Shown here: positions 1 to 64,000 of the stretch, one piece after another
Position numbering within the stretch: position 1 is the stretch's first letter
Layout: each line of letters begins with the position of its first letter
NCBI RefSeq assembly: GCF_018860245.1
Contig: NZ_JAHKPD010000018.1
Span: forward strand, 124,001 to 188,000
Direction: 5' to 3'
Source of the DNA: Pseudotamlana agarivorans
GTDB lineage: Bacteria > Bacteroidota > Bacteroidia > Flavobacteriales > Flavobacteriaceae
Length of the DNA: 64,000 bases
Translations under genes and position numbers: made by a program
Notes under the pieces: generated by a model
What the model was told of the DNA's origin: nothing
The model's database searches: none
What the model saw: only the letters and a program-made list of their open reading frames with translations

Positions 1-1352
1 GCATCCATAGAAACTTCAAAAGGGTCATTTCTTAAGTTTAAGATTATTGGCCAAGATGGAGATTTTCTATACGCTTCATTAATAGATCCTTCCATAATAG
101 AGAAGTGTAATTTCCAGTCTTGATATCTTAATGCATTTAAGTTTCCAGCGGCATCAAAATAGAAAATTTCTTTTCTTGCACCTTCGCCTTTTTTTGTTTT
201 ACCGGTTAATAAGTCTAATTGGTTATAACCATCTAAATGTGCTTTAAAAGTCTTTCCAGAGTAGCTTTTACCTTTTAGTAATTCCTCTTTTACGTTAGGG
301 TTACCTGCGGCAGCTAAAAGCGTAGGCATCCAATCTTCGTGAGAGATGATATCATTAATAACAGTTCCTGGTTCAATATGACCTGGCCATCTTACCATGG
401 CAGGTACTCTAAATCCACCTTCCCAAGTTGTTCCTTTTTCACCTCTAAATGGAATGGTTCCACCATCAGGGAAAGTAAATTTCTCAGCACCGTTATCTGT
501 AGAAAAGATAATAATTGTGTTTTCTGTAATACCTAGTTCATCTAATTTATCTAATACACGACCTACACCATCATCTAATTCCATCATGGCATCAGCATAT
601 AAGCCATAACCAGATTTATGTAAATATTTATCAGATAAGTGTGTCCAAACATGAGTTCTTGTAGAGTTTATCCATGTAAAAAAAGGTTTGTCGTCTTTTG
701 CATTTTTATCAATAAAACCTAATGCAGCATCAATAAATTCTGAATCTGCCGTTTCCATACGTTTCTTAGTTAATGGTCCTGTATCTTCCACTTTACCATC
801 AGCTGTTGATTTCAATACACCTCTTGGTCCATATTTTTTGTGGAACTCAGGGTCTTTAGGGTAAAATTCAGTTTCAGGCTCTTCTTCAGCATTTAAGTGA
901 TAAAGGTTTCCGAAGAATTCATCAAAACCATGATTTGTTGGTAAATGCTCATCGCGATCACCTAAGTGGTTTTTACCAAATTGTCCACTAGTGTAACCTA
1001 ATGGTTTTAATAATTCGGCTATAGTAGGATCGGCTGCATTAATACCATGCTCTGATCCAGGCATGCCAATAGTTAATAATCCTGTTCTAAACGGATGTTG
1101 ACCTAAAATAAAAGACGCACGACCAGCAGTACAAGATTGTTGCGCGTAGTGATCGGTAAATATAGCCCCCTCTTTAGCGATTCGATCGATATTAGGTGTT
1201 GTTCCACCCATCATCCCATTGTGGTAGGCGCTAATGTTCCACATTCCAACATCGTCTCCCCAGAAGACTACAATGTTTGGTTTTTTCTGTGCAAATACGA
1301 GGGATGTCGCTATGCAAAAAAAGAATAGATTAAAAAAATGATTTCTTTTCAT
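1..1352 (-). CDS. Secreted sulfatase (arylsulfatase family), 3' end cut by window edge
   Basis: About 450 residues are visible; the C-terminus lies beyond the left edge. The protein starts MKRNHFFNLFFFCIATSLVFAQ, a signal peptide, so it acts in the periplasm or outside. KPNIVVFWGDDVG supplies the metal-binding Asp pair of sulfatases. QSCTAGRASF is the formylglycine motif (C-x-A-x-R form), whose Cys must be oxidised by a formylglycine-generating enzyme not seen here. GKNHLGD and FFTWINSTRTH also fit alkaline-phosphatase-superfamily sulfatases. It hydrolyses a sulfate ester; the substrate cannot be read, but marine flavobacteria use such enzymes on algal polysaccharides. The gene is transcribed divergently from topB. 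Confidence 0.9.
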   Translation of the reverse strand, partial: MKRNHFFNLFFFCIATSLVFAQKKPNIVVFWGDDVGMWNISAYHNGMMGGTTPNIDRIAKEGAIFTDHYAQQSCTAGRASFILGQHPFRTGLLTIGMPGSEHGINAADPTIAELLKPLGYTSGQFGKNHLGDRDEHLPTNHGFDEFFGNLYHLNAEEEPETEFYPKDPEFHKKYGPRGVLKSTADGKVEDTGPLTKKRMETADSEFIDAALGFIDKNAKDDKPFFTWINSTRTHVWTHLSDKYLHKSGYGLYADAMMELDDGVGRVLDKLDELGITENTIIIFSTDNGAEKFTFPDGGTIPFRGEKGTTWEGGFRVPAMVRWPGHIEPGTVINDIISHEDWMPTLLAAAGNPNVKEELLKGKSYSGKTFKAHLDGYNQLDLLTGKTKKGEGARKEIFYFDAAGNLNALRYQDWKLHFSIMEGSINEAYRKSPSWPIILNLRNDPFEVSMD

Positions 1353-1602
1353 AAGGTTTGATTTTGTGATTAATTATATGTTTAAAGATAATTATAAATA
1401 TACAACATTGTATAAGTAATTTAATGAGTGCTTGATGTTACATAATTGTTACCTAAACACTTTTTCCGTAAAGAATAAATATTTATTAATGTTTTAGTTT
1501 TTTGAAGTTTTTAATTTTTTTAACCGTTAATAACTCCTAATAATATCCTTTTTAAAAGCTATTATAAAGTTCTATTTTGCAAGCCTGTTTTAAATCGTTT
1601 AA
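1353..1602. promoter_or_regulatory. Divergent promoter region between sulfatase and topB
   Basis: This 250-nt AT-rich spacer must hold both divergent promoters. On the minus strand TATCTTTA, preceded by a TTG about 15 nt upstream, is a near match to the Bacteroidota -7 element and would serve the sulfatase. For topB a degenerate TATTTTG lies about 25 nt before the ATG. No operator or hairpin stands out. Confidence 0.35.
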
Positions 1603-3906
1603 ATGAAAGTCTGTATAGCCGAAAAACCCAGTGTTGCCCGCGAGATTGCTTCTGTTTTAGGAGCTAATACACAGCGTGATGGCTATTATGAAGGTAACGG
1701 TTATGCGGTAACTTACACTTTTGGGCATTTGTGCACTTTAAAAGAACCTAACGATTATAAACCTTACTGGAAAAGTTGGGATCTCAATAACTTACCTATG
1801 CTTCCTGAAAAATTTGAAACCAAAGTGGTTTCAAATTCTGGAATTCAGAAGCAATTTAAAATTGTTAAAGGATTATTTGATAAGGCTGACCTGGTTATAA
1901 ACTGTGGGGATGCCGGGCAAGAAGGAGAGCTTATTCAGCGTTGGGTGTTGAACGAGGCTAATTATAAAGGCGAAGTACAGCGTTTATGGATTTCGTCGTT
2001 AACAACAGAAGCAATAAAAGAAGGTTTTGAAAGTTTGAAACCTTCCGAAGATTATGACAATCTGTATTATGCAGGTTTTTCTAGAGCTATTGGCGATTGG
2101 TTGTTGGGTATGAACGCCACACGATTATACACCGTAAAGCATGGAGGTTATAAGCAAGTGCTTTCAGTAGGGCGCGTACAAACACCTACTTTAGCCATGG
2201 TGGTGAATCGTTTTAAGGAAATAGAAAATTTTAAGCCACAGCCTTACTGGGAGTTGCAAACCCAATATCGTGATACGCTTTTTAGTTATGAAGAGGGGCG
2301 CTTTTTAAAGAAAGCAGACGGTGAAGCTTTAGCGAATAAAGTCAAGGAAAGTGAATTCGAAATAGATTCTATTACCAAGAAAAAAGGTAAAGAATACGCC
2401 CCGAAATTATTCGATTTAACGGGTTTACAAGTGTACTGTAATACGAAGTTTGGCTTTTCGGCAGACGAAACGCTTAAAATAGTGCAGGCATTATACGAAC
2501 GAAAAGTGGTGACTTACCCAAGAGTAGATACCACTTTTTTACCAAATGATATTTATCCTAAAGTTTCAGGTATTCTTCAAAAACTTACCAATTACGCTGC
2601 ATTAACACAGCCGCTTTTAGGTAAGAAGATAAAAAAATCTACACGTGTTTTTAACGATAAAAAAGTAACCGATCACCATGCTATTATTCCAACGGGTATG
2701 CAAACGCATTTACAGGCTGCCCAGCAACAGGTTTACGATATTATTGTAAAGCGTTTTATAGCGGTGTTTTATGATGATTGTACCGTGTCGAATACCACAG
2801 TTTTAGGTAATGCTGCTAAAATTGTATTTAAAACAACAGGAAAGGAAATTTTAGAAAAAGGATGGCGTGTTGTTTTTGAAAATCCTAATGCAAAGGAAAA
2901 GGAATCTGGAATTTTACCAACTTTTGTTAAAGGTGAAAAGGGACCCCATGAACCATCGTTTTTAGAGAAGGAAACCAAACCGCCTAATCAATTTACGGAG
3001 GCCTCTTTACTGCGAGCCATGGAAACCGCAGGTAAGCAGGTTGATGATGAGGAGTTACGTGATTTAATGAAAGAAAACGGTATTGGACGACCATCGACAC
3101 GAGCCAATATTATTGAAACGCTTTTTAGAAGAAAGTACATAAAACGAAATAAAAAACAGGTGTTACCTACAGTTACTGGTATTCAGTTGATTGATACGAT
3201 TCAGAATGATTTGTTGAAATCGGCCGAGCTAACAGGGTCTTGGGAAAAGCAATTAAAGGATATTGAAAAAGGAGAATTTAGTGCTGCTGCGTTTATTAAA
3301 AACATGAAGCAAATGGTTGATGCCTTGGTTTATGAAGTACGCAGCGAAACCATACGCGCTAATATTTCCTATGAAACGGTGCAAAAACAGCGTGCGGCGA
3401 AGGCTGAGACTAAAAAGGTTGCAGGGATTTTAAATGAAAGCTGTCCGAAATGTAAAAAAGGCAAACTTTTAAAAGGAAAAACAGCCTATGGTTGCAGTGC
3501 TTATAAAGCGGGTTGCGATTTTGTGTTGCCCTTTAGTTTTGCTGATAAAAAAATATCTGAAAAGCAATTTATTCGTCTGCTTCAAAAGGGTTCTACCGTG
3601 AATTTAAAAGGTTTTAAAACGGAAGCAGGAACTGTTGAAGGCTTGTTACGTTTTGATGACAATTTTCAGTTAAAGTTAGAACCTAAAAAGACTTCCGCGA
3701 AAGCGATTGAAAAACCAACGACTGATGCATTGGTTTGTCCGAAATGCAAAAAAGGCACCGTGCTTAAAGGGAAAACAGCCTATGGATGTAGTGCGTACAA
3801 ATCGGGTTGCGATTTTAAAATGACTTTCGATGCAGTGAGAACCGCTATGAACGGACAAAAACCTACCAAAGCATTGGTGCATTTAATATTGAATGGAAGC
3901 ATCTAA
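1603..3906 (+). CDS. topB: DNA topoisomerase III (type IA)
   Basis: A 767-residue type IA topoisomerase that relaxes or decatenates DNA by single-strand passage. The TOPRIM domain opens with MKVCIAEKPSVAREI and carries CGDAGQEGELIQR (about residues 101-113), where the usual DxD reads DAG. The catalytic Tyr is Y305 in TYPRVDTTF, and SVGRVQTPTLAMV is the type IA signature. The C-terminus has two near-identical zinc-ribbon-like repeats beginning CPKCKKG at residues 614 and 712, each followed by GKTAYGCSAYKxGC. The duplicated zinc module suggests extended DNA contact. It overlaps the next gene by 14 nt, so the two are probably co-transcribed. Confidence 0.95.
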   Translation: MKVCIAEKPSVAREIASVLGANTQRDGYYEGNGYAVTYTFGHLCTLKEPNDYKPYWKSWDLNNLPMLPEKFETKVVSNSGIQKQFKIVKGLFDKADLVINCGDAGQEGELIQRWVLNEANYKGEVQRLWISSLTTEAIKEGFESLKPSEDYDNLYYAGFSRAIGDWLLGMNATRLYTVKHGGYKQVLSVGRVQTPTLAMVVNRFKEIENFKPQPYWELQTQYRDTLFSYEEGRFLKKADGEALANKVKESEFEIDSITKKKGKEYAPKLFDLTGLQVYCNTKFGFSADETLKIVQALYERKVVTYPRVDTTFLPNDIYPKVSGILQKLTNYAALTQPLLGKKIKKSTRVFNDKKVTDHHAIIPTGMQTHLQAAQQQVYDIIVKRFIAVFYDDCTVSNTTVLGNAAKIVFKTTGKEILEKGWRVVFENPNAKEKESGILPTFVKGEKGPHEPSFLEKETKPPNQFTEASLLRAMETAGKQVDDEELRDLMKENGIGRPSTRANIIETLFRRKYIKRNKKQVLPTVTGIQLIDTIQNDLLKSAELTGSWEKQLKDIEKGEFSAAAFIKNMKQMVDALVYEVRSETIRANISYETVQKQRAAKAETKKVAGILNESCPKCKKGKLLKGKTAYGCSAYKAGCDFVLPFSFADKKISEKQFIRLLQKGSTVNLKGFKTEAGTVEGLLRFDDNFQLKLEPKKTSAKAIEKPTTDALVCPKCKKGTVLKGKTAYGCSAYKSGCDFKMTFDAVRTAMNGQKPTKALVHLILNGSI

Positions 3907-4498
3907 TTTGGCACATAGACACTTTATAATTTATAAACCATACGGTTTTTTGAGTCAGTTTAAAAGTCACGACTCCAAGCAGCAATCTAAAAATTTCTTG
4001 GGTGCGCTTCATGATTTTCCCGAAGGCATTATGGCTATTGGTCGCCTTGATGAAAAATCGGAGGGTTTATTGTTATTAACCACCGATGGTAAGATGAGCG
4101 ATTATGTAAACAGCAGGAAGGTGGAGAAGGAGTACTATGCGCAAGTAGACGGACCAATTTCCGCGGAAGCGATAGAAAAGTTAAAAATAGGCGTTGAGAT
4201 AGGTTTCAATGGTAAAAAGTACCAAACCAAACCTTGTAAAGCCTTTGCTTTAGAAGCGTTACCAAATTTGCCAACACGATCGAAAAAAATTAGAGATGAA
4301 CGTCATGGTCCGGCACCATGGATTTCTGTGGTTTTAAAAGAAGGGAAATTTAGGCAAGTTCGAAAAATGACTTCAGCAGTGGGCTTTCCAACTTTGCGTT
4401 TGGTGCGCGTTCGTATAGGTGCAATAAAACTAAATAATATGCAACCTGGTGACGTCATCGAGGTTACCGATTTGAGTTCCCTCCTCGAGGAGGGCTAG
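3893..4498 (+). CDS. rluE: 23S rRNA pseudouridine synthase, RluE/RsuA family
   Basis: A 201-residue pseudouridine synthase without an S4 domain, close to the length of E. coli RluE. The catalytic Asp lies in AIGRLDEKSEGLLLLTTDG (about residues 49-67). HFIIYKPYG near the N-terminus and GKFRQVRKM plus LRLVRVRIG near the C-terminus complete the RsuA/RluE fold. It isomerises a uridine in 23S rRNA; the exact position cannot be read from sequence. The start overlaps the end of topB, suggesting translational coupling. The last codons (SLLEEG) are encoded by a perfect 16-bp palindrome described separately. Confidence 0.9.
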   Translation: MEASNLAHRHFIIYKPYGFLSQFKSHDSKQQSKNFLGALHDFPEGIMAIGRLDEKSEGLLLLTTDGKMSDYVNSRKVEKEYYAQVDGPISAEAIEKLKIGVEIGFNGKKYQTKPCKAFALEALPNLPTRSKKIRDERHGPAPWISVVLKEGKFRQVRKMTSAVGFPTLRLVRVRIGAIKLNNMQPGDVIEVTDLSSLLEEG

Positions 4499-4556
4499 GG
4501 AGGTGTAGGAGGGCCGGGGAGGTGTTTTATAACGCGAGGAAGGTTAGGGAGTTGTT
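4479..4556 (+). repeat. Palindrome and G-rich tract at the end of rluE
   Basis: CCCTCCTCGAGGAGGG at 4479-4494 is a perfect palindrome overlapping the last rluE codons. It is followed by G-runs at 4492-4494, 4498-4500, 4511-4513 and 4516-4519, enough for a G-quadruplex on the plus strand. An imperfect tandem copy (GGGGAGGTGTTTTAT, then AGGGAGTTGTTTTAT) fills the rest of the convergent spacer. It could act as a transcription stop between rluE and the opposing gene. Confidence 0.5.
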
Positions 4557-5189
4557 TTATTCCTCTAATTTCTTAAGTTCCTTATAGTTTTTATTTAATC
4601 GTTTTAATAATAAACCGTATAAAAGTTTGTAAAACAGCCAAAAACAAAGTGTAAAAAAACCAACCAGCACAAAGCAAATGCCATAGAATAAGAACGTTTC
4701 TGATTGGCTAGCGTTTATGAGTTTGTCTGAAACTTCGGGTGATTGTTTAATGCCGAAATACAAGCCTGCAATTACCGATAGCGTAAGTACAATAAGGTTG
4801 TACAGAACATAGTACTTTATTATTTTTCTAGTTCTTAGAATGCTTTCCATCAGTTTTTTTGCATTATCGGTAACCGAAATGGCCTTGTGCGCTTTAAATA
4901 AAAGCCAAATAAAAAGTATAATGATGGCGTAGGTGAAAAAATTAATTAATGTTAATGCTATTTTATTGGTGAAAATAAGATCCAGTTGTTCGTTATATGA
5001 TTTGGAAAAGAAGGTGGGTAACACATTAATGAGTATCCAAAAAACAAGTTCGGCAATGCTAATGTAAAATAAGGTCTTAACAATGGAAGACGATTTTATA
5101 TGCAGCATAGCGTATATAGATTTCGCAGAAACCTTATGACTGTTGGAATTTTGGTTCCAATCCTTCTTTAATAAATCTAATTCATCCAT
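4557..5189 (-). CDS. Membrane protein paired with an ECF sigma factor
   Basis: A 210-residue protein with a short cytoplasmic N-terminus (MDELDLLKKDWNQ) and four predicted membrane segments, roughly residues 38-58, 78-100, 123-145 and 168-192. It starts 4 nt after the sigma factor stop, so the two form an operon. By position it may hold the sigma factor at the membrane, as anti-sigma factors do, but no zinc anti-sigma motif or other recognised domain is visible. The role is inferred from context only. Confidence 0.6.
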   Translation of the reverse strand: MDELDLLKKDWNQNSNSHKVSAKSIYAMLHIKSSSIVKTLFYISIAELVFWILINVLPTFFSKSYNEQLDLIFTNKIALTLINFFTYAIIILFIWLLFKAHKAISVTDNAKKLMESILRTRKIIKYYVLYNLIVLTLSVIAGLYFGIKQSPEVSDKLINASQSETFLFYGICFVLVGFFTLCFWLFYKLLYGLLLKRLNKNYKELKKLEE

Positions 5190-5193
5190 AAGT

Positions 5194-5688
5194 TTACGAA
5201 TTTAAAATGGTTTTAAGTTTCGTTTTAATTCTGTTCATCTTCACCCGGGCATTCACTTCACTAATTCCTAAAGTTTCACTTATTTCTCTATAATCTTTAT
5301 CTTCTAGGTACAAAAAGACCAAAGCTTTTTCAATATCGTTTAATTTATGTATGGCCTTGTACAGGACTTTTAATTGCTGCTCTTCAGTGTCATCATAATC
5401 TTCAGCCTTTATTTTAAATGCGACACCTTCAAAGTCTTGTGTATTAATGGTGCGTTTCGATTTTCTATAAAGTGTAATCGCGGTATTTAAACCTACACGA
5501 TACATCCAAGTACTAAACTTGGCCTCACCTCTAAATTTTGGGTAAGCACGCCAAAGTTGAATGGTAATTTCTTGAAACAAATCGTTATGCGCATCGTAAT
5601 TATTGGTGTACAATCGGCATACTTTGTGCACTATATTTTGGTGCTTTTCAAGTAATTCAACAAAATTATGTTCTAACGCTTTATTCAA
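5194..5688 (-). CDS. ECF-type RNA polymerase sigma-70 factor
   Basis: A 164-residue sigma factor. Region 2 includes NNYDAHNDLFQEITIQLWRAYPKF and FSTWMYRVGLNTAI (about residues 28-72). Region 4 ends with EDKDYREISETLGISEVNARVKMNRIKTKLK (about 130-160), the helix-turn-helix that contacts the -35-like element. It directs RNA polymerase to an unknown regulon. The gene precedes the membrane partner at 4557-5189. Confidence 0.93.
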   Translation of the reverse strand: MNKALEHNFVELLEKHQNIVHKVCRLYTNNYDAHNDLFQEITIQLWRAYPKFRGEAKFSTWMYRVGLNTAITLYRKSKRTINTQDFEGVAFKIKAEDYDDTEEQQLKVLYKAIHKLNDIEKALVFLYLEDKDYREISETLGISEVNARVKMNRIKTKLKTILNS

Positions 5689-5806
5689 GGGATTGGATTA
5701 GTTGTTATGTAAGTGTTTGTAATTTATAAAATGTTACATTTTTTTCATGCTTTATTTTAAATTGAATACTTTGCCAAAAATTTAGGGGTAATAAATATAA
5801 AAAAAG

Positions 5807-6589
5807 ATGGGTAGAATACACGTTTTCGAATTTGAAGACCAAAAATGGTTTCCAAACTTTTTAAGAAATTACGGAACAGACTTTTTACAATTTTTGTCAA
5901 ATAAAGTAAAAATGTATCAGCCTGTGGTACCCATTATCGAAAAAGGATTACGACAGAGTAAAACCAATCGAATCATCGATTTGGGGTCTGGAGGGGGCGG
6001 CGGACTACTTTGGTTAAATACCGAGTTGAAAAAAAACAGTCCCGATTTAAAAATTGTATTAACAGATTTTTATCCCAATATTTCAGCCTTTACTTACACA
6101 CAAAAGCAAGCAGATAATTTTCTTTTTGAAGAAAAACCTGTAGACGCCAGAAATGTACCAGTAAATTTAAAAGGACTAAGAACCCAGTTTTTATCTTTTC
6201 ATCATTTTAAGCCAAAAGAAGCTAAGCAAATACTACAAAATGCAATAGATGCCGCTAGTGGAATTGCAATTTTTGAGGCCCAAGAACGAAGTATTCCAAG
6301 TATTTTGGCCATGATTTTTTCGCCTCTTACGGTGTTGTTTGTTACACCTTTTATTCGCCCGTTTAAATGGGGTAGAATTATTTTTACATATCTTATTCCA
6401 ATTGTGCCACTTTTTGTTTTATGGGACGGCGTGGTTTCTTCTTTACGCACGTATTCTATAAAAGAAATGGAAGCCCTTGTTGCTAGTTTAAAAGGAACAG
6501 AAACTTACGATTGGGAAATTTCTAAAGTAAAATCTGGTCCAGGCGTTGTTTTGTATTTGTTGGGTACAAAAAAAGAGGGTAATTCTTAA
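5807..6589 (+). CDS. Class I SAM-dependent methyltransferase-like membrane protein
   Basis: A 260-residue protein. IIDLGSGGGGGLLWL (about residues 56-70) resembles the glycine-rich SAM-binding loop, and IVLTDFYPN (about 84-92) the acidic strand 2 that binds the ribose. The middle carries two hydrophobic stretches (about 165-182 and 190-208) that could anchor it to the membrane. Substrate is unknown. It is transcribed divergently from the sigma factor gene and is apparently monocistronic. Confidence 0.6.
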   Translation: MGRIHVFEFEDQKWFPNFLRNYGTDFLQFLSNKVKMYQPVVPIIEKGLRQSKTNRIIDLGSGGGGGLLWLNTELKKNSPDLKIVLTDFYPNISAFTYTQKQADNFLFEEKPVDARNVPVNLKGLRTQFLSFHHFKPKEAKQILQNAIDAASGIAIFEAQERSIPSILAMIFSPLTVLFVTPFIRPFKWGRIIFTYLIPIVPLFVLWDGVVSSLRTYSIKEMEALVASLKGTETYDWEISKVKSGPGVVLYLLGTKKEGNS

Positions 6590-6629
6590 AAGTGTTTTTT
6601 GTATAAACACTTGTTTTAGAAGTGTTTGT

Positions 6630-6674
6630 TGTGACAAATGTCATAGTTTTTTAGAGTTTGATTTCTTAGCTTTA
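6630..6674 (+). promoter_or_regulatory. Candidate Fnr-like box and promoter of the TonB-like gene
   Basis: TGTGACAAATGTCATA at 6630-6645 contains TGAC-N4-GTCA and resembles the palindromes before hemN and the cco genes. A 21-nt gap follows, then TAGCTTTA at 6667-6674, a 7/8 match to TAnnTTTG. The spacing equals that at the stronger sites, but the outer bases differ from their consensus, so the regulator may be a different Crp/Fnr protein. Confidence 0.4.
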
Positions 6675-6704
6675 GAATATTAATCAATTCTAAACTATAG
6701 CGTC

Positions 6705-7436
6705 ATGAAAGCAAAGAAAAACCCCGTTGTAGACATTGGGAGAAATAGCAGTATATATTTTGCTATTGGATTAAATATCATGTTGTTTTTTACCTGGCAA
6801 GCTTTAGAAATTAAAACTTATGAAGTAGATCAAGATGTTGTCGAAATTTTAAACATGGAAAAACAATATGAAGAAGAGATTCCAATTGTGAATGTCAATG
6901 CACCACCTCCACCGCCACCTACTGCATCAGTTCAAGAGTCTATCAAGATTGTTGAAGATGTTGTTGAAATTGAAGAAACCATTATTGAGAGTTCCGAAAT
7001 CGGATTAGAAGATGCCATTATAGCACCAATTCCCGTTGCTGTTGAAGCCGTCGAAGTTGAAGAAGTCGAAGAAGATGTTCAAGTACCTTTTGCGGTTATA
7101 GAGCATGTTCCTGTTTTTCCTGGTTGCGAAGGCAGAAACAATAAAGAGAAGATTGCCTGTTTTCAAGAAAAAATGAAGGCACATATTTTTAAGCATTTTA
7201 AATACCCGCAATCGGCTTTAGATTTAGGGACTCAAGGTCGTGTTTCTGTCATGTTTATAATTGATGCTACAGGAAAAATTTCATCAATTAAATCAAGAGG
7301 TCCAGACCATATTTTGGAAAAAGAAGCCGAACGCATTATACGTTTACTGCCCCATATGACGCCTGGAAAACAACGTGGGAAACCCGTTAAAGTTTCGTAT
7401 GCTGTGCCTATATTTTTTAAGTTAGAAGCACGCTAA
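6705..7436 (+). CDS. TonB-like energy-transducing protein
   Basis: A 243-residue TonB-family protein. One N-terminal membrane helix (about residues 15-32) is followed by a proline run (NAPPPPPPTASV, about 65-76), an acidic V/E-rich periplasmic spacer (about 80-130) and a C-terminal TonB domain from about 140 (PVFPGCEG, YPQSALDLGTQGRVSVMFIID, VSYAVPIFFKL). It would pass proton-motive energy from an ExbBD complex to outer-membrane receptors. No exbBD is adjacent. A possible Crp/Fnr-type promoter lies upstream. Confidence 0.85.
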   Translation: MKAKKNPVVDIGRNSSIYFAIGLNIMLFFTWQALEIKTYEVDQDVVEILNMEKQYEEEIPIVNVNAPPPPPPTASVQESIKIVEDVVEIEETIIESSEIGLEDAIIAPIPVAVEAVEVEEVEEDVQVPFAVIEHVPVFPGCEGRNNKEKIACFQEKMKAHIFKHFKYPQSALDLGTQGRVSVMFIIDATGKISSIKSRGPDHILEKEAERIIRLLPHMTPGKQRGKPVKVSYAVPIFFKLEAR

Positions 7437-7837
7437 ATAAATTATAGTCGCATTAAAAAATTAGAGGCGGTTTGAAGAGTTATAAAGCCTGTCATTTTGA
7501 ATTTGTTTCAAAATCTCATCATATTGAGGACTAGGCGCAATGAGCGCCCGAAACAAGTTCAGCCTGACGAAGGACTTACTTTTCAAAACGTCTCCTTTGT
7601 GTTTATACCTGGTTTCTACATTTCATCACAAAGTTTCTACAATTCGGTATAACGCTTTTTCAAAAACAAGACTTCTGTTAGATATTTGCTTCATCATTAA
7701 TCCTAAAACGTATCATTATGAAAAATCTAGACGATCACCTTAAACTTCATTCCCGTGAAAACGGGAATCTCATGAACAAATGCGATCTCCACCGAAAAAC
7801 TTTTCACTAAATTTAACTTCTAACTTTCAAAAGCCTT
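7437..7837. repeat. Intergenic region with dispersed repeat copies
   Basis: No convincing gene lies in these 401 nt. At about 7490-7575 there is a copy of a dispersed element (TTTGAATTTGTTTCA ... CCGAAACAAGTTCAGCCTGACGAA) also found near 34705-34785. At 7749-7768 the hairpin ATTCCCGTGAAAACGGGAAT has an 8-bp stem and a GAAA tetraloop, and recurs at 42203-42220 and, inverted, at 34820-34833. These look like mobile or REP-like intergenic repeats of flavobacteria. Confidence 0.6.
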
Positions 7838-9175
7838 ATGTCAAAATCTGCTAAAAATAGCATCATATTATTTGTTGTAGCCTGTATTGCCTTTGTAATA
7901 GGGACTTTAATTAACGGTGGATTTGAAGCGAGTAATACAAACACACTCCTCTTAGATTTTGTGTTTTATCAATTATATGGTTTCGTGTTAGGGTATTCAA
8001 ATATGTATTTCTTTAAGTATTTGAATGGTTTAAATTGGAATAAAAAGGCCTATGTCAAACGCATTATAATTGGTGTAGTAGGGTCATTAGTCATCACATT
8101 AGTAGGGTTGTTTGTCTTACGTTCAGCCTTGGCAATGGTTTATTATGACATGGACTTTAATACTTTCTTAAGTCGTGAGAAGATTGAATATTATCAATTC
8201 GGACTCTGGATTACGCTTACCATTGTAGCTATATTTCATGTTATTTATTACTACAATAGGTATCAGCAAAACAAGCTAAAAGAGCAAAAAGTTATTGCAG
8301 GGACCGCCAGTGCTAAGTTTGACGCTTTAAAAAATCAATTAGACCCGCATTTTTTATTTAACAGTTTAAATGTATTAACCAGTTTAATTGAAGAAAACCC
8401 TAAAAACGCACAAAAGTTTACAACAGGATTATCAAAAGTGTACCGCTATGTTTTAGAACAAAAAAGTAAAGAGTTAGTTACGGTAGATGAAGAATTAAAA
8501 TTCGCAAACACCTACATGTCCTTACTTAAAATGCGTTTTGAAGACAGTATCGTTTTTACGATGCCAGAGCAAGCCTCTAACCCTGAAAGTAAAGTCGTGC
8601 CGCTATCTTTACAGCTTTTATTAGAAAATGCCGTAAAGCATAATATGGTAACTTCAAGTAAGCCATTGCACATCACCATATACGAAGATCAAAATAATTT
8701 AGTGGTTGAAAATAATTTTCAGCCCAAACAAATTGTAAAAAAGAGTAGTGGGGTTGGTTTAAATAATATTAATCAACGCTACAATTTACTCACCAATAGA
8801 AAAGTAAATATAATCAAAGAAGCAAAGCGTTTTGCCGTGGCAATACCTATGCTTACTAAAAAAATATCAGTAATGAGAACAACATCACATACACATTTAG
8901 ACGATAGTTACGTACGCGCACGCAAGCACGTAGAAGAATTAAAGGGCTTTTATTACAGCCTAGCATCCTATTGCGTGGTCATTCCCTTTTTAATTTTTGT
9001 AAACTATAAAACCTTTTGGGGCTTCCAATGGTTTTGGTTTCCCATGTTTGGCTGGGGCTTAGGCCTCGTAATTCAAGCCTTCCGTGTTTTTGTAGACGAC
9101 GGTGCCTTTGGCCGAAACTGGGAAAAACGCAAACTTGAACAATTTATGAAAGAAGAAAAAAGCAAATGGAACTAA
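7838..9175 (+). CDS. LytS-type sensor histidine kinase fused to a C-terminal 2TM domain
   Basis: A 445-residue protein. Residues 1-140 hold about four membrane helices. The His_kinase (LytS/YehU) domain has LDPHFLFNSLNVL with phospho-acceptor His171, and LLENAVKHNMV is the ATP-binding N-box. Residues 346-445 form a separate 2TM domain (RARKHVEELKGFYYSL, then FGRNWEKRKLEQFMKEE), like the two small proteins downstream. At the junction a run of seven A (8858-8864) precedes TAATG. With six A the kinase would stop at 8873 and a stand-alone 100-residue 2TM protein would start there. It likely signals to the LytTR regulator at 10187. Confidence 0.88.
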   Translation: MSKSAKNSIILFVVACIAFVIGTLINGGFEASNTNTLLLDFVFYQLYGFVLGYSNMYFFKYLNGLNWNKKAYVKRIIIGVVGSLVITLVGLFVLRSALAMVYYDMDFNTFLSREKIEYYQFGLWITLTIVAIFHVIYYYNRYQQNKLKEQKVIAGTASAKFDALKNQLDPHFLFNSLNVLTSLIEENPKNAQKFTTGLSKVYRYVLEQKSKELVTVDEELKFANTYMSLLKMRFEDSIVFTMPEQASNPESKVVPLSLQLLLENAVKHNMVTSSKPLHITIYEDQNNLVVENNFQPKQIVKKSSGVGLNNINQRYNLLTNRKVNIIKEAKRFAVAIPMLTKKISVMRTTSHTHLDDSYVRARKHVEELKGFYYSLASYCVVIPFLIFVNYKTFWGFQWFWFPMFGWGLGLVIQAFRVFVDDGAFGRNWEKRKLEQFMKEEKSKWN

Positions 9176-9349
9176 TACCATTTTAACCATTTATTGACGC
9201 ATATAATTTGTTTCTTTTTCGCTCATATTTGAATATAAAATAAAACCGTAGCTCATGCTATGCTCGAATTTTCTATCTCATCTGAACAAAAAATAATTCA
9301 AATTAAAAACACGACAGTATACAGTTAAATTAAAATAAAATATAACATC

Positions 9350-9664
9350 ATGGAATCAAATTATAATCACGAAAATTATCAAAAAGAAGAAGCGTATTTA
9401 AGAGCCGAAAAGCGCTTAAAAGAACTCAAAGGTTTCTATTGGCATGCCTTCTGGTATGTCGCCGTGAATGTGTTTATCGTAGGTATGATCGTTGCTAATG
9501 GTGGTCATTTCTGGAACTTTGGCACCTTTGCAACACCAGTTTTCTGGGGTATCGGTTTGGCATTTCATGCGTTGTGCGTATTTGTTAAAAATGTAACTTT
9601 TGGAAAAGCCTGGGAAGCGCGAAAAATAAAGGAGTTTATGGATAAGGAACAAGGAAAATATTAA
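9350..9664 (+). CDS. 2TM domain-containing protein
   Basis: A 104-residue protein with a charged N-terminus (AEKRLKELKGFYWHAF), two hydrophobic helices (about residues 30-50 and 58-78) and a basic amphipathic tail (FGKAWEARKIKEFMDKEQ). This is the flavobacterial 2TM domain, usually found beside LytS/LytTR systems; its biochemical role is unknown. It overlaps the next gene by one base in TAATG, implying coupled translation. Confidence 0.85.
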   Translation: MESNYNHENYQKEEAYLRAEKRLKELKGFYWHAFWYVAVNVFIVGMIVANGGHFWNFGTFATPVFWGIGLAFHALCVFVKNVTFGKAWEARKIKEFMDKEQGKY

Positions 9665-9987
9665 TGGCTATGGAATCAGAAAAAAATAAACAACAGCTTT
9701 TTATCGAAGCAAAGAAAAAAGTAAAAAATCTTAAGATATTCTACATTCATTTAGTAGGGTATTTTATTGTCGTGCTGTTACTGTGTTATAATTTATACAT
9801 TATGGCAGGCCCATACAAGCCATTTTTTCAATGGTTTGATATTTGTATTTTAGTCGCTTGGACGGTATTCATCTCCTATCATGCTTGGAATGTGTTTAAA
9901 GGCCGATTATTTTTCAAGAAACACTGGGAAGACGAAAAACTGCGCAAATTTATGGATTCGGAAAATCAAACCTCACGTTGGGAATAA
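9664..9987 (+). CDS. 2TM domain-containing protein
   Basis: A 107-residue paralogue of the preceding protein: AKKKVKNLKIFYIHLVGY at the N-terminus, two membrane helices (about residues 28-47 and 59-80) and FKKHWEDEKLRKFMDSE at the C-terminus. With the domain fused to the kinase there are three 2TM units in this cluster. They may form a membrane complex with the sensor; that is inference from gene order. Confidence 0.85.
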   Translation: MAMESEKNKQQLFIEAKKKVKNLKIFYIHLVGYFIVVLLLCYNLYIMAGPYKPFFQWFDICILVAWTVFISYHAWNVFKGRLFFKKHWEDEKLRKFMDSENQTSRWE

Positions 9988-10002
9988 AACCACTAATATT
10001 TT

Positions 10003-10157
10003 GGGCGTTACCACAAGGGTCGGGCTTTCCGTTGCAATCTTTTTTTAGGTGAATTCAAGGTTTTTTTCGACTTTAAAAGGTTGTTGAAAGTCTCAAAATA
10101 AAAGCAAGTTCACAAATAAAAAAAGGATTTCCACTGCAATCCCTAACGCAAAGCCCG
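10003..10157. repeat. Intergenic element with nested inverted repeats
   Basis: GCGTTA (10005-10010) is matched by TAACGC (10144-10149), and CGGGCTTT (10021-10028) by AAAGCCCG (10150-10157). TTGCAATC (10032-10039) and CTGCAATCC near 10133 add further symmetry. About 155 nt are bounded this way, with no reading frame. I recall similar GCGTTACC...CCCTAACGC spacers in other flavobacterial genomes, so this is probably a dispersed repeat or MITE-like relic. Confidence 0.5.
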
Positions 10158-10186
10158 TTTCTAATTAAACTTATAGATTTAAAAAA

Positions 10187-10942
10187 ATGAATGTCATAAT
10201 TATAGAAGACGAAAAACCATCAGCAAGACGTTTACAACGGATGCTAACCACTTTAAACCTCGAAACCGAAGTTATGCTGCATTCGGTTGAAGAATCTATA
10301 AACTGGTTTAAAACCAACACCCATCCCGATTTAATATTTTTAGACATTCAACTTAGCGACGGACTCTCATTCGAGATTTTTGAAGCCATAGAAGTGAAGT
10401 CGGCCATCATTTTTACTACAGCTTACGATGAATATGCGCTTAAAGCCTTCAAATTAAACAGCATTGATTATTTGCTAAAACCCATAGACGAAGACGAGCT
10501 AGCTACAGCAGTTGAAAAATTCAAAGCACGTGCACCACAAACTCAAAGAGTGACTTTAGATTTTGAGGATATTAAAAAGCTATTGGTAAATCCTATAGAT
10601 CGTGCATATAAAAAACGCTTTTCGGTAAAAGTTGGTCAGCATTTAAAACTCATTAATATTGAAGATATCGAATGTGTATACAGCGAAAATAAAGGGACCT
10701 ACATTCATACTTCCGAAGGGCGAAACTATTTATTAGACGCCACTTTAGATTTCCTGGAAAATGAACTGGAACCCGAAACCTTCTTTCGAATAAATCGTAA
10801 ATTCTATGTAAATATTAACGCGATAAAAGATATGGTAAGTTATACCAATTCCCGTTTGCAAATAAAATTAAACAGCTATACCGAACAAGACGTTATCGTT
10901 GCTCGCGAGCGTGTAAAAGATTTTAAAGCCTGGTTGGAGTAA
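10187..10942 (+). CDS. LytTR-family response regulator
   Basis: A 251-residue regulator. The receiver domain (residues 1-120) has the acidic pocket in VIIIEDEKPSA, the phospho-acceptor in LIFLDIQLSDG (about D54), and the conserved Thr and Lys in IIFTTAYDEY and YLLKPID. The LytTR DNA-binding domain spans about 145-250 (VYSENKGTYIHTSEGRNYLL, FFRINRKFYVNI). It is the natural partner of the LytS-type kinase at 7838. It converges on lpxD with a 3-nt gap. Confidence 0.93.
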   Translation: MNVIIIEDEKPSARRLQRMLTTLNLETEVMLHSVEESINWFKTNTHPDLIFLDIQLSDGLSFEIFEAIEVKSAIIFTTAYDEYALKAFKLNSIDYLLKPIDEDELATAVEKFKARAPQTQRVTLDFEDIKKLLVNPIDRAYKKRFSVKVGQHLKLINIEDIECVYSENKGTYIHTSEGRNYLLDATLDFLENELEPETFFRINRKFYVNINAIKDMVSYTNSRLQIKLNSYTEQDVIVARERVKDFKAWLE

Positions 10943-10945
10943 TTT

Positions 10946-11938
10946 TTATTTTCTAGTCAAGCGTTTTAAGGCAACCCACTGTTTTAGCATTTCTCTAGAA
11001 TCTTGAGCAGGGTAACCCAATACGGTTTGTCCTGCTTTAATATCTCCAATAACTCCAGATCCTGCACCTACAGTAGCGCCAGATTCAATGGTGGTATGGT
11101 CTTTAATTGAAGCACTTCCGCCAATAATAACACCATCACCTAAAGTTACAGAGCCAGCTAATCCACTGTGTCCAGCCATAATACAAGAGCGTCCCATAAC
11201 ACTGTTGTGGGCAATTTGTACCAGGTTGTCAATTTTACAACCATCGCCAATAATGGTCGAACTAAATTTAGCTCGATCCACACAGGAGTTTGCACCAATT
11301 TCTACATAATGTCCAATAATTACGTTTCCTATTTGCGGGATTTTAACCAGTCCACGACCATCATCGCTTGGGCGGTAACCAAATCCGTCGGCACCAATAC
11401 TCACATTGGTATGGAAAATACAATGGCTTCCAATAATACAACGCTCTCTAATAATGGTTCCAGACCAAACCGTGGTATGGTCTCCAATAATCGTTTCGTC
11501 ATAAACACAAACGTTAGGGTATAAGGTTACACCATCGCCTAAAACCACATTCGGACCAATATAACAATTCGCACCAATTTTACAATCGGAACCAATTTTA
11601 ACGGTTTCATGTATTACAGCAGTTGGGTGCATTTCAACTTCAAACTCTGGAGCTGGCGGACTAAACATTTCTAAAATGCTGGCCATGGCCAAATCGGCGT
11701 TAGGCACTTTAATTAAAGCTTTGTTTTCTCCTGGCTCAATGTGTAAGTTGTTGTTAATTAGCGCTGCACAGGCTTGAGTGGTTTCCCAAAGTTTGGTGTA
11801 TTTAGCACTTCCAATAAAAGTAATATGATTGCTTTTCGCGTTTTTTAATTGTTCAGGACCCTCAATAAGTACATCGGTATCACCTATTAATTCACCTTTT
11901 AAAATAGCATTAATTTCTTGTATTGTATATGAAGCCAT
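10946..11938 (-). CDS. lpxD: UDP-3-O-acylglucosamine N-acyltransferase
   Basis: A 330-residue enzyme of the Raetz lipid A pathway, adding the amide-linked hydroxyacyl chain from acyl-ACP to UDP-3-O-acyl-glucosamine in the cytoplasm. The N-terminal uridine-binding domain (1-100) precedes a left-handed beta-helix of hexapeptide repeats (about 105-310; IGSDCKIGANCYIGPNVVLG). The catalytic His lies in VQIAHNSVMG. SIGADGFGYRP is typical of LpxD. The gene stands alone, away from other lpx genes in this window. Confidence 0.95.
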   Translation of the reverse strand: MASYTIQEINAILKGELIGDTDVLIEGPEQLKNAKSNHITFIGSAKYTKLWETTQACAALINNNLHIEPGENKALIKVPNADLAMASILEMFSPPAPEFEVEMHPTAVIHETVKIGSDCKIGANCYIGPNVVLGDGVTLYPNVCVYDETIIGDHTTVWSGTIIRERCIIGSHCIFHTNVSIGADGFGYRPSDDGRGLVKIPQIGNVIIGHYVEIGANSCVDRAKFSSTIIGDGCKIDNLVQIAHNSVMGRSCIMAGHSGLAGSVTLGDGVIIGGSASIKDHTTIESGATVGAGSGVIGDIKAGQTVLGYPAQDSREMLKQWVALKRLTRK

Positions 11939-11999
11939 GGGGTGTTTAGTTTTAGTTGTGACGGTAAAGCTAATAGAAAAATAACAATAATCCTTTTAT

Positions 12000-13172
12000 T
12001 TAGTCATCAATCCTATTTTCATCAAAAGCAGACGGTAACAAATTGGGGATAAATTTTATTACTAATGGTAGTAAAATGGCGCCTCCTGGTAGTAAAAATA
12101 TAGCCAAACTGGGAATGGATTTAAAAATATCCAACAGCTGTTCTTGCACCTTCTTTTGCTCTGCTTTGGTTAATTCACGCTTTGTAGATTGTGATATTAG
12201 CACCATAAGTTCTTTACTTTCTTTTATCTCAGCGTACAAACGTTTACTGTTTCTTGTAATCAGTTTAAAAACCATTTTACTAGAATTGTTGTAAAAGGTT
12301 TTTACCATATTCGATGAACTTAAAAGCGCTATGTTTTTGGCGTTAACGGTATAAAAATAATTTACCGATTTTATAGATTGATGGATGGCTGAAAGACTTA
12401 AACCCATATCAAGTCCTAATTTTTCTAAAAACTGATGTTCATCGGCATCTATCATTTGGTCTCCCCAAGTCGCCATGCAAGCCAAGTCTAAAAGATATTG
12501 CTTTTCGAAAGGTTTTTTTAAGTGTGTTAAAGCCTTGTTATAGTCAATGTGGCTGTGATCATGATATCTTAAAGAGGATTCAAAAAGTTTGATTAAACTC
12601 ACGTCATAATGGTTTTTTACTTCCTTCGAATTTAATACCCCTAAAGTAATCGAGACAATGGACGATTCAATGTTTTTTAAGTATGCAGAGGAGATGTTTT
12701 CTTCTCTTAAATATTCGGTATAGGCTAAAACATCAACATACAACAAAGCATTTATAATGAAATAACTGAAATTTTTGGTTAAAATATTATCATCGATGTG
12801 TATGCGCTTTTGTATAATTTTTTCAAGTTGTTCGCTAGACTTTTTTCCACCCAAAATATCCTGGAAAAGCGAGGTTTTAATTTCGTTTATGTTTGTATAA
12901 AAATTGATAACGCTTTCACTAAAAGGCACTTTGCTTTTTGAGTTCTCATGTGCATATAACAAGGCTAAAACCAGGTTGGTTTTGCATATTTCTTCTTCGG
13001 TAAGATCTCTTTTTGGTAGGCTCTGTGCAACAACATCTAGGTTGTTACCATATATAAATCCACATTGTCTTAGCGTAAAATAAAAATCTTCCTCACTGTA
13101 TTTTAAAAAGAGGTTGAAGTTATAAAGTTCTTTAAGCAGCTTGTTTATCCAGCCTGCAGCCGATGGATTCAT
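12000..13172 (-). CDS. LETM1-related protein with a TerB-like segment
   Basis: A 390-residue protein. Residues about 225-265 (LLDLACMATWGDQMIDADEH QFLEKLG) resemble the acidic TerB/DjlA-type helical motif. The C-terminus (about 335-385) has KSIPSLAIFLLPGG and PLVIKFIPNLLPSAF, matching the membrane-associated core of LETM1, the mitochondrial cation/proton exchange protein. Flavobacterial relatives are annotated as LETM1-related biofilm-associated proteins. The function is unknown here; no partner gene is adjacent, and it is divergent from the DUF4331 operon. Confidence 0.7.
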   Translation of the reverse strand: MNPSAAGWINKLLKELYNFNLFLKYSEEDFYFTLRQCGFIYGNNLDVVAQSLPKRDLTEEEICKTNLVLALLYAHENSKSKVPFSESVINFYTNINEIKTSLFQDILGGKKSSEQLEKIIQKRIHIDDNILTKNFSYFIINALLYVDVLAYTEYLREENISSAYLKNIESSIVSITLGVLNSKEVKNHYDVSLIKLFESSLRYHDHSHIDYNKALTHLKKPFEKQYLLDLACMATWGDQMIDADEHQFLEKLGLDMGLSLSAIHQSIKSVNYFYTVNAKNIALLSSSNMVKTFYNNSSKMVFKLITRNSKRLYAEIKESKELMVLISQSTKRELTKAEQKKVQEQLLDIFKSIPSLAIFLLPGGAILLPLVIKFIPNLLPSAFDENRIDD

Positions 13173-13320
13173 AAATATGGATTATGGTACAAAAGTAATG
13201 TTTTCAACTATGAAATTGCGAATAATTCCTTTAACAAAACTTTAACAAAACCGCTATTTTCTTTTTTCCGTAGGTATGGGTGAGAGTCAAAAAATAACTT
13301 AAAAAAAAATCTCAAACATT

Positions 13321-13971
13321 ATGAAAAATTTTAAAGCAGTATTAGGAATTGGAGTGATCGCATTAGCGGCTTTCTTCATTGTTGCAGCCGATCACATCGA
13401 CGCGCCTGCAGTACAAGGTGGTAATAGTGATATTACCGATTTTTATGCCTTTCAAGGCGAAAACACAGATCATTTAGTTTTTGTAGCGAACCTGCAAGGT
13501 TTATTAAGTCCGGAGGCTACAGGAGCAGCATTATTTGATGAAAATGTATTGGTGGAATTTAATATCGATACCGATCAAGACAACATGGAAGATTTAGTAA
13601 TTCAGGCCATTCCTAGAGATGGTAAAATGTACTTCTTTGGGCCTGTAGTACCTTCTCAAACCGGTTTAGAAAGTACTATTCAATCTGATGCTATAGTAGG
13701 TGGGGTAGTAGATATTTCAACTTATGGCGATAGCCCGAAAATAGCATCTTACGGCGGTATGAAATTTTTTGCAGGGCCACGTGATGATCCGTTTTTTATG
13801 GATTTCGCTCAGTATTCAGAAATCATTGCTGGTAATGCCGGGAGTTTCAACATGCCTGGAGCAGATACTTTTAAAGGGACTAACGTGATGTCTGTTGTGG
13901 TAGAGGTCCCAAAATCTATGATTGGTACTTCAGGAACCATCAATACTTGGGTAGAATCTAAAAGTAAATAA
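13321..13971 (+). CDS. DUF4331 protein, N-terminal half
   Basis: A 216-residue exported protein starting with a hydrophobic segment (VLGIGVIALAAFFIVAA) and then DHIDAPAVQGGNSDITDFYAF, the hallmark start of DUF4331. The fold includes LVEFNIDTDQDNMEDLVIQ and FAGPRDDPFF. It stops at TINTWVESKSK, the place where longer DUF4331 proteins continue into a second half. That second half is encoded by the next gene with its own lipoprotein signal. It is the first gene of a four-gene operon ending in a TonB-dependent receptor. Function unknown. Confidence 0.8.
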   Translation: MKNFKAVLGIGVIALAAFFIVAADHIDAPAVQGGNSDITDFYAFQGENTDHLVFVANLQGLLSPEATGAALFDENVLVEFNIDTDQDNMEDLVIQAIPRDGKMYFFGPVVPSQTGLESTIQSDAIVGGVVDISTYGDSPKIASYGGMKFFAGPRDDPFFMDFAQYSEIIAGNAGSFNMPGADTFKGTNVMSVVVEVPKSMIGTSGTINTWVESKSK

Positions 13972-13997
13972 TAACAACAACTTAAAAATAGAATCAA

Positions 13998-14552
13998 ATG
14001 AAAACTTTAAATAAAATATTAGTTATGCTAGCCGTTTCATTAGTAGCATTTAACTGTTCTAACGACGACGATAATCAAGTTATAATAACAAGTCCTGATT
14101 TTTCTGGAATTTACATGCAAGAAGATCAAATGGGGAGGCCAGCAGTAAACACGGTTTTTGTGGCTTCTGCCGATAAAGACGCCTTTAACGTTACGGTACC
14201 TTCAAATCAAGATGCGGCCTTTCAAAGTAAATTTCAAACCAATTTAATGGCTTTAAGTCCAGCATTTGCAAATGCAGGTGATATGAATGCTTTAGGGCAA
14301 GATGCTGCTGCATTTACAGGATTATTAGCTACCGATGTGCTAAATGTCTCCTTAGATGGTACCACAACTTTTTACGATGGTACTAACGTTTTAACAGGGC
14401 GTGCCTTAGCAGACGACGTGATTACGGTAGAATTATTACTGATTTTTGGTGGTGAAGATTTCACTGAAAACCCAGGCTTATCTAACGATAACGTTGATGC
14501 GAATGATAAAGCCTTTTTGACCTCATTTCCTTACTTAGCATCACCACATTAA
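13998..14552 (+). CDS. DUF4331-like lipoprotein, C-terminal half
   Basis: A 184-residue lipoprotein (MKTLNKILVMLAVSLVAFNC, lipobox Cys20, followed by acidic SNDDD). QEDQMGRPAVNTVFV and TSFPYLASPH match the second half of DUF4331 as I recall it (QVxRMGNPLxNxV ... FPYLxxPH). It begins 26 nt after the N-terminal-half gene. Both halves are exported separately, so they may reassemble at the envelope. This is inference from family architecture. Confidence 0.7.
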   Translation: MKTLNKILVMLAVSLVAFNCSNDDDNQVIITSPDFSGIYMQEDQMGRPAVNTVFVASADKDAFNVTVPSNQDAAFQSKFQTNLMALSPAFANAGDMNALGQDAAAFTGLLATDVLNVSLDGTTTFYDGTNVLTGRALADDVITVELLLIFGGEDFTENPGLSNDNVDANDKAFLTSFPYLASPH

Positions 14553-14648
14553 GCGGTTCTCTCTCAACCTCTCTCTCCGGGGTTAAGGCACATGCCTTTC
14601 TCCTGGAGATTTTTAAACTCAAAAAAAACCTAAAAAAACTCAAACATT

Positions 14649-15941
14649 ATGAAACCTTTTAAATATATAGCATTTGTTTGTTTATTGGTACTTCAAGTTA
14701 GTTGTACCAAAACATCAAAACAAATAACCAGTACGAAAGATTACAATGCTACTTTAGAAATTACCAAGAACGAAAAACTAGAATTAGCACTGGCCGATTT
14801 TAATTTTTGGAATGAAAAACTGCAAGAAACACCTAATCAGTTTCCTTATTTAGCCAAGGCAGCGGCTTCTCAAACGCAAATTTTTAATAGCACAGGCCGT
14901 ATCGATGCTTTAATTGAAGCTGAAAACTATTTAATAGAAGTTAATAAATCAACAGACTACGAAATATCTGGATACTTAAAAGCGTTGGCCAGAAACTATA
15001 TGTCTCAACATAAATTTAAAGCTGCATTAGATTTATTAAAAAAAGCAGAAGCCAATGGTGAAGGCTTGAAGGGTACAGAAAAAATGCTTTTCGATGTCTA
15101 TTTAGAATTAGGGGATTACGATTCCGCGAAAGCGTATTTAGAAAAAATTAGAAAAGATGGAGATTTCGATTACCTCATACGCCTATCAAAATGGTCCGAC
15201 CATAGAGGCGATTTAGATGCTGCTATAAAATACCTTGAAAAAGCTAAAGTGATTGCAGATTTATCAAACCTACCTAGTAAAAAGCAATGGGTTTACACCA
15301 ATTTGGCCGATTATTATGGTCATGCAGGTGAAATAGAAACATCGTATAATTATTATTTAAAGGCCTTAGAAATAGACCCAAATGATGCTTATGCGAAAAA
15401 AGGTATTGCGTGGATTGTGTATGCTTATGAAAAAAATCCGAATGAAGCGCTTCGTATTTTAAATCATATTTCAGAAGGTTATAAGTCGCCAGATATTTAC
15501 TTGTTGAAGTCTGAGATTGCCGAATTTCAAGGTGATTTGGAGGCTAAGATGAATAATCTCAATTTATATACTATGGCCATAGATAGCCCTAAATATGGTG
15601 CCATGTACAATAAATATAAGGCTTTAATATATGCTGAAAATGAAAAGAAAACGGCTAAGGCTTTAAAAATTTCTTTGGAAGAAGTTGAAAACCGACCTAC
15701 GCCAGCATCTTACGATTTATTGGCCTGGACCTATTTTAAATCAGGGAACTACAAAAAAGCTCTAAAAATTGCAGAGAAACATGTCGTGGGTAAAACTTCA
15801 GAACCTGATGTTTTATTACATTTGTCGGCGATTTATAAGGCTAACGGAAAAGTTAAGGTTGCTCAAAAAATGAAAAAAAATTTACTTGAAAGCATCTTTG
15901 AACTAGGGCCATTAGCAGAGGCACAAATAAACTTAATTTAA
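14649..15941 (+). CDS. Tetratricopeptide-repeat lipoprotein
   Basis: A 430-residue lipoprotein (signal peptide ending LLVLQVSC, Cys19) built mainly of TPR helices from about residue 95 to 420, for example AALDLLKKAEANGEG, YDSAKAYLEKIRKDGDFDYL, ETSYNYYLKALEIDPNDAYA and NYKKALKIAEKHV. It is likely a scaffold on the periplasmic face of a membrane. Its stop overlaps the next start by one base (TAATG), linking it to the receptor gene. The 96-nt spacer upstream includes a pyrimidine-rich stretch (CTCTCTCAACCTCTCTCTCC) and no gene. Confidence 0.8.
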   Translation: MKPFKYIAFVCLLVLQVSCTKTSKQITSTKDYNATLEITKNEKLELALADFNFWNEKLQETPNQFPYLAKAAASQTQIFNSTGRIDALIEAENYLIEVNKSTDYEISGYLKALARNYMSQHKFKAALDLLKKAEANGEGLKGTEKMLFDVYLELGDYDSAKAYLEKIRKDGDFDYLIRLSKWSDHRGDLDAAIKYLEKAKVIADLSNLPSKKQWVYTNLADYYGHAGEIETSYNYYLKALEIDPNDAYAKKGIAWIVYAYEKNPNEALRILNHISEGYKSPDIYLLKSEIAEFQGDLEAKMNNLNLYTMAIDSPKYGAMYNKYKALIYAENEKKTAKALKISLEEVENRPTPASYDLLAWTYFKSGNYKKALKIAEKHVVGKTSEPDVLLHLSAIYKANGKVKVAQKMKKNLLESIFELGPLAEAQINLI

Positions 15942-18187
15942 TGAGTAGGAATATGAATTACATCAGTCAGTTTTCTTTTTTAATCCTGTGTTTGATTGTA
16001 AATAATTTACATGCGCAAGATCTTAAAGGGGTTGTATTTAATCAGGCGAATCAACCTTTAGAAGCTGTTTATGTTTATAATTTAAACTCAAAGACACATG
16101 CCCATTCTTCAGAAAACGGTTTGTTTACATTAGAAAATAGTAAAGTTGGAGATTCTCTAAAATTAGGATTACTGGGCTACGAAAATCAATTTTTGGTTTT
16201 AGAAGACTCTAATTTTGAATCGAAGTTAGCTGTGGTTTTAAAGGAAAAGACCTTTCAACTGGAGGAATTGGTTATTCGTGAAACGTTAAATCCGTTACAT
16301 ACAATCGCGAGATTAGATTTAAGCACCACACCGGTAAATTCATCTCAAGAAATTTTAAGAAAAGTACCGGGGTTAATTATAGGACAACATGCCGGAGGCG
16401 GAAAAGCAGAGCAAATTTTTTTAAGAGGATTCGATATCGATCATGGTACCGATGTGGCCATTAATGTGGATGGTATGCCAGTGAATATGGTGTCTCATGC
16501 GCATGGTCAGGGATACAGTGATTTACATTTTATCATTCCAGAAACGGTAAACAATATCGATTTTGGCAAGGGCCCTTATTATGCCAATAAAGGCGATTTT
16601 GATACGGCGGGATATATCGATTTCTCAACTAAAGATTATTTAGGGGAGAGCACCGTAGCGCTATCGGTTGGTCAATTTAATACCTTGAGAACCTTAGGGC
16701 TTTTTGATTTGTTGGAAAACACGCCAAACCAAAACGCCTACGCAGCCGTAGAATATATTGCGACAGATGGTCCTTTTGAATCGCCTCAAAATTTTAACAG
16801 GTTGAATATGTTTGGTAAATACGTCATGTTTTCTCCTGAAAATGATAAATTATCTTTAACAGTTTCTCACTTTACAAGCCGTTGGGATGCTTCAGGACAA
16901 ATTCCGCAACGTGAGGTAGATAATGGGAATATTACCCGTTTTGGCGCTATTGACGATACCGAAGGAGGGAACACCCAGCGTACTAATTTGAATGTGGAGT
17001 ACACCAAGCAAGTTTCCGAGAAATCGTTATTAAAAACCAATGCTTTTTATGTGAAAAATCAATTTGAATTGTACTCAAACTTTACGTTTTTTCTTGAAGA
17101 TCCAATTCATGGCGATCAAATTAAACAAAAAGAAAACCGTGATATTTTTGGTTTAAATAGTATGTTAACTCACGATATGAGCTTGGGCGATGCTGAAGTG
17201 AAATTAACATCTGGATTAGGTTTTAGACAGGATATCACCAACGATACCGAATTATCTAAAACGTTGAATAGAACAACAACTTTAGAATATGTACAACTAG
17301 GAGATATTAATCAAACTAATATTAATGGATTTGCTAATGCAGATTTTGAATTCGGGAAATTTACCGTTGCTCCGGGGTTGAGATTGGATTATTTTAAGTT
17401 CATGTATAATGATAAACTTCAAACCGCTTATGAAACGCTAGCACAAACAAAAACAATTGTGTCTCCAAAACTGAATTTTTTCTATGCTGCGAAAGATAAT
17501 TTAGAACTGTACGTGAAGTCGGGGATAGGGTTTCACTCAAACGATGCCCGTGTGGTATTAGATAATCAAATTGATGATATTTTACCTCGTGCTTATGGTG
17601 TAGATGTTGGGAATATTTGGAAACCAACACCTCAATTAGTTCTTAACACGGCGCTATGGTATTTGTTTTTAGAACAAGAATTCGTTTACGTGGGGGATGC
17701 AGGAATTGTAGAGCCTAGTGGACAAACAGAGCGTTTCGGATTAGATTTAGGACTGCGTTATCAGCTAAATGATTGGTTGTTTTTTGATACCGATGCCACT
17801 TTAACAAAAGCAAGGCGTGTTGAAGCGCCTAAGGGTAATGATTATATTCCGTTAGCGCCAAGTTTTACCTCAACAGGAGGTTTAGCTCTTAATAATTGGA
17901 ACGGTTTTTCAGGCGGATTGCGTTACCGTTTTATTGATGATAGGCCAGCGAATGAAGATAATAGTATTATTGCTGAAGGCTATTTTGTTGCAGATTTTAA
18001 TTTGAATTACACTATAGGTCAAGTTACTCTAGGTGTTGCTATTGAGAACTTGTTTGATACCGAATGGAATGAAACTCAGTTTGCAACAGAATCTCGATTG
18101 CAAAACGAACCACAACCCGTGACTGAAATACATTTTACACCAGGTACTCCGTTTTTTGCTAAAGGAACAATTTCGTACCGATTTTAA
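15941..18187 (+). CDS. TonB-dependent outer-membrane receptor
   Basis: A 748-residue receptor. A signal peptide (ending NNLHAQ) is followed by a carboxypeptidase-like regulatory segment (about residues 28-105, GVVFNQANQPLEAVYVYN), then a plug domain (about 120-230, LDLSTTPVNSSQEILRKVPG) and a beta-barrel ending in GTISYRF. The plug has an unusual His-rich stretch, MVSHAHGQGYSD (about 181-192), which might bind metal. The ligand is unknown. Its operon with DUF4331 proteins and a TPR lipoprotein argues for one import system. Confidence 0.88.
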   Translation: MSRNMNYISQFSFLILCLIVNNLHAQDLKGVVFNQANQPLEAVYVYNLNSKTHAHSSENGLFTLENSKVGDSLKLGLLGYENQFLVLEDSNFESKLAVVLKEKTFQLEELVIRETLNPLHTIARLDLSTTPVNSSQEILRKVPGLIIGQHAGGGKAEQIFLRGFDIDHGTDVAINVDGMPVNMVSHAHGQGYSDLHFIIPETVNNIDFGKGPYYANKGDFDTAGYIDFSTKDYLGESTVALSVGQFNTLRTLGLFDLLENTPNQNAYAAVEYIATDGPFESPQNFNRLNMFGKYVMFSPENDKLSLTVSHFTSRWDASGQIPQREVDNGNITRFGAIDDTEGGNTQRTNLNVEYTKQVSEKSLLKTNAFYVKNQFELYSNFTFFLEDPIHGDQIKQKENRDIFGLNSMLTHDMSLGDAEVKLTSGLGFRQDITNDTELSKTLNRTTTLEYVQLGDINQTNINGFANADFEFGKFTVAPGLRLDYFKFMYNDKLQTAYETLAQTKTIVSPKLNFFYAAKDNLELYVKSGIGFHSNDARVVLDNQIDDILPRAYGVDVGNIWKPTPQLVLNTALWYLFLEQEFVYVGDAGIVEPSGQTERFGLDLGLRYQLNDWLFFDTDATLTKARRVEAPKGNDYIPLAPSFTSTGGLALNNWNGFSGGLRYRFIDDRPANEDNSIIAEGYFVADFNLNYTIGQVTLGVAIENLFDTEWNETQFATESRLQNEPQPVTEIHFTPGTPFFAKGTISYRF

Positions 18188-18262
18188 TGAATTCATCTTG
18201 ACTTTTAGGTTTTACGTCAAGTTTATAGGCGTTCAGTTTTAATGCATTGGGCGCTTATTTTT

Positions 18263-18607
18263 TTAATGGTTATATAAATCTAACGCCAAGTTTAAAATGG
18301 TGTTAATGGTATCAATTGGTAAATCTTCATGAGGATTTATTCTGAAGATTTTCATTCGCGAACGATTTCCTGTTTCTAATTGTGGATGCTCAATACGATT
18401 GCCTTCAACAATTAAATAATAAGGTTCCAAAGTTTTTTTATCGGTCCAAATATAGCAGAACATTTTGCCCTTATAACAAAAACAAGGCATGCCGTATTTT
18501 GTGGTTTCGGTGATGCTTTCATCAAATTGAAGCAAAATATCGCGCATGGCCAGAACACAACTTTTAATAGGTTCTTCTTTTTTGAAATAGAATGTGTTGT
18601 TGTGCAT
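18263..18607 (-). CDS. DUF1801 (YdhG-like) domain protein
   Basis: A 114-residue cytoplasmic protein. LQFDESITETTKYGMPCFCYKGKMFCYIW (about residues 27-55) matches the DUF1801 core, where a Y/WGxPxF-type motif is followed by a short strand. The function of this family is not established. The gene stands alone and converges on the receptor operon. Confidence 0.65.
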   Translation of the reverse strand: MHNNTFYFKKEEPIKSCVLAMRDILLQFDESITETTKYGMPCFCYKGKMFCYIWTDKKTLEPYYLIVEGNRIEHPQLETGNRSRMKIFRINPHEDLPIDTINTILNLALDLYNH

Positions 18608-18858
18608 GGTGGTTGATAGTTTTAGTATAGGGTAATGGTCTTGCTAAGGTACTAACTTAGCAAATGTGGTTTTAGTATTAATTATAGTTTATTGAAATCT
18701 TATTATTTGAGTTTTATATCGCTTTAATAAACGCGTACTCACTAAACTTCAAACTAATTTTATATGCAGTTTGAATTTGCTAAATTAGTAGCTGAATTAA
18801 CAACAAAATCTTAAATGAACATGTTGCGTATCATTATCGGATTTCATAAAATACATTC

Positions 18859-19326
18859 ATGACTAATAGAGAATTAATAGAAAAGTTTTACACTTCTTTT
18901 GCTGATGGAAACGCCAAGGGAATGGCATCATGTTATCATGATGATGTGATATTTCGAGATGAAGTTTTTGGAACATTACAAGGAAATCGTGCCTGTAAAA
19001 TGTGGGAAATGTTACTTTCAGGAAAAGCTGAGCCTGCAAAAATTAGCTTCAATAACATTGAAGCGACTTTGGAAAATGGTAGTGCTAATTGGAAAGCTGA
19101 GTATTTTTATGGCGCTAAAAAGAGAAAAGTAATCAATAACATTAAAGTGAACTTCAAATTCAAAGAAGGTAAAATTATTGAACATATAGATTCTTTTAAT
19201 CTATGGAAATGGACGCAACAAGCACTGGGGCCTGTTGGTTATCTTATGGGGTGGACACCTTTTATGAAAAATAAAATTCAGAAAACTACCAACCAAAAGT
19301 TAGACCATTTCATAGCTAAAAAATAA
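18859..19326 (+). CDS. NTF2-like (SnoaL) family protein
   Basis: A 155-residue protein. IEKFYTSFADGNAKGMASCYHDDVIFRDEVFGTLQG (about residues 6-41) is a standard SnoaL/NTF2-like opening, and GKIIEHIDSFNLWKW closes the cone-shaped fold. Members act as isomerases, hydratases or ligand binders; this one cannot be assigned a substrate. It converges on the dihydrofolate-reductase-family gene. Confidence 0.75.
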   Translation: MTNRELIEKFYTSFADGNAKGMASCYHDDVIFRDEVFGTLQGNRACKMWEMLLSGKAEPAKISFNNIEATLENGSANWKAEYFYGAKKRKVINNIKVNFKFKEGKIIEHIDSFNLWKWTQQALGPVGYLMGWTPFMKNKIQKTTNQKLDHFIAKK

Positions 19327-19349
19327 CCACGCCAAGCATTTGGAGCGCA

Positions 19350-19889
19350 TTACCTTTTTCGTTTATAATGATTCTGTGTAATTTGGTTCAAATATGTTTT
19401 TGCTCCAATAAGTTCAAATTTGATTTCATTTGGAAGTTCAGAAAACAAAGAGGAACCTCCACCCAATAAAATAGGGATTGTTGTTAGTACCATGTCGTCA
19501 ATTAAATCCTCTTTTAGAAAATTTCTTATTGTAGTACCACCGTCAATATATAGCTTGTAAAAGCCCATTTCGTGAATTTGGTCCAAAATTTCGAACAAAG
19601 TGCCCTTGATTAAAAAGGCCTTTTCTTTATGACTTTTGGGTATTTCTTTTAATGTGTTACTCAAAACAAAGACTGGTTTGTTGTATGGCCAATCAACATC
19701 AAACCCGAGTACGGTTTCAAAAGTGGTTCTGCCCATAACAAGAGCATCAATTTTATTGCTGAATTCGACATATCCCATATCATCAAAATCTGGATTAGGT
19801 ATAGCATGTAACCAATCAATTCCGCCGTTCTTGTCAGCGATATAACCATCTAAACTTGTCGCTATAAAGACGCTATTTCTTTTGTTCAT
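19350..19889 (-). CDS. Dihydrofolate reductase family protein (RibD C-terminal type)
   Basis: A 179-residue protein with SVFIATSLDGYIADKNGGIDWL (residues 6-27), GRTTFETVLGF and YIDGGTTIRNFLKEDLIDDMVLTTIPILLGGG (about 113-144), as in the RibD-C/YwjB-like group. It probably binds NADPH and reduces an unknown substrate. It is not the housekeeping FolA: the usual DHFR active-site residues and length pattern are absent. Confidence 0.8.
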   Translation of the reverse strand: MNKRNSVFIATSLDGYIADKNGGIDWLHAIPNPDFDDMGYVEFSNKIDALVMGRTTFETVLGFDVDWPYNKPVFVLSNTLKEIPKSHKEKAFLIKGTLFEILDQIHEMGFYKLYIDGGTTIRNFLKEDLIDDMVLTTIPILLGGGSSLFSELPNEIKFELIGAKTYLNQITQNHYKRKR

Positions 19890-20064
19890 TATTTTTTTTA
19901 TGGGGGTGGATTCAAGGTGCTAGCGCAACAAATTTTAATATTTTGATTTAACTTCTCAGTTTAAAAGCCAAATTAAAAACTTGGCGATCTTAGCAAATAA
20001 AACACAAACTATTCGGTTTAATACTTAATTGGTTATGTTTTATAGGTAGTGTTGTAAACTGTTG

Positions 20065-20550
20065 TTATTCAAATTCTGATTCAATTTTATCAATAGAGGC
20101 AATATTTTTATTTAAGTACTTTATACTTATTTTAGGTGGGATTGAAATCTCAATACATGTTTCACTAAATATTAAATCCTCAGATGATAGTTTCGATTGA
20201 AATTCATTAGACATCAGCAATGCTTTTAAGATCATTTTAAACATTTTCTTATCAGAATACTCTTCAAGTAAATTATTTATATGACTTTCATCAAATTCAT
20301 TTATTCTGCTAAAGTGTATTTCAACAGATGGTGGAATCGAAACCCCAACAATAAGTCTATTTGTTCTAAATCCTGCTTTTTCTATTAATGGTAATACGTC
20401 AAAAATATCTTTAACGTAATTAACAAATTTCCCCTTGGTATTAGTTCCTAGTTCCCCAATTTTAGATAAACCACTTTTCAACTGAGTGATTAAATTATCA
20501 GCTATTCCTGTAGGTTTTTCCGAGTTCTTTACTGTCGATTTTTCAGTCAT
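20065..20550 (-). CDS. Hypothetical protein
   Basis: A 161-residue protein I do not recognise. There is no signal peptide or membrane helix. The N-terminus is polar (MTEKSTVKNSEKPTG), and two similar segments, VSIPPSVEIHFSR (about residue 80) and ISIPPKISIKYLN (about 140), suggest an internal repeat of a beta hairpin. It lies 17 nt downstream of the lipocalin-like gene, so both are probably in one transcript. Confidence 0.55.
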   Translation of the reverse strand: MTEKSTVKNSEKPTGIADNLITQLKSGLSKIGELGTNTKGKFVNYVKDIFDVLPLIEKAGFRTNRLIVGVSIPPSVEIHFSRINEFDESHINNLLEEYSDKKMFKMILKALLMSNEFQSKLSSEDLIFSETCIEISIPPKISIKYLNKNIASIDKIESEFE

Positions 20551-20567
20551 TAATTTATAAATGTTAT

Positions 20568-20981
20568 CTAATTTGTTTTTTCGACTTCAAGAACAATTTC
20601 ACTTTCCTCAATACGAAATAAGATTTGGTTGTCATTTTTATTAGTAAAGATTCCCATTATAGTATATCCATCAGACTCATTACCAATATGAATAAGTTGT
20701 TTGTTGGATTCGAATTTCCATTTAGTATTTTTGGTTATACTAGTGAACATGGTGAATAATTCAGAATTAGTAGTTGTTGTAAGTTCAAAGTTTTTATCAG
20801 TATCAAAAATTAATGTGGCATTTTCAAATCCTTTTATTATTGGTTCCATATTAGGGTTTGAAGTTTTTTCCAATATTTTTAATACTTTCCATTTTCCAAA
20901 AAGTTCGTTTTCTTTCAAATCTTGCCCATAAGACAATAGACTATAAGATAATGTAAGTAGTAATATTATATATTTTTTCAT
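20568..20981 (-). CDS. Small secreted lipocalin-like protein
   Basis: A 137-residue protein when started at the ATG at 20981. An upstream in-frame ATG at 21050 would add 23 residues before a good signal peptide, MKKYIILLLTLSYSLLSYG, so the inner start is preferred. The mature part reads LFGKWKVLKILEK...FENATLIFDTDKNFELTTTT, a pattern seen in lipocalin-like beta-barrel proteins of Bacteroidota. Ligand and role unknown. Confidence 0.6.
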   Translation of the reverse strand: MKKYIILLLTLSYSLLSYGQDLKENELFGKWKVLKILEKTSNPNMEPIIKGFENATLIFDTDKNFELTTTTNSELFTMFTSITKNTKWKFESNKQLIHIGNESDGYTIMGIFTNKNDNQILFRIEESEIVLEVEKTN

Positions 20982-21130
20982 CAGTTTTTTAAATAGTTTA
21001 CAACTTATACATAGGTAACACCATTCATATTTGAACGAAAAGCTTTTCAAAAAACGAAAATAGTTAAATATTATGAGCCGTCTCTTAATTCTAGCTGTTT
21101 TGGACTTAGCTTTTTAAAACTTTTTTAACA

Positions 21131-21243
21131 TATATTTGTAATTCACTTATGGAATTGCGCTCTGCCTTAAACCGTTCCAATGGGAGCCTTAAACATGTTC
21201 TGACAGGGTTAATTGCTAATTTAGAAGTGTTTATTTAGGCTAT
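21131..21243 (+). promoter_or_regulatory. Promoter and structured 5' leader of the CLC-F operon
   Basis: TATATTTG at 21131-21138 is a perfect -7 element. Transcription should start near 21145, giving a leader of about 100 nt that opens at GGAATTGCGC. GCTC (21159-21162) pairs with GAGC (21184-21187), and CCGT (21172-21175) with ATGG (21180-21183) around a TCCA loop. TTAAACC in the internal loop can pair with GGGTTAA (21206-21212), a possible pseudoknot. The sequence CCTTAAAC occurs twice. The placement before a fluoride exporter suggests ligand sensing, but I could not fit the known fluoride riboswitch consensus. Confidence 0.45.
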
Positions 21244-22566
21244 ATGACTACATCTGAAATCAAGAAATTTTTATTATCAATAGAGCAAGTACCTTCACTA
21301 GTGTACCTTTTTAAATGGGTGTTAATTTGTTTGGTACTTGGTGTCATTGTAGGAGGTGTTTCGGCGATTTTCTTAATTAGTTTAGAGTGGGCAACAGATT
21401 ATCGAGAGTCCAACCAGTGGATCATTTGGCTTCTACCAATTGGCGGCTTTATTATAGGTTTATCGTATCATTTATATGGGAATAGTGTTGTAAAAGGGAA
21501 CAATCTGTTACTCGAAGAATTTCATTCTCCTAAAAAAATCATTCCGTTTAGAATGGCGCCACTGGTATTGTTTGGTACAGTGGTAACCCATTTATTTGGT
21601 GGGTCGGCAGGTCGAGAGGGGACCGCAGTACAAATTGGTGGAGCTATTGCCGATAGGTTTACCAAGATTTTAAAACTATCTAATCGCGACCGAAAAATTC
21701 TTTTAATTGCTGGAATAAGTGCCGGTTTTGCTTCCGTTTTTGGAACACCTTTAGCTGGAGGTATTTTCGCGTTGGAAGTCTTAATTTTAGGGCGATTACG
21801 TTTAGAAGCCATTATTCCTAGTTTTTTGGCAGCCGTTTTTGCAAATTATTTTTGTCATATTTGGAATGTGTCACACACACATTATACGATTACTACAGTT
21901 GCCGAAATGACACCAGTAAATGTGCTTTGGTGCTTATTGGCAGGGATTATTTTCGGACTCGTAGCCATGCTTTTTTCTAAATCCACACACTTTTGGGGAT
22001 ATCTTTTTGGTAAGTTTATTAAATACCCGCCATTACGTCCCGTTGTTGGAGGTGCCATATTAGCGGTAGTTATTTATTTTATGGGTACTACCAAATACAT
22101 TGGTTTAGGTATACCAACGATTGTTGATGCTTTTCAGGTTGATCTGAATTCATACGACTTTATCTTAAAATTATTATTTACGTCCTTTACCCTTGGGGCC
22201 GGATTTAAAGGGGGAGAAGTCACCCCATTGTTTTTTATTGGCGCTGCCTTAGGTAATGTTTTAATTTGGTTTATACCTTTACCTATGGGCTTACTAGCAG
22301 GTATGGGATTTGTAGCCGTTTTTGCAGGAGCCACCAATACGCCAATCGCTTGTACAGTTATGGGTATTGAACTTTTTGGTATCGAATCGGGGGTTTTTAT
22401 AGCCTTAGCCTGTTCTACGGCATATTTATTCTCAGGACATTCTGGGGTGTATTCATCTCAAATTATCGGGAGTCCGAAAAACAACTTTTTCATTCGAGAA
22501 AAGGGGCTTCATCTCTCCGAAATTAAAAATAAAAGGACAAAAAATGAAAGATCTGATAACGGTTAG
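21244..22566 (+). CDS. CLC-F type fluoride/proton antiporter
   Basis: A 440-residue CLC-family membrane protein. The first filter motif, GSGIP in chloride transporters, reads GNNLL at residues 85-89, and the second is GREGT at 123-127. Both are features of the CLC-F fluoride/proton antiporters, which export fluoride. About ten or more membrane helices are present and no CBS domains follow. It overlaps the DUF190 gene by 23 nt. Fluoride specificity is inferred from the filter motifs, not shown. Confidence 0.8.
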   Translation: MTTSEIKKFLLSIEQVPSLVYLFKWVLICLVLGVIVGGVSAIFLISLEWATDYRESNQWIIWLLPIGGFIIGLSYHLYGNSVVKGNNLLLEEFHSPKKIIPFRMAPLVLFGTVVTHLFGGSAGREGTAVQIGGAIADRFTKILKLSNRDRKILLIAGISAGFASVFGTPLAGGIFALEVLILGRLRLEAIIPSFLAAVFANYFCHIWNVSHTHYTITTVAEMTPVNVLWCLLAGIIFGLVAMLFSKSTHFWGYLFGKFIKYPPLRPVVGGAILAVVIYFMGTTKYIGLGIPTIVDAFQVDLNSYDFILKLLFTSFTLGAGFKGGEVTPLFFIGAALGNVLIWFIPLPMGLLAGMGFVAVFAGATNTPIACTVMGIELFGIESGVFIALACSTAYLFSGHSGVYSSQIIGSPKNNFFIREKGLHLSEIKNKRTKNERSDNG

Positions 22567-22885
22567 AATTTATTTTGAATTCGGACAAAAAATTGAAAAT
22601 AATTCTTTTTGGAAGAAATTATATGGTTCGGATTTTTCGGAAGTTTTGATGAAACGTGCCAAAGATTTTGGTTTGCACCAAGTGCTTCATCTTAATGTGA
22701 GTAAAGGGTATTTGAATGATCAAAGTGTAAATTGGGGCCAACATGAAATTCGAAACAGCAAACACCCACACCTTATTGAAATTCTAGATTCCGAAGAAAA
22801 AATTAATGCCTTTTTAGACGAAGAAAAAGTGCTGCTTCAAAACACCAAAATTTTGATGGTTAAGAATGAAGTTTTGTTGAGGTAG
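22544..22885 (+). CDS. DUF190 family protein
   Basis: A 113-residue PII-like DUF190 protein: VRIYFEFGQKIENNSFWKKLYGSDFSEVLMKRAKDFGL, then HLIEILDSEEKINAFLDEEKVLL. DUF190 genes often accompany fluoride exporters (CrcB/Fluc), which supports the CLC-F call for its overlapping neighbour. It may be a regulatory or nucleotide-sensing subunit. A degraded copy of its last codons lies at 25758-25807, beyond the molybdopterin oxidoreductase. Confidence 0.8.
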   Translation: MKDLITVRIYFEFGQKIENNSFWKKLYGSDFSEVLMKRAKDFGLHQVLHLNVSKGYLNDQSVNWGQHEIRNSKHPHLIEILDSEEKINAFLDEEKVLLQNTKILMVKNEVLLR

Positions 22886-22890
22886 GGTTT
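22841..22890 (+). repeat. Direct repeat copy A (3' end of DUF190 gene)
   Basis: These 50 nt cover the last 14 DUF190 codons, the stop and 5 nt more. They match 25758-25807 at 46 of 50 positions. The two copies bracket about 2.9 kb holding the molybdopterin oxidoreductase. Confidence 0.85.
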
Positions 22891-23304
22891 GAGATATGTC
22901 TGATTAAGTATCTAGTAGAGCAAGTATAAGCCCAAATATACCTTTAAAGGTGTTAGTAAGTAGGCCAGAAGCTAGCAATAAATTATTATGGTGTTGGCAA
23001 ATTATTTTTATTCCCATGTGACATTCAGCTTTTTCAATGCTGTTTTTAGTTCAGATAGTGACTTCTCATCTATTACGTTAATATTGATTTTCATTTATTG
23101 TAAATAATGTTTAAAATTATGTAGCCTGTATTCAGGACGGGTCAATATTGATGCCAATGGTCTAGTATAAGAATAGTTGCGGGTTTATGCAGACTAATTT
23201 TTCTTTTAAGCATTGACCATAATTATGTTTACTTACTTTGGTTTTAGGTCTTAAACCGCTTTGTTTTTATAGATTATTAAGGGATTTATTAACCTAATTT
23301 TAAT
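22886..23304. other. Intergenic region with one possible short reading frame
   Basis: This 419-nt spacer has no recognised gene. A minus-strand frame at 23008-23094 encodes 28 residues (MKININVIDEKSLSELKTAL...) with plausible composition. It could be a small protein or a remnant; support is weak. Nothing else stands out. Confidence 0.3.
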
Positions 23305-25476
23305 TTATGTTTTTGTTACCTGTACACGGCAATCTTGAAGCGCAGCCCCTCCACCTATGTCTGTTAATCGGTCATCCGTTAGGTTGTTAGATACCTGGCC
23401 ACCTTTGGTCAATGAAGGCCAAAAGCCATGTGGCATGCATATCACGCCTGGTCTGGTGCGCTTAGTTACTTTGGCTTTTAGTAGTACTTTGCCGCGTTGG
23501 TTGAATACCATCAATTCATCGCCATTTTGGATGTTACGTGCATTTGAATCTTCTGGATGTATGTCAAGTCTTAAACGGCCTTCTTTTTGCTGAAGATGCT
23601 TGATATTGGCATGCGAGGAGTTATGAAATCCTTTCGTATTCTTAATGGTCAAAAGTTGTAGAGGATATTTAGCTTTTTCCTCATTGGTATAACTCACCTC
23701 CTTGTATTTAGGAAGCCCTCTACTCGGGCTAATGAATTCACATTTGCCGCTGGCAGTTTCGAAGTTGCCATCAGCATGGGGCAAAAAAGGTTCGGGAATT
23801 TTATATCGCGCCCAGCCGTGTTTTTGCATGTAGTCAAAATCAATCCCTTCAAGGTATGGGTGATCAGAATCAAAAGCAGATTTTACAATATCCTTGTCAG
23901 ATTCTTCGAAGCACTCTTCTGTATAGTTCATTTCCAGAGCCATGAGTCGGAAAAACTCGCTATTGGATTTGGCTTCTCCCAAAGGGGCAATTGCTGGTTG
24001 ATTGATGTTTATATACACTTGTCCCCAGGAATCCCCAATATCCCAATGTTCTAGCTGTGTTGTAGCGGGGAATACATAGTCAGCATATTTTGCAGTCTCA
24101 GTCATGAAATGCTCTAGCACTACCGTTAGTAAATCTTCGCGCTCCAAACCTTTTTTGGTTAGGTTCGCATTGGGTGTCGTAACCATTGGGTTTGAGTTAA
24201 AAATAAAAATAGATTTGATAGCCGGGTTAAGGTCAGCATTATTGAGTATTTGTCCAATCTGTACCATATTGAGCTTTCGCTTTGGTTGTGTTGGCATTTG
24301 ACGATGGTAGCTAAGCCTTTCCCAGTTGAGTGCACGTCCTCCCATCTCAAAAGTCAAATGCATCAGCCCACCACCCAGCTTGCGCCAAGCTCCAGTTAAT
24401 GATGGTAGTATAGCTACCGCCCTTGTACCATCTCCACCATTATAATTGTGTTCGATTCCAACAAGAATGCGAATTAGTGATGGTTCACCGTTGGCATACT
24501 CCCGGGCAAGTTGAATAATGTCCTCTTCCTGCAATCCGCAGATATCCGAAACACTTTTGGGATCGTATGACTTGACATGCTCTTTTAAATCTTTATAGCC
24601 TAAGGTGTAATTGTCTATATAATCTTGATCGACCAAGCCTTCATCGATCATTATATTTATCATGCCCATAGCCAATGCCACATCGGTACCAGGCAGTGGT
24701 TGAATGTGCCAATCAGCTTCTTTTGCAGTTGCCGAAACAAAAGGATCTATAACGATGATTTTTGCACCAGATTTCCTTGCTTTTAAAACGTAAGGCCATT
24801 GGTGAATATTAGAGTTTTTAGTGTTGGTGCCCCAAAGGATAATGTAACGGCTGTGAACCATGTCTTCCGGCAATACCCCCATCACCGTACCATTCACTTG
24901 GAAGTTTGCAGGAATTACAGCTCCTCCACAAATCGTATGGGAAATAACCGAAGCCTCCATTCGGGCAAAAAAACGACTACTCATCACGGACTTCTGAACC
25001 AGGCTTTGGGTGCCCATGTACCCGTGAGACAAAATGGACTCACTACCATGCCGCTTAATCGTTTCCTTAAGTTGATTACCTATTTCTTGGATGGCCTTTT
25101 CCCAACTAATTGGCTCAAATTTTCCTTCACCTTTTTTGCCCACACGTTTCATTGGCGTGAGCAACCTATCGGAGTGATAGGTAATGTCCTGTGGAAAAGT
25201 ATCCATCTTGCCACACAGTTTACCCGCAGTGAAAGGATTCGCTTTGTCTCCACCAAAAGAAATCACTTTACCTTTCTGCACTTTGACCACCCAGCTACAG
25301 GAATCGGGACAGTCGTGGTAACATACACCATGAAAAGAAGAAGCTTCTGCAGAAGTAAAACCAGAGGCAGCTAGTAAAGAAGCGGGTAAAATGGAAGCCA
25401 TATGAACCCCGACAAAGCCTTTAGTTGTCTGTTTGACAAACTGACGCCGGTTAATCTTTTTTTCTTTCTTTTTCAT
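23305..25476 (-). CDS. Tat-exported molybdopterin-dependent oxidoreductase
   Basis: A 723-residue single-subunit enzyme of the DMSO-reductase superfamily. A twin-arginine signal (KINRRQFVKQTTKG, about residues 7-20) sends it folded to the periplasm. CYHDCPDSC with a later LCGKM would bind one 4Fe-4S cluster. Bis-MGD-binding segments include WGTNTKNSNIHQWP, IIVIDPFVSATAKEADWHI and the C-terminal KNTKGFHNSSHANI...RPGVICMPHG domain. The substrate is unknown. No FeS subunit, membrane anchor or cofactor gene is adjacent. It is bracketed by the DUF190-tail repeats, which suggests insertion of this block. Confidence 0.88.
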   Translation of the reverse strand: MKKKEKKINRRQFVKQTTKGFVGVHMASILPASLLAASGFTSAEASSFHGVCYHDCPDSCSWVVKVQKGKVISFGGDKANPFTAGKLCGKMDTFPQDITYHSDRLLTPMKRVGKKGEGKFEPISWEKAIQEIGNQLKETIKRHGSESILSHGYMGTQSLVQKSVMSSRFFARMEASVISHTICGGAVIPANFQVNGTVMGVLPEDMVHSRYIILWGTNTKNSNIHQWPYVLKARKSGAKIIVIDPFVSATAKEADWHIQPLPGTDVALAMGMINIMIDEGLVDQDYIDNYTLGYKDLKEHVKSYDPKSVSDICGLQEEDIIQLAREYANGEPSLIRILVGIEHNYNGGDGTRAVAILPSLTGAWRKLGGGLMHLTFEMGGRALNWERLSYHRQMPTQPKRKLNMVQIGQILNNADLNPAIKSIFIFNSNPMVTTPNANLTKKGLEREDLLTVVLEHFMTETAKYADYVFPATTQLEHWDIGDSWGQVYININQPAIAPLGEAKSNSEFFRLMALEMNYTEECFEESDKDIVKSAFDSDHPYLEGIDFDYMQKHGWARYKIPEPFLPHADGNFETASGKCEFISPSRGLPKYKEVSYTNEEKAKYPLQLLTIKNTKGFHNSSHANIKHLQQKEGRLRLDIHPEDSNARNIQNGDELMVFNQRGKVLLKAKVTKRTRPGVICMPHGFWPSLTKGGQVSNNLTDDRLTDIGGGAALQDCRVQVTKT

Positions 25477-25851
25477 GAGTGGAAGCTTTTTGTTATTTCA
25501 CCTAACCTTTTTTGTTTTGATTCAGATTAATATGAGATTATTCTGCTGAAAATAAGATACTTAAATATATTTAAATTCCTAAATATTTTTTTAAATTTTA
25601 AAGCTCAATTTATTCAAATTTACATTACCCTACGTACTGAGGAATTTTTGGGTTTCTGTGAGGGATTGTTTACAGCTATATATCACACCTGCATTTTACC
25701 ACCATACTCCACATGCTCCAAAATAATGGGAAGCAGTTTGATATCTGCAATATAAGGAACACCAAAATTTTGATGGATAAGGGTGAGGTTTTGTTGAGGT
25801 AGGGTTTTTTAAGCTAGAATGAAATTATGAAGTTTTAGGTTACTTGTTGGC
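25477..25851. other. Intergenic region with gene remnants
   Basis: Upstream of the oxidoreductase the DNA is AT-rich and should hold its promoter. From 25683 to 25808 the minus strand has an open frame without a start that ends HQNFGVPYIADIKLLPII...GGKMQV and looks like the end of a lost gene. It overlaps the second copy of the DUF190 tail at 25758-25807. No intact gene is present. Confidence 0.45.
25758..25807 (+). repeat. Direct repeat copy B (remnant of DUF190 3' end)
   Basis: On the plus strand this reads NTKILMDKGEVLLR-stop, against NTKILMVKNEVLLR-stop in the intact gene. The 46/50 match with copy A at 22841-22890 includes five bases after the stop, so it is a DNA-level duplication and not only protein similarity. 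Confidence 0.8.
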
Positions 25852-26364
25852 TCATAGCCAATCCGTTTTTGAAACTTCATACCTTCTATCTGTGCAATTG
25901 TCAGAAGGGTTATAAAATTCCATTGTAACTCTCATAAATTTTTCCAAAATCTTCACAGAGTTAAGGTTTTTTATAGCGACATCGGCCGTTATTTTCTGCA
26001 TGGCCATTTCTTCAAACCCGAAGGAGATTAATCCTTTTGTTAATTCGGTTCCGAAACCTTGATTCCAAAACTGTTCTCGAAAGCGATAACCAATTTCGTC
26101 TTCCTGAGCATCGTTTTTTAAAAAAGCGCAAATCCCAATAAACTCATCACTGCTTTTTAACGCAATACCCCAAACTTTGGTATCCGATGGTTCAGCATAG
26201 AGACTAATCATTTTTATTAAATGAGCGTCACTTTCTTGTCTAGACATAGTGGGTCTTGGTACTAAAGACATCACGTTAGTATTTTCCATCATATCAAAAT
26301 AGACATCTGAAACTGATTGCTTTAATTGCTGAATGACTAGTCTCTCAGTTTCAAAAATGGTCAT
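25852..26364 (-). CDS. GNAT-family N-acetyltransferase (RimJ/RimL type)
   Basis: A 170-residue acetyltransferase. It starts FETERLVIQQL, and the acetyl-CoA region is IGYRFREQFWNQGFGTELTKGLISFGFEEM (about residues 91-120), with Q/G-x-x-x-E spacing close to the GNAT motif A. KITADVAIKNLNSVKILEKFM is the typical C-terminal motif. It would acetylate an amine on a protein or small molecule; the substrate is not known. Confidence 0.85.
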   Translation of the reverse strand: MTIFETERLVIQQLKQSVSDVYFDMMENTNVMSLVPRPTMSRQESDAHLIKMISLYAEPSDTKVWGIALKSSDEFIGICAFLKNDAQEDEIGYRFREQFWNQGFGTELTKGLISFGFEEMAMQKITADVAIKNLNSVKILEKFMRVTMEFYNPSDNCTDRRYEVSKTDWL

Positions 26365-26465
26365 AATGCGTAACGGTATTTAATATTTCAGAATTATTAT
26401 AGAAATTTATTATAAACGGGGAGGGTTTAAACGCTTATAGAAATCCTTAAAACTCGTAAAATTAA

Positions 26466-27182
26466 TTATTTTGATAATTTTTTCAGCGCCTCAATAATAT
26501 CATCTGGCTCCGAGCGTGTTCTGTAGTCTACATCTACATAGCGCCATACGACAATACCGTTAGTGTCTAATATAAAAGTAGCTGGAATGGGTAAAATACT
26601 GCCATCACCATTATTGATTTTGTCTAAATCCAAATTACGGTCTACACGCATGTGCTCGGCTAAAAATTCAGGAACTTTCCAAGCGACACCATATTGCGTG
26701 GCGACTTTGGCGTCTTGATCCGATAGTACTAAAAATTCCATGGCATTAATTTCTGACTTGGATAATGAGCCATCTGGTACCTGCGGACTTATTGCGACTA
26801 ATGTTGCTCCTAGTTCATTAATTTCTGGTAATTTACTTTGTAGTGCTCTCAATTGTAGATTACAATACGGACACCAATCACCACGATAAAATGTGACAAT
26901 TACTGGGCTTTTATCTAGTAAGTTCTCTAAGGCAATCGATACGCGGTTAGCATTAGGAAGCTCGAAATGAGGTGCTTTTTGTCCATTCTTTAGGGCTTTC
27001 TCACCTTGTTGAAGCGCTTTTGCTTCATTTATGATGTCATCAACACCTTGCATAAATTCTGGTTTGGCTAGACGGCCTGCAGCAATTTTAGCTTCTGTTT
27101 CTGCTTTTAAAGTTTTCATTTTTGTTTCTTTTGGACCTTTGTAATTAAGTGCTGTTTTATTAATCAAGGTTGTTAATTTCAT
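26466..27182 (-). CDS. Peroxiredoxin-like (AhpC/TSA) protein
   Basis: A 238-residue thioredoxin-fold protein. VIVTFYRGDWCPYCNLQLRALQ (about residues 93-114) carries a CPYC pair in place of the usual single peroxidatic Cys. That points to a peroxiredoxin-like or disulfide-exchange role. ILDTNGIVVWRYVDVDYRTRSEPDDII ends the fold. No signal peptide is clear, so it is probably cytoplasmic. The 13-nt gap to the ALDH gene downstream suggests an operon. Confidence 0.85.
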   Translation of the reverse strand: MKLTTLINKTALNYKGPKETKMKTLKAETEAKIAAGRLAKPEFMQGVDDIINEAKALQQGEKALKNGQKAPHFELPNANRVSIALENLLDKSPVIVTFYRGDWCPYCNLQLRALQSKLPEINELGATLVAISPQVPDGSLSKSEINAMEFLVLSDQDAKVATQYGVAWKVPEFLAEHMRVDRNLDLDKINNGDGSILPIPATFILDTNGIVVWRYVDVDYRTRSEPDDIIEALKKLSK

Positions 27183-27195
27183 GCTTTGTTAAGCC

Positions 27196-28566
27196 TTATT
27201 CCATAAGCCATTTAACCATACGTAACTTCATTTTGGTATATGGACTGTATTTTGTTTTGGGTTCCAGCCAAAAGCGTTTGTGTAAAATACTTTTTTGATG
27301 CGAAAAAGCATCAAAGCCTGTTTTTCCATGATATGCACCCATTCCGCTAAATCCAACGCCTCCAAAAGGAAGTTTGCTGTTTGTAAGCTGCATTAAACTA
27401 TCATTAACAGCGCCACCACCAAATGAAACTTCTTTTAATATTTTTTTGATGCTGTTATTGCTTTTTGAGTAAATATAGCACGATAAGGGGCGCGGTTTGT
27501 TTTTTACCAGTTGTATAGCTTCGTCTAAATCATTAAATGAAATAACGGGTAGAATAGGACCGAATATTTCATCTTGCATCACCTCGTCCTCAAAAGATAC
27601 GTTGTGCAAAACCGTCGGACTAATAAAGCGCTCTTCTTTATTACTGTATCCACCATAATAGAGTTTGTATTGATCGATAAGTTTCATTAAGCGTTCAAAA
27701 TTTGAGGCGTTTATTATTTTTAAATAATTAGGAGTTTCAGAATGGCTTGCTTTATAATGTTTTTCAATTTCAACCTTTAGTGCTTCTAGAAAAGCAACTT
27801 CTATAGATTTGTCCACCAAAATATAATCGGGTGCAACACAGGTTTGACCAGCATTAAGAAATTTTGCCCAAACAATGCGTTTGGCGGTCATTTGAATGTT
27901 TGTGTCTTTAAGTACAAAAGTTGGACTTTTTCCACCCAATTCCAGTATTACCGGAGTTAAATGATTGGCAGCGGCTTGGTATATGATTCTACCAACCGTA
28001 GTACTGCCTGTAAAAAATATTTTATCAAAACGGTGTTTTAAAAGTTCTGTAGTTTCTTCAATCCCACCTTCGACAACGTAAAAATAATGACTGGGAAAAT
28101 TGGAGTTGATAAGTTCTGCAAGGACTCTTGCCGTGTTTTTAGGAAGTTCACTGGGCTTAAGAATAACTGTATTTCCGGCAGCAAGAGCCGTTAGGGCTGG
28201 TAATAATGAAAGTTGATATGGGTAGTTCCAAGCGCCAATAACTAAAGTGGTGCCTAAAGGTTCGGGAAGGATGTAGCTTTTTGCTGGGAAATTTACAAGA
28301 TTAGTAGCTACGTTTTTTCTTTTAGACCACTTTGGGGTGTTTTTTATATAGCTAGAGATTTCATGATAAATGATAGCCAGCTCAGTAGTATAAGTTTCAA
28401 ATTCGGACTTACCAAAGTCCTCATAAATCGCCTGATATAAAAGATCCTCATTCGATTTTAGAACTCCTTTTAGTTTTTTTAATTGTTCAATTCTAAAAGC
28501 AACACTTTTAGTTGCATTGGAATCAAAAAAGTTTTGTTGTTGCTGTAACAAGTCCGTAATACCCAT
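27196..28566 (-). CDS. NAD(P)-dependent aldehyde dehydrogenase, class 3 type
   Basis: A 456-residue aldehyde dehydrogenase of the shorter class-3/coniferyl-type group. The general-base Glu lies in LELGGKSPTFV and the nucleophilic Cys in NAGQTCVAPDYIL (about residue 245). The cofactor site includes GAWNYPYQLSLLP and FFTGSTTVGRII. It oxidises aldehydes, probably medium- or long-chain or lipid-derived, to carboxylic acids. The C-terminus is hydrophilic, with no membrane anchor. It is followed by the peroxiredoxin-like gene, so a joint role in oxidative damage is possible. Confidence 0.93.
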   Translation of the reverse strand: MGITDLLQQQQNFFDSNATKSVAFRIEQLKKLKGVLKSNEDLLYQAIYEDFGKSEFETYTTELAIIYHEISSYIKNTPKWSKRKNVATNLVNFPAKSYILPEPLGTTLVIGAWNYPYQLSLLPALTALAAGNTVILKPSELPKNTARVLAELINSNFPSHYFYVVEGGIEETTELLKHRFDKIFFTGSTTVGRIIYQAAANHLTPVILELGGKSPTFVLKDTNIQMTAKRIVWAKFLNAGQTCVAPDYILVDKSIEVAFLEALKVEIEKHYKASHSETPNYLKIINASNFERLMKLIDQYKLYYGGYSNKEERFISPTVLHNVSFEDEVMQDEIFGPILPVISFNDLDEAIQLVKNKPRPLSCYIYSKSNNSIKKILKEVSFGGGAVNDSLMQLTNSKLPFGGVGFSGMGAYHGKTGFDAFSHQKSILHKRFWLEPKTKYSPYTKMKLRMVKWLME

Positions 28567-28641
28567 TTTTTAGAGATAATTTATTGAAAATTATGATTGC
28601 TTTTTTTTGCTCAAATTTCTGTCGTTATCATTTCTAAAAGC

Positions 28642-29823
28642 TTACCAGTTAGAATTAGCGCCACCGCCACCAAATCCGCCACCTCCAAAATAACTTTCAG
28701 TTTCAGTTGGCGTATTATGTCCACCTAAAGTTTGTGAAGCTATAAATGCGGTTAAGTCTTTAGAGTGTGATTGTTTTAATATAATGTTTTCCCTGGTAAA
28801 ACCATAACGTGGGTTTTTCAAATAATTGAATAAGAGTAGTGCTGTAGTAATAAGCATGGCGCCTATTAATGTTATAGTCACTACCGGTGTCAAGGTGTTG
28901 AAATAATATAAAAGTGTGATAATACTTAGTGCTATGGTAATTAACCCAACACGTATAAGTAGGATCGTTTTCTTTTTAATGCCCCAATAGAGAAAACATA
29001 AAGGAATTAATATGGTGAAAGCATAAAATAAATAGGAGAAAGGAATGTCTTCAGCTTCAGTCAGTTCAACTCCCATAAGCTCAATGCTTAATTCACGAAC
29101 TACAAAGTAGTTTCCAGCGATGTAAAAACAGGTTAGTGCTATAGATTTTAGAATAATGAAAAAATCTTCGAATATGATACTAACTAATTTCTTTTCAAAT
29201 TTGATAGCACCTAGGTAGATTGTTCCAAAATATAACATAAAAGCACATGGAATGAGTGCCTTAGCATACCCACCAATATCTATTAGGATTTGAAAAATAA
29301 TCCAGCCTAAAAAAGCTATGGCTAAAAGGAGTGTTACCCGGTTAAGATATCTTATTGAAGCTAGTGCAGAAAGGACAAACAGTACAATGGGGTAAACTAA
29401 TATGTTTTCTGGCTCATTAAATAATAGGCCTAAAGCAATAAATGAAAACCCCGAAAATAGTCCTGCTTCAGTAATACCAGAAAGGTAATGGTGTTTGTCT
29501 TTTATCAAAATTTTTTCAGTAAGAAATAAGAGAAGCACACCAATGATTGTAAATAATATTTGAAATCCGAAGTTATCTAAATCCATAAAAATAAATCCAA
29601 ATGGTACTGCGGCTGTTGAAAAACCTAAGTATGAAAGAATAAACAGTAATACCCTCATAAATACCGAAGGCGAATAAAGATTCGTGCTAAAAGCCTCACG
29701 AATGTCCTCCCATTGTTTTTCGCTTATTAATTTACTCTTGTAAAGGGATTGAGATTTAGAAAGGATTTTTTTATTTTCTAATGCCTTTATGTCGTAAGCG
29801 ATATATGATTTATTCATGCGCAA
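28642..29823 (-). CDS. Multi-pass membrane protein, DUF2157-like
   Basis: A 393-residue protein with a cytoplasmic N-terminus (SKSQSLYKSKLISEKQWEDIREAF) and about ten membrane helices between residues 55 and 335. It ends in a flexible glycine tail (GGGGFGGGG). The short helical N-terminus before a polytopic core resembles DUF2157 membrane proteins. The role is unknown. It overlaps the upstream gene by 14 nt, and the two appear to be diverged paralogues acting together. Confidence 0.65.
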   Translation of the reverse strand: MRMNKSYIAYDIKALENKKILSKSQSLYKSKLISEKQWEDIREAFSTNLYSPSVFMRVLLFILSYLGFSTAAVPFGFIFMDLDNFGFQILFTIIGVLLLFLTEKILIKDKHHYLSGITEAGLFSGFSFIALGLLFNEPENILVYPIVLFVLSALASIRYLNRVTLLLAIAFLGWIIFQILIDIGGYAKALIPCAFMLYFGTIYLGAIKFEKKLVSIIFEDFFIILKSIALTCFYIAGNYFVVRELSIELMGVELTEAEDIPFSYLFYAFTILIPLCFLYWGIKKKTILLIRVGLITIALSIITLLYYFNTLTPVVTITLIGAMLITTALLLFNYLKNPRYGFTRENIILKQSHSKDLTAFIASQTLGGHNTPTETESYFGGGGFGGGGANSNW

Positions 29824-30772
29824 AATGGGATTTTTTCTTAACTAAAAACACGATATATCCTATGCAGGTACAAGGGAAATAGTAGATTAGAAGGATATAA
29901 CCATCACTTGTGTTAGAAATCAATTCGAAAAATAAATAACTAAAAGCGATATAAGCTGAAATATTTGAATATAAAAAGAAAAGAAATGCTTTTATTTTCC
30001 AAGTGTGAATCGACATTATTACACCAGATGTAAGGGCTAGTAAGGCGTATGTTTTATCTAAATCGGTATAGAATATTCCAGATAGGCACCCTAAATAAAA
30101 AGTGATCAATCCGAAATTTTGATAAGTGAATTTAAAATGAGGTTTGATGTTTTCCTTTTCGGAAAGATAACCAGAAACGAAAAGGGATACACCTAATAAG
30201 ATGGCAATTAAATGGGTGTAATTTGTAGAGACCCACGTGTTGGCTTTCCAATCGATTGGTGAAATGGTAAAGCCTAAAGCTGCGGCTAGAGCAGTAATTC
30301 CCATAGCTAACAACGCCCTGTTGTCGTACCTGTAAGCCATAAAAAAGAAGAGTGAAGCACTAAGGTATGAGCTCCAACTGGCTAAAGCGGCGACGAGTTC
30401 AAAATAAACTTGAATGTAGGTAAATAAGCCTATGATTAAAAGGGAAACAAGAATTAAGAGGTAGTCAAAATACGCCAGTTTTACAGTCACCAAATTGTGA
30501 GCATATGGATTAGCGAATTTATTAATGTAGTAAAACCCAGTAAAAATGAGCCCGCTTAAAAGAAGCATCATCAATATGTGACCAAGCGATCCAATGTTTT
30601 CGTAAATTAAATAACTAACACCTCCTGTGAAAAGTAGAATCCCGATATAAAGCAAAATACGTAGCTCGTAATAAAGAGAAATTATTTCTTCTTTTCTAAT
30701 GGATTCAAAAAAGGCAAACTGCTGTTTTGAAATGTGCTTTTGCTCGAATAGTGTTTTATTTATGTTGTCCAT
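29810..30772 (-). CDS. Multi-pass membrane protein, DUF2157-like
   Basis: A 320-residue protein with a soluble N-terminus (NINKTLFEQKHISKQQFAFFESI) and about ten predicted membrane helices from residue 38 on. The N-terminal pattern (K-x-I-S-x-x-Q) matches that of the overlapping downstream gene. The function is unknown; the pair may form one membrane complex. No signal peptide is seen. Confidence 0.65.
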   Translation of the reverse strand: MDNINKTLFEQKHISKQQFAFFESIRKEEIISLYYELRILLYIGILLFTGGVSYLIYENIGSLGHILMMLLLSGLIFTGFYYINKFANPYAHNLVTVKLAYFDYLLILVSLLIIGLFTYIQVYFELVAALASWSSYLSASLFFFMAYRYDNRALLAMGITALAAALGFTISPIDWKANTWVSTNYTHLIAILLGVSLFVSGYLSEKENIKPHFKFTYQNFGLITFYLGCLSGIFYTDLDKTYALLALTSGVIMSIHTWKIKAFLFFLYSNISAYIAFSYLFFELISNTSDGYILLIYYFPCTCIGYIVFLVKKKSHFAHE

Positions 30773-30953
30773 TTAAGAAGACTGGTTAGTTGTGAAGTGG
30801 TTCACTTCTGTTTTGTTGGAGTAAGTTTTGAAATTTTAATTATAATAATTTCTTCTACCATATAACTTGAAAAACTTAAAAGAATTAAGCAAAATAAAAA
30901 ATAAAATTTCATCATTAGTTGGTCTTGTTAATTGATTATAGCGGGTTTGTGTA

Positions 30954-31757
30954 TTACCCCGCACTAACTACGCCCAAAGTATAAAGCATTTCCATGGTTG
31001 GTGTTTCACTTCCTCCAGTTGGCTCTAAAGTGATACCAAAAGCTTCACTGGCATTAGCATTTTCGATTTCAAATATTTTATTGGTATCTGATGCAAAGTT
31101 GTCGATAATACCTAAACTTGTAGGTGTTAAAGGATTTAACGTTAACGACCACACTTGGTAAACTTTACCTTCAGGTGGTTCAGGTAAACCTTGAGCATCT
31201 AAAAATATACGGTTGGCGTTTTTATCCCAGTAAACCTTAGCAAAGGTGTTAGAGAAATTGCCTTGACCATTAAGCGGAATTCGGGTAATATTATCATCAC
31301 GCATTACACTAATTAAGGTATGGGCTTCATCTAAACTGTTTTTAGAGTTTTCAATTTGAGTTTCTAATAAAGATTGCTGTGTTTCAGCGACTTGTATTTC
31401 GGTTTGTAGCTGCTTATTTTGGTTAAGCGTCCATAATAAGCCAGCGCCAATAATAATAGATGCTGCCCAACCCGTGTAGGTAATCCAGTTGTATTTAGGT
31501 TTTACGATTGAAATCACTTTGGAGTCTCCGCTATTAAAACCTAAACGTTGTTTTATGATGTTATAAATATGATTATTACTTCTTTGCGATGTGGAAGCTG
31601 TGAGTTTCATGATGGCAGCTTCAATTTCTAAAACCTCCTGAAGTAATTCCGGGTGTTTCTGTAAAAGCTTATGGATTTCCTCATTTTCTTGTTCGGAAAG
31701 TGCGCCAGCCACATAAAGTTCTAAAATTCCAGATGCTATGTAAGTGTTAATATCCAT
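30954..31757 (-). CDS. Anti-sigma factor (RskA-like)
   Basis: A 267-residue membrane protein. The N-terminal domain (MDINTYIASGILELYVAGAL, residues 1-20) is the short zinc-free sigma-binding module of this group. A single helix lies at about 92-108 (ITYTGWAASIIIGAGLL), then a coiled coil (QLQTEIQVAETQQSLLETQI), then an extracytoplasmic RskA domain (AKVYWDKNANRIFLDAQGLP, GKVYQVWSL). It starts 1 nt after the sigma gene stop. It should sequester that sigma factor until an envelope signal triggers release. Confidence 0.9.
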   Translation of the reverse strand: MDINTYIASGILELYVAGALSEQENEEIHKLLQKHPELLQEVLEIEAAIMKLTASTSQRSNNHIYNIIKQRLGFNSGDSKVISIVKPKYNWITYTGWAASIIIGAGLLWTLNQNKQLQTEIQVAETQQSLLETQIENSKNSLDEAHTLISVMRDDNITRIPLNGQGNFSNTFAKVYWDKNANRIFLDAQGLPEPPEGKVYQVWSLTLNPLTPTSLGIIDNFASDTNKIFEIENANASEAFGITLEPTGGSETPTMEMLYTLGVVSAG

Positions 31758-31758
31758 A

Positions 31759-32289
31759 TTAATTTAAAACCATGCTTCTTAGTTCGTTAATACAATTTCT
31801 GTTTCTAGTTTTAATGGTGCCAATGGGCATGTCTAGAGTTTCAGAGGCTTCACTTTGTGTATACCCTTTAAAATAGAGCAGTTCAATAACTTCTATACAC
31901 TTTTTAGCAAGCTTGCTAACATATTTTTTAATCCCAATCGCATCGGTTGATTTGTCTAGACTTTCACTGGTTTCAAGAATATCTACGAAAAAATTAGAGT
32001 TGAGGTTTTGTTTGGATTTTTTAAAACTTTTAGAACGCGTTTTGTCAATGGCTGCATTTCGAGATATGTTCAAAATCCATGTAAAAAAACGGCCTTTTTT
32101 GCTAGAATAAGTATCTGCCTTATGCCAAGCTTTTACGAATACATCTTGCATCACTTCCTCGGCGATATCATGATCTCTTACTATGTTGAAAATGACACCA
32201 TGCATGCTGTCTTTGTACATGTGATATAAAGTTTCAAAAGCTTTTTCGTCTTTTCTCTTGAAATTTTCAACAAGAAGGTCTAAATCCAT
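31759..32289 (-). CDS. ECF sigma factor (SigK-like)
   Basis: A 176-residue sigma-70 factor. Region 2 spans DEKAFETLYHMYKDSM to AEEVMQDVFVKAWHKADTY and GRFFTWILNISRNAAIDKTRS (about residues 15-80). Region 4 has YFKGYTQSEASETLDMPIGTIKTRNRNCI (about 138-166). It is encoded just before its anti-sigma factor. A long inverted repeat lies 64 nt upstream and could take part in its control. Confidence 0.93.
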   Translation of the reverse strand: MDLDLLVENFKRKDEKAFETLYHMYKDSMHGVIFNIVRDHDIAEEVMQDVFVKAWHKADTYSSKKGRFFTWILNISRNAAIDKTRSKSFKKSKQNLNSNFFVDILETSESLDKSTDAIGIKKYVSKLAKKCIEVIELLYFKGYTQSEASETLDMPIGTIKTRNRNCINELRSMVLN

Positions 32290-32352
32290 AAAATGGCTGT
32301 AGTTTGCATGGTTTGGTTGTGAAGCTGTTTATTCAATATGGTTTCATATAAA

Positions 32353-32426
32353 ATTGTCAGGTTGGGTTTGTAGCAACTACTTTTTGTCTGTAGTTTAAAG
32401 TTATTAAACAAACGCAACCTGACAAT
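32353..32426. repeat. Long inverted repeat between yceI-like gene and ECF sigma gene
   Basis: The arms at 32353-32370 and 32409-32426 pair at 17 of 18 positions (ATTGTCAGGTTG core). The 38-nt loop itself holds a 6-bp stem, AACTAC (32375-32380) with GTAGTT (32390-32395). On the minus strand the hairpin follows the YceI gene and is trailed by TTTTAT, so it may end that transcript. It also sits just before the sigma operon and might be an operator. Confidence 0.65.
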
Positions 32427-32466
32427 AAAAATACTTTTTAAGATCCCTAATTTTAGGGTTTAAGCT

Positions 32467-33102
32467 TTAGTTTTCGCGTAAAAATGTGCTTACTTCAATA
32501 GCGACATCTTCCCAAGTTTTACTAACACCATCAGCTCCAGTATGTAAGGCTTCACATGCTTTGTTTAATGATGCTAAGGCGTCTAGGGCTTTCCATTCGG
32601 CTAAATTCATTGTGCCTGTTAAAGTTACACGTCTTTCATCAGTAATGGTAACGTTCATTGGTAAACTTTGTGTTTCACCATTCATAGTTACTTCAGCAAC
32701 TACAGATCCATCCACGTATTTTATAGTTCCTGAGATTAAATCGGTATCTAACATGGCCCCAAAAAAAGAGGTTTTAATTTTAGCATCTCTTGTGTTTGTT
32801 GCGTCGTTCGTAAATAAACTACTCACAGGAATTGAAAAATCTAAATTGTTTAAGGCTTCTTCTGGTGTTGCTCCAGATTGTTCATCAAATTTAACGCTAG
32901 TAAATTCTCCGCCAACACCAACTTTATCGGTGGTTTTATAAGCTGTGAATTTTACAGAAGTCGCTTCAGGTTTTACAACAAAATTTGCTACTGTAGAAAC
33001 CTCGGTAGTCTCCTCGGTTTTTGATTCTTTTTTTTCTTGTTTACATGAGGTTAGACCTAAGGTAATTGCGATAAATAATAAGCTTAAATTTTTCATTTTC
33101 AT
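32467..33102 (-). CDS. YceI-family lipoprotein
   Basis: A 211-residue lipoprotein (LLFIAITLGLTSC, Cys20, then a K/E-rich linker to about residue 38). The YceI lipocalin-like barrel follows: ATSVKFTAYKTTDKVGVGGEF, then TFF-type and final strands (TGTMNLAEWKALDALASLN). YceI proteins bind isoprenoid or other lipids in the periplasm. The gene precedes the ECF sigma/anti-sigma pair in the same direction, and such neighbours are often sigma targets. That link is inference. Confidence 0.88.
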   Translation of the reverse strand: MKMKNLSLLFIAITLGLTSCKQEKKESKTEETTEVSTVANFVVKPEATSVKFTAYKTTDKVGVGGEFTSVKFDEQSGATPEEALNNLDFSIPVSSLFTNDATNTRDAKIKTSFFGAMLDTDLISGTIKYVDGSVVAEVTMNGETQSLPMNVTITDERRVTLTGTMNLAEWKALDALASLNKACEALHTGADGVSKTWEDVAIEVSTFLREN

Positions 33103-33226
33103 ATTTAATATTTTAATGGTGATGACGAAAATAATAATGGATTATCCACTAAAATTGTAGTTTCTAACTCTCTGTTTTAGTTGAAGTGGAAAGTTAGTAA
33201 ATAATAAAGGAAACACAAATAGCTAT

Positions 33227-33271
33227 CATGACAAAAATCATGTTTTAAGGGCATGCTAAAACTTATATTTG
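33227..33271 (+). promoter_or_regulatory. Fnr-like box and promoter of hemN
   Basis: CATGACAAAAATCATG at 33227-33242 is an inverted repeat. A 21-nt gap leads to the perfect -7 element TATATTTG at 33264-33271. The box would centre near -42 from the likely start, the class II activator position. The layout is identical at the cco genes. Confidence 0.75.
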
Positions 33272-33289
33272 TGTGTAGAGTATATAATT

Positions 33290-34654
33290 ATGTTAAACGA
33301 GTTAGTAAATAAATATAATATACCAGGGCCAAGATACACCAGTTATCCTACGGTGCCGTATTGGGATAGCGCGACGTTTTCATTAGAAAAATGGAAATTG
33401 TCATTACAAAAATCTTTTTTAGAAAGTAACATCAAAGAAGGTGTTAGCCTTTATATTCACTTGCCGTTTTGCGAGAGCCTATGCACGTTTTGTGGTTGTA
33501 ATAAACGTATTACCAAACAGCATAGCGTGGAATCGCCTTATATAAATGCGGTGTTAAAGGAATGGCAATTGTATTTGGATTTGTTTGACGAAAAGCCCAT
33601 CATCAAGGAATTACATCTTGGCGGCGGAACCCCAACATTTTTTAGTCCGCAGCATTTAACCATGCTTATTAAAGGCCTTTTAAAAGATGCTGTTCGTGCC
33701 GAAAATTATGAGTTTAGTTTTGAGGGGCACCCCAATAATACGACCAAAGAACATTTACAAGCCTTGTACGATGTTGGATTTAGACGCGTAAGTTATGGCG
33801 TTCAAGATTATAACGAAACCGTGCAAAAGGCGATACATAGAATTCAGCCGTTCGAAAACGTAAAACAAGCGACCAATATGGCTAGAGCCATTGGATATAC
33901 GTCGGTGGGGCATGATATTATTTTCGGATTGCCTTTTCAAACCTTAGAGCATGTTCAAGAAACCATTTTAAAAACGAAGGCTCTGCTTCCCGATCGATTG
34001 GCCTTTTATAGCTATGCGCATGTGCCTTGGATAAAAGGTAATGGGCAACGCGGATTTAAGGATTCCGATTTACCTTCCGGGGAATTAAAAAGAAAGCAGT
34101 ACGAGTTAGGAAAACAATTGTTGGCAGAAGTCGGGTACGAAGAAATTGGTATGGATCATTTTGCTTTAAAAACCGATTCGCTATATAAATCTATGATTTC
34201 AGGCGATTTACATCGGAATTTCATGGGGTATACGGCTTCAAAAACACAAGCTATGATTGGGCTTGGGGTGTCGTCAATTAGTGATAGTTGGTATGGGTTT
34301 TCTCAGAATGTAAAGTCTATTGAAGATTATTATAAACTGCTGGAGGAAGATACAATTCCTGTGTATCGCGGACATATTTTAAACGAAGAAGACCTTATTA
34401 TTCGTAAGCACATACTCAACTTAATGTGCCGCTTTAAAACATCGTGGACAGCAGATCAACGCTATTTTAAGGAATTGCCAGATGTACTGGTGAAATTGCA
34501 AGAAATGGAAAATGATGGTTTGCTAATTAGAACTAAAAATAGTGTTGAGGTGACTCAAAAAGGACAGCCTTTTGTACGTAATATTTGTATGGCATTCGAT
34601 GTGCTTTTACAACGAAAACAGCCTAATACACAGTTGTTCTCCATGACGATATAG
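33290..34654 (+). CDS. hemN: Oxygen-independent coproporphyrinogen III oxidase (radical SAM)
   Basis: A 454-residue protein when started at ATG 33290. An upstream in-frame TTG at 33269 falls inside the -7 promoter box and is rejected. HLPFCESLCTFCGCNKRIT holds the CxxxCxxCxC cluster motif of HemN. ELHLGGGTPTFF and DIIFGLPFQT are radical SAM signatures, and the C-terminal winged domain (RKHILNLMCRF...VEVTQKGQPFVRNICMAFD) is typical. It makes protoporphyrinogen IX without oxygen for heme synthesis. The Fnr-like box fits induction at low oxygen, alongside cbb3 oxidase. Confidence 0.95.
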   Translation: MLNELVNKYNIPGPRYTSYPTVPYWDSATFSLEKWKLSLQKSFLESNIKEGVSLYIHLPFCESLCTFCGCNKRITKQHSVESPYINAVLKEWQLYLDLFDEKPIIKELHLGGGTPTFFSPQHLTMLIKGLLKDAVRAENYEFSFEGHPNNTTKEHLQALYDVGFRRVSYGVQDYNETVQKAIHRIQPFENVKQATNMARAIGYTSVGHDIIFGLPFQTLEHVQETILKTKALLPDRLAFYSYAHVPWIKGNGQRGFKDSDLPSGELKRKQYELGKQLLAEVGYEEIGMDHFALKTDSLYKSMISGDLHRNFMGYTASKTQAMIGLGVSSISDSWYGFSQNVKSIEDYYKLLEEDTIPVYRGHILNEEDLIIRKHILNLMCRFKTSWTADQRYFKELPDVLVKLQEMENDGLLIRTKNSVEVTQKGQPFVRNICMAFDVLLQRKQPNTQLFSMTI

Positions 34655-34860
34655 GGAAGGACGATTTGCATATTTGTAAATACTCATAATAGTACCTCGA
34701 CTCTTTGAATTTATTTCAGGGTCTCATCATAAATTGTTGATTGCGTAGCCTTATGAGATACCGAATCAAGTTCGGCATGACGAAATCAAAGGGTTGTGAT
34801 AAAAGTTAAAAAAAAGATGCCCGTTTTCACGGGAATTAAAAAGATATTAATTAAAGTACC
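34655..34860. repeat. Intergenic dispersed repeat
   Basis: About 34703-34785 carries a second copy of the element at 7490-7575: TTTGAATTTATTTCAGGGTC, then CCGAATCAAGTTCGGCATGACGAA. CCCGTTTTCACGGG at 34820-34833 is the inverted form of the GAAA-tetraloop hairpin seen at 7749 and 42203. No gene is present. Confidence 0.6.
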
Positions 34861-35694
34861 ATGGAAAAAATTATTGTTCCTGTAGATTTTTCTGAACATT
34901 CAGAGCATGCTTTACAAACGGCCGCAAAATTGGCTAAAAAGTATCAAGCAGAACTGTTAGTACTTCATATGTTGGAAATGCCCGAAATGGTATTAACATC
35001 AACAGGGAAAAAGCAAAATGAAAAAGCTGGTTTTTTATTGCGCCTAACTGAGCAAAAATTTGCAAAACTTCTTGATGTTGGTTTTTTAATAGGGCTGAAA
35101 GTAACCCCTATAATTAAGCATTTTAAGATGTTTAGTGAGGTTAATGACGTGGCTAAAGAAAATGGTGCCGATCTTATTGTTATGGGAACCCAAGGTGCTA
35201 GTGGTTTTAAGGAAATGTTTGTGGGTTCTAATACCGAACGGGTTATACGTTATGCAGAAATTCCTGTTTTAGCGGTGAAAAAGAAAGTCATGGATGTTAG
35301 TTTTGAGGTGGTCGCGTTTGCATGCGATTTCTCGGAAGCATGTATTCCTGCATATTTAAAGGCAGTCAAGTTGTTTGAAAAGATGAACTCGAAAATGTAT
35401 TTGGTTTATGTGAATTTACCGAATGATAAATTTAAAAGTTCTGTAGAAATGGAAAAACAAGTCGCTGAGTTTCTTATGAAGGCCTGCGGAAATTTACAGC
35501 CTATGAAAAATGTTCATTATACCTCTGATTATAGCGTAGAAGCGGGTGTTTTAAGTTTTTCGAACAAAATAGGAGCCGATTTAATCGCATTACCAACACA
35601 TGGCAAAAAGGGCTTGGCACATTTTTTTGAAGGTAGCGTTGGTGAAGATGTGGCCAATCATGCTACATTACCAGTTATGACATTTAAAATATAA
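34861..35694 (+). CDS. Universal stress protein with two Usp domains
   Basis: A 277-residue tandem UspA-type protein. The first domain (1-145) ends with VMGTQGASGFKEMFVGSNTERV, a full G-2x-G-9x-G-S ATP-binding motif. The second (150-277) ends LPTHGKKGLAHFFEGSVGEDV, where the spacing is altered, so nucleotide binding there is doubtful. Such proteins often respond to oxygen limitation or stress. It lies beside hemN, but a repeat-rich spacer separates them and no Fnr-like box is visible before it. Confidence 0.9.
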   Translation: MEKIIVPVDFSEHSEHALQTAAKLAKKYQAELLVLHMLEMPEMVLTSTGKKQNEKAGFLLRLTEQKFAKLLDVGFLIGLKVTPIIKHFKMFSEVNDVAKENGADLIVMGTQGASGFKEMFVGSNTERVIRYAEIPVLAVKKKVMDVSFEVVAFACDFSEACIPAYLKAVKLFEKMNSKMYLVYVNLPNDKFKSSVEMEKQVAEFLMKACGNLQPMKNVHYTSDYSVEAGVLSFSNKIGADLIALPTHGKKGLAHFFEGSVGEDVANHATLPVMTFKI

Positions 35695-35793
35695 TAATAC
35701 AAAAGAACAAGGGAGTGAGAGAGTGAAAGTTGCTGTAACTGTTAAGATGCAATTACTTGAAATGGGCAGCTAAATTATTAGCTGCTTTTTTGT

Positions 35794-37188
35794 TTATAAA
35801 ATAGATGCGGCAATAATATTAAATAGGCTGGCCTTAGTTTTGAAAAAATCATTTTCCAAAGCGATGGCTTTCAGTTTGGCATCAATAAGTTTTGATTCTC
35901 TGGAGTTTACTAGAAAAAGTGAACTTTCACCCAGAAAGAACTTACGTTCTTCTGCATCAAGCATTTTGTTATAGTCGTTTACTATTTGGGCGGTGTATTT
36001 GTTTTGTAAGCTGAAGGACGTCAATTCTTGGTTAATAGCATTTACTTTATTCTTTAATGATACTTTCGTGGTTTGTATTTCAAATTGCGTATCCATTATT
36101 TTTAACTTGGCAAGCTTAAGGTCGGCGCGTTCTTTTCTTAAAAACAAGGGGAAACTTATGTTAACACCACTTTTATAGTCCGATGTGCTAAACGATCGTG
36201 CTACTTCTGGTGTTTGCGACAAGAAATTGTACTGTAAATCTATTTGAGGTAGTAAATTATTAGTTTTTAGTCGTTTTTCAACATTTAAACTTTGAAATTT
36301 ATAGCCTAAAGATAGGAGTTTAGGATGTTCGTCAAAGTCAAAATTTTCAATATCTAATACCGAGGTGTTCAGGGTGTTGTCAATCGTGTTTAAAGTATTC
36401 GTATCTGGAATGATACCTTCTTTTATTTCTATAGGTGTGTTTTCATTAAGCCATAAATAATTTGAGAGCTCTAATGACGCTTTCATGTACTTAACCCGCG
36501 ATTTTTCTAAGTTTAATTTTCTGTTGTTCAGTGCAATCCTAGCTTCTAAAGTGTCAATGGCAGGCACATCGCCTACTTCATAACTCTTTTTAACACCGTT
36601 AAATCGTATTCGAGCATTCTCAAGGAAGGCTTCGTAAACTTGTTTTTCATTAAAGGTTTTTAGCCAATTAAAATAACTTATAGTGGCTTGGTAAAGAATA
36701 TTATTTATTAGCAATTGCCTATCGGCTTTGGCTTGATTTACAAATAACTTAGATTGTTTTAGCATGGCCATTCGTTCGTTGATAAGCAAGCCTTTTGCTA
36801 CAGAAACGGATACGCCAACACTGTATAGTCCGTCGTCGGGTGTGTTGTTTTCCGGATTTAAATAATATCCAGTATTTTCTTCAAAATTACCCTTTAACTC
36901 AACACCATACCAAGTTGGTATTTTAAAAGCTGCATTTAGCTTATCATAGTATTCGGTGTCTTTAAATTTCTTTCTTCCGTAATCTACCTCCAGTTTAGGG
37001 TCGAAGGCACCTCTCGCTTTCATTAATTTCGCTTCACTTTCATTAATAACCAGATTGGCTTGTTTAACTACAGGGTGAAACGATTTTACGAAACCTAAAT
37101 ATTCAGGTAAACTAATCACTTTCGTGCTGTCTTGAGCATAGAGCAAAGTGCTCGTGAATAATATGATATGAAAAAATAATGTTTTCAT
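35794..37188 (-). CDS. TolC-type outer-membrane efflux protein
   Basis: A 464-residue outer-membrane factor with a signal peptide (FHIILFTSTLLYAQ) and two similar halves of long alpha-helices and short strands, as in TolC. Typical segments are SEAKLMKARGAFDPKLEVDY near residue 50 and LKLAKLKIMDTQFEIQTTKVS near 355. It would form the exit duct of the ABC/HlyD export complex encoded just upstream, 2 nt away. Confidence 0.9.
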   Translation of the reverse strand: MKTLFFHIILFTSTLLYAQDSTKVISLPEYLGFVKSFHPVVKQANLVINESEAKLMKARGAFDPKLEVDYGRKKFKDTEYYDKLNAAFKIPTWYGVELKGNFEENTGYYLNPENNTPDDGLYSVGVSVSVAKGLLINERMAMLKQSKLFVNQAKADRQLLINNILYQATISYFNWLKTFNEKQVYEAFLENARIRFNGVKKSYEVGDVPAIDTLEARIALNNRKLNLEKSRVKYMKASLELSNYLWLNENTPIEIKEGIIPDTNTLNTIDNTLNTSVLDIENFDFDEHPKLLSLGYKFQSLNVEKRLKTNNLLPQIDLQYNFLSQTPEVARSFSTSDYKSGVNISFPLFLRKERADLKLAKLKIMDTQFEIQTTKVSLKNKVNAINQELTSFSLQNKYTAQIVNDYNKMLDAEERKFFLGESSLFLVNSRESKLIDAKLKAIALENDFFKTKASLFNIIAASIL

Positions 37189-37190
37189 TT

Positions 37191-38546
37191 TTATATTTTT
37201 TTAGAGGCGTCCTTTTGGTTTTTGTTCGGTTGGTAGTAGTTAGGCGGGAAACTATTAATTTGTCGCCACAATTCGAACCAAATAGGTACATCTTCAAGTA
37301 AAGCAATGGTTCGCGCGCCAGATCCAACTCTAATGGCTTCAGGCCATTTGTAATCTACTTCATCGGGAGCCAGTAACACACGGTATTTGCCGTTGGTGCT
37401 AATAAAATTTTCAATAGCAACAACTCTAGCGCCGTAGGTTCCGTAAGATGCGTTTGGCCATCCGCTAAAAACTATGGCTGGCCAACCATCAAATTGTACA
37501 CGTACTTTTTCTCCAATATGAAGCAAAGGTAAATCGATTGGACTCGCATAGGTTTCAACAGCTAAATCATATTGGGCAGGCATAATACTTACCAATTCTT
37601 GACCTTCTTTAAAAGTAATCCCAATACCACCAGTATGTGCTCTATTTATATAACCAGCTTGTGGCGCGGTAACAAATAGCAAACTGTTACGAATTTTGTA
37701 GTTGGAATACGTGTTTTCGAGTTTGGTTACCTGTGCTTGGGCATCAAAACCACTAGATTGCGCCGTATACATATCACTTTGTGCTTTTGAAATTTTGTCG
37801 GCATAAGAAGCGCTAATTCTAGAAAGTTCCAGTTGTGCGTTTAAAACTTCGTTCTGGCTGGCGATATATTTGTTTTCTTGTGAAATTAATTTGGCTTGAG
37901 TTTCTTGTAGTTTCAGGCGCTTTTCTTCAACATCTTTCACAGCCTTTAAACCTTCTTCTTGAAGGGTTTCAATACGTTCAAATTGACGTTCGGCAATGTT
38001 TAAATTGGTTTTGGCAGCTTCTAAATCGATGCTGTCACTTTTCACCTTTAATTTCGACTGAATTAATTTGTTTTCGGTTTGTTTAAATTTTAATTTCTGC
38101 TCGTTAAGTATGGCGCTAATTTGTCGGTTTAAAGCATTTACTTTGCCTTCGTAAGCATTTACCGAAGACGCTTTTGCTTCTATCTGTTGGTTTGTTCTTT
38201 CAACCAATTTATCATCAAAATAGTCACTTTTTACTTCCGAAATTCGAAGTATCGTATCGCCTTTTTTTACATAATCACCCTCTTGAACAAACCATTCTTC
38301 AATGCGCCCAGGAATTTGCGACATGATGTGTTGCGGGCGCTGGTTTGGTTTTAAAGTGGTAACTGTTCCATTTCCCGTTATGTTTTGAGTCCACGGTAGG
38401 AAAAGAGTAATCACCATAATGATGGCAAGTGCAATTAAAAACTTGTTGAATTGCTTATAATAGTTTTTATTGAAAATGTCCTTGCTAGACTTAAAACGTG
38501 TTAAATCTATCTTTTTATTTAGTTGATTATTAGATATATTTAGCAT
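37191..38546 (-). CDS. HlyD-family membrane fusion protein
   Basis: A 451-residue adaptor. One membrane helix (FLIALAIIMVITLFLPW, about residues 35-52) precedes a biotinyl-lipoyl-like domain (PGRIEEWFVQEGDYVKKGDTIL) and a long coiled coil (about 115-290, with QFERIETLQEEGLKAVKDVEE). The beta-barrel resumes at LLFVTAPQAGYINRA. It bridges the inner-membrane ABC protein and the TolC-like duct. The start is 3 nt downstream of the ABC gene. Confidence 0.9.
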   Translation of the reverse strand: MLNISNNQLNKKIDLTRFKSSKDIFNKNYYKQFNKFLIALAIIMVITLFLPWTQNITGNGTVTTLKPNQRPQHIMSQIPGRIEEWFVQEGDYVKKGDTILRISEVKSDYFDDKLVERTNQQIEAKASSVNAYEGKVNALNRQISAILNEQKLKFKQTENKLIQSKLKVKSDSIDLEAAKTNLNIAERQFERIETLQEEGLKAVKDVEEKRLKLQETQAKLISQENKYIASQNEVLNAQLELSRISASYADKISKAQSDMYTAQSSGFDAQAQVTKLENTYSNYKIRNSLLFVTAPQAGYINRAHTGGIGITFKEGQELVSIMPAQYDLAVETYASPIDLPLLHIGEKVRVQFDGWPAIVFSGWPNASYGTYGARVVAIENFISTNGKYRVLLAPDEVDYKWPEAIRVGSGARTIALLEDVPIWFELWRQINSFPPNYYQPNKNQKDASKKI

Positions 38547-38549
38547 GAT

Positions 38550-40217
38550 TTATAGATTTTGAAGGGTTGCATGACCATTTTCTAAAGTCAATAATTCATT
38601 ACAGTTTTCAGCCCAGTTTTTGTCATTACTTATCACGATTACCGACCATGGATTTTCCTTATTGGTCAGAAATTCTATGATTTCTAACGATTCTTCTTTA
38701 GAAGACTTATTTAAAGGTTTTTCAAGAATTAATATCTTAGGAGACTTTAAAACGGCGCGCGCTAAAATCATTTTCTTCGAAACAGTAAACGATAATTGAT
38801 TGCCTTCAGCTTGAATGATGGTGTTAAGTCCCTTGGGTTGTTCTTTAATAAACGATCTTAATCCTACTTTGTCTATAATCTCAAATATTTTCTCGTCGGT
38901 TATTGTCGGGTTTCCAAAAGTTAAATTCTCTCTAATGCTGCCATCAAACGGTGTTTCTTCAGAAAAAGAAACGCCAACCTGAGAACGAAAATGGTTCAAA
39001 TTCAAACTGCTTATCGACATATCGTTTACGTAAACTGCTCCCGATGTCGCTTCATTAACACCTGCGATAAGACGTAATAAAGTTGATTTTCCGCTACCGC
39101 TTTCGCCTGTTATGAGAATGCGGCTGTCTTTTTTTATTTTTAATGAAATGTTGTTTAATATAGGTTTGCTTTTATCGGAAACCGAATAAGAAACTTGGTC
39201 CAATTCAATGGTTAAGCCATTTTTAAATACAGGCCTATCGCCATCTTGACTTTCTAGCTCTTTATCAACGATTTGACCTATTTTTTCTATAGAAGTTAGG
39301 GCATCGTAAAAGGATTCCAAGCCAAGAATCAATTTTTCAACTGAGCCTATAATTAGTAAAATGATGATTTCTGCGGCTACAAACTGACCAATATTCATTT
39401 CCTGGTTTAAAACTAATGCCCCTCCAATAAGTAAAAGGCTGGCGGTAACAATGACTTTAAAACTTATCATTTGAATAAACTGCAACATAAGTATTTTAAA
39501 GTGGCTTTCTCTCGATTTTAAATATTCACTAACCAATTCATCATTTTTACTCAAGCCTAAATTGGTGCTTCCAGACAGTTTAAAACTGGTTACCGTTCTG
39601 GCTATTTCTTGAATCCAGTGCGCAACTTTATATTTATTTTTAGATTCTTTTAAACTGGTTTTGAGTCCTTTTTCTGCTGTGAATTTGAAAATAACAAAGA
39701 TCAATATCAGTAATAAAACACCAAAAATGATAAAGAATGTGTGGTAAAAGGATAGTAGAATTAAAGCAAAAATCGTTTGTAAAACTGCCGAAGGCACATC
39801 AATTAGGATTTTCGATAAACTTTTTTGAAAGGTTAATGTATCAAAAAACCGATTTGCTAATTCCGGTGGGTGGTAATTACGAAGTTCAGCCATTTTTATT
39901 TTTGGAAAACGGTAGCTTAATTCGAAAGAGGATCTTAAAAACACACGCTGCTGTATGGTTTCCAAAATACGCAGTTGCATAATTTGTAAGCCGCCAGCAA
40001 AAGCCACACCTATGGTAACTAATACCACTAAAACAATCCATGAGGTGGATACTTGGGCACCCTGAATAAGGTTGATAATCGCCTGGATGCCTAGTGGGAG
40101 CGTTAAGGAAATAACACCTGAGAATATGGCGTAATAGAATATTTGTAAAATATCTCTTTTCTCAAGCTCTATTAATCCTAGAAAACGTTGCCATGGTGTC
40201 ATTGTAGGTTCCGTCAT
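38550..40217 (-). CDS. ABC transporter (permease-ATPase) with degenerate catalytic motifs
   Basis: A 555-residue half-transporter with six membrane helices (about residues 25-305) and a C-terminal nucleotide-binding domain. Walker A is intact (GESGSGKST, 371-379). The rest is degraded: the Q-loop Gln is replaced (VSFSEETPF, 416-424), the signature LSGGQ reads LSFTV (475-479), Walker B plus catalytic Glu (DE) read EK (499-500), and the H-loop His is Asn531. It probably binds but barely hydrolyses ATP. The reading frame is complete, and its place in an operon with HlyD and TolC suggests selection for a non-classical role. Confidence 0.9.
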   Translation of the reverse strand: MTEPTMTPWQRFLGLIELEKRDILQIFYYAIFSGVISLTLPLGIQAIINLIQGAQVSTSWIVLVVLVTIGVAFAGGLQIMQLRILETIQQRVFLRSSFELSYRFPKIKMAELRNYHPPELANRFFDTLTFQKSLSKILIDVPSAVLQTIFALILLSFYHTFFIIFGVLLLILIFVIFKFTAEKGLKTSLKESKNKYKVAHWIQEIARTVTSFKLSGSTNLGLSKNDELVSEYLKSRESHFKILMLQFIQMISFKVIVTASLLLIGGALVLNQEMNIGQFVAAEIIILLIIGSVEKLILGLESFYDALTSIEKIGQIVDKELESQDGDRPVFKNGLTIELDQVSYSVSDKSKPILNNISLKIKKDSRILITGESGSGKSTLLRLIAGVNEATSGAVYVNDMSISSLNLNHFRSQVGVSFSEETPFDGSIRENLTFGNPTITDEKIFEIIDKVGLRSFIKEQPKGLNTIIQAEGNQLSFTVSKKMILARAVLKSPKILILEKPLNKSSKEESLEIIEFLTNKENPWSVIVISNDKNWAENCNELLTLENGHATLQNL

Positions 40218-40219
40218 TG

Positions 40220-40894
40220 TTATAGTTTTAAGGTGTTTATTGTTAGGTTAATAAAGAATGATGATGGTTGTGTGGTTTCATTACAATCGGTCATTTTTGG
40301 CAAATGATCTTTTAGAAAATGTTGATGTAAACTGCCTTCAATAATGGTGCTTGCTAACGAAGAAGCGAAAGTATAATTTGGAGCGGCTTCAGTAATCATG
40401 TCACTTAATCTTGCGATCAAACGTTTGTAAATTACAAAGTAACCAGCCTTGTTTTCTTGGTCAACTTCTTTGGTTAAAAAGGATTTTGAATTTTCGTTAA
40501 TAATAATGTTGTTCAGTATAATTTCGTTGATATGCGAGAAATTTGAATCTTCTTTTGTAGTTCGACATAAAATATCAATGGCTTTTTCTAATTTCTCTTT
40601 TTTATCGTGAATACTATAGGTTTCAAAGACCATTTGATACTCTAACCAAGCCCAATACCAAGACGATAAGTACAATAATAGTTTATGCTTGTTTTCGAAA
40701 TAACGATAAATAGAACTTTCATTAGAACCTATTTTAATACCTAGTTTTTTAAATGTAAAGGCCTCAAATCCAATGTTATCTATTAAAAGAATGCTGTTTT
40801 CAATAATGCGTTTGCCTAATGTTGAAGATTCAGGGTCTTTAACGTAAATGATGTCGGGCACTGAAATTTTAAGATTTGATAGTAAATTACGCAT
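40220..40894 (-). CDS. TetR/AcrR-family transcriptional regulator
   Basis: A 224-residue regulator. The helix-turn-helix is IDNIGFEAFTFKKLGIKIGSNESSIYRYFENKHKLLLYL (about residues 38-76). The rest is an all-helical ligand or dimer domain. It is the first gene of the operon with the ABC, HlyD and TolC genes (gaps of 2-3 nt), so it likely represses its own operon in response to an unknown compound. Confidence 0.88.
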   Translation of the reverse strand: MRNLLSNLKISVPDIIYVKDPESSTLGKRIIENSILLIDNIGFEAFTFKKLGIKIGSNESSIYRYFENKHKLLLYLSSWYWAWLEYQMVFETYSIHDKKEKLEKAIDILCRTTKEDSNFSHINEIILNNIIINENSKSFLTKEVDQENKAGYFVIYKRLIARLSDMITEAAPNYTFASSLASTIIEGSLHQHFLKDHLPKMTDCNETTQPSSFFINLTINTLKL

Positions 40895-41030
40895 GTGTAA
40901 TTATTTTAATTTCAAAAGTAATAGTAAAGCTATTAAAAAAGAAATTAAAGCTATTATTTATTTCTATGCGCAATCAATAAAATTTATGTGGATGAAATTT
41001 ATAATAAGAAAATGTCTTAAAAAGAGGGTT

Positions 41031-41732
41031 TTAATGGCAATCAATTTCGGTTGAAATGGTATCGTAAACTGGAGCAGGAGAGAGGTATGGAATGCCTAAT
41101 CCCAAACCGCGGACAATGAATAGTATACCAATGATAACTATAAAAACAGGAATTAAATTTTGAATGCGTTGCCTGGCTGCGCCTTTTAAAAACTGACTAA
41201 AATATATGGCTGTGGTCATTAAAGGGATGGTTCCTAAGCCAAAAACGGCCATATATAAGCTTCCTGAATACGTATTTCCACTACCTATGGCTGCAAAAAC
41301 CGCCATGTAAACCAATCCGCAAGGTAAAAAACCATTTAAAAAACCGATGGTTAAAAAGGTGTCGAAGGTTTTCTTTTTTAAAGCTTTTCCTAAGGCCGAT
41401 TTCACTTTAGAAATGACTTTGTAAATGGGCTTAGAAAAATTGTATTTATTAAAGGTTTTCTGCGGAATTAAAACCACAAGAATCATTAAAACCCCAATAA
41501 TGATAGAGAGCTGCTGCTGAAAACCGAACAAGTATAATTGCTTCCCTATAAAGCCAAAAACTAAACCAATGATACTATAGGCGAGTAAGCGTCCTAAATG
41601 GTAAACAAATATTTGAGATACTTTTTTTACTTGATTCGATCGATCTACCGGAAGCATAAAGGCAATGGGACCGCACATACCTACACAATGAAAACTGCCT
41701 AATAAGCCTAATATGAATGCCGAAACAAGCAT
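41031..41732 (-). CDS. SafE/TauE-like membrane protein of the cco locus
   Basis: A 233-residue membrane protein with about six helices. GSFHCVGMCGPIAF (residues 12-25) and NGFLPCGLVYMAV (about 134-146) are Cys-containing motifs typical of the subgroup found with cytochrome oxidase genes, possibly for copper or thiol handling. It starts one nt after ccoH and ends the cco gene order. Annotated relatives are called sulfite exporters, but transport of sulfite is unproven here. Confidence 0.8.
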   Translation of the reverse strand: MLVSAFILGLLGSFHCVGMCGPIAFMLPVDRSNQVKKVSQIFVYHLGRLLAYSIIGLVFGFIGKQLYLFGFQQQLSIIIGVLMILVVLIPQKTFNKYNFSKPIYKVISKVKSALGKALKKKTFDTFLTIGFLNGFLPCGLVYMAVFAAIGSGNTYSGSLYMAVFGLGTIPLMTTAIYFSQFLKGAARQRIQNLIPVFIVIIGILFIVRGLGLGIPYLSPAPVYDTISTEIDCH

Positions 41733-41733
41733 A

Positions 41734-42180
41734 TTATAGGTGTATTTCTTCCTTAAATAAGTATGGTTTTCCTTGGTATTCCCATTCTATTCTAAGATTC
41801 CAACGGCCATCAAGTAGGCGTTTGTCCTTAACAAGTAAATGGGCATCACTAAGTGAAATAGGGGTTTCAAAATCTAATTGTTTACTTGATGGTCTGTATA
41901 AAATTATTTTGCCCTTAATGGTTTTGTAGTCGAGTCCCTTTGGAAAAGTAATAACTAGACCGTCTTTGGTTTTCTTATAGCTAACATTTTCTGAAAGTGT
42001 GTTGGCATTGTTTAGTCTGTCAATATCATTTTGATAGGCTAATTCAACACCATAATAATCTTCTGTTACCAACTCATGATCGTATGCTTTATCCACATTC
42101 ATGGTGATAATAAAATACATGATGAAGGAAATGAATCCCACAAATGCTAATACTATGCTTGTTCCCCAGTTTATTTTCAT
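41734..42180 (-). CDS. ccoH: FixH/CcoH-like cbb3 oxidase assembly protein
   Basis: A 148-residue protein with one N-terminal membrane helix (SIVLAFVGFISFIMYFIITM, about residues 8-27) and MNVDKAYDHELVTEDYYGVEL, the FixH start. The rest is a periplasmic domain (LRIEWEYQGKPYLFKEEI at the end). It helps assemble cbb3 oxidase together with the CcoI copper pump. It is separated from ccoG by the HEPN/MNT insertion. Confidence 0.85.
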   Translation of the reverse strand: MKINWGTSIVLAFVGFISFIMYFIITMNVDKAYDHELVTEDYYGVELAYQNDIDRLNNANTLSENVSYKKTKDGLVITFPKGLDYKTIKGKIILYRPSSKQLDFETPISLSDAHLLVKDKRLLDGRWNLRIEWEYQGKPYLFKEEIHL

Positions 42181-42202
42181 CCCTATTTTTGTGTTTTTTT
42201 AT

Positions 42203-42220
42203 TTCCCGTGAAAACGGGAA
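42203..42220. repeat. GAAA-tetraloop hairpin repeat
   Basis: TTCCCGTGAAAACGGGAA forms a 7-bp stem with a GAAA loop. The same sequence occurs at 7749-7768 and, inverted, at 34820-34833. It lies between the HEPN pseudogene and ccoH. Confidence 0.6.
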
Positions 42221-42228
42221 TCTGTGTT

Positions 42229-42555
42229 TTATTTTTTTAATGCAATAATTTCCTTTTTTAAGTTGGGGAGTTCTTTAAAATGATTGTCCAAATTACCTCG
42301 TCTGAAATACTGTCATATTCATGAGCGATTCGGTTTCTAGTTCCAATTATTTTTTTTGCATTATTAATCGTGATATCTGAATATTTATATTGTAAAATTC
42401 TGTTAATAGCTTCTCCAATTATTTCAATATTTCGTTCATTTTCTTTTTAAATCTTTTTGGTAAACAGAAAAATCAAGATTATCAGGTAAGAAATCATAAA
42501 TTTCATCAATTGACCTTTCAACATCCTCAAGCCATGAATTAATTCTATTGTCCAT
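42229..42555 (-). pseudogene. Frameshifted HEPN (HepT/DUF86) toxin gene
   Basis: The reading frame begins MDNRINSWLEDVERSIDEIY and stops early at DLKRK. In another frame it continues as ENERNIEIIGEAINRI and GTRNRIAHEYDSI, which contains the RX4H motif of HEPN RNases. A second shift near 42285 is needed to reach NHFKELPNLKKEIIAL and the stop at 42229. The parts together match a HepT-like protein, so the toxin is inactivated by at least two indels. Its start overlaps the MNT gene by 11 nt. Confidence 0.8.
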
Positions 42556-42847
42556 AAATCAGGATTTTTGTTTCATCAAGTTCCTTTTTGAAATATTTAT
42601 TTTTTATGGCGCGGTGTTCTATGAGGTCAATCTGACGTTTTAATAATTTTTCCAGTTTGTCTTTCAGTTCAAAGTATAAATTAGTGTATTCAAAAGGGTC
42701 ATTTTCATCAAAATCTACCACAAAATCATAGTCTGATTCATTGTTAAAATTATCTCTAGTTACAGATCCAAAAGCAGCGAAACTTCTAACCTTGTATTGT
42801 TTACAAAGTTTTTTAATCAGATTTATATTTTTGTCGTTTATTTTCAT
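42545..42847 (-). CDS. MNT-type nucleotidyltransferase (MntA-like antitoxin)
   Basis: A 100-residue minimal nucleotidyltransferase. FAAFGSVTRDNFNNESDYDF fits the GS-x10-DxD active site exactly. In HEPN/MNT modules this enzyme modifies and silences the HEPN toxin. Here the toxin is frameshifted, so the antitoxin may be a relic or have another target. The pair interrupts the cco gene order between ccoG and ccoH. Confidence 0.85.
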   Translation of the reverse strand: MKINDKNINLIKKLCKQYKVRSFAAFGSVTRDNFNNESDYDFVVDFDENDPFEYTNLYFELKDKLEKLLKRQIDLIEHRAIKNKYFKKELDETKILIYGQ

Positions 42848-43020
42848 ATTTCAAAAATAGTCAAATTTCTAGTGTGTTTGATTTTACGTGAATCTTGTTT
42901 TGATTCCATAATTTTTTTGCGTGATATAAAATCTAGTAGAAGAAGTTTCAATGAGTTTTTCCATATTGGAGTCGTTAGTTGCTGAAAACGTTTCCTTTTT
43001 AACTTTTAATTATTCATTAA

Positions 43021-44445
43021 CTACTTATAACTCCGCGGCCCCAAAAAGTTAGCCGTTGTCGTTTCAATCAAATCATCACCTTCATAAACGCCAATTTCTA
43101 TTTTATTTCGGTCACCTGATAATGCTGAATTATTTATTTCAACAAATAAAGTACCCTCTGCTAAGCCTTGACTAGGTACAAAGAGATTATCGTGGGTGGC
43201 TACAATCTTTAAAGTCCCCTTGTGAGACAATAGTTTTAAAGTCACATTTTCAAAATCACGAGATGTTTTATTAACTAGCTTATAGGTAAATACATTGCTA
43301 ATAATATTATTGTCTTTGTGCTCGTAAAGCTGACCAGGAAGCCTTAATATATTGGCCTCAATATCGTTTCTTAAAAACAACATACCGGTTAATAACCCTG
43401 TGAGAATCACTAAAACAGCGATGTACCCTTTTAATCTAGGGGTGAGTTTAAATTTAGCTTTCTTTTCAATTTCTTCCTCACTGGCGTAGCGTATTAGACC
43501 TTTTGGTAAATCGATACTTTCCATAATATGGTCACATTCGTCAATACAAGCGGTACAGTTTACACATTCTAATTGTGTCCCGTTACGAATGTCTATTCCT
43601 GTAGGACAAACATTTACACATTGTTTACAATCGATACAATCGCCATGACCAAGCGCTTCGCGGTCTTCATTTTTCTTGAATTTTTTTCGTCCGTTTTCAG
43701 CTTCACCACGCTTATGGTCGTAAGCAACAACAATTGATTTTGTATCTAGGAGCACCCCTTGTAACCTTCCGTAAGGACAAGCGATAATACAAACCTGCTC
43801 TCTAAACCAAGCAAAAACAAAATAAAATACGGCAGTAAAAATAATGAGTGACACTAGCGTGCTAAAATGATTACTGGGGCCGTCCTTTATGTATTGAATA
43901 AGTTTATCGCTTCCTATTAAGTAGGCCAGAAAAACATTCGCTATTATAAAGGAGATGAGTAAAAATATGAAGAGTTTTAGTCCTTTTTTTCTTATTTTTT
44001 CGGCATTCCATGGTTGTTTTGCCAAACGCATTTGTTTCCCGCGATCGCCTTCAATCCAATACTCAATACGACGGAATACCATTTCCATGAAAATGGTTTG
44101 CGGACAAATCCAACCACAAAATATTCTACCAAAAGCAACAGTAAAAAGCGCAATAAAAATAACGCCAATAAGCATGGAAATGACAAATAAATAAAAATCT
44201 TGAGGCCAGAAAGGGAATCCGAATATATTAAAACGACGTTCTAATACATTGAACATTAAAAACTGATTACCGTTTACTTTTATAAAGGGCGCAGTGATTA
44301 AGAAGGTTAATAATAAGTAACTAACATATTTACGGTACTTGTATAATTTACCGTTTGGTTTTTTAGGAAATACCCAGGCGCGTTTCCCGTCTTTGGTAAC
44401 CGTGCCAATAGAATCTCTAAATGTTTCGTTGTCCGGTGTTTCCAA
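43021..44445 (-). CDS. ccoG: Cytochrome c oxidase accessory protein CcoG (FixG)
   Basis: A 474-residue membrane protein with about five helices and two ferredoxin-like 4Fe-4S motifs, CIDCKQCVNVCPTG and CVNCTACIDECDHIM (about residues 265-310). FGRIFCGWICPQTIFMEMVF and CIIACPYGRLQGVL add further cysteines. CcoG is thought to reduce copper for CcoI and CcoN maturation. The C-terminal Ig-like domain (about 370-474) is typical. It follows ccoP after a 74-nt spacer carrying a hairpin. Confidence 0.95.
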   Translation of the reverse strand: METPDNETFRDSIGTVTKDGKRAWVFPKKPNGKLYKYRKYVSYLLLTFLITAPFIKVNGNQFLMFNVLERRFNIFGFPFWPQDFYLFVISMLIGVIFIALFTVAFGRIFCGWICPQTIFMEMVFRRIEYWIEGDRGKQMRLAKQPWNAEKIRKKGLKLFIFLLISFIIANVFLAYLIGSDKLIQYIKDGPSNHFSTLVSLIIFTAVFYFVFAWFREQVCIIACPYGRLQGVLLDTKSIVVAYDHKRGEAENGRKKFKKNEDREALGHGDCIDCKQCVNVCPTGIDIRNGTQLECVNCTACIDECDHIMESIDLPKGLIRYASEEEIEKKAKFKLTPRLKGYIAVLVILTGLLTGMLFLRNDIEANILRLPGQLYEHKDNNIISNVFTYKLVNKTSRDFENVTLKLLSHKGTLKIVATHDNLFVPSQGLAEGTLFVEINNSALSGDRNKIEIGVYEGDDLIETTTANFLGPRSYK

Positions 44446-44461
44446 TGTTTTTTTGAATTAA

Positions 44462-44490
44462 GACCTCTTGAGCTGGTAACTCAAGAGGTC
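44462..44490 (-). other. Hairpin between ccoP and ccoG
   Basis: GACCTCTTGAG (44462-44472) and CTCAAGAGGTC (44480-44490) form a perfect 11-bp stem with a 7-nt loop. No U-run follows on the minus strand, so it is less likely a full terminator than an mRNA-stabilising or partial-attenuation structure that lowers ccoG expression relative to the oxidase subunits. Confidence 0.6.
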
Positions 44491-44519
44491 AATTTAGTTT
44501 AATGTGTAATAATCTAGTT

Positions 44520-45506
44520 TTATTCGTTTATAGCCTCAGCAGGTGTTTCCGCTTGTAATGTTGTGTCTATTTGAGTTTCTGTTGTTTCTTGTGTTTCCTC
44601 GGTAGTTGCTTCAGCTCCTTCAGTAGCTGCATTTGGATCTACGATAATATCACCTTCAGCAGCTTTAGGATTCGCAGGTGTTGTGCCTTGAAACGTCATA
44701 ACGTAGCTGGCAACCTGTGCAATTTCTAAAGGTTTTAATTGTGCTTTCCAAGCAATCATCCCTTTTCCTGAACGACCACCTTCTGAAACGGTGTGGAAAA
44801 TACTTTTGATATCACCACCTAAAATCCAGTGGTTATCGGTTAAATTCGGACCAATACCACCACCACCATCGGCCATATGGCAAGCCACACAGTTGGTGTT
44901 GAATATGTTCTTACCAGCAGCTAAATCGGCTGTTTCAGTTAACTGAGTTACCGTATTAACATCAACCAATCCTTTAGCGGTTTTCTTATAAGCTTCTATG
45001 GCTACTTGAGCTTCAGCAAGCTCGGTGTCAAATTCTTCTATTTGATTTTGACCACTAAAAACTTCAAATCTTAACAGGTAAACCACAGCGAATACAATCG
45101 AGATGTAAAACGCATATTTCCACCATGGCGGTAAATCGTTATCTAATTCTTTAATACCATCATAGTTATGGTCTAATATGATTTCAGCTTCTTGTTCTAT
45201 TGGTTTCGATCCTAATAATTTAATGTAGGTTTTCTTTAACCAATCTAATTGTACTGATTTATTTCTGTCGGCAATAAATTTAGCTTTTGCTTCAGGGTCT
45301 AATTTCTGAAACATGACATTTTCTAGTGAACCCACAATACCTTCAATAGAAATTAAAATGAATAGCACTAACAATAAGAACAGCAGCACGGCTGGATATT
45401 TTACAAAAGCTGGTTGATTTCCAGAATCTACAAAAAATTCTACCGTTCCTAGAACTATAAAAAATAGGACCGGAACACGAATCCAAGATGGAATTAAGTT
45501 TCTCAT
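44520..45506 (-). CDS. ccoP: cbb3 oxidase cytochrome c subunit CcoP, single-heme form
   Basis: A 328-residue subunit with helices at about residues 12-28, 36-55 and 130-147. PPWWKYAFYISIVFAVVYL is the CcoP N-terminal helix. Only one heme motif is present (CVACH, Cys206/Cys209/His210), with one cytochrome c domain, while proteobacterial CcoP has two. The C-terminus is a low-complexity T/E/A-rich tail. It passes electrons to CcoO/CcoN. The start overlaps ccoQ by 4 nt. Confidence 0.92.
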   Translation of the reverse strand: MRNLIPSWIRVPVLFFIVLGTVEFFVDSGNQPAFVKYPAVLLFLLLVLFILISIEGIVGSLENVMFQKLDPEAKAKFIADRNKSVQLDWLKKTYIKLLGSKPIEQEAEIILDHNYDGIKELDNDLPPWWKYAFYISIVFAVVYLLRFEVFSGQNQIEEFDTELAEAQVAIEAYKKTAKGLVDVNTVTQLTETADLAAGKNIFNTNCVACHMADGGGGIGPNLTDNHWILGGDIKSIFHTVSEGGRSGKGMIAWKAQLKPLEIAQVASYVMTFQGTTPANPKAAEGDIIVDPNAATEGAEATTEETQETTETQIDTTLQAETPAEAINE

Positions 45507-45691
45507 AATATGTCGTCGTTTTGGTGGTTGTCTAATGGTATATTACTTACTCTATTGATGTAATCTTTTTTAGCGGTTACTACCCACCAAAATAAAGCTA
45601 CAAAAAAGATGAAAAAGATTAATAAGGAGATGATCGGGTATATTTCTATACCGGCGATACTCTCCATGTGGTTTTTTATATATTTTAACAT
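45503..45691 (-). CDS. ccoQ: CcoQ/FixQ-like small cbb3 oxidase subunit
   Basis: A 62-residue protein with one membrane helix (IISLLIFFIFFVALFWWVVTA, about residues 19-39) and a short polar tail. Size and position between ccoNO and ccoP identify it. CcoQ stabilises the cbb3 complex. Confidence 0.85.
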   Translation of the reverse strand: MLKYIKNHMESIAGIEIYPIISLLIFFIFFVALFWWVVTAKKDYINRVSNIPLDNHQNDDIL

Positions 45692-45714
45692 GCTTGCAGT
45701 TTTTTAGGTGGTTA

Positions 45715-47904
45715 TTATTGTGCGGTTTCCACTTTAATATCTGTTCCTAAGCGCTGTAAATAGGCAATCATTGCAACAATTTCTCTGTCTTTCATTTCAA
45801 TGAAATCCTCACCGTTTGCTGCAGCCGCTTTCTTATCAGATTCATAAGTAGCTACAAAATCAGGATCCGAATACAAATTCTTTTCTATTTGAGCGCCTTG
45901 TGCATCCATGCTTTGTTGCGCATTCGCAATTTCTGCTTCGGTATAAGGTACGCCTAAGCTTACCATAGCTTCCATTTTAGCTTCGGTCATCGATTTGTCT
46001 AATCGGCTACTTTCACCTGTAATTAACCAAGGGTAACGTGGCATGATTGAGCCCGATGAGGTACTTTGTGGATCATACATGTGGTTAAAGTGCCAGTTAT
46101 CTGAGTATTTCTGACCAATACGGTGTAAATCTGGTCCAGTACGTTTACTTCCCCATAAAAATGGATGATCGTAAACATATTCGCCTGCTTTAGAGTATTC
46201 GCCGTAACGCTCAACTTCATGTCTAAAAGGTCTAATCATTTGGGAGTGGCACCCAACACAACCTTCTCTAATATAAATATCACGGCCTTCTAATTCTAAA
46301 GGTGTGTATGGTTTTACACTAGCGATAGTTGGAATATTCGATTTCACCATAATGGTAGGTACAATTTGAATCACACCACCAATTAAAATAGCTACAGTCG
46401 CTAAAATGGTTAACTGAATTGGTTTACGTTCTAACCAGGTGTGCCATCCTTCGGAAGCTGTACGTTTGCTTGATACTTTTTCTAAAGCAGCCGCTTCAGC
46501 CAATTCATCTTCAACAGGTGTTCCTTGTTTAACAGTGGCAATCACGTTATAAACTAATACGAACATCCCTATAATATATAAGGTCCCTCCAATAGCACGC
46601 ATCCAGTACATTGGCATGATTTCGGTTACGGTTTCTAAAAAGTTTCCGTAAACTAAAGTACCGTCTGGATTAAATTGTTGCCACATGGAATATTGCGTAA
46701 ATCCAGCAACATATAATGGTAAGGCGTACATGATAATCCCTAAAGTACCTAACCAAAAGTGTAAATTAGCTAAGGCTAAAGAGTATAATTTTGTTTTAAA
46801 TAACCTCGGAATTAAATAGTAAATAATACCAAAAGCCATAAATCCGTTCCATGCTAAAGCACCAACGTGTACGTGAGCAATAATCCAATCGGTAAAGTGG
46901 GCAACGGCATTCACGTTTTTTAATGATAACATTGGACCTTCAAAAGTCGCCATACCATAACCCGTAATGGCCACAACCATAAACTTTAAAACAGGATCGG
47001 TACGTACTTTATCCCATGCACCACGCAGGGTTAGAAGACCGTTTATCATACCACCCCAAGATGGCATTAACAGCATAACAGAGAAGGCAACACCTAAGTT
47101 TTGTGCCCATTCTGGTAAAGCAGTATATAATAAGTGGTGCGGTCCAGCCCAGATATAAATAAAGATTAAAGACCAGAAGTGTACAATAGAAAGTCTATAG
47201 GAATAAACAGGTCTGTTTGCTGCTTTAGGAACGAAGTAATACATCAATCCTAAAAACGGAGTTGTTAAGAAGAAAGCAACGGCATTGTGTCCATACCACC
47301 ATTGTACAAGGGCATCTTGAACACCAGCATATACCGAGTAACTTTTCATGGCAGACACAGGCAATTCAATATTATTAAAAATGTGAAGCACAGCAACAGT
47401 AACAAAAGTGGCAATGTAAAACCAGATGGCCACGTATAAATGGCGCTGTCTACGTTTTAAAATTGTCCAAATCATATTAATACCAAAAACCACCCAAATT
47501 ACAGCGATGGCAATGTCAATAGGCCACTCTAATTCGGCATATTCTTTAGATGAGGTATAACCTAAAGGAAGTGAAATAGCGGCAGCAACAATAATAAGTT
47601 GCCAACCCCAGAAGTTAATATTACTTAGTAAATCACTGGCCATACGTGCTTTTAGTAAACGCTGTAGCGAATAATAAATACCCGCAAACATGGCATTACC
47701 TACAAAGGCAAAAATAACGGCATTGGTGTGTAATGGTCTTAATCGTCCGAAACTAAGCCATGAAATACCATCGGTTAGATTTGGGAATAAAAACAAAAAG
47801 GCAAGTAGTAAACCTACTGCCATGCCCACCACACCAAAAACTATTGTAGCGTAGATAAATTTGGTTACGATCTTATTGTCGTAATGAAACTGTTGCATTT
47901 CCAT
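45715..47904 (-). CDS. ccoN: Fused CcoN-CcoO, cbb3-type cytochrome c oxidase
   Basis: A 729-residue fusion. Residues 1-480 form CcoN with 12 or more helices and heme/copper His ligands (RPLHTNAVIFAF, WWYGHNAVAFFL, AGPHHLLYTALP, HFTDWIIAHVHVGALAWNG). After a linker, one helix at about 496-516 leads to CcoO with heme motif GCVGCHSQMIRPF (about 545-557) and MPRYPWL with an axial Met. It reduces oxygen to water with high affinity and pumps protons. The N-O fusion is usual in Bacteroidota. Confidence 0.96.
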   Translation of the reverse strand: MEMQQFHYDNKIVTKFIYATIVFGVVGMAVGLLLAFLFLFPNLTDGISWLSFGRLRPLHTNAVIFAFVGNAMFAGIYYSLQRLLKARMASDLLSNINFWGWQLIIVAAAISLPLGYTSSKEYAELEWPIDIAIAVIWVVFGINMIWTILKRRQRHLYVAIWFYIATFVTVAVLHIFNNIELPVSAMKSYSVYAGVQDALVQWWYGHNAVAFFLTTPFLGLMYYFVPKAANRPVYSYRLSIVHFWSLIFIYIWAGPHHLLYTALPEWAQNLGVAFSVMLLMPSWGGMINGLLTLRGAWDKVRTDPVLKFMVVAITGYGMATFEGPMLSLKNVNAVAHFTDWIIAHVHVGALAWNGFMAFGIIYYLIPRLFKTKLYSLALANLHFWLGTLGIIMYALPLYVAGFTQYSMWQQFNPDGTLVYGNFLETVTEIMPMYWMRAIGGTLYIIGMFVLVYNVIATVKQGTPVEDELAEAAALEKVSSKRTASEGWHTWLERKPIQLTILATVAILIGGVIQIVPTIMVKSNIPTIASVKPYTPLELEGRDIYIREGCVGCHSQMIRPFRHEVERYGEYSKAGEYVYDHPFLWGSKRTGPDLHRIGQKYSDNWHFNHMYDPQSTSSGSIMPRYPWLITGESSRLDKSMTEAKMEAMVSLGVPYTEAEIANAQQSMDAQGAQIEKNLYSDPDFVATYESDKKAAAANGEDFIEMKDREIVAMIAYLQRLGTDIKVETAQ

Positions 47905-47913
47905 AGTTGAGAA

Positions 47914-48099
47914 TTAGTCTTTTTTGGTTAGAATTGATTTTTTTGGTTTTTCTTTTATGAGTTCGTCTTCAAACAACATGCGAACAGAAGGGGTGTAGCT
48001 ATCATCATACTGCCCGCTTTTTACCGCAACGATAAAGGCTATAAAAAAGCCAACGGCAACTATGATGCTGATTGCTAGTAAGATGTATATCACACTCAT
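47914..48099 (-). CDS. ccoS: cbb3 oxidase assembly protein CcoS
   Basis: A 61-residue protein with one membrane helix (IYILLAISIIVAVGFFIAFIVAV) and a short cytoplasmic tail (SGQYDDSYTPSVRMLFEDE). This is the CcoS pattern; CcoS is needed for cofactor insertion into CcoN. It is the first gene after an Fnr-like promoter and ends 9 nt before ccoNO. Confidence 0.9.
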   Translation of the reverse strand: MSVIYILLAISIIVAVGFFIAFIVAVKSGQYDDSYTPSVRMLFEDELIKEKPKKSILTKKD

Positions 48100-48128
48100 T
48101 TGGTAGTTCTGAATTGTTGTTTAGTGTT

Positions 48129-48173
48129 CAAATATATTTTGATACAGCATTCTAAAATATGACATTTATCATG
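48129..48173 (-). promoter_or_regulatory. Fnr-like box and promoter of ccoSNQP
   Basis: On the minus strand CATGATAAATGTCATA (48173-48158) is followed after exactly 21 nt by the perfect -7 element TATATTTG (48136-48129). Start of transcription near 48122 places the box at about -43. The box overlaps the ccoI stop codon, so the oxidase genes have a promoter separate from ccoI. Confidence 0.75.
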
Positions 48174-50562
48174 TTTTTTCAACCTTATCGTGAATTTTTT
48201 TTCCTACGAAGTTAGTGCTAATTGTTGTAAATACAACAATGCTTATAGAACTTAATGGCATTAAAATAGCTGCAATAACTGGTGCTAATTGTCCTGTAAT
48301 TGCAAAATAGAGACCGATGCAGTTATAAATTAATGATAAAGCAAAGCTCCATTTTATGATTTTAATTGCCGATTTTGAGGCTTTTATGAAGTTGTAAAGC
48401 TGATTAAAACTTGAAGCATCTAAAATAGCGTCGCAAGCTGGTGAAAAAACATTCACATTTTCTGAAATGGCAATACCTACATCGCTTTGCGCTAGAGCTC
48501 CGGCATCGTTTAATCCGTCGCCTATCATTAAAACTTTGGCGCCCGAATTTTGATGGTGCCTAATGTATTCCAGTTTATCTTCTGGTTTCTGATTAAAAAG
48601 CAATTTGGTTTTTACAGGGAGTAATTTGGTAAGGTTTTCTTGTTCCCCAGAATTGTCTCCTGAAAGAATAACCAAATCGTATTCTTTTTTTAACTGACTA
48701 AAAAGTTTAGAAAGGCCTTTGCGGTAACGGTTATAAAAAGTAAATCGGCCTTTATATTGATTGTTTGTACTTATGTGTACGGCGGTGTTTAAGGTTTCGG
48801 TTTCTGCAGTATAACCAACAAAAGCGCCAGAACCAATTTTTATCGAATCTTGATTAGATTGCGCTTCAATACCTTTACCAATATGTTCTTCATAGTTTTC
48901 GATTGTAACGATATCGTGTTTGCTTAAAACCTCGTACAGCGATCTACTTAGTGGGTGATTGGAATTTCGTAAGGTGCTTTTTAGAAAAGCCTCTTCATTG
49001 GTGGATAATTTTGAGCCTTCATAGGCGATAGTGGTTTCTTTATTGGCTGTAATCGTTCCTGTTTTGTCAAAAATAATGGTATTTATTTGTGATAATTGCT
49101 CAATCACAGAAGCGTTTTTAGCATAAAACTTCTGCTTGCCAAAAATACGAAGCATATTACCCAAGGTAAACGGAGCTGCAAGCGCAATAGCACAGGGGCA
49201 GGCAATGATAAGTACCGCCGTAAAAACATTTAAGGCTTTAGAGGAATCGTTTATTAGCCAATACGTTGTGGCCAAAAAGGCTATGCTTAAAATAGCAATG
49301 GTGAATCTTTTACTTATAGTGTTCGTTAAAGTGGTAAAAGCGTCTTCTTTATTTTTGTTGAACACATCGTTACTCCAAAGTTGGGTTAAATAGCTTTGTT
49401 CCACACTTTTTAAAACATCAACTTCAATACTGCCTTCAACTTGTTTGCCACCGGCGTATAATTTATCGCCTGATTGTTTTGAAACCGCTTCAGATTCACC
49501 TGTAACAAAACTATAATCAATGCGTGCCCTTCCGTTGATTAAAATACAATCAACTGGAATGAGTTCTTCGTTTCTAATAAGAAGTCGGTCACCTTTTTTA
49601 ATGTCGTAAACTTGAATGGATTCTTCTTCGCCTTCAGAAGTTATTTTAGTGATTCCGATAGGGAAATAAGATTTATAGTCCCTTTCAAAGGATAAAAAAC
49701 TATATGTTTTTTGCTGAAAAAACTTTCCGAGAAGGAGAAAAAATATTAACCCAGCGAGACTATCGAAAAAACCTGTACCAATATCTAAAATGATTTCAGA
49801 AGTACTTCTAATAAATAGTACAGCAGCGCCCAAGGCAATGGGGACATCAATATTTAAAATTCGTGATTTTAGGCCTTTATATGCTGAAATAAAATAGTCT
49901 TGAGCTGAATAAAACACCACTGGCAGTGAAAAGGTAAACATAAGCCACCTGAAAAGGGGTTTAAATTGTTCGAGCCAAAATTCGCCAACCTGAAAATATT
50001 CAGGAAAGGAAAGAAACATGATGTTTCCGAAGGCAAAACCAGCAACGCCTAATTTGTAAATAAGTGAGCGGTCCACGTTCTTTTTTCCAACCGAATAATC
50101 ATCTAAGCTAATAAAGGGTTCGTAGCCAATGCTACTAAGTAATTTAACTAATGCTTTTATGGGTAACCCCTCAGAATTATAGGTAACGCGTACTGTTTTC
50201 TTTCCAAAATTAACAATTGAAGAGGTGATACTCGAATTCAATTTATTTAAATTTTCAAGAATCCAAATACAAGAACTGCAATGAATATGCGGAATATAAA
50301 GGGTTACAATTTGGGTGTTTTTATCATTAAACTCAAGCAGGGTTTCTACAATCTTGGCATTGTCTAAAAAATTGTATTTACCCTCAGTTTCTATAGGCGT
50401 GGCGCCTGGAGCTTGCTGTAAATCGTAATATGAAGTTAAATCGTTTGCCGAAAAGATCTCGTAAACCGTTTTGCAACCGTTACAACAAAAGGATTTTTCA
50501 TCATAAATGATTTCAGAGGCTGCTGAATCGAGACCACAGTGGAAACATGTTTTATGTTCCAT
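48169..50562 (-). CDS. ccoI: Copper-transporting P-type ATPase for cbb3 oxidase assembly
   Basis: A 797-residue P1B ATPase when started at ATG 50562; an in-frame start at 50595 would lie in the promoter. The N-terminus has CFHCG and CCNGCKTVY, then a metal-binding domain with HCSSCIWILENL. ACPCAIALAAP is the membrane CPC copper site, FDKTGTITANK the phosphorylation site, and IGDGLNDAGALAQSDVGIA the hinge. It delivers copper for the CcoN active site. An Fnr-like promoter lies upstream, divergent from fnr. Confidence 0.94.
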   Translation of the reverse strand: MEHKTCFHCGLDSAASEIIYDEKSFCCNGCKTVYEIFSANDLTSYYDLQQAPGATPIETEGKYNFLDNAKIVETLLEFNDKNTQIVTLYIPHIHCSSCIWILENLNKLNSSITSSIVNFGKKTVRVTYNSEGLPIKALVKLLSSIGYEPFISLDDYSVGKKNVDRSLIYKLGVAGFAFGNIMFLSFPEYFQVGEFWLEQFKPLFRWLMFTFSLPVVFYSAQDYFISAYKGLKSRILNIDVPIALGAAVLFIRSTSEIILDIGTGFFDSLAGLIFFLLLGKFFQQKTYSFLSFERDYKSYFPIGITKITSEGEEESIQVYDIKKGDRLLIRNEELIPVDCILINGRARIDYSFVTGESEAVSKQSGDKLYAGGKQVEGSIEVDVLKSVEQSYLTQLWSNDVFNKNKEDAFTTLTNTISKRFTIAILSIAFLATTYWLINDSSKALNVFTAVLIIACPCAIALAAPFTLGNMLRIFGKQKFYAKNASVIEQLSQINTIIFDKTGTITANKETTIAYEGSKLSTNEEAFLKSTLRNSNHPLSRSLYEVLSKHDIVTIENYEEHIGKGIEAQSNQDSIKIGSGAFVGYTAETETLNTAVHISTNNQYKGRFTFYNRYRKGLSKLFSQLKKEYDLVILSGDNSGEQENLTKLLPVKTKLLFNQKPEDKLEYIRHHQNSGAKVLMIGDGLNDAGALAQSDVGIAISENVNVFSPACDAILDASSFNQLYNFIKASKSAIKIIKWSFALSLIYNCIGLYFAITGQLAPVIAAILMPLSSISIVVFTTISTNFVGKKIHDKVEKT

Positions 50563-50592
50563 AAAAATTTTGCTTGTTTTTTTGTCAATTAA

Positions 50593-50652
50593 CAAAAATG
50601 GAAAATCAACAAATCATTACACATGATAATTGTCATGATTTATTTATTTTTG
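50593..50652. promoter_or_regulatory. Shared Fnr-like box between ccoI and fnr promoters
   Basis: The palindrome CATGATAATTGTCATG (50622-50637) serves two divergent promoters. Toward ccoI a 21-nt gap leads to CATTTTTG (50600-50593), a 7/8 -7 match, so activation is expected. Toward fnr only 7 nt separate it from TATTTTTG (50645-50652), a perfect -7, so the bound protein would cover the -33 region and probably repress fnr. Confidence 0.7.
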
Positions 50653-50672
50653 CAAAATACAAAATATTAAGT

Positions 50673-51350
50673 ATGAGCAAATGTGAACAATGCATAATTA
50701 AACAGTTTAACTCTTTAAAGGCTTTAACTAAAGATGAGTTGGTACGTATTTCTGGGTGCAAAACATCGCATACCATTAAAAAAGGAGAAGTTATTTTTGA
50801 AGAAGGAGACGTTTTAAACGGTGTTTACTGTATAAAAGAAGGCATTTGTAAATTGTCCAAACTTAGTGAAAACGGTAAAGATCAGATTGTAAAAATGGTT
50901 GTTAAAGGGCAACTTTTAGGTCAGCGTTCATTAATTAGTGAAGAAAGCTCAAATTTACAAGCTACAGCTTTAAATGATATGGAAGTTTGTTTTATTCCTA
51001 AGAGTGAAATTTTCGCCGATTTACAGAAAAACCCAAAATTTTCATTTGAAGTTTTAAAGGATATGGCTCATGATTTGAGGGATTCAGACGATATTATTGT
51101 AAACATGGCTCAAAAATCTGTACGTCAACGTTTGGCGGAAACCTTAATTTATATTCATGAAAACTTTGGAACCAATCCAGATGATACCTTAAGTGTACTT
51201 TTATCTCGTGAAGATTATGCTGGTATCGTAGGAACCGCAACCGAATCGGCTATTCGTGTGCTTTCTCAGTTTAAAAAGGAAGGGTTAATCGAGTCGGTTG
51301 GTAAATATATCAAAATTATTGATTTTGCTGGCTTAGAGCGTGTGGAGTAA
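50673..51350 (+). CDS. fnr: Crp/Fnr-family transcriptional regulator
   Basis: A 225-residue regulator when started at ATG 50673, 20 nt after the -7 box; longer in-frame starts lie within the promoter. The cyclic-nucleotide-like domain (about 20-130) is followed by a helix-turn-helix (SREDYAGIVGTATESAIRVL, about 170-190) whose Glu and Arg match the base-reading residues of Fnr. Cys4, Cys7 and Cys29, with Cys53, Cys59 and Cys106, could hold an oxygen-sensitive FeS cluster. It is the likely reader of the palindromes before hemN and cco. Sensing chemistry is inferred. Confidence 0.88.
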   Translation: MSKCEQCIIKQFNSLKALTKDELVRISGCKTSHTIKKGEVIFEEGDVLNGVYCIKEGICKLSKLSENGKDQIVKMVVKGQLLGQRSLISEESSNLQATALNDMEVCFIPKSEIFADLQKNPKFSFEVLKDMAHDLRDSDDIIVNMAQKSVRQRLAETLIYIHENFGTNPDDTLSVLLSREDYAGIVGTATESAIRVLSQFKKEGLIESVGKYIKIIDFAGLERVE

Positions 51351-51731
51351 ATAGTAGATGGTTTTAGTCACAGTTACAGTTTTCAGCTTAACGATTAAAC
51401 AAAGGACAATTAATAATTAATAAGGAATAATTAAAAATTGGCCAGTTGCCAAGAGTACTCTTTCTAACAACAATCTGTGTCTAGAATTTATGGTTGCTAG
51501 TTGTTGGTTATTAGTTGTTGGGCTTACTCTTACGCTAATTTTAACAAATAGTACAAGTCTCAATTTGTGTCTAGAAAAACTTTATGCCCCTCTGTGAAAC
51601 CTCTGCGCACCTCCGTGTAATAATTTCTCGCATGAGTAAGCAACCAAAAACCAAAAACTAGCAACCAATAACCAAAAACTAATCATCCCTTTTTTCATAT
51701 TTCTATAAAATTATAGTATTTTTATGGAGCT
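51351..51731. repeat. Repeat-rich intergenic region
   Basis: These 381 nt hold no gene. GCAACCAAAAACCAAAAACTA-type low-complexity repeats appear in both orientations (51490-51530 and 51645-51680). A CTCTGTGAAACCTCTGCGCA segment near 51592 is the inverse of CAGAGGATTTCACAGAGG near 59350, a dispersed repeat. A terminator for fnr is not obvious. Confidence 0.55.
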
Positions 51732-52859
51732 ATGAATAATAAAAAGACACTACGGAAAGGCTTTGTTTTCAAAACTTTCGAAGCGCCTTATCAATCACCA
51801 TTTGATAAACTTTTTGAGATTTTCAAAGAACTTATCACGCACACTTCTGGCGATTTTGATGAAGCCATAGATTGGTTGCGCGAATTGGATGTGGAATATA
51901 AATTAACCACGCCAGAATATACCATAGACGATTTTATTGAAGACCTTAAAAAGAAAGGTTATATACGCGTTGAAATTAAACCTGATGGGAAAGGAGGTAC
52001 GGCTATCACGGCGAAAACCGAACGTGCCATTAGGCAGCAAGCACTAGATCGTATTTTTGGGAATATAAAGCGTAGCGGACAAGGAAACCATAAAAGTAAA
52101 ACCCCAGGCGCGGGCGATGAGCATACCGGAGATTTCAGAAATTACCAGTTTGGTGATGCTCTGGATAAAGTTTCGATGACGGAAAGCTTAAAAAATGCGC
52201 AAATAAGTCATGGTATTGGTGATTTTACCCTTTCGGAAGACGATTTAGTGGTTGAAGAAACCTTGCACAAATCTCAAATGAGTACTGTGCTCATGATTGA
52301 TATTAGCCACAGTATGATTTTATACGGCGAAGACCGCATCACGCCGGCCAAAAAAGTGGCTATGGCGCTTGCCGAATTAATCACCACGCGCTACCCAAAA
52401 GATACTTTAGATATTTTGGTTTTTGGAAACGATGCCTGGCAAATAGAAATCAAGGACTTACCTTATTTAAAAGTAGGCCCTTACCACACGAACACGGTGG
52501 CAGGCTTGCAATTAGCTATGGACTTGCTGCGTCGTAAACGAAATACCAACAAACAAATTTTTATGATAACCGATGGCAAACCTAGTTGCTTAAGACTGCC
52601 TGATGGAGAATATTATAAAAACAGCATGGGCTTAGATGCGCATATTGTCAATAAATGTTATGCCATGGCGCAGCAAGCCCGGCGTTTACATATTCCCATA
52701 ACAACGTTTATGATTGCTCAAGATGCTTATTTACGACAGTTTGTTAGGGCGTTTACGCATGCCAATCAAGGCAAAGCGTTTTACACCGGCATTAAAGGTT
52801 TAGGTGAAATGATTTTTGAAGATTATGAAACGAATAGAAAGAAAAGGATACGGGGGTAG
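51732..52859 (+). CDS. VWA-domain protein (MoxR/BchD-like partner)
   Basis: A 375-residue protein. The C-terminal von Willebrand A domain (about residues 185-370) has a complete MIDAS: MIDISHSMI (D-x-S-x-S), a conserved Thr in HTNTVAG, and ITDGKPS. The N-terminal 180 residues are charged and helical. Such proteins pair with MoxR-type AAA ATPases to remodel or load metal into a client. The partner ATPase follows 136 nt downstream; the spacer holds no gene. Confidence 0.85.
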   Translation: MNNKKTLRKGFVFKTFEAPYQSPFDKLFEIFKELITHTSGDFDEAIDWLRELDVEYKLTTPEYTIDDFIEDLKKKGYIRVEIKPDGKGGTAITAKTERAIRQQALDRIFGNIKRSGQGNHKSKTPGAGDEHTGDFRNYQFGDALDKVSMTESLKNAQISHGIGDFTLSEDDLVVEETLHKSQMSTVLMIDISHSMILYGEDRITPAKKVAMALAELITTRYPKDTLDILVFGNDAWQIEIKDLPYLKVGPYHTNTVAGLQLAMDLLRRKRNTNKQIFMITDGKPSCLRLPDGEYYKNSMGLDAHIVNKCYAMAQQARRLHIPITTFMIAQDAYLRQFVRAFTHANQGKAFYTGIKGLGEMIFEDYETNRKKRIRG

Positions 52860-52995
52860 GTTAAAAATGAATAATTAAAAGTTAAAAATGAAAAATTCAA
52901 GTTTCAGGTTATCACTCTACTTAACTCCATAACTCCTTAACTACTGATTACTTAACTACTTAAAAGAAATCCCAACACATAAACAACAACATACA

Positions 52996-54453
52996 ATGAA
53001 CATAAAAACCCTAAGAGCACTCAAAGCATCAGGATATAAGAGTCAGTCGATAAAAGATGAATTACGACACAATCTTATTCAGAAAATAAAAAATAAAGAA
53101 ACCACTTTTGAAGGGGTTCATGGTTATGAAAACACGGTGATTCCCGAATTGGAACGTGCTATTTTATCGCGGCATAATATTAATTTGTTAGGACTACGCG
53201 GACAAGCAAAAACGCGTTTAGCGCGTTTGATGCTAAATCTTTTAGATGAGTATATTCCCTATGTTGAAGGTTCAGAAATTAACGACGATCCTTTGCAACC
53301 TATTTCAAGATTTGCCATAGAACTGATAAAAGAAAAAGGCGACGATACGCCCATCGCTTGGTTACACCGAAGCGAACGCTTTGCCGAAAAACTAGCCACG
53401 CCCGATGTGACGGTAGCTGACCTTATCGGTGATGTAGATCCGATAAAGGCGGCCAATTTAAAATTAAGTTATGCCGATGATCGTGTGATTCACTATGGCA
53501 TGATTCCTCGGGCAAACCGTTGCATCTTTGTTATTAATGAATTGCCAGATTTACAAGCCCGTATTCAAGTGGCGCTATTCAATATATTACAAGAAGGGGA
53601 TATTCAAATTCGAGGCTTTAAACTGCGTTTGCCTTTAGATATTCAGTTTTTGTTTACGGCCAACCCTGAAGATTATACCAATAGAGGAAGTATCGTAACA
53701 CCTTTAAAAGATAGAATTGGTTCGCAAATTTTAACGCATTACCCAATCAATATTGAAACAGCAAGACAAATTACTCAGCAAGAAGCAAAATTGGTAGAGG
53801 CACAAAAAGCTACTGTAGTCGTTCCAGATTTAGCGCGCGATTTGTTAGAGCAAATTGTTTTTGAAGCCCGTGAAAGTGAATATATTGATGCAAAAAGTGG
53901 TGTTAGTGCGCGTTTAAGTATTACGGCCTTAGAGAATTTATTAAGTACTGCAGAGCGTCGTGCTTTACTGGCAGGCGATGAACAAACAACGGTGCGTTTA
54001 TCAGATTTTGTTGGAATCATTCCGTCTATAACAGGTAAGGTAGAATTGGTTTACGAAGGAGAGCAGGAAGGTGCAGCATTGGTAGCTTATAATTTAATAG
54101 GTGAGGCTGTAAAAACCTTGTTTGTTGAATATTTTCCGGAAATTGAAAAGCTTCAAAAGCAAGAAGACGACGGGGAATACGACGATATTATATCTTGGTT
54201 TTTTAATGAAAAGGAAGGTTTTGAGTTGTTAGACGATGCTAGAGATAAAGACTATAAAAGCTTGTTAAGCGCTATCACACCTTTGGATGATTTATTAGGG
54301 AAACATCAACCCAATCTTGCTTCTGAAGATCGTTATTTTGTGAAAGAATTTGTGCTTTGGGCGTTGGTTGAATTTAAACAACTTAGTAAGCACAGGTTTA
54401 TAGAAGGGTTTCAGTTTAAAGATCCGTATGGAAGTTTTATAAGTGGTATTTAA
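52996..54453 (+). CDS. MoxR/ChlI-like AAA ATPase
   Basis: A 485-residue AAA protein. Walker A is modified to LLGLRGQAKTRLARL (about residues 63-77; GxRGxxKT). CIFVINELPDLQARIQVAL contains a Walker B-like strand (about 177-195), and FLFTANPEDYTNRGSIVTPLKDRIG holds sensor 1 and the arginine finger. This resembles the ATPase of magnesium chelatase. It likely works with the VWA protein upstream as a chaperone-like machine; the client is unknown. Confidence 0.85.
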   Translation: MNIKTLRALKASGYKSQSIKDELRHNLIQKIKNKETTFEGVHGYENTVIPELERAILSRHNINLLGLRGQAKTRLARLMLNLLDEYIPYVEGSEINDDPLQPISRFAIELIKEKGDDTPIAWLHRSERFAEKLATPDVTVADLIGDVDPIKAANLKLSYADDRVIHYGMIPRANRCIFVINELPDLQARIQVALFNILQEGDIQIRGFKLRLPLDIQFLFTANPEDYTNRGSIVTPLKDRIGSQILTHYPINIETARQITQQEAKLVEAQKATVVVPDLARDLLEQIVFEARESEYIDAKSGVSARLSITALENLLSTAERRALLAGDEQTTVRLSDFVGIIPSITGKVELVYEGEQEGAALVAYNLIGEAVKTLFVEYFPEIEKLQKQEDDGEYDDIISWFFNEKEGFELLDDARDKDYKSLLSAITPLDDLLGKHQPNLASEDRYFVKEFVLWALVEFKQLSKHRFIEGFQFKDPYGSFISGI

Positions 54454-54686
54454 TCATTTTTAGTGGTCATTCTCATATTCATGGTATAAAGGGCTTATAT
54501 TTTTAATTATATATTTTCAGCTATGTAATATTTTTATTTCAACAAAAATAAATTCAGTAGTTCACATCCTATTTGATAGAGGACGGTTTTGTGGCTTTTT
54601 TTGGTTAATTTAAGCCAATAAACATGTTTTTTCGGTTGTTTTTGAGTTAAAACAGTCGAAAATGCTTAAAAACGTCTTTTTTATAT

Positions 54687-56768
54687 ATGGATACAAACCC
54701 TGTTAATAAGAGCACCATTAAGCTCTTGTCTTTCGATATTGACAACACGTTAATAGATTTTCACACTTACAAAAGTAATTTTCGTAAAATTTGGAATCAA
54801 TACAAATCATCAAGCGATGTTTTACTAACCTATAATACGGGGCGTCTCATAGATGATGTTTTAAACCTCATAAAAAACAAGGTTTTACCAGAACCAGATT
54901 ATATTATTTCTGGCGTAGGAACGCACATTTATAATTTTAAAACCAAAAGCGTTGTTAAGGAGTTTAATGATGTTTTGGATGACGGCTGGAATTTAGAAGC
55001 TGTTGAAAAAGTTATAAAAGGCATCACACACCCCATAAGTGATCAGCCATCACGATTTCAGCATGCCTATAAAAGAAGCTACTTTTTTCATAATGCCACA
55101 CCAGCCTTAATTGAAAGTATTGAGCAAGATTTTATTAATGCCAATATGGATATTAATGTGGTGTATTCTGGAGAACAGTATTTGGATGTCTTACCAAAAT
55201 GGGCCAATAAAGGAAATGCACTACAATGGTTGCTACGAAATCTTGAAATAAAAACTTCTGAAATTATTGTGGCTGGCGATAGTGGAAACGATTCTGCCAT
55301 GTTCGATTTAAAAGAAGTTAAAGGCATCGTGGTGGCCAACGCACATGAAGAACTTTATGTTTACACCAAGCACCGTCAGGTTTATCATTCTGAAAAAGAA
55401 CAAGGCGATGGTGTTATTGAAGGTTTAGTATTTTATGGTGTGCTGCCCGAGGAAGCGAATACAGCTCCCAATATCGACCATACCGATGATTTTTTCATAC
55501 AGCGTGAGTTAAATAATTTAGCTTCGGAAGATGAGGATGAAAAAATAGCTTTAATTAAGGAGGGTTATGAAAAAGCTGTTGAAGCTTTAAAGAAAAACAT
55601 CACACCATTAGGTTTTTCAGCATGTTCTATTGAAGATAATGTGGCCCATGGTACCGATGAAAATTATTACAGTGTTTGGGCACGAGATGGTGCGATTACT
55701 GTAATTGGTTCATTACCGCTTATTCATGATGAAGAAATCCATAAATGCCAGCGTCAAACCCTTTTAACTTTATTAGAACACATTTCTAGAAATGGTCAAA
55801 TCCCATCCAATGTACGTATTAAAGACAATGTACCTGACTACTCTGGTGTAGGAGGGATTTGCTCTATTGATAGTGGTATTTGGGTAATTATTGCCTTGTA
55901 TGAATACGTAAATGTTACCAAAGACATTGAGTTTTTAAGAACCCATATTGAAGATATAAAGAAAACCATGAATTGGTTGGGCGCGCATGATAGTAATAAC
56001 GATGCGCTTTTAGAAATTCCTGAAGCTGGCGATTGGACCGATTTATTCGGAAGAAGTTATAATATTCTTTACGATGAAATACTATGGTACCGCTCTAATG
56101 TGTGTTTCGGACGCATGTTGGAAATGCTTGGCGATTCCGAACAGGCCGGAGAATACATCAGATGGTCGCAGGTGATTAAAAAGGAAATTGTTCAGAATTT
56201 CTGGCCTTCCACAAAACAACAAATGTTCAATTCGGTGTCTTTTGCCGAAAAACAATTCACTCTAGGAGATACGTCATATTTAATTGCACAAACCACACCT
56301 TTCGATTTTAGCTGGCGCTGTGATACCCTAGGGAATATTCTAGCTTTCTTACATGGTACGGTAGATGCGGAAAAAGCACATCAAACCTTTCGTTTTATGT
56401 TAGGGGTTGGTGTTAACGATCCGTTTCCTGTCGCCAATGTGTATCCTGTAGTAATGCCTGGAGATCCCGATTGGCGTCCCTACTACACAGTAAATCTTTT
56501 AAACTTACCTAATCATTACCATAATGGTGGTATTTGGCCTTTTGTTGGCGGGTTTTGGGTGAAATTCGTTAATAAACTGGGTCAGCGTGAAGTGGCGATT
56601 TCAGAATTGTATAAACTCGCTTTAATCAATAAAGAAGGCATTAACGAAGCATGGGAGTTTACAGAATGGGCACACGGAACCACCGGAAAACCTATGGGGA
56701 AAGCCTATCAAGCTTGGTCTGCAGCACAGTACATATCAGCTTGTCACGATTTAAAAATAACTAAGTAA
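54687..56768 (+). CDS. Fusion of HAD sugar phosphatase and GH100-like glycosidase
   Basis: A 693-residue two-domain protein. Residues 10-255 are a HAD-IIB phosphatase of the sucrose-phosphate-phosphatase group (LLSFDIDNTLI, VAGDSGNDSAMF). Residues about 280-690 are an (alpha/alpha)6 glycosidase domain with YYSVWARDGAITVIGSL, CSIDSGIWVIIALYEY, GDWTDLFGRS and HYHNGGIWPFVGG, closest to neutral/alkaline invertases (GH100) or glycogen-debranching relatives. With the next two genes it suggests making and cleaving sucrose or a similar disaccharide. Having opposing activities on one chain is notable. The 233 nt upstream contain no gene. Confidence 0.8.
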   Translation: MDTNPVNKSTIKLLSFDIDNTLIDFHTYKSNFRKIWNQYKSSSDVLLTYNTGRLIDDVLNLIKNKVLPEPDYIISGVGTHIYNFKTKSVVKEFNDVLDDGWNLEAVEKVIKGITHPISDQPSRFQHAYKRSYFFHNATPALIESIEQDFINANMDINVVYSGEQYLDVLPKWANKGNALQWLLRNLEIKTSEIIVAGDSGNDSAMFDLKEVKGIVVANAHEELYVYTKHRQVYHSEKEQGDGVIEGLVFYGVLPEEANTAPNIDHTDDFFIQRELNNLASEDEDEKIALIKEGYEKAVEALKKNITPLGFSACSIEDNVAHGTDENYYSVWARDGAITVIGSLPLIHDEEIHKCQRQTLLTLLEHISRNGQIPSNVRIKDNVPDYSGVGGICSIDSGIWVIIALYEYVNVTKDIEFLRTHIEDIKKTMNWLGAHDSNNDALLEIPEAGDWTDLFGRSYNILYDEILWYRSNVCFGRMLEMLGDSEQAGEYIRWSQVIKKEIVQNFWPSTKQQMFNSVSFAEKQFTLGDTSYLIAQTTPFDFSWRCDTLGNILAFLHGTVDAEKAHQTFRFMLGVGVNDPFPVANVYPVVMPGDPDWRPYYTVNLLNLPNHYHNGGIWPFVGGFWVKFVNKLGQREVAISELYKLALINKEGINEAWEFTEWAHGTTGKPMGKAYQAWSAAQYISACHDLKITK

Positions 56769-56787
56769 TAACTAAAATATAGAATAC

Positions 56788-58062
56788 ATGAAGTCAATTT
56801 TAATGATCTCGTTGCACGGTTACGTTGCAGCACAACCAGAATTAGGAAAACCAGATACCGGCGGACAAGTAGTTTATGTTTTAGAACTCGCCGAGCGCTT
56901 TAGTCGTTTAGGACGTAATGTGGATTTAGTAACGCGTCAGTTTGAAGATCAGCCTGAATATGATGAGGTTAATGAAAATTATAATGTTTGGCGTATCCCT
57001 TTCGGTGGAAAAAAATTCATTCGAAAAGAAGATATGCACGATCATCTGAAAGCCTTTGTGACCAATACTTTAGCGGCGATTAAAAAAGAACGTAAAAAAT
57101 ACGATATCGTGTATTCTCATTATTGGGATGCTGGATGGGCCGGACAAAAAATTGCTGAAGAATTAGGGATTTCACACGTGCACACACCGCACTCCTTAGG
57201 GTGGTGGAAACAACACTCTATGGGGAGTGATATGGATGAAGATAAAATGGAGAAAACTTACCGTTTTAAAGAGCGTATTCGAAAAGAGTATTTCGTATAT
57301 CAAATGTGTAATTACGTGATTGCAACGACCTTACCACAGGTAGATTTGTTAACTCAGCAATATGATGTTTTAGCTCGTAATTGTGGTATGATCCCTCCTG
57401 GTATTGATGAAAACCGCTTTTATCCAGTTCCAACCAAGGAGAATGATAAAATCCGACAAAAATACGATATCCACCCTACTGATATTTTGGCACTCGGCCG
57501 TATGGCGCATAACAAAGGTTACGATTTATTAATTAAAGCGCTACCAACTGTTTTTGAACTTTGTCCTGAAGCACGGTTAGTCGCTGCTATTGGCGGTGAT
57601 TCTAAACAGGATCAACAAGGGGTTGAAAAACTACTTAAGTTAGCCACAGATTTGGGGGTTGCAGATAAAATTAAATGGAAAAATTATATTGCCGATGAAG
57701 ATTTAGCAAACGTTTACCGTTCGGCAAACATATTTGCTATGCCTTCCAGGTATGAACCTTTCGGAATGGTAGCTATTGAAGCCATGGCCTGCGGAACACC
57801 AAGTGTGGTGACCGTTCATGGCGGACTTTATGATTTGATTGATTTTGGTAATCAAGCTTTGTTTGCCGATCCGCATCGTCCGGTTGAATTTGGAGCGATG
57901 ATGTCAATGCCATTATTATATCCGAATTTAAGAAACGAACTGTCTGTGGAAGGCGCGCGTTTTGCACGACGTAATTTTGGATGGACCGGTATCGCGAAAC
58001 GTATTTTAGAGATCTTTAAAAATTCTATTAATCAACAAACTATGGAATCGAATATTTATTAA
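56788..58062 (+). CDS. GT4 glycosyltransferase, sucrose-phosphate-synthase-like
   Basis: A 424-residue retaining GT-B enzyme. LHGYVAAQPELGKPDTGGQ followed by VVYVLELA is the hallmark N-terminus of sucrose-phosphate and mannosylfructose-phosphate synthases. The donor side has ALGRMAHNKGYDLLIKALP and PSRYEPFGMVAIEAMACGTP with the E-x7-E motif. It should join a nucleotide sugar to fructose-6-phosphate. Whether glucose (sucrose) or mannose is transferred cannot be read here. It follows the phosphatase fusion by 19 nt. Confidence 0.88.
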   Translation: MKSILMISLHGYVAAQPELGKPDTGGQVVYVLELAERFSRLGRNVDLVTRQFEDQPEYDEVNENYNVWRIPFGGKKFIRKEDMHDHLKAFVTNTLAAIKKERKKYDIVYSHYWDAGWAGQKIAEELGISHVHTPHSLGWWKQHSMGSDMDEDKMEKTYRFKERIRKEYFVYQMCNYVIATTLPQVDLLTQQYDVLARNCGMIPPGIDENRFYPVPTKENDKIRQKYDIHPTDILALGRMAHNKGYDLLIKALPTVFELCPEARLVAAIGGDSKQDQQGVEKLLKLATDLGVADKIKWKNYIADEDLANVYRSANIFAMPSRYEPFGMVAIEAMACGTPSVVTVHGGLYDLIDFGNQALFADPHRPVEFGAMMSMPLLYPNLRNELSVEGARFARRNFGWTGIAKRILEIFKNSINQQTMESNIY

Positions 58063-58407
58063 AAAATAATAATTGAGCTTGTAAACCGCGAATAAATTTA
58101 TAGTCACGGTGTTCGAGCGGAGTCGAGAACATTGAAGCTATAAAACTGAATTTAATATCGACTCTACTATCATTGAGTGATAAGACCCTTCAGGTTTTTG
58201 AAACCTTCAAGGTCTACAAGCCAAAAATTAAATCAAATCAATATCACCGTTTCACATAATTTTTGTAGTAGGTCTCGGTCTGATGCCTAACCTAATGCTT
58301 ATTTTTATTGGCTTATAAATTCCTGATTTTAGAAAACAATTAAAGAAATAATAAAGATGACATGCTGAAGCAAATTCAGCATAACGAAAACTATTAAAAA
58401 TTAAGAC
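58063..58407. repeat. Intergenic region with several dispersed repeats
   Basis: No gene is seen in 345 nt. GTTCGAGCGGAGTCGAGAAC near 58110 is an inverted repeat. At 58183-58215 AGACCCTTCAGGTTT and AAACCTTCAAGGTCT form a stem related to the terminator-like hairpin at 59602. Near 58366 ATGCTGAAGCAAATTCAGCAT is a perfect 8-bp hairpin similar to the repeats at 7490 and 34705. Confidence 0.6.
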
Positions 58408-59292
58408 ATGTCCAATATTGTTTGTTTTGGAGAAGTACTCTGGGATGTTTTTCCAGAGCATAAAAAAATAGGAGGCGCACCATTAAATGTAGCTTTAAGA
58501 TTGGCGTCGTTTGAACATAACGTTTCGATGATTAGTGCTGTTGGTCATGATGAGCTTGGTACGACTTTGTTGAAATTTATTGAAGAAAATAATATAAATA
58601 CAGTGCATGTTCAAAAGTTAGAAGACTTTAAAACTGGAGATGTTCAAGTGGTTTTAAGCGATAAAGGTTCGGCAAGTTACACCATTGAATATCCGCGGGC
58701 TTGGGATAAAATCACCGTGGAGGATGATGCCGTTTTAACCGTTAAAAATGCAGATGCTTTTGTTTTTGGTAGTTTAGCCACTCGTGATGCCGTGTCAAAA
58801 CAAACACTTTATAATTTTATCGAATTGGCTTCATATAAAATTTTCGACCTTAATTTGCGTCCGCCATTTTATAACATCGATATTTTAGAGTATCTCATGA
58901 ATAAAGCAGATTTTATTAAGTTTAACGACGATGAGCTTTTTGAAGTGAGCGCTTATCTAGGGTCTAAATTCAACGGGTTGGAACAAAATTTAATGTTTAT
59001 TGCTGAAGAAACAAACACGAAGCATATTTGTGTCACCAAAGGTTCGCATGGTGCTGTTTTGTTATACGATAACCAATTGTATTACAATAGTGGCTACCAA
59101 ATAGAAGTGAAAGATACGGTTGGTGCAGGCGATTCTTTTTTAGCATCGCTAGTGAGTCAGCTATTAAATAATGTAGAACCGCAAATGGCTATTAACTTTG
59201 CAAGTGCGGTTGGTGCGCTTGTCGCGGAAAGAGAGGGCGCCAACCCTAAGTTGTCTACTTTTGATATTGAGACGTTTATCAATCCGAAGTAG
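58408..59292 (+). CDS. PfkB-family sugar kinase, probable fructokinase
   Basis: A 294-residue kinase. GGAPLNVALRLASFEHNVSM (about residues 22-41) is the PfkB signature 1 region, and VKDTVGAGDSFLASLVSQLL (about 234-253) contains the catalytic Asp and anion hole (GAGD). CVTKGSHGAVLL is also typical. It would phosphorylate fructose released by the glycosidase encoded upstream, returning it to fructose-6-phosphate for the synthase. A repeat-filled spacer separates it from the GT4 gene, so it may be less tightly coupled. Confidence 0.9.
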   Translation: MSNIVCFGEVLWDVFPEHKKIGGAPLNVALRLASFEHNVSMISAVGHDELGTTLLKFIEENNINTVHVQKLEDFKTGDVQVVLSDKGSASYTIEYPRAWDKITVEDDAVLTVKNADAFVFGSLATRDAVSKQTLYNFIELASYKIFDLNLRPPFYNIDILEYLMNKADFIKFNDDELFEVSAYLGSKFNGLEQNLMFIAEETNTKHICVTKGSHGAVLLYDNQLYYNSGYQIEVKDTVGAGDSFLASLVSQLLNNVEPQMAINFASAVGALVAEREGANPKLSTFDIETFINPK

Positions 59293-59755
59293 CTGCTTAG
59301 TTATAAGGCTGAGGTTACAACTAAAAAATATTATTACCCAGAGAATTACAGAGGATTTCACAGAGGCGCGCTAAGCTTTCTTTTTGACATGAATTTCACT
59401 AATGCTCACGAATTTTTACTTGCTACATCTTTGTGAATTAGCGTCTTCTCAAGAAATTATGTTAGTTTTTAGTTTTTGAAGCTTACTCTTGCGAGATTAT
59501 AACACGGAGATGTACAGAGGATATTACAGCGACTCACTCAGATTTTTTTTAGACACAGATTTCACAGATTTCACAGATTTTCACAGATGAAATGAATTTG
59601 CAGACCCTTCAGGTTTTTAAAACCTGAAGGGTCTTTTATCACTAAAAAATATTTTAATCCAGATGAATTCAGAATAGCCTAAAATCTATTTATTTAAACC
59701 AAAAAAGTCTGAACCGAAGTTCAGACTTTTTATATTATTAACTTGTGAAGAGAAA
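59293..59755. repeat. Intergenic region with dispersed repeats
   Basis: These 463 nt hold no gene. CAGAGGATTTCACAGAGG near 59350 and ACACGGAGATGTACAGAGG near 59500 are copies of one family, inverse to the copy near 51592. ACAGATTTCACAGATTTCAC near 59560 is a short tandem repeat. A strong hairpin lies at 59602-59637. Confidence 0.6.
59602..59637. terminator. Strong hairpin, probable terminator
   Basis: AGACCCTTCAGGTTTT (59602-59617) is exactly complementary to 59619-59634, followed by TTT. A stem this strong with a T-run can stop transcripts from the kinase gene. It also belongs to the dispersed GACCCTTCAGGTTT repeat family seen at 58183. Confidence 0.65.
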
Positions 59756-60184
59756 TTATTTGATCTCTACAAGCTCCAAATCGAATGTTAAATCTTGACC
59801 AGCTAAAGGGTGATTTGCATCAACGATGATGTATTCGTCATGTACTTCAGCAACTCTAAATTGAACTTCTCTACCATCTGGATCTTTAGACGCTAAGCCC
59901 ATACCAACTTCAGGAGCCATATCTTGAGGTAATTGTTCTTTTTTTACTTCATATAATAATTCTTGACGTACATCTCCGTAAGCTTCAGCAACAGGAATGT
60001 TAACTGTCTTTTTCTCGTTTACTTTCATGTCAATAATACCTGCTTCAAAACCAGGGATAAGCATGCCTTGACCTAGAGTTACTTCTAAAGGTTCTCTTTC
60101 TAAAGAGCTGTCAAAAACTTGACCATTTCCTAATTTCCCTGTGTAATGAACCTTTACGGTATCATTTTCTTTTACTTGACTCAT
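59756..60184 (-). CDS. FKBP-type peptidyl-prolyl isomerase (SlyD-like)
   Basis: A 142-residue isomerase. NDTVKVHYTGKLGNGQVFDS and GMLIPGFEAGIIDMKVNEKK are the FKBP core. The flap insert (about residues 65-120) and HPLAGQDLTFDLELVEI follow SlyD. It lacks the His-rich metal tail of E. coli SlyD. It speeds proline isomerisation and acts as a cytoplasmic chaperone. Confidence 0.93.
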   Translation of the reverse strand: MSQVKENDTVKVHYTGKLGNGQVFDSSLEREPLEVTLGQGMLIPGFEAGIIDMKVNEKKTVNIPVAEAYGDVRQELLYEVKKEQLPQDMAPEVGMGLASKDPDGREVQFRVAEVHDEYIIVDANHPLAGQDLTFDLELVEIK

Positions 60185-60220
60185 AAATAATTATGTTTAC
60201 TGTTTTAATAAATCGAAGGG

Positions 60221-60228
60221 CAAAGCTA
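60221..60228 (-). promoter_or_regulatory. -7 element of the FKBP gene promoter
   Basis: On the minus strand TAGCTTTG is an exact TAnnTTTG match 37 nt before the ATG. No clear -33 TTG at normal distance was found. Confidence 0.5.
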
Positions 60229-60347
60229 CAATTTATCAATTGAACGTCACAGTTTTATACGTTAAATACTGTTAATTGTTGACTTTGTGGTGCTTAGCTT
60301 TCTGTGGAAGACATTCCTAAGACCTTGTAGTCAAATAAATGAAAGTT

Positions 60348-60854
60348 TTAAAGTTTTGGATGTCTTACGGGGAATTCAACCACTTCTAAATTATCAATTT
60401 TACGTCCGTCTATTGTAAAGCGCAGCATGGTTCTCACTTTGTGAAACCCGTGCTTTCCAACAGCTCCAGGGTTCATATGAATTAAGTTCAGCTTTTTGTC
60501 TGGCATCACCTTAAGAATATGGGAGTGCCCACAAATGAATAAACGAGGTGGGTTGACTTTAATTTCATCTATAACTCTCACATTATATTTAGGTGGGTAG
60601 CCACCAATGTGGGTGATCCAAACATCAACACCTTCGCATATAAAACGATTGTGTTCTGGGAATTCTCCTCGAATTTCAGCGTCATCAATATTGCCATAAA
60701 CACCACGAAGCGGTTTCAACTTTTTAATGGCATCGGTGACTTCTAGATGACCTATATCACCAGCATGCCAAACTTCATCTGCTTGCTTTACATATTTTAA
60801 AATATCATCGTCAATATAGCTATGTGTATCGGAAAGCAATAGGATTTTTGTCAT
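60348..60854 (-). CDS. Metallophosphoesterase, YfcE/MJ0936 family
   Basis: A 168-residue phosphodiesterase. Metal ligands are in LLSDTHSYID (D8, H10), WHAGDIGH, GNIDD and ICGHSHILKV, with a final MNPGAVGKHG. It hydrolyses phosphodiesters in the cytoplasm; the physiological substrate is unknown. It is divergent from truA. Confidence 0.92.
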   Translation of the reverse strand: MTKILLLSDTHSYIDDDILKYVKQADEVWHAGDIGHLEVTDAIKKLKPLRGVYGNIDDAEIRGEFPEHNRFICEGVDVWITHIGGYPPKYNVRVIDEIKVNPPRLFICGHSHILKVMPDKKLNLIHMNPGAVGKHGFHKVRTMLRFTIDGRKIDNLEVVEFPVRHPKL

Positions 60855-60910
60855 GAAAATCTTTTAATATAGAATTAAGATGCAGACTTCTTAAGAAGCA
60901 TAAAACTGTC

Positions 60911-60918
60911 TATCTTTG
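60911..60918 (+). promoter_or_regulatory. -7 element of the truA operon
   Basis: TATCTTTG is an exact TAnnTTTG match 22 nt before the TTG start of truA, giving a short leader of about 15 nt. Confidence 0.55.
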
Positions 60919-60940
60919 TTATTGAACAAATGTATTAAAA

Positions 60941-61684
60941 TTGAGATATTTTTTAGAACTTTCTTATAATGGAAAACCTTATCATGGTTGGCAAAATCAG
61001 CCCAATGCTATTTCAGTGCAAGAGGTTTTAGAAAAAGCTTTAACCACTATTTTAGGTGAAGACATTTCAATAATGGGTGCAGGAAGAACCGATGCAGGGG
61101 TGCATGCCTCACAAATGTTTGCACATTTTGATTCCGATCTTGTTTTTGAAAACAGTCATTTACTTTATAAGCTCAACTCATATTTGCCAATCGATATTGC
61201 TGTTCATGATATTTTTAAAGTGAACGCAGAAGCGCACACACGTTTTAATGCGCTTAGTAGACAGTATTTGTATCGTATTACGACCAAGAAAAATGTGTTT
61301 AATTATGAAAGCACCTATTTTGTAAAGAAGCCATTGGATATTGATAAAATGAATGCCGCTTGTGAAATTCTGTTTGATTACACAGATTTTCAATGTTTTT
61401 CAAAAAGTAATACCGATGTGAAAACTTATAATTGTGACATCATGAAAGCGGAATGGTTCTATAAAGAAGAGGAACTTCATTTTGTGATTAAAGCAGATCG
61501 TTTTTTACGAAACATGGTGCGAGCGATTGTTGGCACTATGATTAACATCGGGTTGGGAAAAATGGAAGTTGAAACCTTGCATGATATCATCCAATCTAAA
61601 AGTAGGTGTGAAGCCGGGTTTTCGGTACCCGCACATGGCTTGTATTTAACACATATTGAATACCCAGTAGATATAAAACTTTAA
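60941..61684 (+). CDS. truA: tRNA pseudouridine(38-40) synthase
   Basis: A 247-residue TruA. The catalytic Asp is in GAGRTDAGVHASQM (about residues 46-59), and RFLRNMVRAIVGTMINIG is the conserved C-terminal motif. It modifies uridines 38-40 in tRNA anticodon arms. The start is a TTG: the protein should begin RYFLELSYNGKPYHGWQ, and no ATG is available in frame nearby. It abuts the next gene with no gap. Confidence 0.95.
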   Translation: MRYFLELSYNGKPYHGWQNQPNAISVQEVLEKALTTILGEDISIMGAGRTDAGVHASQMFAHFDSDLVFENSHLLYKLNSYLPIDIAVHDIFKVNAEAHTRFNALSRQYLYRITTKKNVFNYESTYFVKKPLDIDKMNAACEILFDYTDFQCFSKSNTDVKTYNCDIMKAEWFYKEEELHFVIKADRFLRNMVRAIVGTMINIGLGKMEVETLHDIIQSKSRCEAGFSVPAHGLYLTHIEYPVDIKL

Positions 61685-63454
61685 ATGAGTAAACCAAAAG
61701 AAAAATTATTTGATTTTCAGCTGTTTAAGCGACTTTTTGATTATATAAAACCTTATAAAATGGTTTTTTATGGTCTTATTGTGTGTGTGATTTTATTGGC
61801 TGTTTTTAGCGCGGCCACTCCATACTTAACAAAATACGCCATTGATGAAAGTATTACCAACAAAGAAGCAAAAGACTTTTTGTTTTATGTGGTTATCATG
61901 TTAGCGGTACTTTTAATTTCAACGGTGCTTCAGTTGTTATTTATCTATTACGCCACTTGGTTAGGTCAGAATTTGGTGGTTGATGTCCGTATTAAATTAT
62001 TCAACCATTTGCTGCGTTTTAAAATGAAGTATTATGATAATTCCTCGGTAGGAGTTTTAATCACCAGAGCGGTAACCGATATGGAACGTATTGCCGATAT
62101 TTTTGGTCAGGGACTGTTTATGATTGTCCGTGATTTATTGACTATGGCTGTTGTTTTTGGGGTTATGGTATACATTAATTTTCAACTAAGCTTGATCGTT
62201 TTTGCCATGTTACCACTGTTGTTATACGCGACACGTGTTTTTCAGAAGTACATGAAAAAAGCTTTTGAAGAAGTAAGAAATGAGGTCTCAAATTTAAATT
62301 CTTTTGTACAGGAGCGTTTAACAGGAATGAAAATTTTGCAACTTTTTACGCGTGAAGATATAGAATATAAAAATTTCAAAGCCATTAACGAACGCCATAA
62401 AAAAGGCTGGTTGAAAACGGTTTGGTACAACTCCATTTTCTTTCCTTTGGCCGATTTATCAGCTTCAATAACTATTGGTTTAGTAGCTTGGTATGGCGGT
62501 TTAAACGTTGTTATGGAAGATAGCACTGTTTCTCAAGGTGATTTAGTAGCTTTTATTATGTTCATCCCAATGCTTTTTAGGCCTTTAAGACAGATTGCCG
62601 ATAAGTTTAATACGCTTCAAATGGGTATGGTCGCTGCTAACAGGGTTTTTAAAGTGATTGATACCACTTCTCAAATTGATGACCATGGAACAGTTGTTGC
62701 CGATAATTTTAAAGGCGCTATTACTTTTGATAAAGTTTATTTTAGTTACGTGGAGGATGAAACCGTTTTGAAAGGCATTTCCTTTGATGTGAAAGCCGGT
62801 GAGACCATTGCCATTGTTGGAGCGACAGGAGCAGGGAAATCAACCATTATAAATTTACTGAACCGCTTTTATGAAATTAAATCGGGTGTTATTTCTATTG
62901 ATGAAGTCGATATAAAACAAGTGACTTTAGCCTCATTAAGAACGCAAATAGCTGTGGTATTGCAAGATGTATTTTTGTTTGCCGATACCATTATGAATAA
63001 CATAACCTTAAATCATCCGGGAATTACTGAAGAGCAAGTATTTCAGGCAGCCAAAGATATTGGAATTCACGATTTTATAATGACCCTTCCAAACGGTTAT
63101 GATTATAACGTGAAAGAACGCGGTGTGATGTTGTCATCTGGGCAGCGTCAACTCATTTCTTTTTTACGTGCTTATGTGACCAACCCGAGTATTTTGGTAT
63201 TGGATGAAGCGACTTCTTCGGTAGACTCCTATTCAGAACAACTCATTCAAACAGCAACCGATAAAATCACTAACGGCAGAACTTCAATCGTAATTGCTCA
63301 CCGCTTAGCAACCATTCAAAAAGCAGATAAAATTCTTGTTATGGATGCTGGTGAAATTGTAGAGCAAGGTACACACGAGCAATTGCTACAGAAGGAAAAC
63401 GGTTATTACAAAAACTTGTATGAAGTACAGTTTTTGAAGGAACATGTGGCTTAG
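61685..63454 (+). CDS. MsbA-like ABC exporter (permease-ATPase fusion)
   Basis: A 589-residue half-transporter with six helices (about residues 20-310) and an intact ATPase: Walker A GATGAGKST, Q-loop VVLQDVFLF, signature MLSSGQRQL, Walker B ILVLDEATSSVDS, H-loop IAHRLATI. It probably flips lipids or exports hydrophobic compounds; MsbA-like lipid A export is possible. It starts directly after the truA stop. The intact motifs contrast with the degenerate ABC protein at 38550. Confidence 0.92.
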   Translation: MSKPKEKLFDFQLFKRLFDYIKPYKMVFYGLIVCVILLAVFSAATPYLTKYAIDESITNKEAKDFLFYVVIMLAVLLISTVLQLLFIYYATWLGQNLVVDVRIKLFNHLLRFKMKYYDNSSVGVLITRAVTDMERIADIFGQGLFMIVRDLLTMAVVFGVMVYINFQLSLIVFAMLPLLLYATRVFQKYMKKAFEEVRNEVSNLNSFVQERLTGMKILQLFTREDIEYKNFKAINERHKKGWLKTVWYNSIFFPLADLSASITIGLVAWYGGLNVVMEDSTVSQGDLVAFIMFIPMLFRPLRQIADKFNTLQMGMVAANRVFKVIDTTSQIDDHGTVVADNFKGAITFDKVYFSYVEDETVLKGISFDVKAGETIAIVGATGAGKSTIINLLNRFYEIKSGVISIDEVDIKQVTLASLRTQIAVVLQDVFLFADTIMNNITLNHPGITEEQVFQAAKDIGIHDFIMTLPNGYDYNVKERGVMLSSGQRQLISFLRAYVTNPSILVLDEATSSVDSYSEQLIQTATDKITNGRTSIVIAHRLATIQKADKILVMDAGEIVEQGTHEQLLQKENGYYKNLYEVQFLKEHVA

Positions 63455-63533
63455 GGTGTGTTATGTATTGTTGTTGTGTTTCCTACTGAAAAAAAATTCG
63501 TCTTCGAAAAAAACATAATTCTGGAACAATTAT

Positions 63534-63555
63534 TGTAACTTATTCGTTACATTTG
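63534..63555 (+). promoter_or_regulatory. Operator and promoter of the HigBA-type module
   Basis: TGTAAC (63534-63539) and GTTACA (63546-63551) form a 6-bp inverted repeat with a 6-nt spacer. It overlaps TACATTTG (63548-63555), an exact -7 match only 4 nt before the ATG. A repressor bound here would block the promoter, as expected for autoregulation by HigA. The mRNA would be nearly leaderless. Confidence 0.6.
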
Positions 63556-63559
63556 TAAT

Positions 63560-63898
63560 ATGAGAGAAATCGATATTACAGAAGAGTGTTTAGAATTTAT
63601 CGACAACCAAAACGAAAGAGTTGGACTAAAATTCTTCCAACTAATTGAAGTTATTGGAGAAATAAAAGTTGTTAATTCAAATTTTCTGAAAAAACTGCAA
63701 TCGACTCAATTTTATGAATTGAGAATTAAAGCGGGAAATGAATATCGAGTTGTAATCTTTGCTATTGACCATTTGAATTTTGCAAAATGCACTCAAGCAG
63801 TTTGTTTGTGTGGTTTTCAGAAAAAAGGGACTAAAGATTATAAAAAAGCAATTAAACAAGCTGAAAAAATATTAGAGAACTATCTTAAAGAAAAATAA
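63560..63898 (+). CDS. higB: RelE/HigB-family toxin
   Basis: A 112-residue protein of the phage-derived Gp49/HigB-like group. QFYELRIKAGNEYRVVIFAID (about residues 50-70) and CGFQKKGTKDYKKAIKQAEKIL (about 84-105) are the core strand and C-terminal helix of these ribosome-dependent mRNA interferases. The antitoxin gene starts 2 nt downstream. The toxin-first order matches HigBA. Confidence 0.88.
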   Translation: MREIDITEECLEFIDNQNERVGLKFFQLIEVIGEIKVVNSNFLKKLQSTQFYELRIKAGNEYRVVIFAIDHLNFAKCTQAVCLCGFQKKGTKDYKKAIKQAEKILENYLKEK

Positions 63899-63900
63899 TT

Positions 63901-64000
63901 ATGGGAAAATCAATTAACGCAAAAGAACTGATTGCAAAACGATACGGAAAGGAAGGCTCAAAAGAACGTGAGGAATTTAGAGATAATGCTTTTTCATTTT
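63901..64000 (+). CDS. Antitoxin gene start (HigA-like), cut by window edge
   Basis: An ATG at 63901, 2 nt after the toxin stop, opens MGKSINAKELIAKRYGKEGS and stays open to the window end (33 codons). The DNA-binding part is not visible. The HigA assignment rests on position and on the antitoxin-like start. Confidence 0.6.
   Translation, partial: MGKSINAKELIAKRYGKEGSKEREEFRDNAFSF

Follow-up and report, generated by a model that had tools for sequence, protein, structure and literature searches.

In the canonical FNR protein, a recognition helix of the E-x-x-S-R type reads a TTGAT half-site. In enterobacteria, FNR reportedly also activates a small RNA, FnrS, from a gene with an FNR-type site and an intrinsic terminator. 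The Fnr of Bacillus departs in its ligand set from that of Escherichia coli, with a cluster held by three C-terminal cysteines and an aspartate (PMC3520743). Full-text searches, lying mostly outside subscription journals, listed no paper whose title or abstract sets out the operator described here or, for Bacteroidota, an Fnr regulon that responds to oxygen. In Flavobacterium psychrophilum, oxygen limitation raises the cbb3 oxidase and heme enzymes (PMC9723704). The window analysed here, a 64-kb stretch of Pseudotamlana agarivorans DNA, encodes an Fnr-like protein beside genes of this kind, and a palindrome that differs from the E. coli site precedes hemN, ccoS and ccoI.

Results

Operators and -7 boxes in the window

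A preliminary description of this DNA had linked hemN, the cco genes and ccoI into a predicted Fnr regulon through three 16-mers at identical spacing. All three are present, each followed 21 nt later by a -7 box (Table 1), although the core given there, ATGA-N8-TCAT, is in fact ATGA-N6-TCAT (ATGAY-N4-RTCAT). The boxes of hemN and ccoS match the strict TAnnTTTG of the flavobacterial sigma-A promoter; that of ccoI deviates from it at the first base, as it does in 59 of 60 qualifying relatives, and is, on the sequence evidence, a conserved weak variant. The ATG of hemN is used in Table 1 (the frame as listed starts at TTG 33269), and the stop codon of ccoI (48171-48169) falls within the ATGA half of the ccoS operator.

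Table 1. Operators, -7 boxes and genes in the window (positions counted from its first nucleotide)
Feature	Position	Strand	Details
hemN operator CATGACAAAAATCATG	33227..33242	+	core 33228-33241; centre -41.5 from predicted start 33276
hemN -7 box TATATTTG	33264..33271	+	22 nt past the 14-bp core
hemN, oxygen-independent coproporphyrinogen III oxidase	33290..34654	+	TIGR00538, 428 bits
ccoP-like cbb3 oxidase subunit	44520..45506	-	PF14715; TIGR00782 under its cut-off
ccoNO fusion, cbb3 oxidase subunits I + II	45715..47904	-	TIGR00780, TIGR00781, NF011053
ccoS, 61 codons	47914..48099	-	by-eye reading of sequence
ccoS -7 box TATATTTG	48129..48136	-	predicted start 48124
ccoS operator CATGATAAATGTCATA	48158..48173	-	ccoI stop codon within its ATGA half
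ccoI-type heavy-metal P-type ATPase	48169..50562	-	ATG 50562; PF00122, PF12156, PF00403
ccoI weak -7 box CATTTTTG	50593..50600	-	predicted start 50588
ccoI/fnr shared operator	50622..50637	.	CATGACAATTATCATG facing ccoI (-41.5); CATGATAATTGTCATG facing fnr (about -27.5)
fnr -7 box TATTTTTG	50645..50652	+	8 nt past operator core; predicted start 50657
Fnr-like CRP/FNR regulator, 225 aa	50673..51350	+	PF00027, PF13545

Taken by itself, the palindrome does not stand out from chance in the window, with three copies against 1.47 expected (20 of 100 shuffles reach three). The composite ATGAY-N4-RTCAT-N22-NANNTTTG, which accepts any base at position one of the -7 box so that the ccoI box is admitted, occurs three times against 0.02 expected, and none of 100 shuffles reaches that number; the strict TANNTTTG is fitted by only two of the three. 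Across the whole genome the palindrome has 36 copies against 15 for a reversed-pattern control, and a -7-like box (five or more of the six fixed bases) lies at exactly N22 from 12 of 16 intergenic copies and from none of 20 intragenic ones (those within a frame of 90 aa or more; Fisher p = 1.5e-6). The site at 50623 falls within an over-long fnr frame; since the start of fnr is at 50673, the site was scored as intergenic. The gap peak in this genome is N22 (5/5) and, among the matches listed for relatives with gaps of N12 to N32 permitted, 110 of 143 distinct composites have exactly this gap. Given that the flavobacterial -7 box occupies -12 to -5 (PMC9723704), the N22 peak places the palindrome centre at -41.5 from the predicted starts, which is consistent with the class II placement proposed at the outset.

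Between ccoI and fnr there is one palindrome for both genes. This divergent operator recurs in 63 of 80 named relatives with the spacing fixed in both directions; in 17 of the 80 the exact palindrome is absent within 120 nt of fnr. The arrangement suggests activation of ccoI one way and autorepression of fnr the other.

Distribution of the composite in relatives

The expectation that a search of this and related genomes would return micro-oxic genes was borne out: many of the genes that follow the composite, at one fixed spacing, have micro-oxic, heme, fermentation or denitrification roles. Recurrent 3' of it are hemN, cco, ccoI, pta, a c-type cytochrome gene and nirK, and several boxed targets have no evident oxygen link. 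Composites are present in each of the 18 family members that have a strong orthologue of the Fnr-like protein, 92 in total, and five are found across the 79 genomes without an orthologue match, although these genomes are mostly small and co-occurrence is confounded with genome size. The reversed-pattern control gave one match in all 148 genomes. The 14 f7 genomes that bear an orthologue hold only five ATGA composites, in four genomes.

The view that the half-site differs from the E. coli TTGAT stood at hemN, cco and pta, where the sites are ATGA (CTGA in four f7 genomes). The N22 spacing is found with TTGA sites as well. Of 60 TTGA matches 17 lie at N22 (same gap range and same 50 genomes; p 1.8e-9 against a uniform gap), and this enrichment indicates that the geometry also serves other regulators. 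TTGA was rejected as the true half-site, since none of the 16 N22 sites (of 17) whose downstream DNA was read precedes hemN, cco, pta or pfl. At one of these (L308) the downstream gene resembles, on inspection by eye, a gene for cytochrome c peroxidase. The composite is probably an operator-promoter rule for low-oxygen genes, with one fixed spacing, that is read by the neighbour-encoded sensor.

The Fnr-like protein

The protein scores above cut-off with PF00027 (68.6 bits) and PF13545 (57.8 bits), matches in fold, and has the cNMP-binding beta-roll and Crp-type helix-turn-helix of the CRP/FNR superfamily. Cys4, Cys7, Cys53 and Cys106 are invariant in three overlapping sets (30/30, 21/21 and 38/38). 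Three of the four cluster cysteines of E. coli FNR (Cys20, Cys23, Cys29, Cys122) are aligned here; the position equivalent to Cys29 is Asn13 and is never cysteine among 21 proteins. The protein falls outside canonical FNR on three counts: the third N-terminal ligand is gone from its cysteine set, NCBIfam NF008365 gives 93.2 bits against a cut-off of 228, and helix and putative half-site are E-x-x-I-R (Glu191, Ile194, Arg195) and ATGAY instead of E-x-x-S-R and TTGAT. That the Ser212-to-Ile change underlies the ATGA preference is offered as a suggestion; as the cause of ATGA over TTGA it was not retained, the change being real but common to several paralogues, and searches for the contact residues found no paper. 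Given the adjacency, the co-occurrence and the helix residues, the Fnr-like protein is probably the reader of the site, which other CRP/FNR proteins may share.

Apparent small RNA genes

The box of the low-oxygen genes also goes with three apparent small RNA genes in other parts of this genome, each with a predicted RNA of 85-90 nt, and with every one of the 20 clear copies in six genomes of the genus (two to six per genome; weak matches in G307, G038, G046, G059 and G031, with E above 3e-4, were left out of the relatives). A frame of 10-11 codons to a conserved stop is open, by eye, in 18 of the 20 copies and shifted in both G002 copies, and a small ORF instead of a small RNA is not favoured as a reading of these sequences. 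Double base-pair changes are few, the pairs that show one are no more numerous than in shuffled data (280 of 500 shuffles have at least as many), and the complement of the RNA core gave one match in the window for each of two patterns, which is chance level. In Rfam the sole match lies far below threshold (22.5 bits, gathering score 50, E 0.44), and no relation to FnrS was found.

Discussion

The observation from which this analysis began is stronger than the claim made for it, and its interpretation as a putative palindrome-linked Fnr regulon is supported. It is likely that a dimer of the Fnr-like protein binds ATGAY-N4-RTCAT as its operator which, 22 nt before the -7 box, would be centred at -41.5 and cover the -33 region, and that at low oxygen the protein would recruit polymerase as a class II activator, switching on hemN, ccoSNOQP, ccoI and other genes. 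On one strand the shared operator would serve to activate ccoI; for fnr it is placed at about -27.5, in the interval from the -33 to the -7 region, and would repress that gene, while oxygen would be sensed through a predicted iron-sulfur cluster on Cys4, Cys7, Cys53 and Cys106. What was observed, and underlies this proposal, is sequence, spacing, gene neighbourhoods and the conservation of these features and of the cysteine and helix residues.

Given that this genome encodes four other CRP-type proteins, one of which shares the E-x-x-I-R residues, it is possible that the class II operator is real and that its main or additional reader is another CRP/FNR protein. The candidates are the C19 paralogue (L070), with an E. 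coli-like cysteine set and beside nitrate genes, and, in relatives, receiver-CRP fusions identified by eye; the paralogue and fusions L290-L292 and L304 keep identical helix residues. In a further fusion, L302, threonine replaces the isoleucine. In 19 f5 genomes the alignment of the nearest protein leaves out the N-terminal cysteines (two that were read carry none of the four), and still these genomes hold 51 composites, spread over 14 of them; G012, which lacks a close orthologue, has five composites and only fusion-type or weaker matches. Other regulators therefore use the same geometry. However, this reading is unlikely for the following reasons: first, the N22 box at ccoN is missing in 6/6 f5 loci (at one of them a box lies at N23). 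Second, of 11 f7 genomes retaining the four-cysteine orthologue, four have the N22 box at ccoN, in a CTGA form, and, third, the fnr-ccoI operator is kept beside the fnr gene in most of the named relatives.

Less probable still is that the signal to which the Fnr-like activator responds is nitric oxide, the redox state or a small ligand in place of oxygen. Its cluster is a prediction from sequence, the N-terminal part of the structure model is of low confidence (block mean 69), and nirK, NorC-like and hemerythrin genes are among the boxed genes; nevertheless, three of the four invariant cysteines match FNR cluster ligands, the boxed genes chiefly serve oxygen-limited respiration, heme and fermentation, and the cbb3 and heme genes of a relative rise under oxygen limitation (PMC9723704). 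Chance in an AT-rich genome, to which the palindrome by itself might be ascribed, is ruled out for practical purposes by the composite count and its shuffles, the single gap peak and the intergenic confinement of the N22 box.

It is an even call whether Bacteroidota possess an FNR sensor of their own, with Cys53 as fourth [4Fe-4S] ligand and ATGAY half-sites, that also drives the multi-copy Tamlana small RNAs as an independent counterpart of FnrS; in the same evenly poised reading Cys53 would be a beta-roll ligand replacing the third N-terminal cysteine. With the rule ATGAY-N4-RTCAT-N22-TANNTTTG one could predict from genome sequences which genes form the low-oxygen regulon in a group that is dominant in the sea and in soil. 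The cysteine pattern gives a clear prediction on ligand relocation in an iron-sulfur sensor, and the small RNAs would offer a new way into the post-transcriptional control of genes in Bacteroidota.

Compared with FNR of E. coli and Aliivibrio fischeri, the Fnr-like protein lacks the Cys29 equivalent, has a conserved Cys53 where FNR has alanine and Ile194 where FNR has Ser212, and would read ATGAY, whereas the half-site there is TTGAT (TTGATGTACATCAA in PMC4214427). It resembles Bacillus Fnr in having departed from the E. coli ligand set and differs in that its four candidate cysteines are N-terminal and in the beta-roll. The sequence alignment with the Porphyromonas gingivalis Crp/Fnr protein (PDB 2gau) begins at residue 35 and has no counterpart of Cys53 or Cys106 in 2gau. 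A MalR-like CRP/FNR protein predicted in Flavobacteriales shares superfamily and order but is assigned a role in carbon sensing and a motif of the MalR type (PMC8510549), in contrast to the oxygen-responsive ATGA palindrome proposed here. The apparent small RNA genes, finally, resemble FnrS in lying behind an FNR-type site and in ending with an intrinsic terminator.

Operator and promoter box in the window and the genome

All three palindromes and -7 boxes reported in the preliminary description for hemN, ccoS and ccoI are present in the window, with a spacing of 21 nt when counted from the 16-mer; the core given there, ATGA-N8-TCAT, was incorrect, the actual core being ATGA-N6-TCAT, best written ATGAY-N4-RTCAT. 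Taken without the -7 box, the palindrome is no more frequent in the 64 kb window than chance allows; the composite ATGAY-N4-RTCAT-N22-NANNTTTG was found three times there, against 0.02 expected, and the strict TANNTTTG box fits two of the three. Since the stop codon of ccoI falls within the ccoS operator, the end of the ccoI coding sequence doubles as regulatory DNA.

Coordinates of the sites and genes discussed
Feature	Location	Remark
hemN palindrome	window 33227-33242	
ccoS palindrome	window 48158-48173	operator 48159-48172
ccoI palindrome	window 50622-50637	
ccoI -7 box	window 50593-50600	non-T first base
fnr	window 50673-51350 (+)	225 aa
Two-mismatch composite	window 6631-6674	GTGACAAATGTCAT-N22-TAGCTTTA, 5' of TonB_C protein gene at 6705-7436
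Gene of 603-aa protein	L031 (fetched stretch) 2041-3852	no Pfam or NCBIfam match
Apparent small RNA gene 1	L041 (own genome C9:22000-31000, outside window) 3518-3606	palindrome site 3470
Apparent small RNA gene 2	L041 3932-4024	palindrome site 3884
Apparent small RNA gene 3	L041 5490-5580	palindrome site 5442
Seven diverged small RNA copies	L393 (G022:C7:99500-118500)	

Across the 3.73 Mb genome, window included, 36 palindromes were counted against 15 for the reversed control (the same pattern written backwards). A scan of gaps N12 to N32 after ATGA-N6-TCAT returned eight composites, of which all five with ATGAY-N4-RTCAT lie at N22 and the remaining three at gaps of 28, 29 and 30. When five of the six fixed -7 bases were accepted, a -7-like box stood at N22 from 12 of 16 intergenic palindromes and from none of 20 intragenic ones. 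The twelve sites precede hemN, ccoS-NO, ccoI, hemE (TIGR01464), pta (PTA_PTB), a cytochrome c lipoprotein gene, an alginate-export type porin gene adjoining nitrate transporter genes, a YceI gene, the gene of a 603-aa protein of no family and, at three sites sharing one island, the apparent small RNA genes. In G022, a genome of another genus, the composite likewise precedes the gene of the 603-aa protein. Allowing the palindrome one mismatch at N22 brings in a pyruvate formate-lyase-like gene, the gene of an NMT1-type binding protein close to the nitrate transporter genes, and a gene that by eye is related to the Thioredoxin_9 genes. With up to two mismatches there are 48 composites against 27 for the control, and therefore about half of these looser composites are attributable to chance.

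Conservation of the predicted regulon among relatives

The composite is present in 45 of 50 related genomes, in a scan that gave at least 150 matches. Among the matches listed, 143 distinct composites lie outside the genome itself: the gap is N22 in 110 and N21 in eight, every other gap occurs at most three times, and positions 16-19 of the composite, where a -33 box would fall, are 65-70% T. Given that the flavobacterial -7 box TAnnTTTG occupies -12 to -5, according to PMC9723704, N22 places the palindrome centre at -41.5.

Downstream DNA was read for the 77 N22 sites listed from 18 genomes of other genera, with the 35 same-genus sites left out. The first gene encodes a cytochrome c lipoprotein at eight of the 77, HemN at seven, CcoNO at six, Thioredoxin_9 at five, MlaE at four (two being identical proteins of one genome), Cu-nitrite reductase (TIGR02376 on the one tested), methylmalonyl-CoA epimerase, Usp and NHL-repeat proteins at three each, and Pta, CcoI, a NorC-like cytochrome (both in one genome) and, by eye, a ribosome-hibernation type protein at two each. 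Rrf2, hemerythrin and NadA are among the singletons, several of which have no evident oxygen link, and one of the 77 sites has no ORF downstream. The predicted Fnr regulon of hemN, ccoSNQP and ccoI finds support and extends through the family.

Which regulator reads the site

Across 148 genomes from the order, the composite at fixed N22 has 176 matches against one for the reversed control. Every one of the 18 family members that have a strong orthologue of the Fnr-like protein (E below 1e-60) carries it, with 92 composites in all; three members with weak matches have five, in two genomes. Elsewhere, 15 other genomes with a match to the protein hold 18 composites (in seven), 14 genomes of group f7 hold five (in four), and 79 genomes with no match, many of them small, hold five (in three). 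The 19 genomes of group f5 (G034, G047 and G118 among them) hold 51 composites in 14 genomes, and therefore the geometry is also used by another regulator or a cluster-free form; the two Fnr-like proteins read in f5 genomes have none of the four conserved cysteines. Upstream of ccoN, N22 occurs at none of six f5 genes (N23 at one), a CTGA version at N22 occurs in 4 of 11 f7 genomes, and two more f7 genomes have the ATGA palindrome with no -7 box in the gaps scanned. We infer that the Fnr-like protein binds the palindrome, carries an iron-sulfur cluster and places the regulon under oxygen control.

Contig C19 of the genome holds a second FNR-type gene (L070, L303) with E. coli-like cysteine spacing. 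It adjoins a frame that looks globin-like by eye, and nitrate transporter genes are nearby. Five regulators of about 350 aa (L290, L291, L292, L302 and L304) look by eye like receiver-CRP fusions; four of the five have E-x-x-I-R helices, and some such regulators lie near N22 composites, e.g. in G018.

The shared fnr-ccoI operator and an apparent small RNA family

The two-way fnr-ccoI operator, the Fnr-boxed apparent small RNA family and the relocated fourth cysteine of the protein are among the most surprising parts of this analysis. An exact palindrome lies within 120 nt of fnr in 63 of 80 named relatives and was not found in the other 17. On the ccoI side, 60 of these 63 score five or six of six -7 bases at N22; towards fnr, 40 of the 63 have a -7-like box at a distance of 8 nt from the palindrome and 15 at 9 nt, with about one to two expected per gap. 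A single operator therefore stands at two fixed distances. In the ccoI-side box xANNTTTG, the first base is G in 24, A in 22, C in 13 and T in one of the 60 qualifying relatives (stretches L133-L212), and in the ccoS-side box it is T at 61 of 61 qualifying sites. Judged from sequence, the non-T base (59 of 60 relatives) may be a conserved down-tuning of ccoI, and the shared operator would work through a weak -7 box to activate ccoI, and would repress fnr.

From their predicted starts, the three apparent small RNAs are nearly identical over 85-90 nt, end in an intrinsic terminator and have folding z-scores of -4.7 to -4.8. No ORF of at least 60 aa lies directly 3' of the first two sites, and the third is some 200 nt upstream of an FKBP gene. 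A model of the RNA part alone, with the box left out, was searched in 119 genomes and gave two to seven matches in each of six same-genus genomes, the present one included, and seven weaker matches in G022, of a neighbouring genus. All 20 clear same-genus copies, 17 of them found without use of the box, have ATGAY-N4-RTCAT in exact form at -48 to -35 together with a VANNTTTG box at N22; being homologous, these copies do not count as independent events. The total omits a 21st match (G005:C1:450210, E 1.7e-4), which lies over a clear copy on the opposite strand. The palindrome is absent from all seven G022 copies, most of which have a TATATTTG or TATCTTTG box upstream. Standard pairs fill 95.2% of 394 paired cells in the alignment, against 31-52% in slid controls; double base-pair changes are few, and the number of pairs that show one is not above that of shuffles. 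The almost invariant core is unpaired and may be a pairing region.

The Fnr-like protein and known FNR

Alignment with relatives sets the fnr start at the ATG at 50673; the frame listed from 50574 begins too early. The nearest named Fnr, 98% identical, is that of Tamlana sp. 2_MG-2023, and this puts the genome within Tamlana (Flavobacteriaceae) or close to it. Cys4, Cys7, Cys53 and Cys106 are invariant in three overlapping sets (30/30, own genome included, 21/21 and 38/38 proteins), and of 21 matches that are more distant or come from across the phylum, 18 have all four, the exceptions being the two f5 proteins and a single protein with the other type of cysteine pattern. The C19 paralogue and L299, another fetched protein, have CxxCx4C and the Cys106 equivalent, with Phe or Ile at position 53; in this set of proteins, a third N-terminal cysteine and Cys53 therefore replace each other. 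In a structure model (mean pLDDT 81.6; 69 for residues 1-20), Cys53 falls within the strand of residues 50-56 and Cys106 within that of residues 103-109; the corresponding strands of the CRP beta-roll are neighbours.

In comparison with A. fischeri FNR, with ligand numbers from PMC4214427, ligands Cys20, Cys23 and Cys122 align with Cys4, Cys7 and Cys106, whereas the position of Cys29 is Asn in the Fnr-like protein and that of Cys53 is Ala in A. fischeri FNR. Glu209 and Arg213 of FNR are retained as Glu191 and Arg195, but Ser212 is replaced by Ile194.
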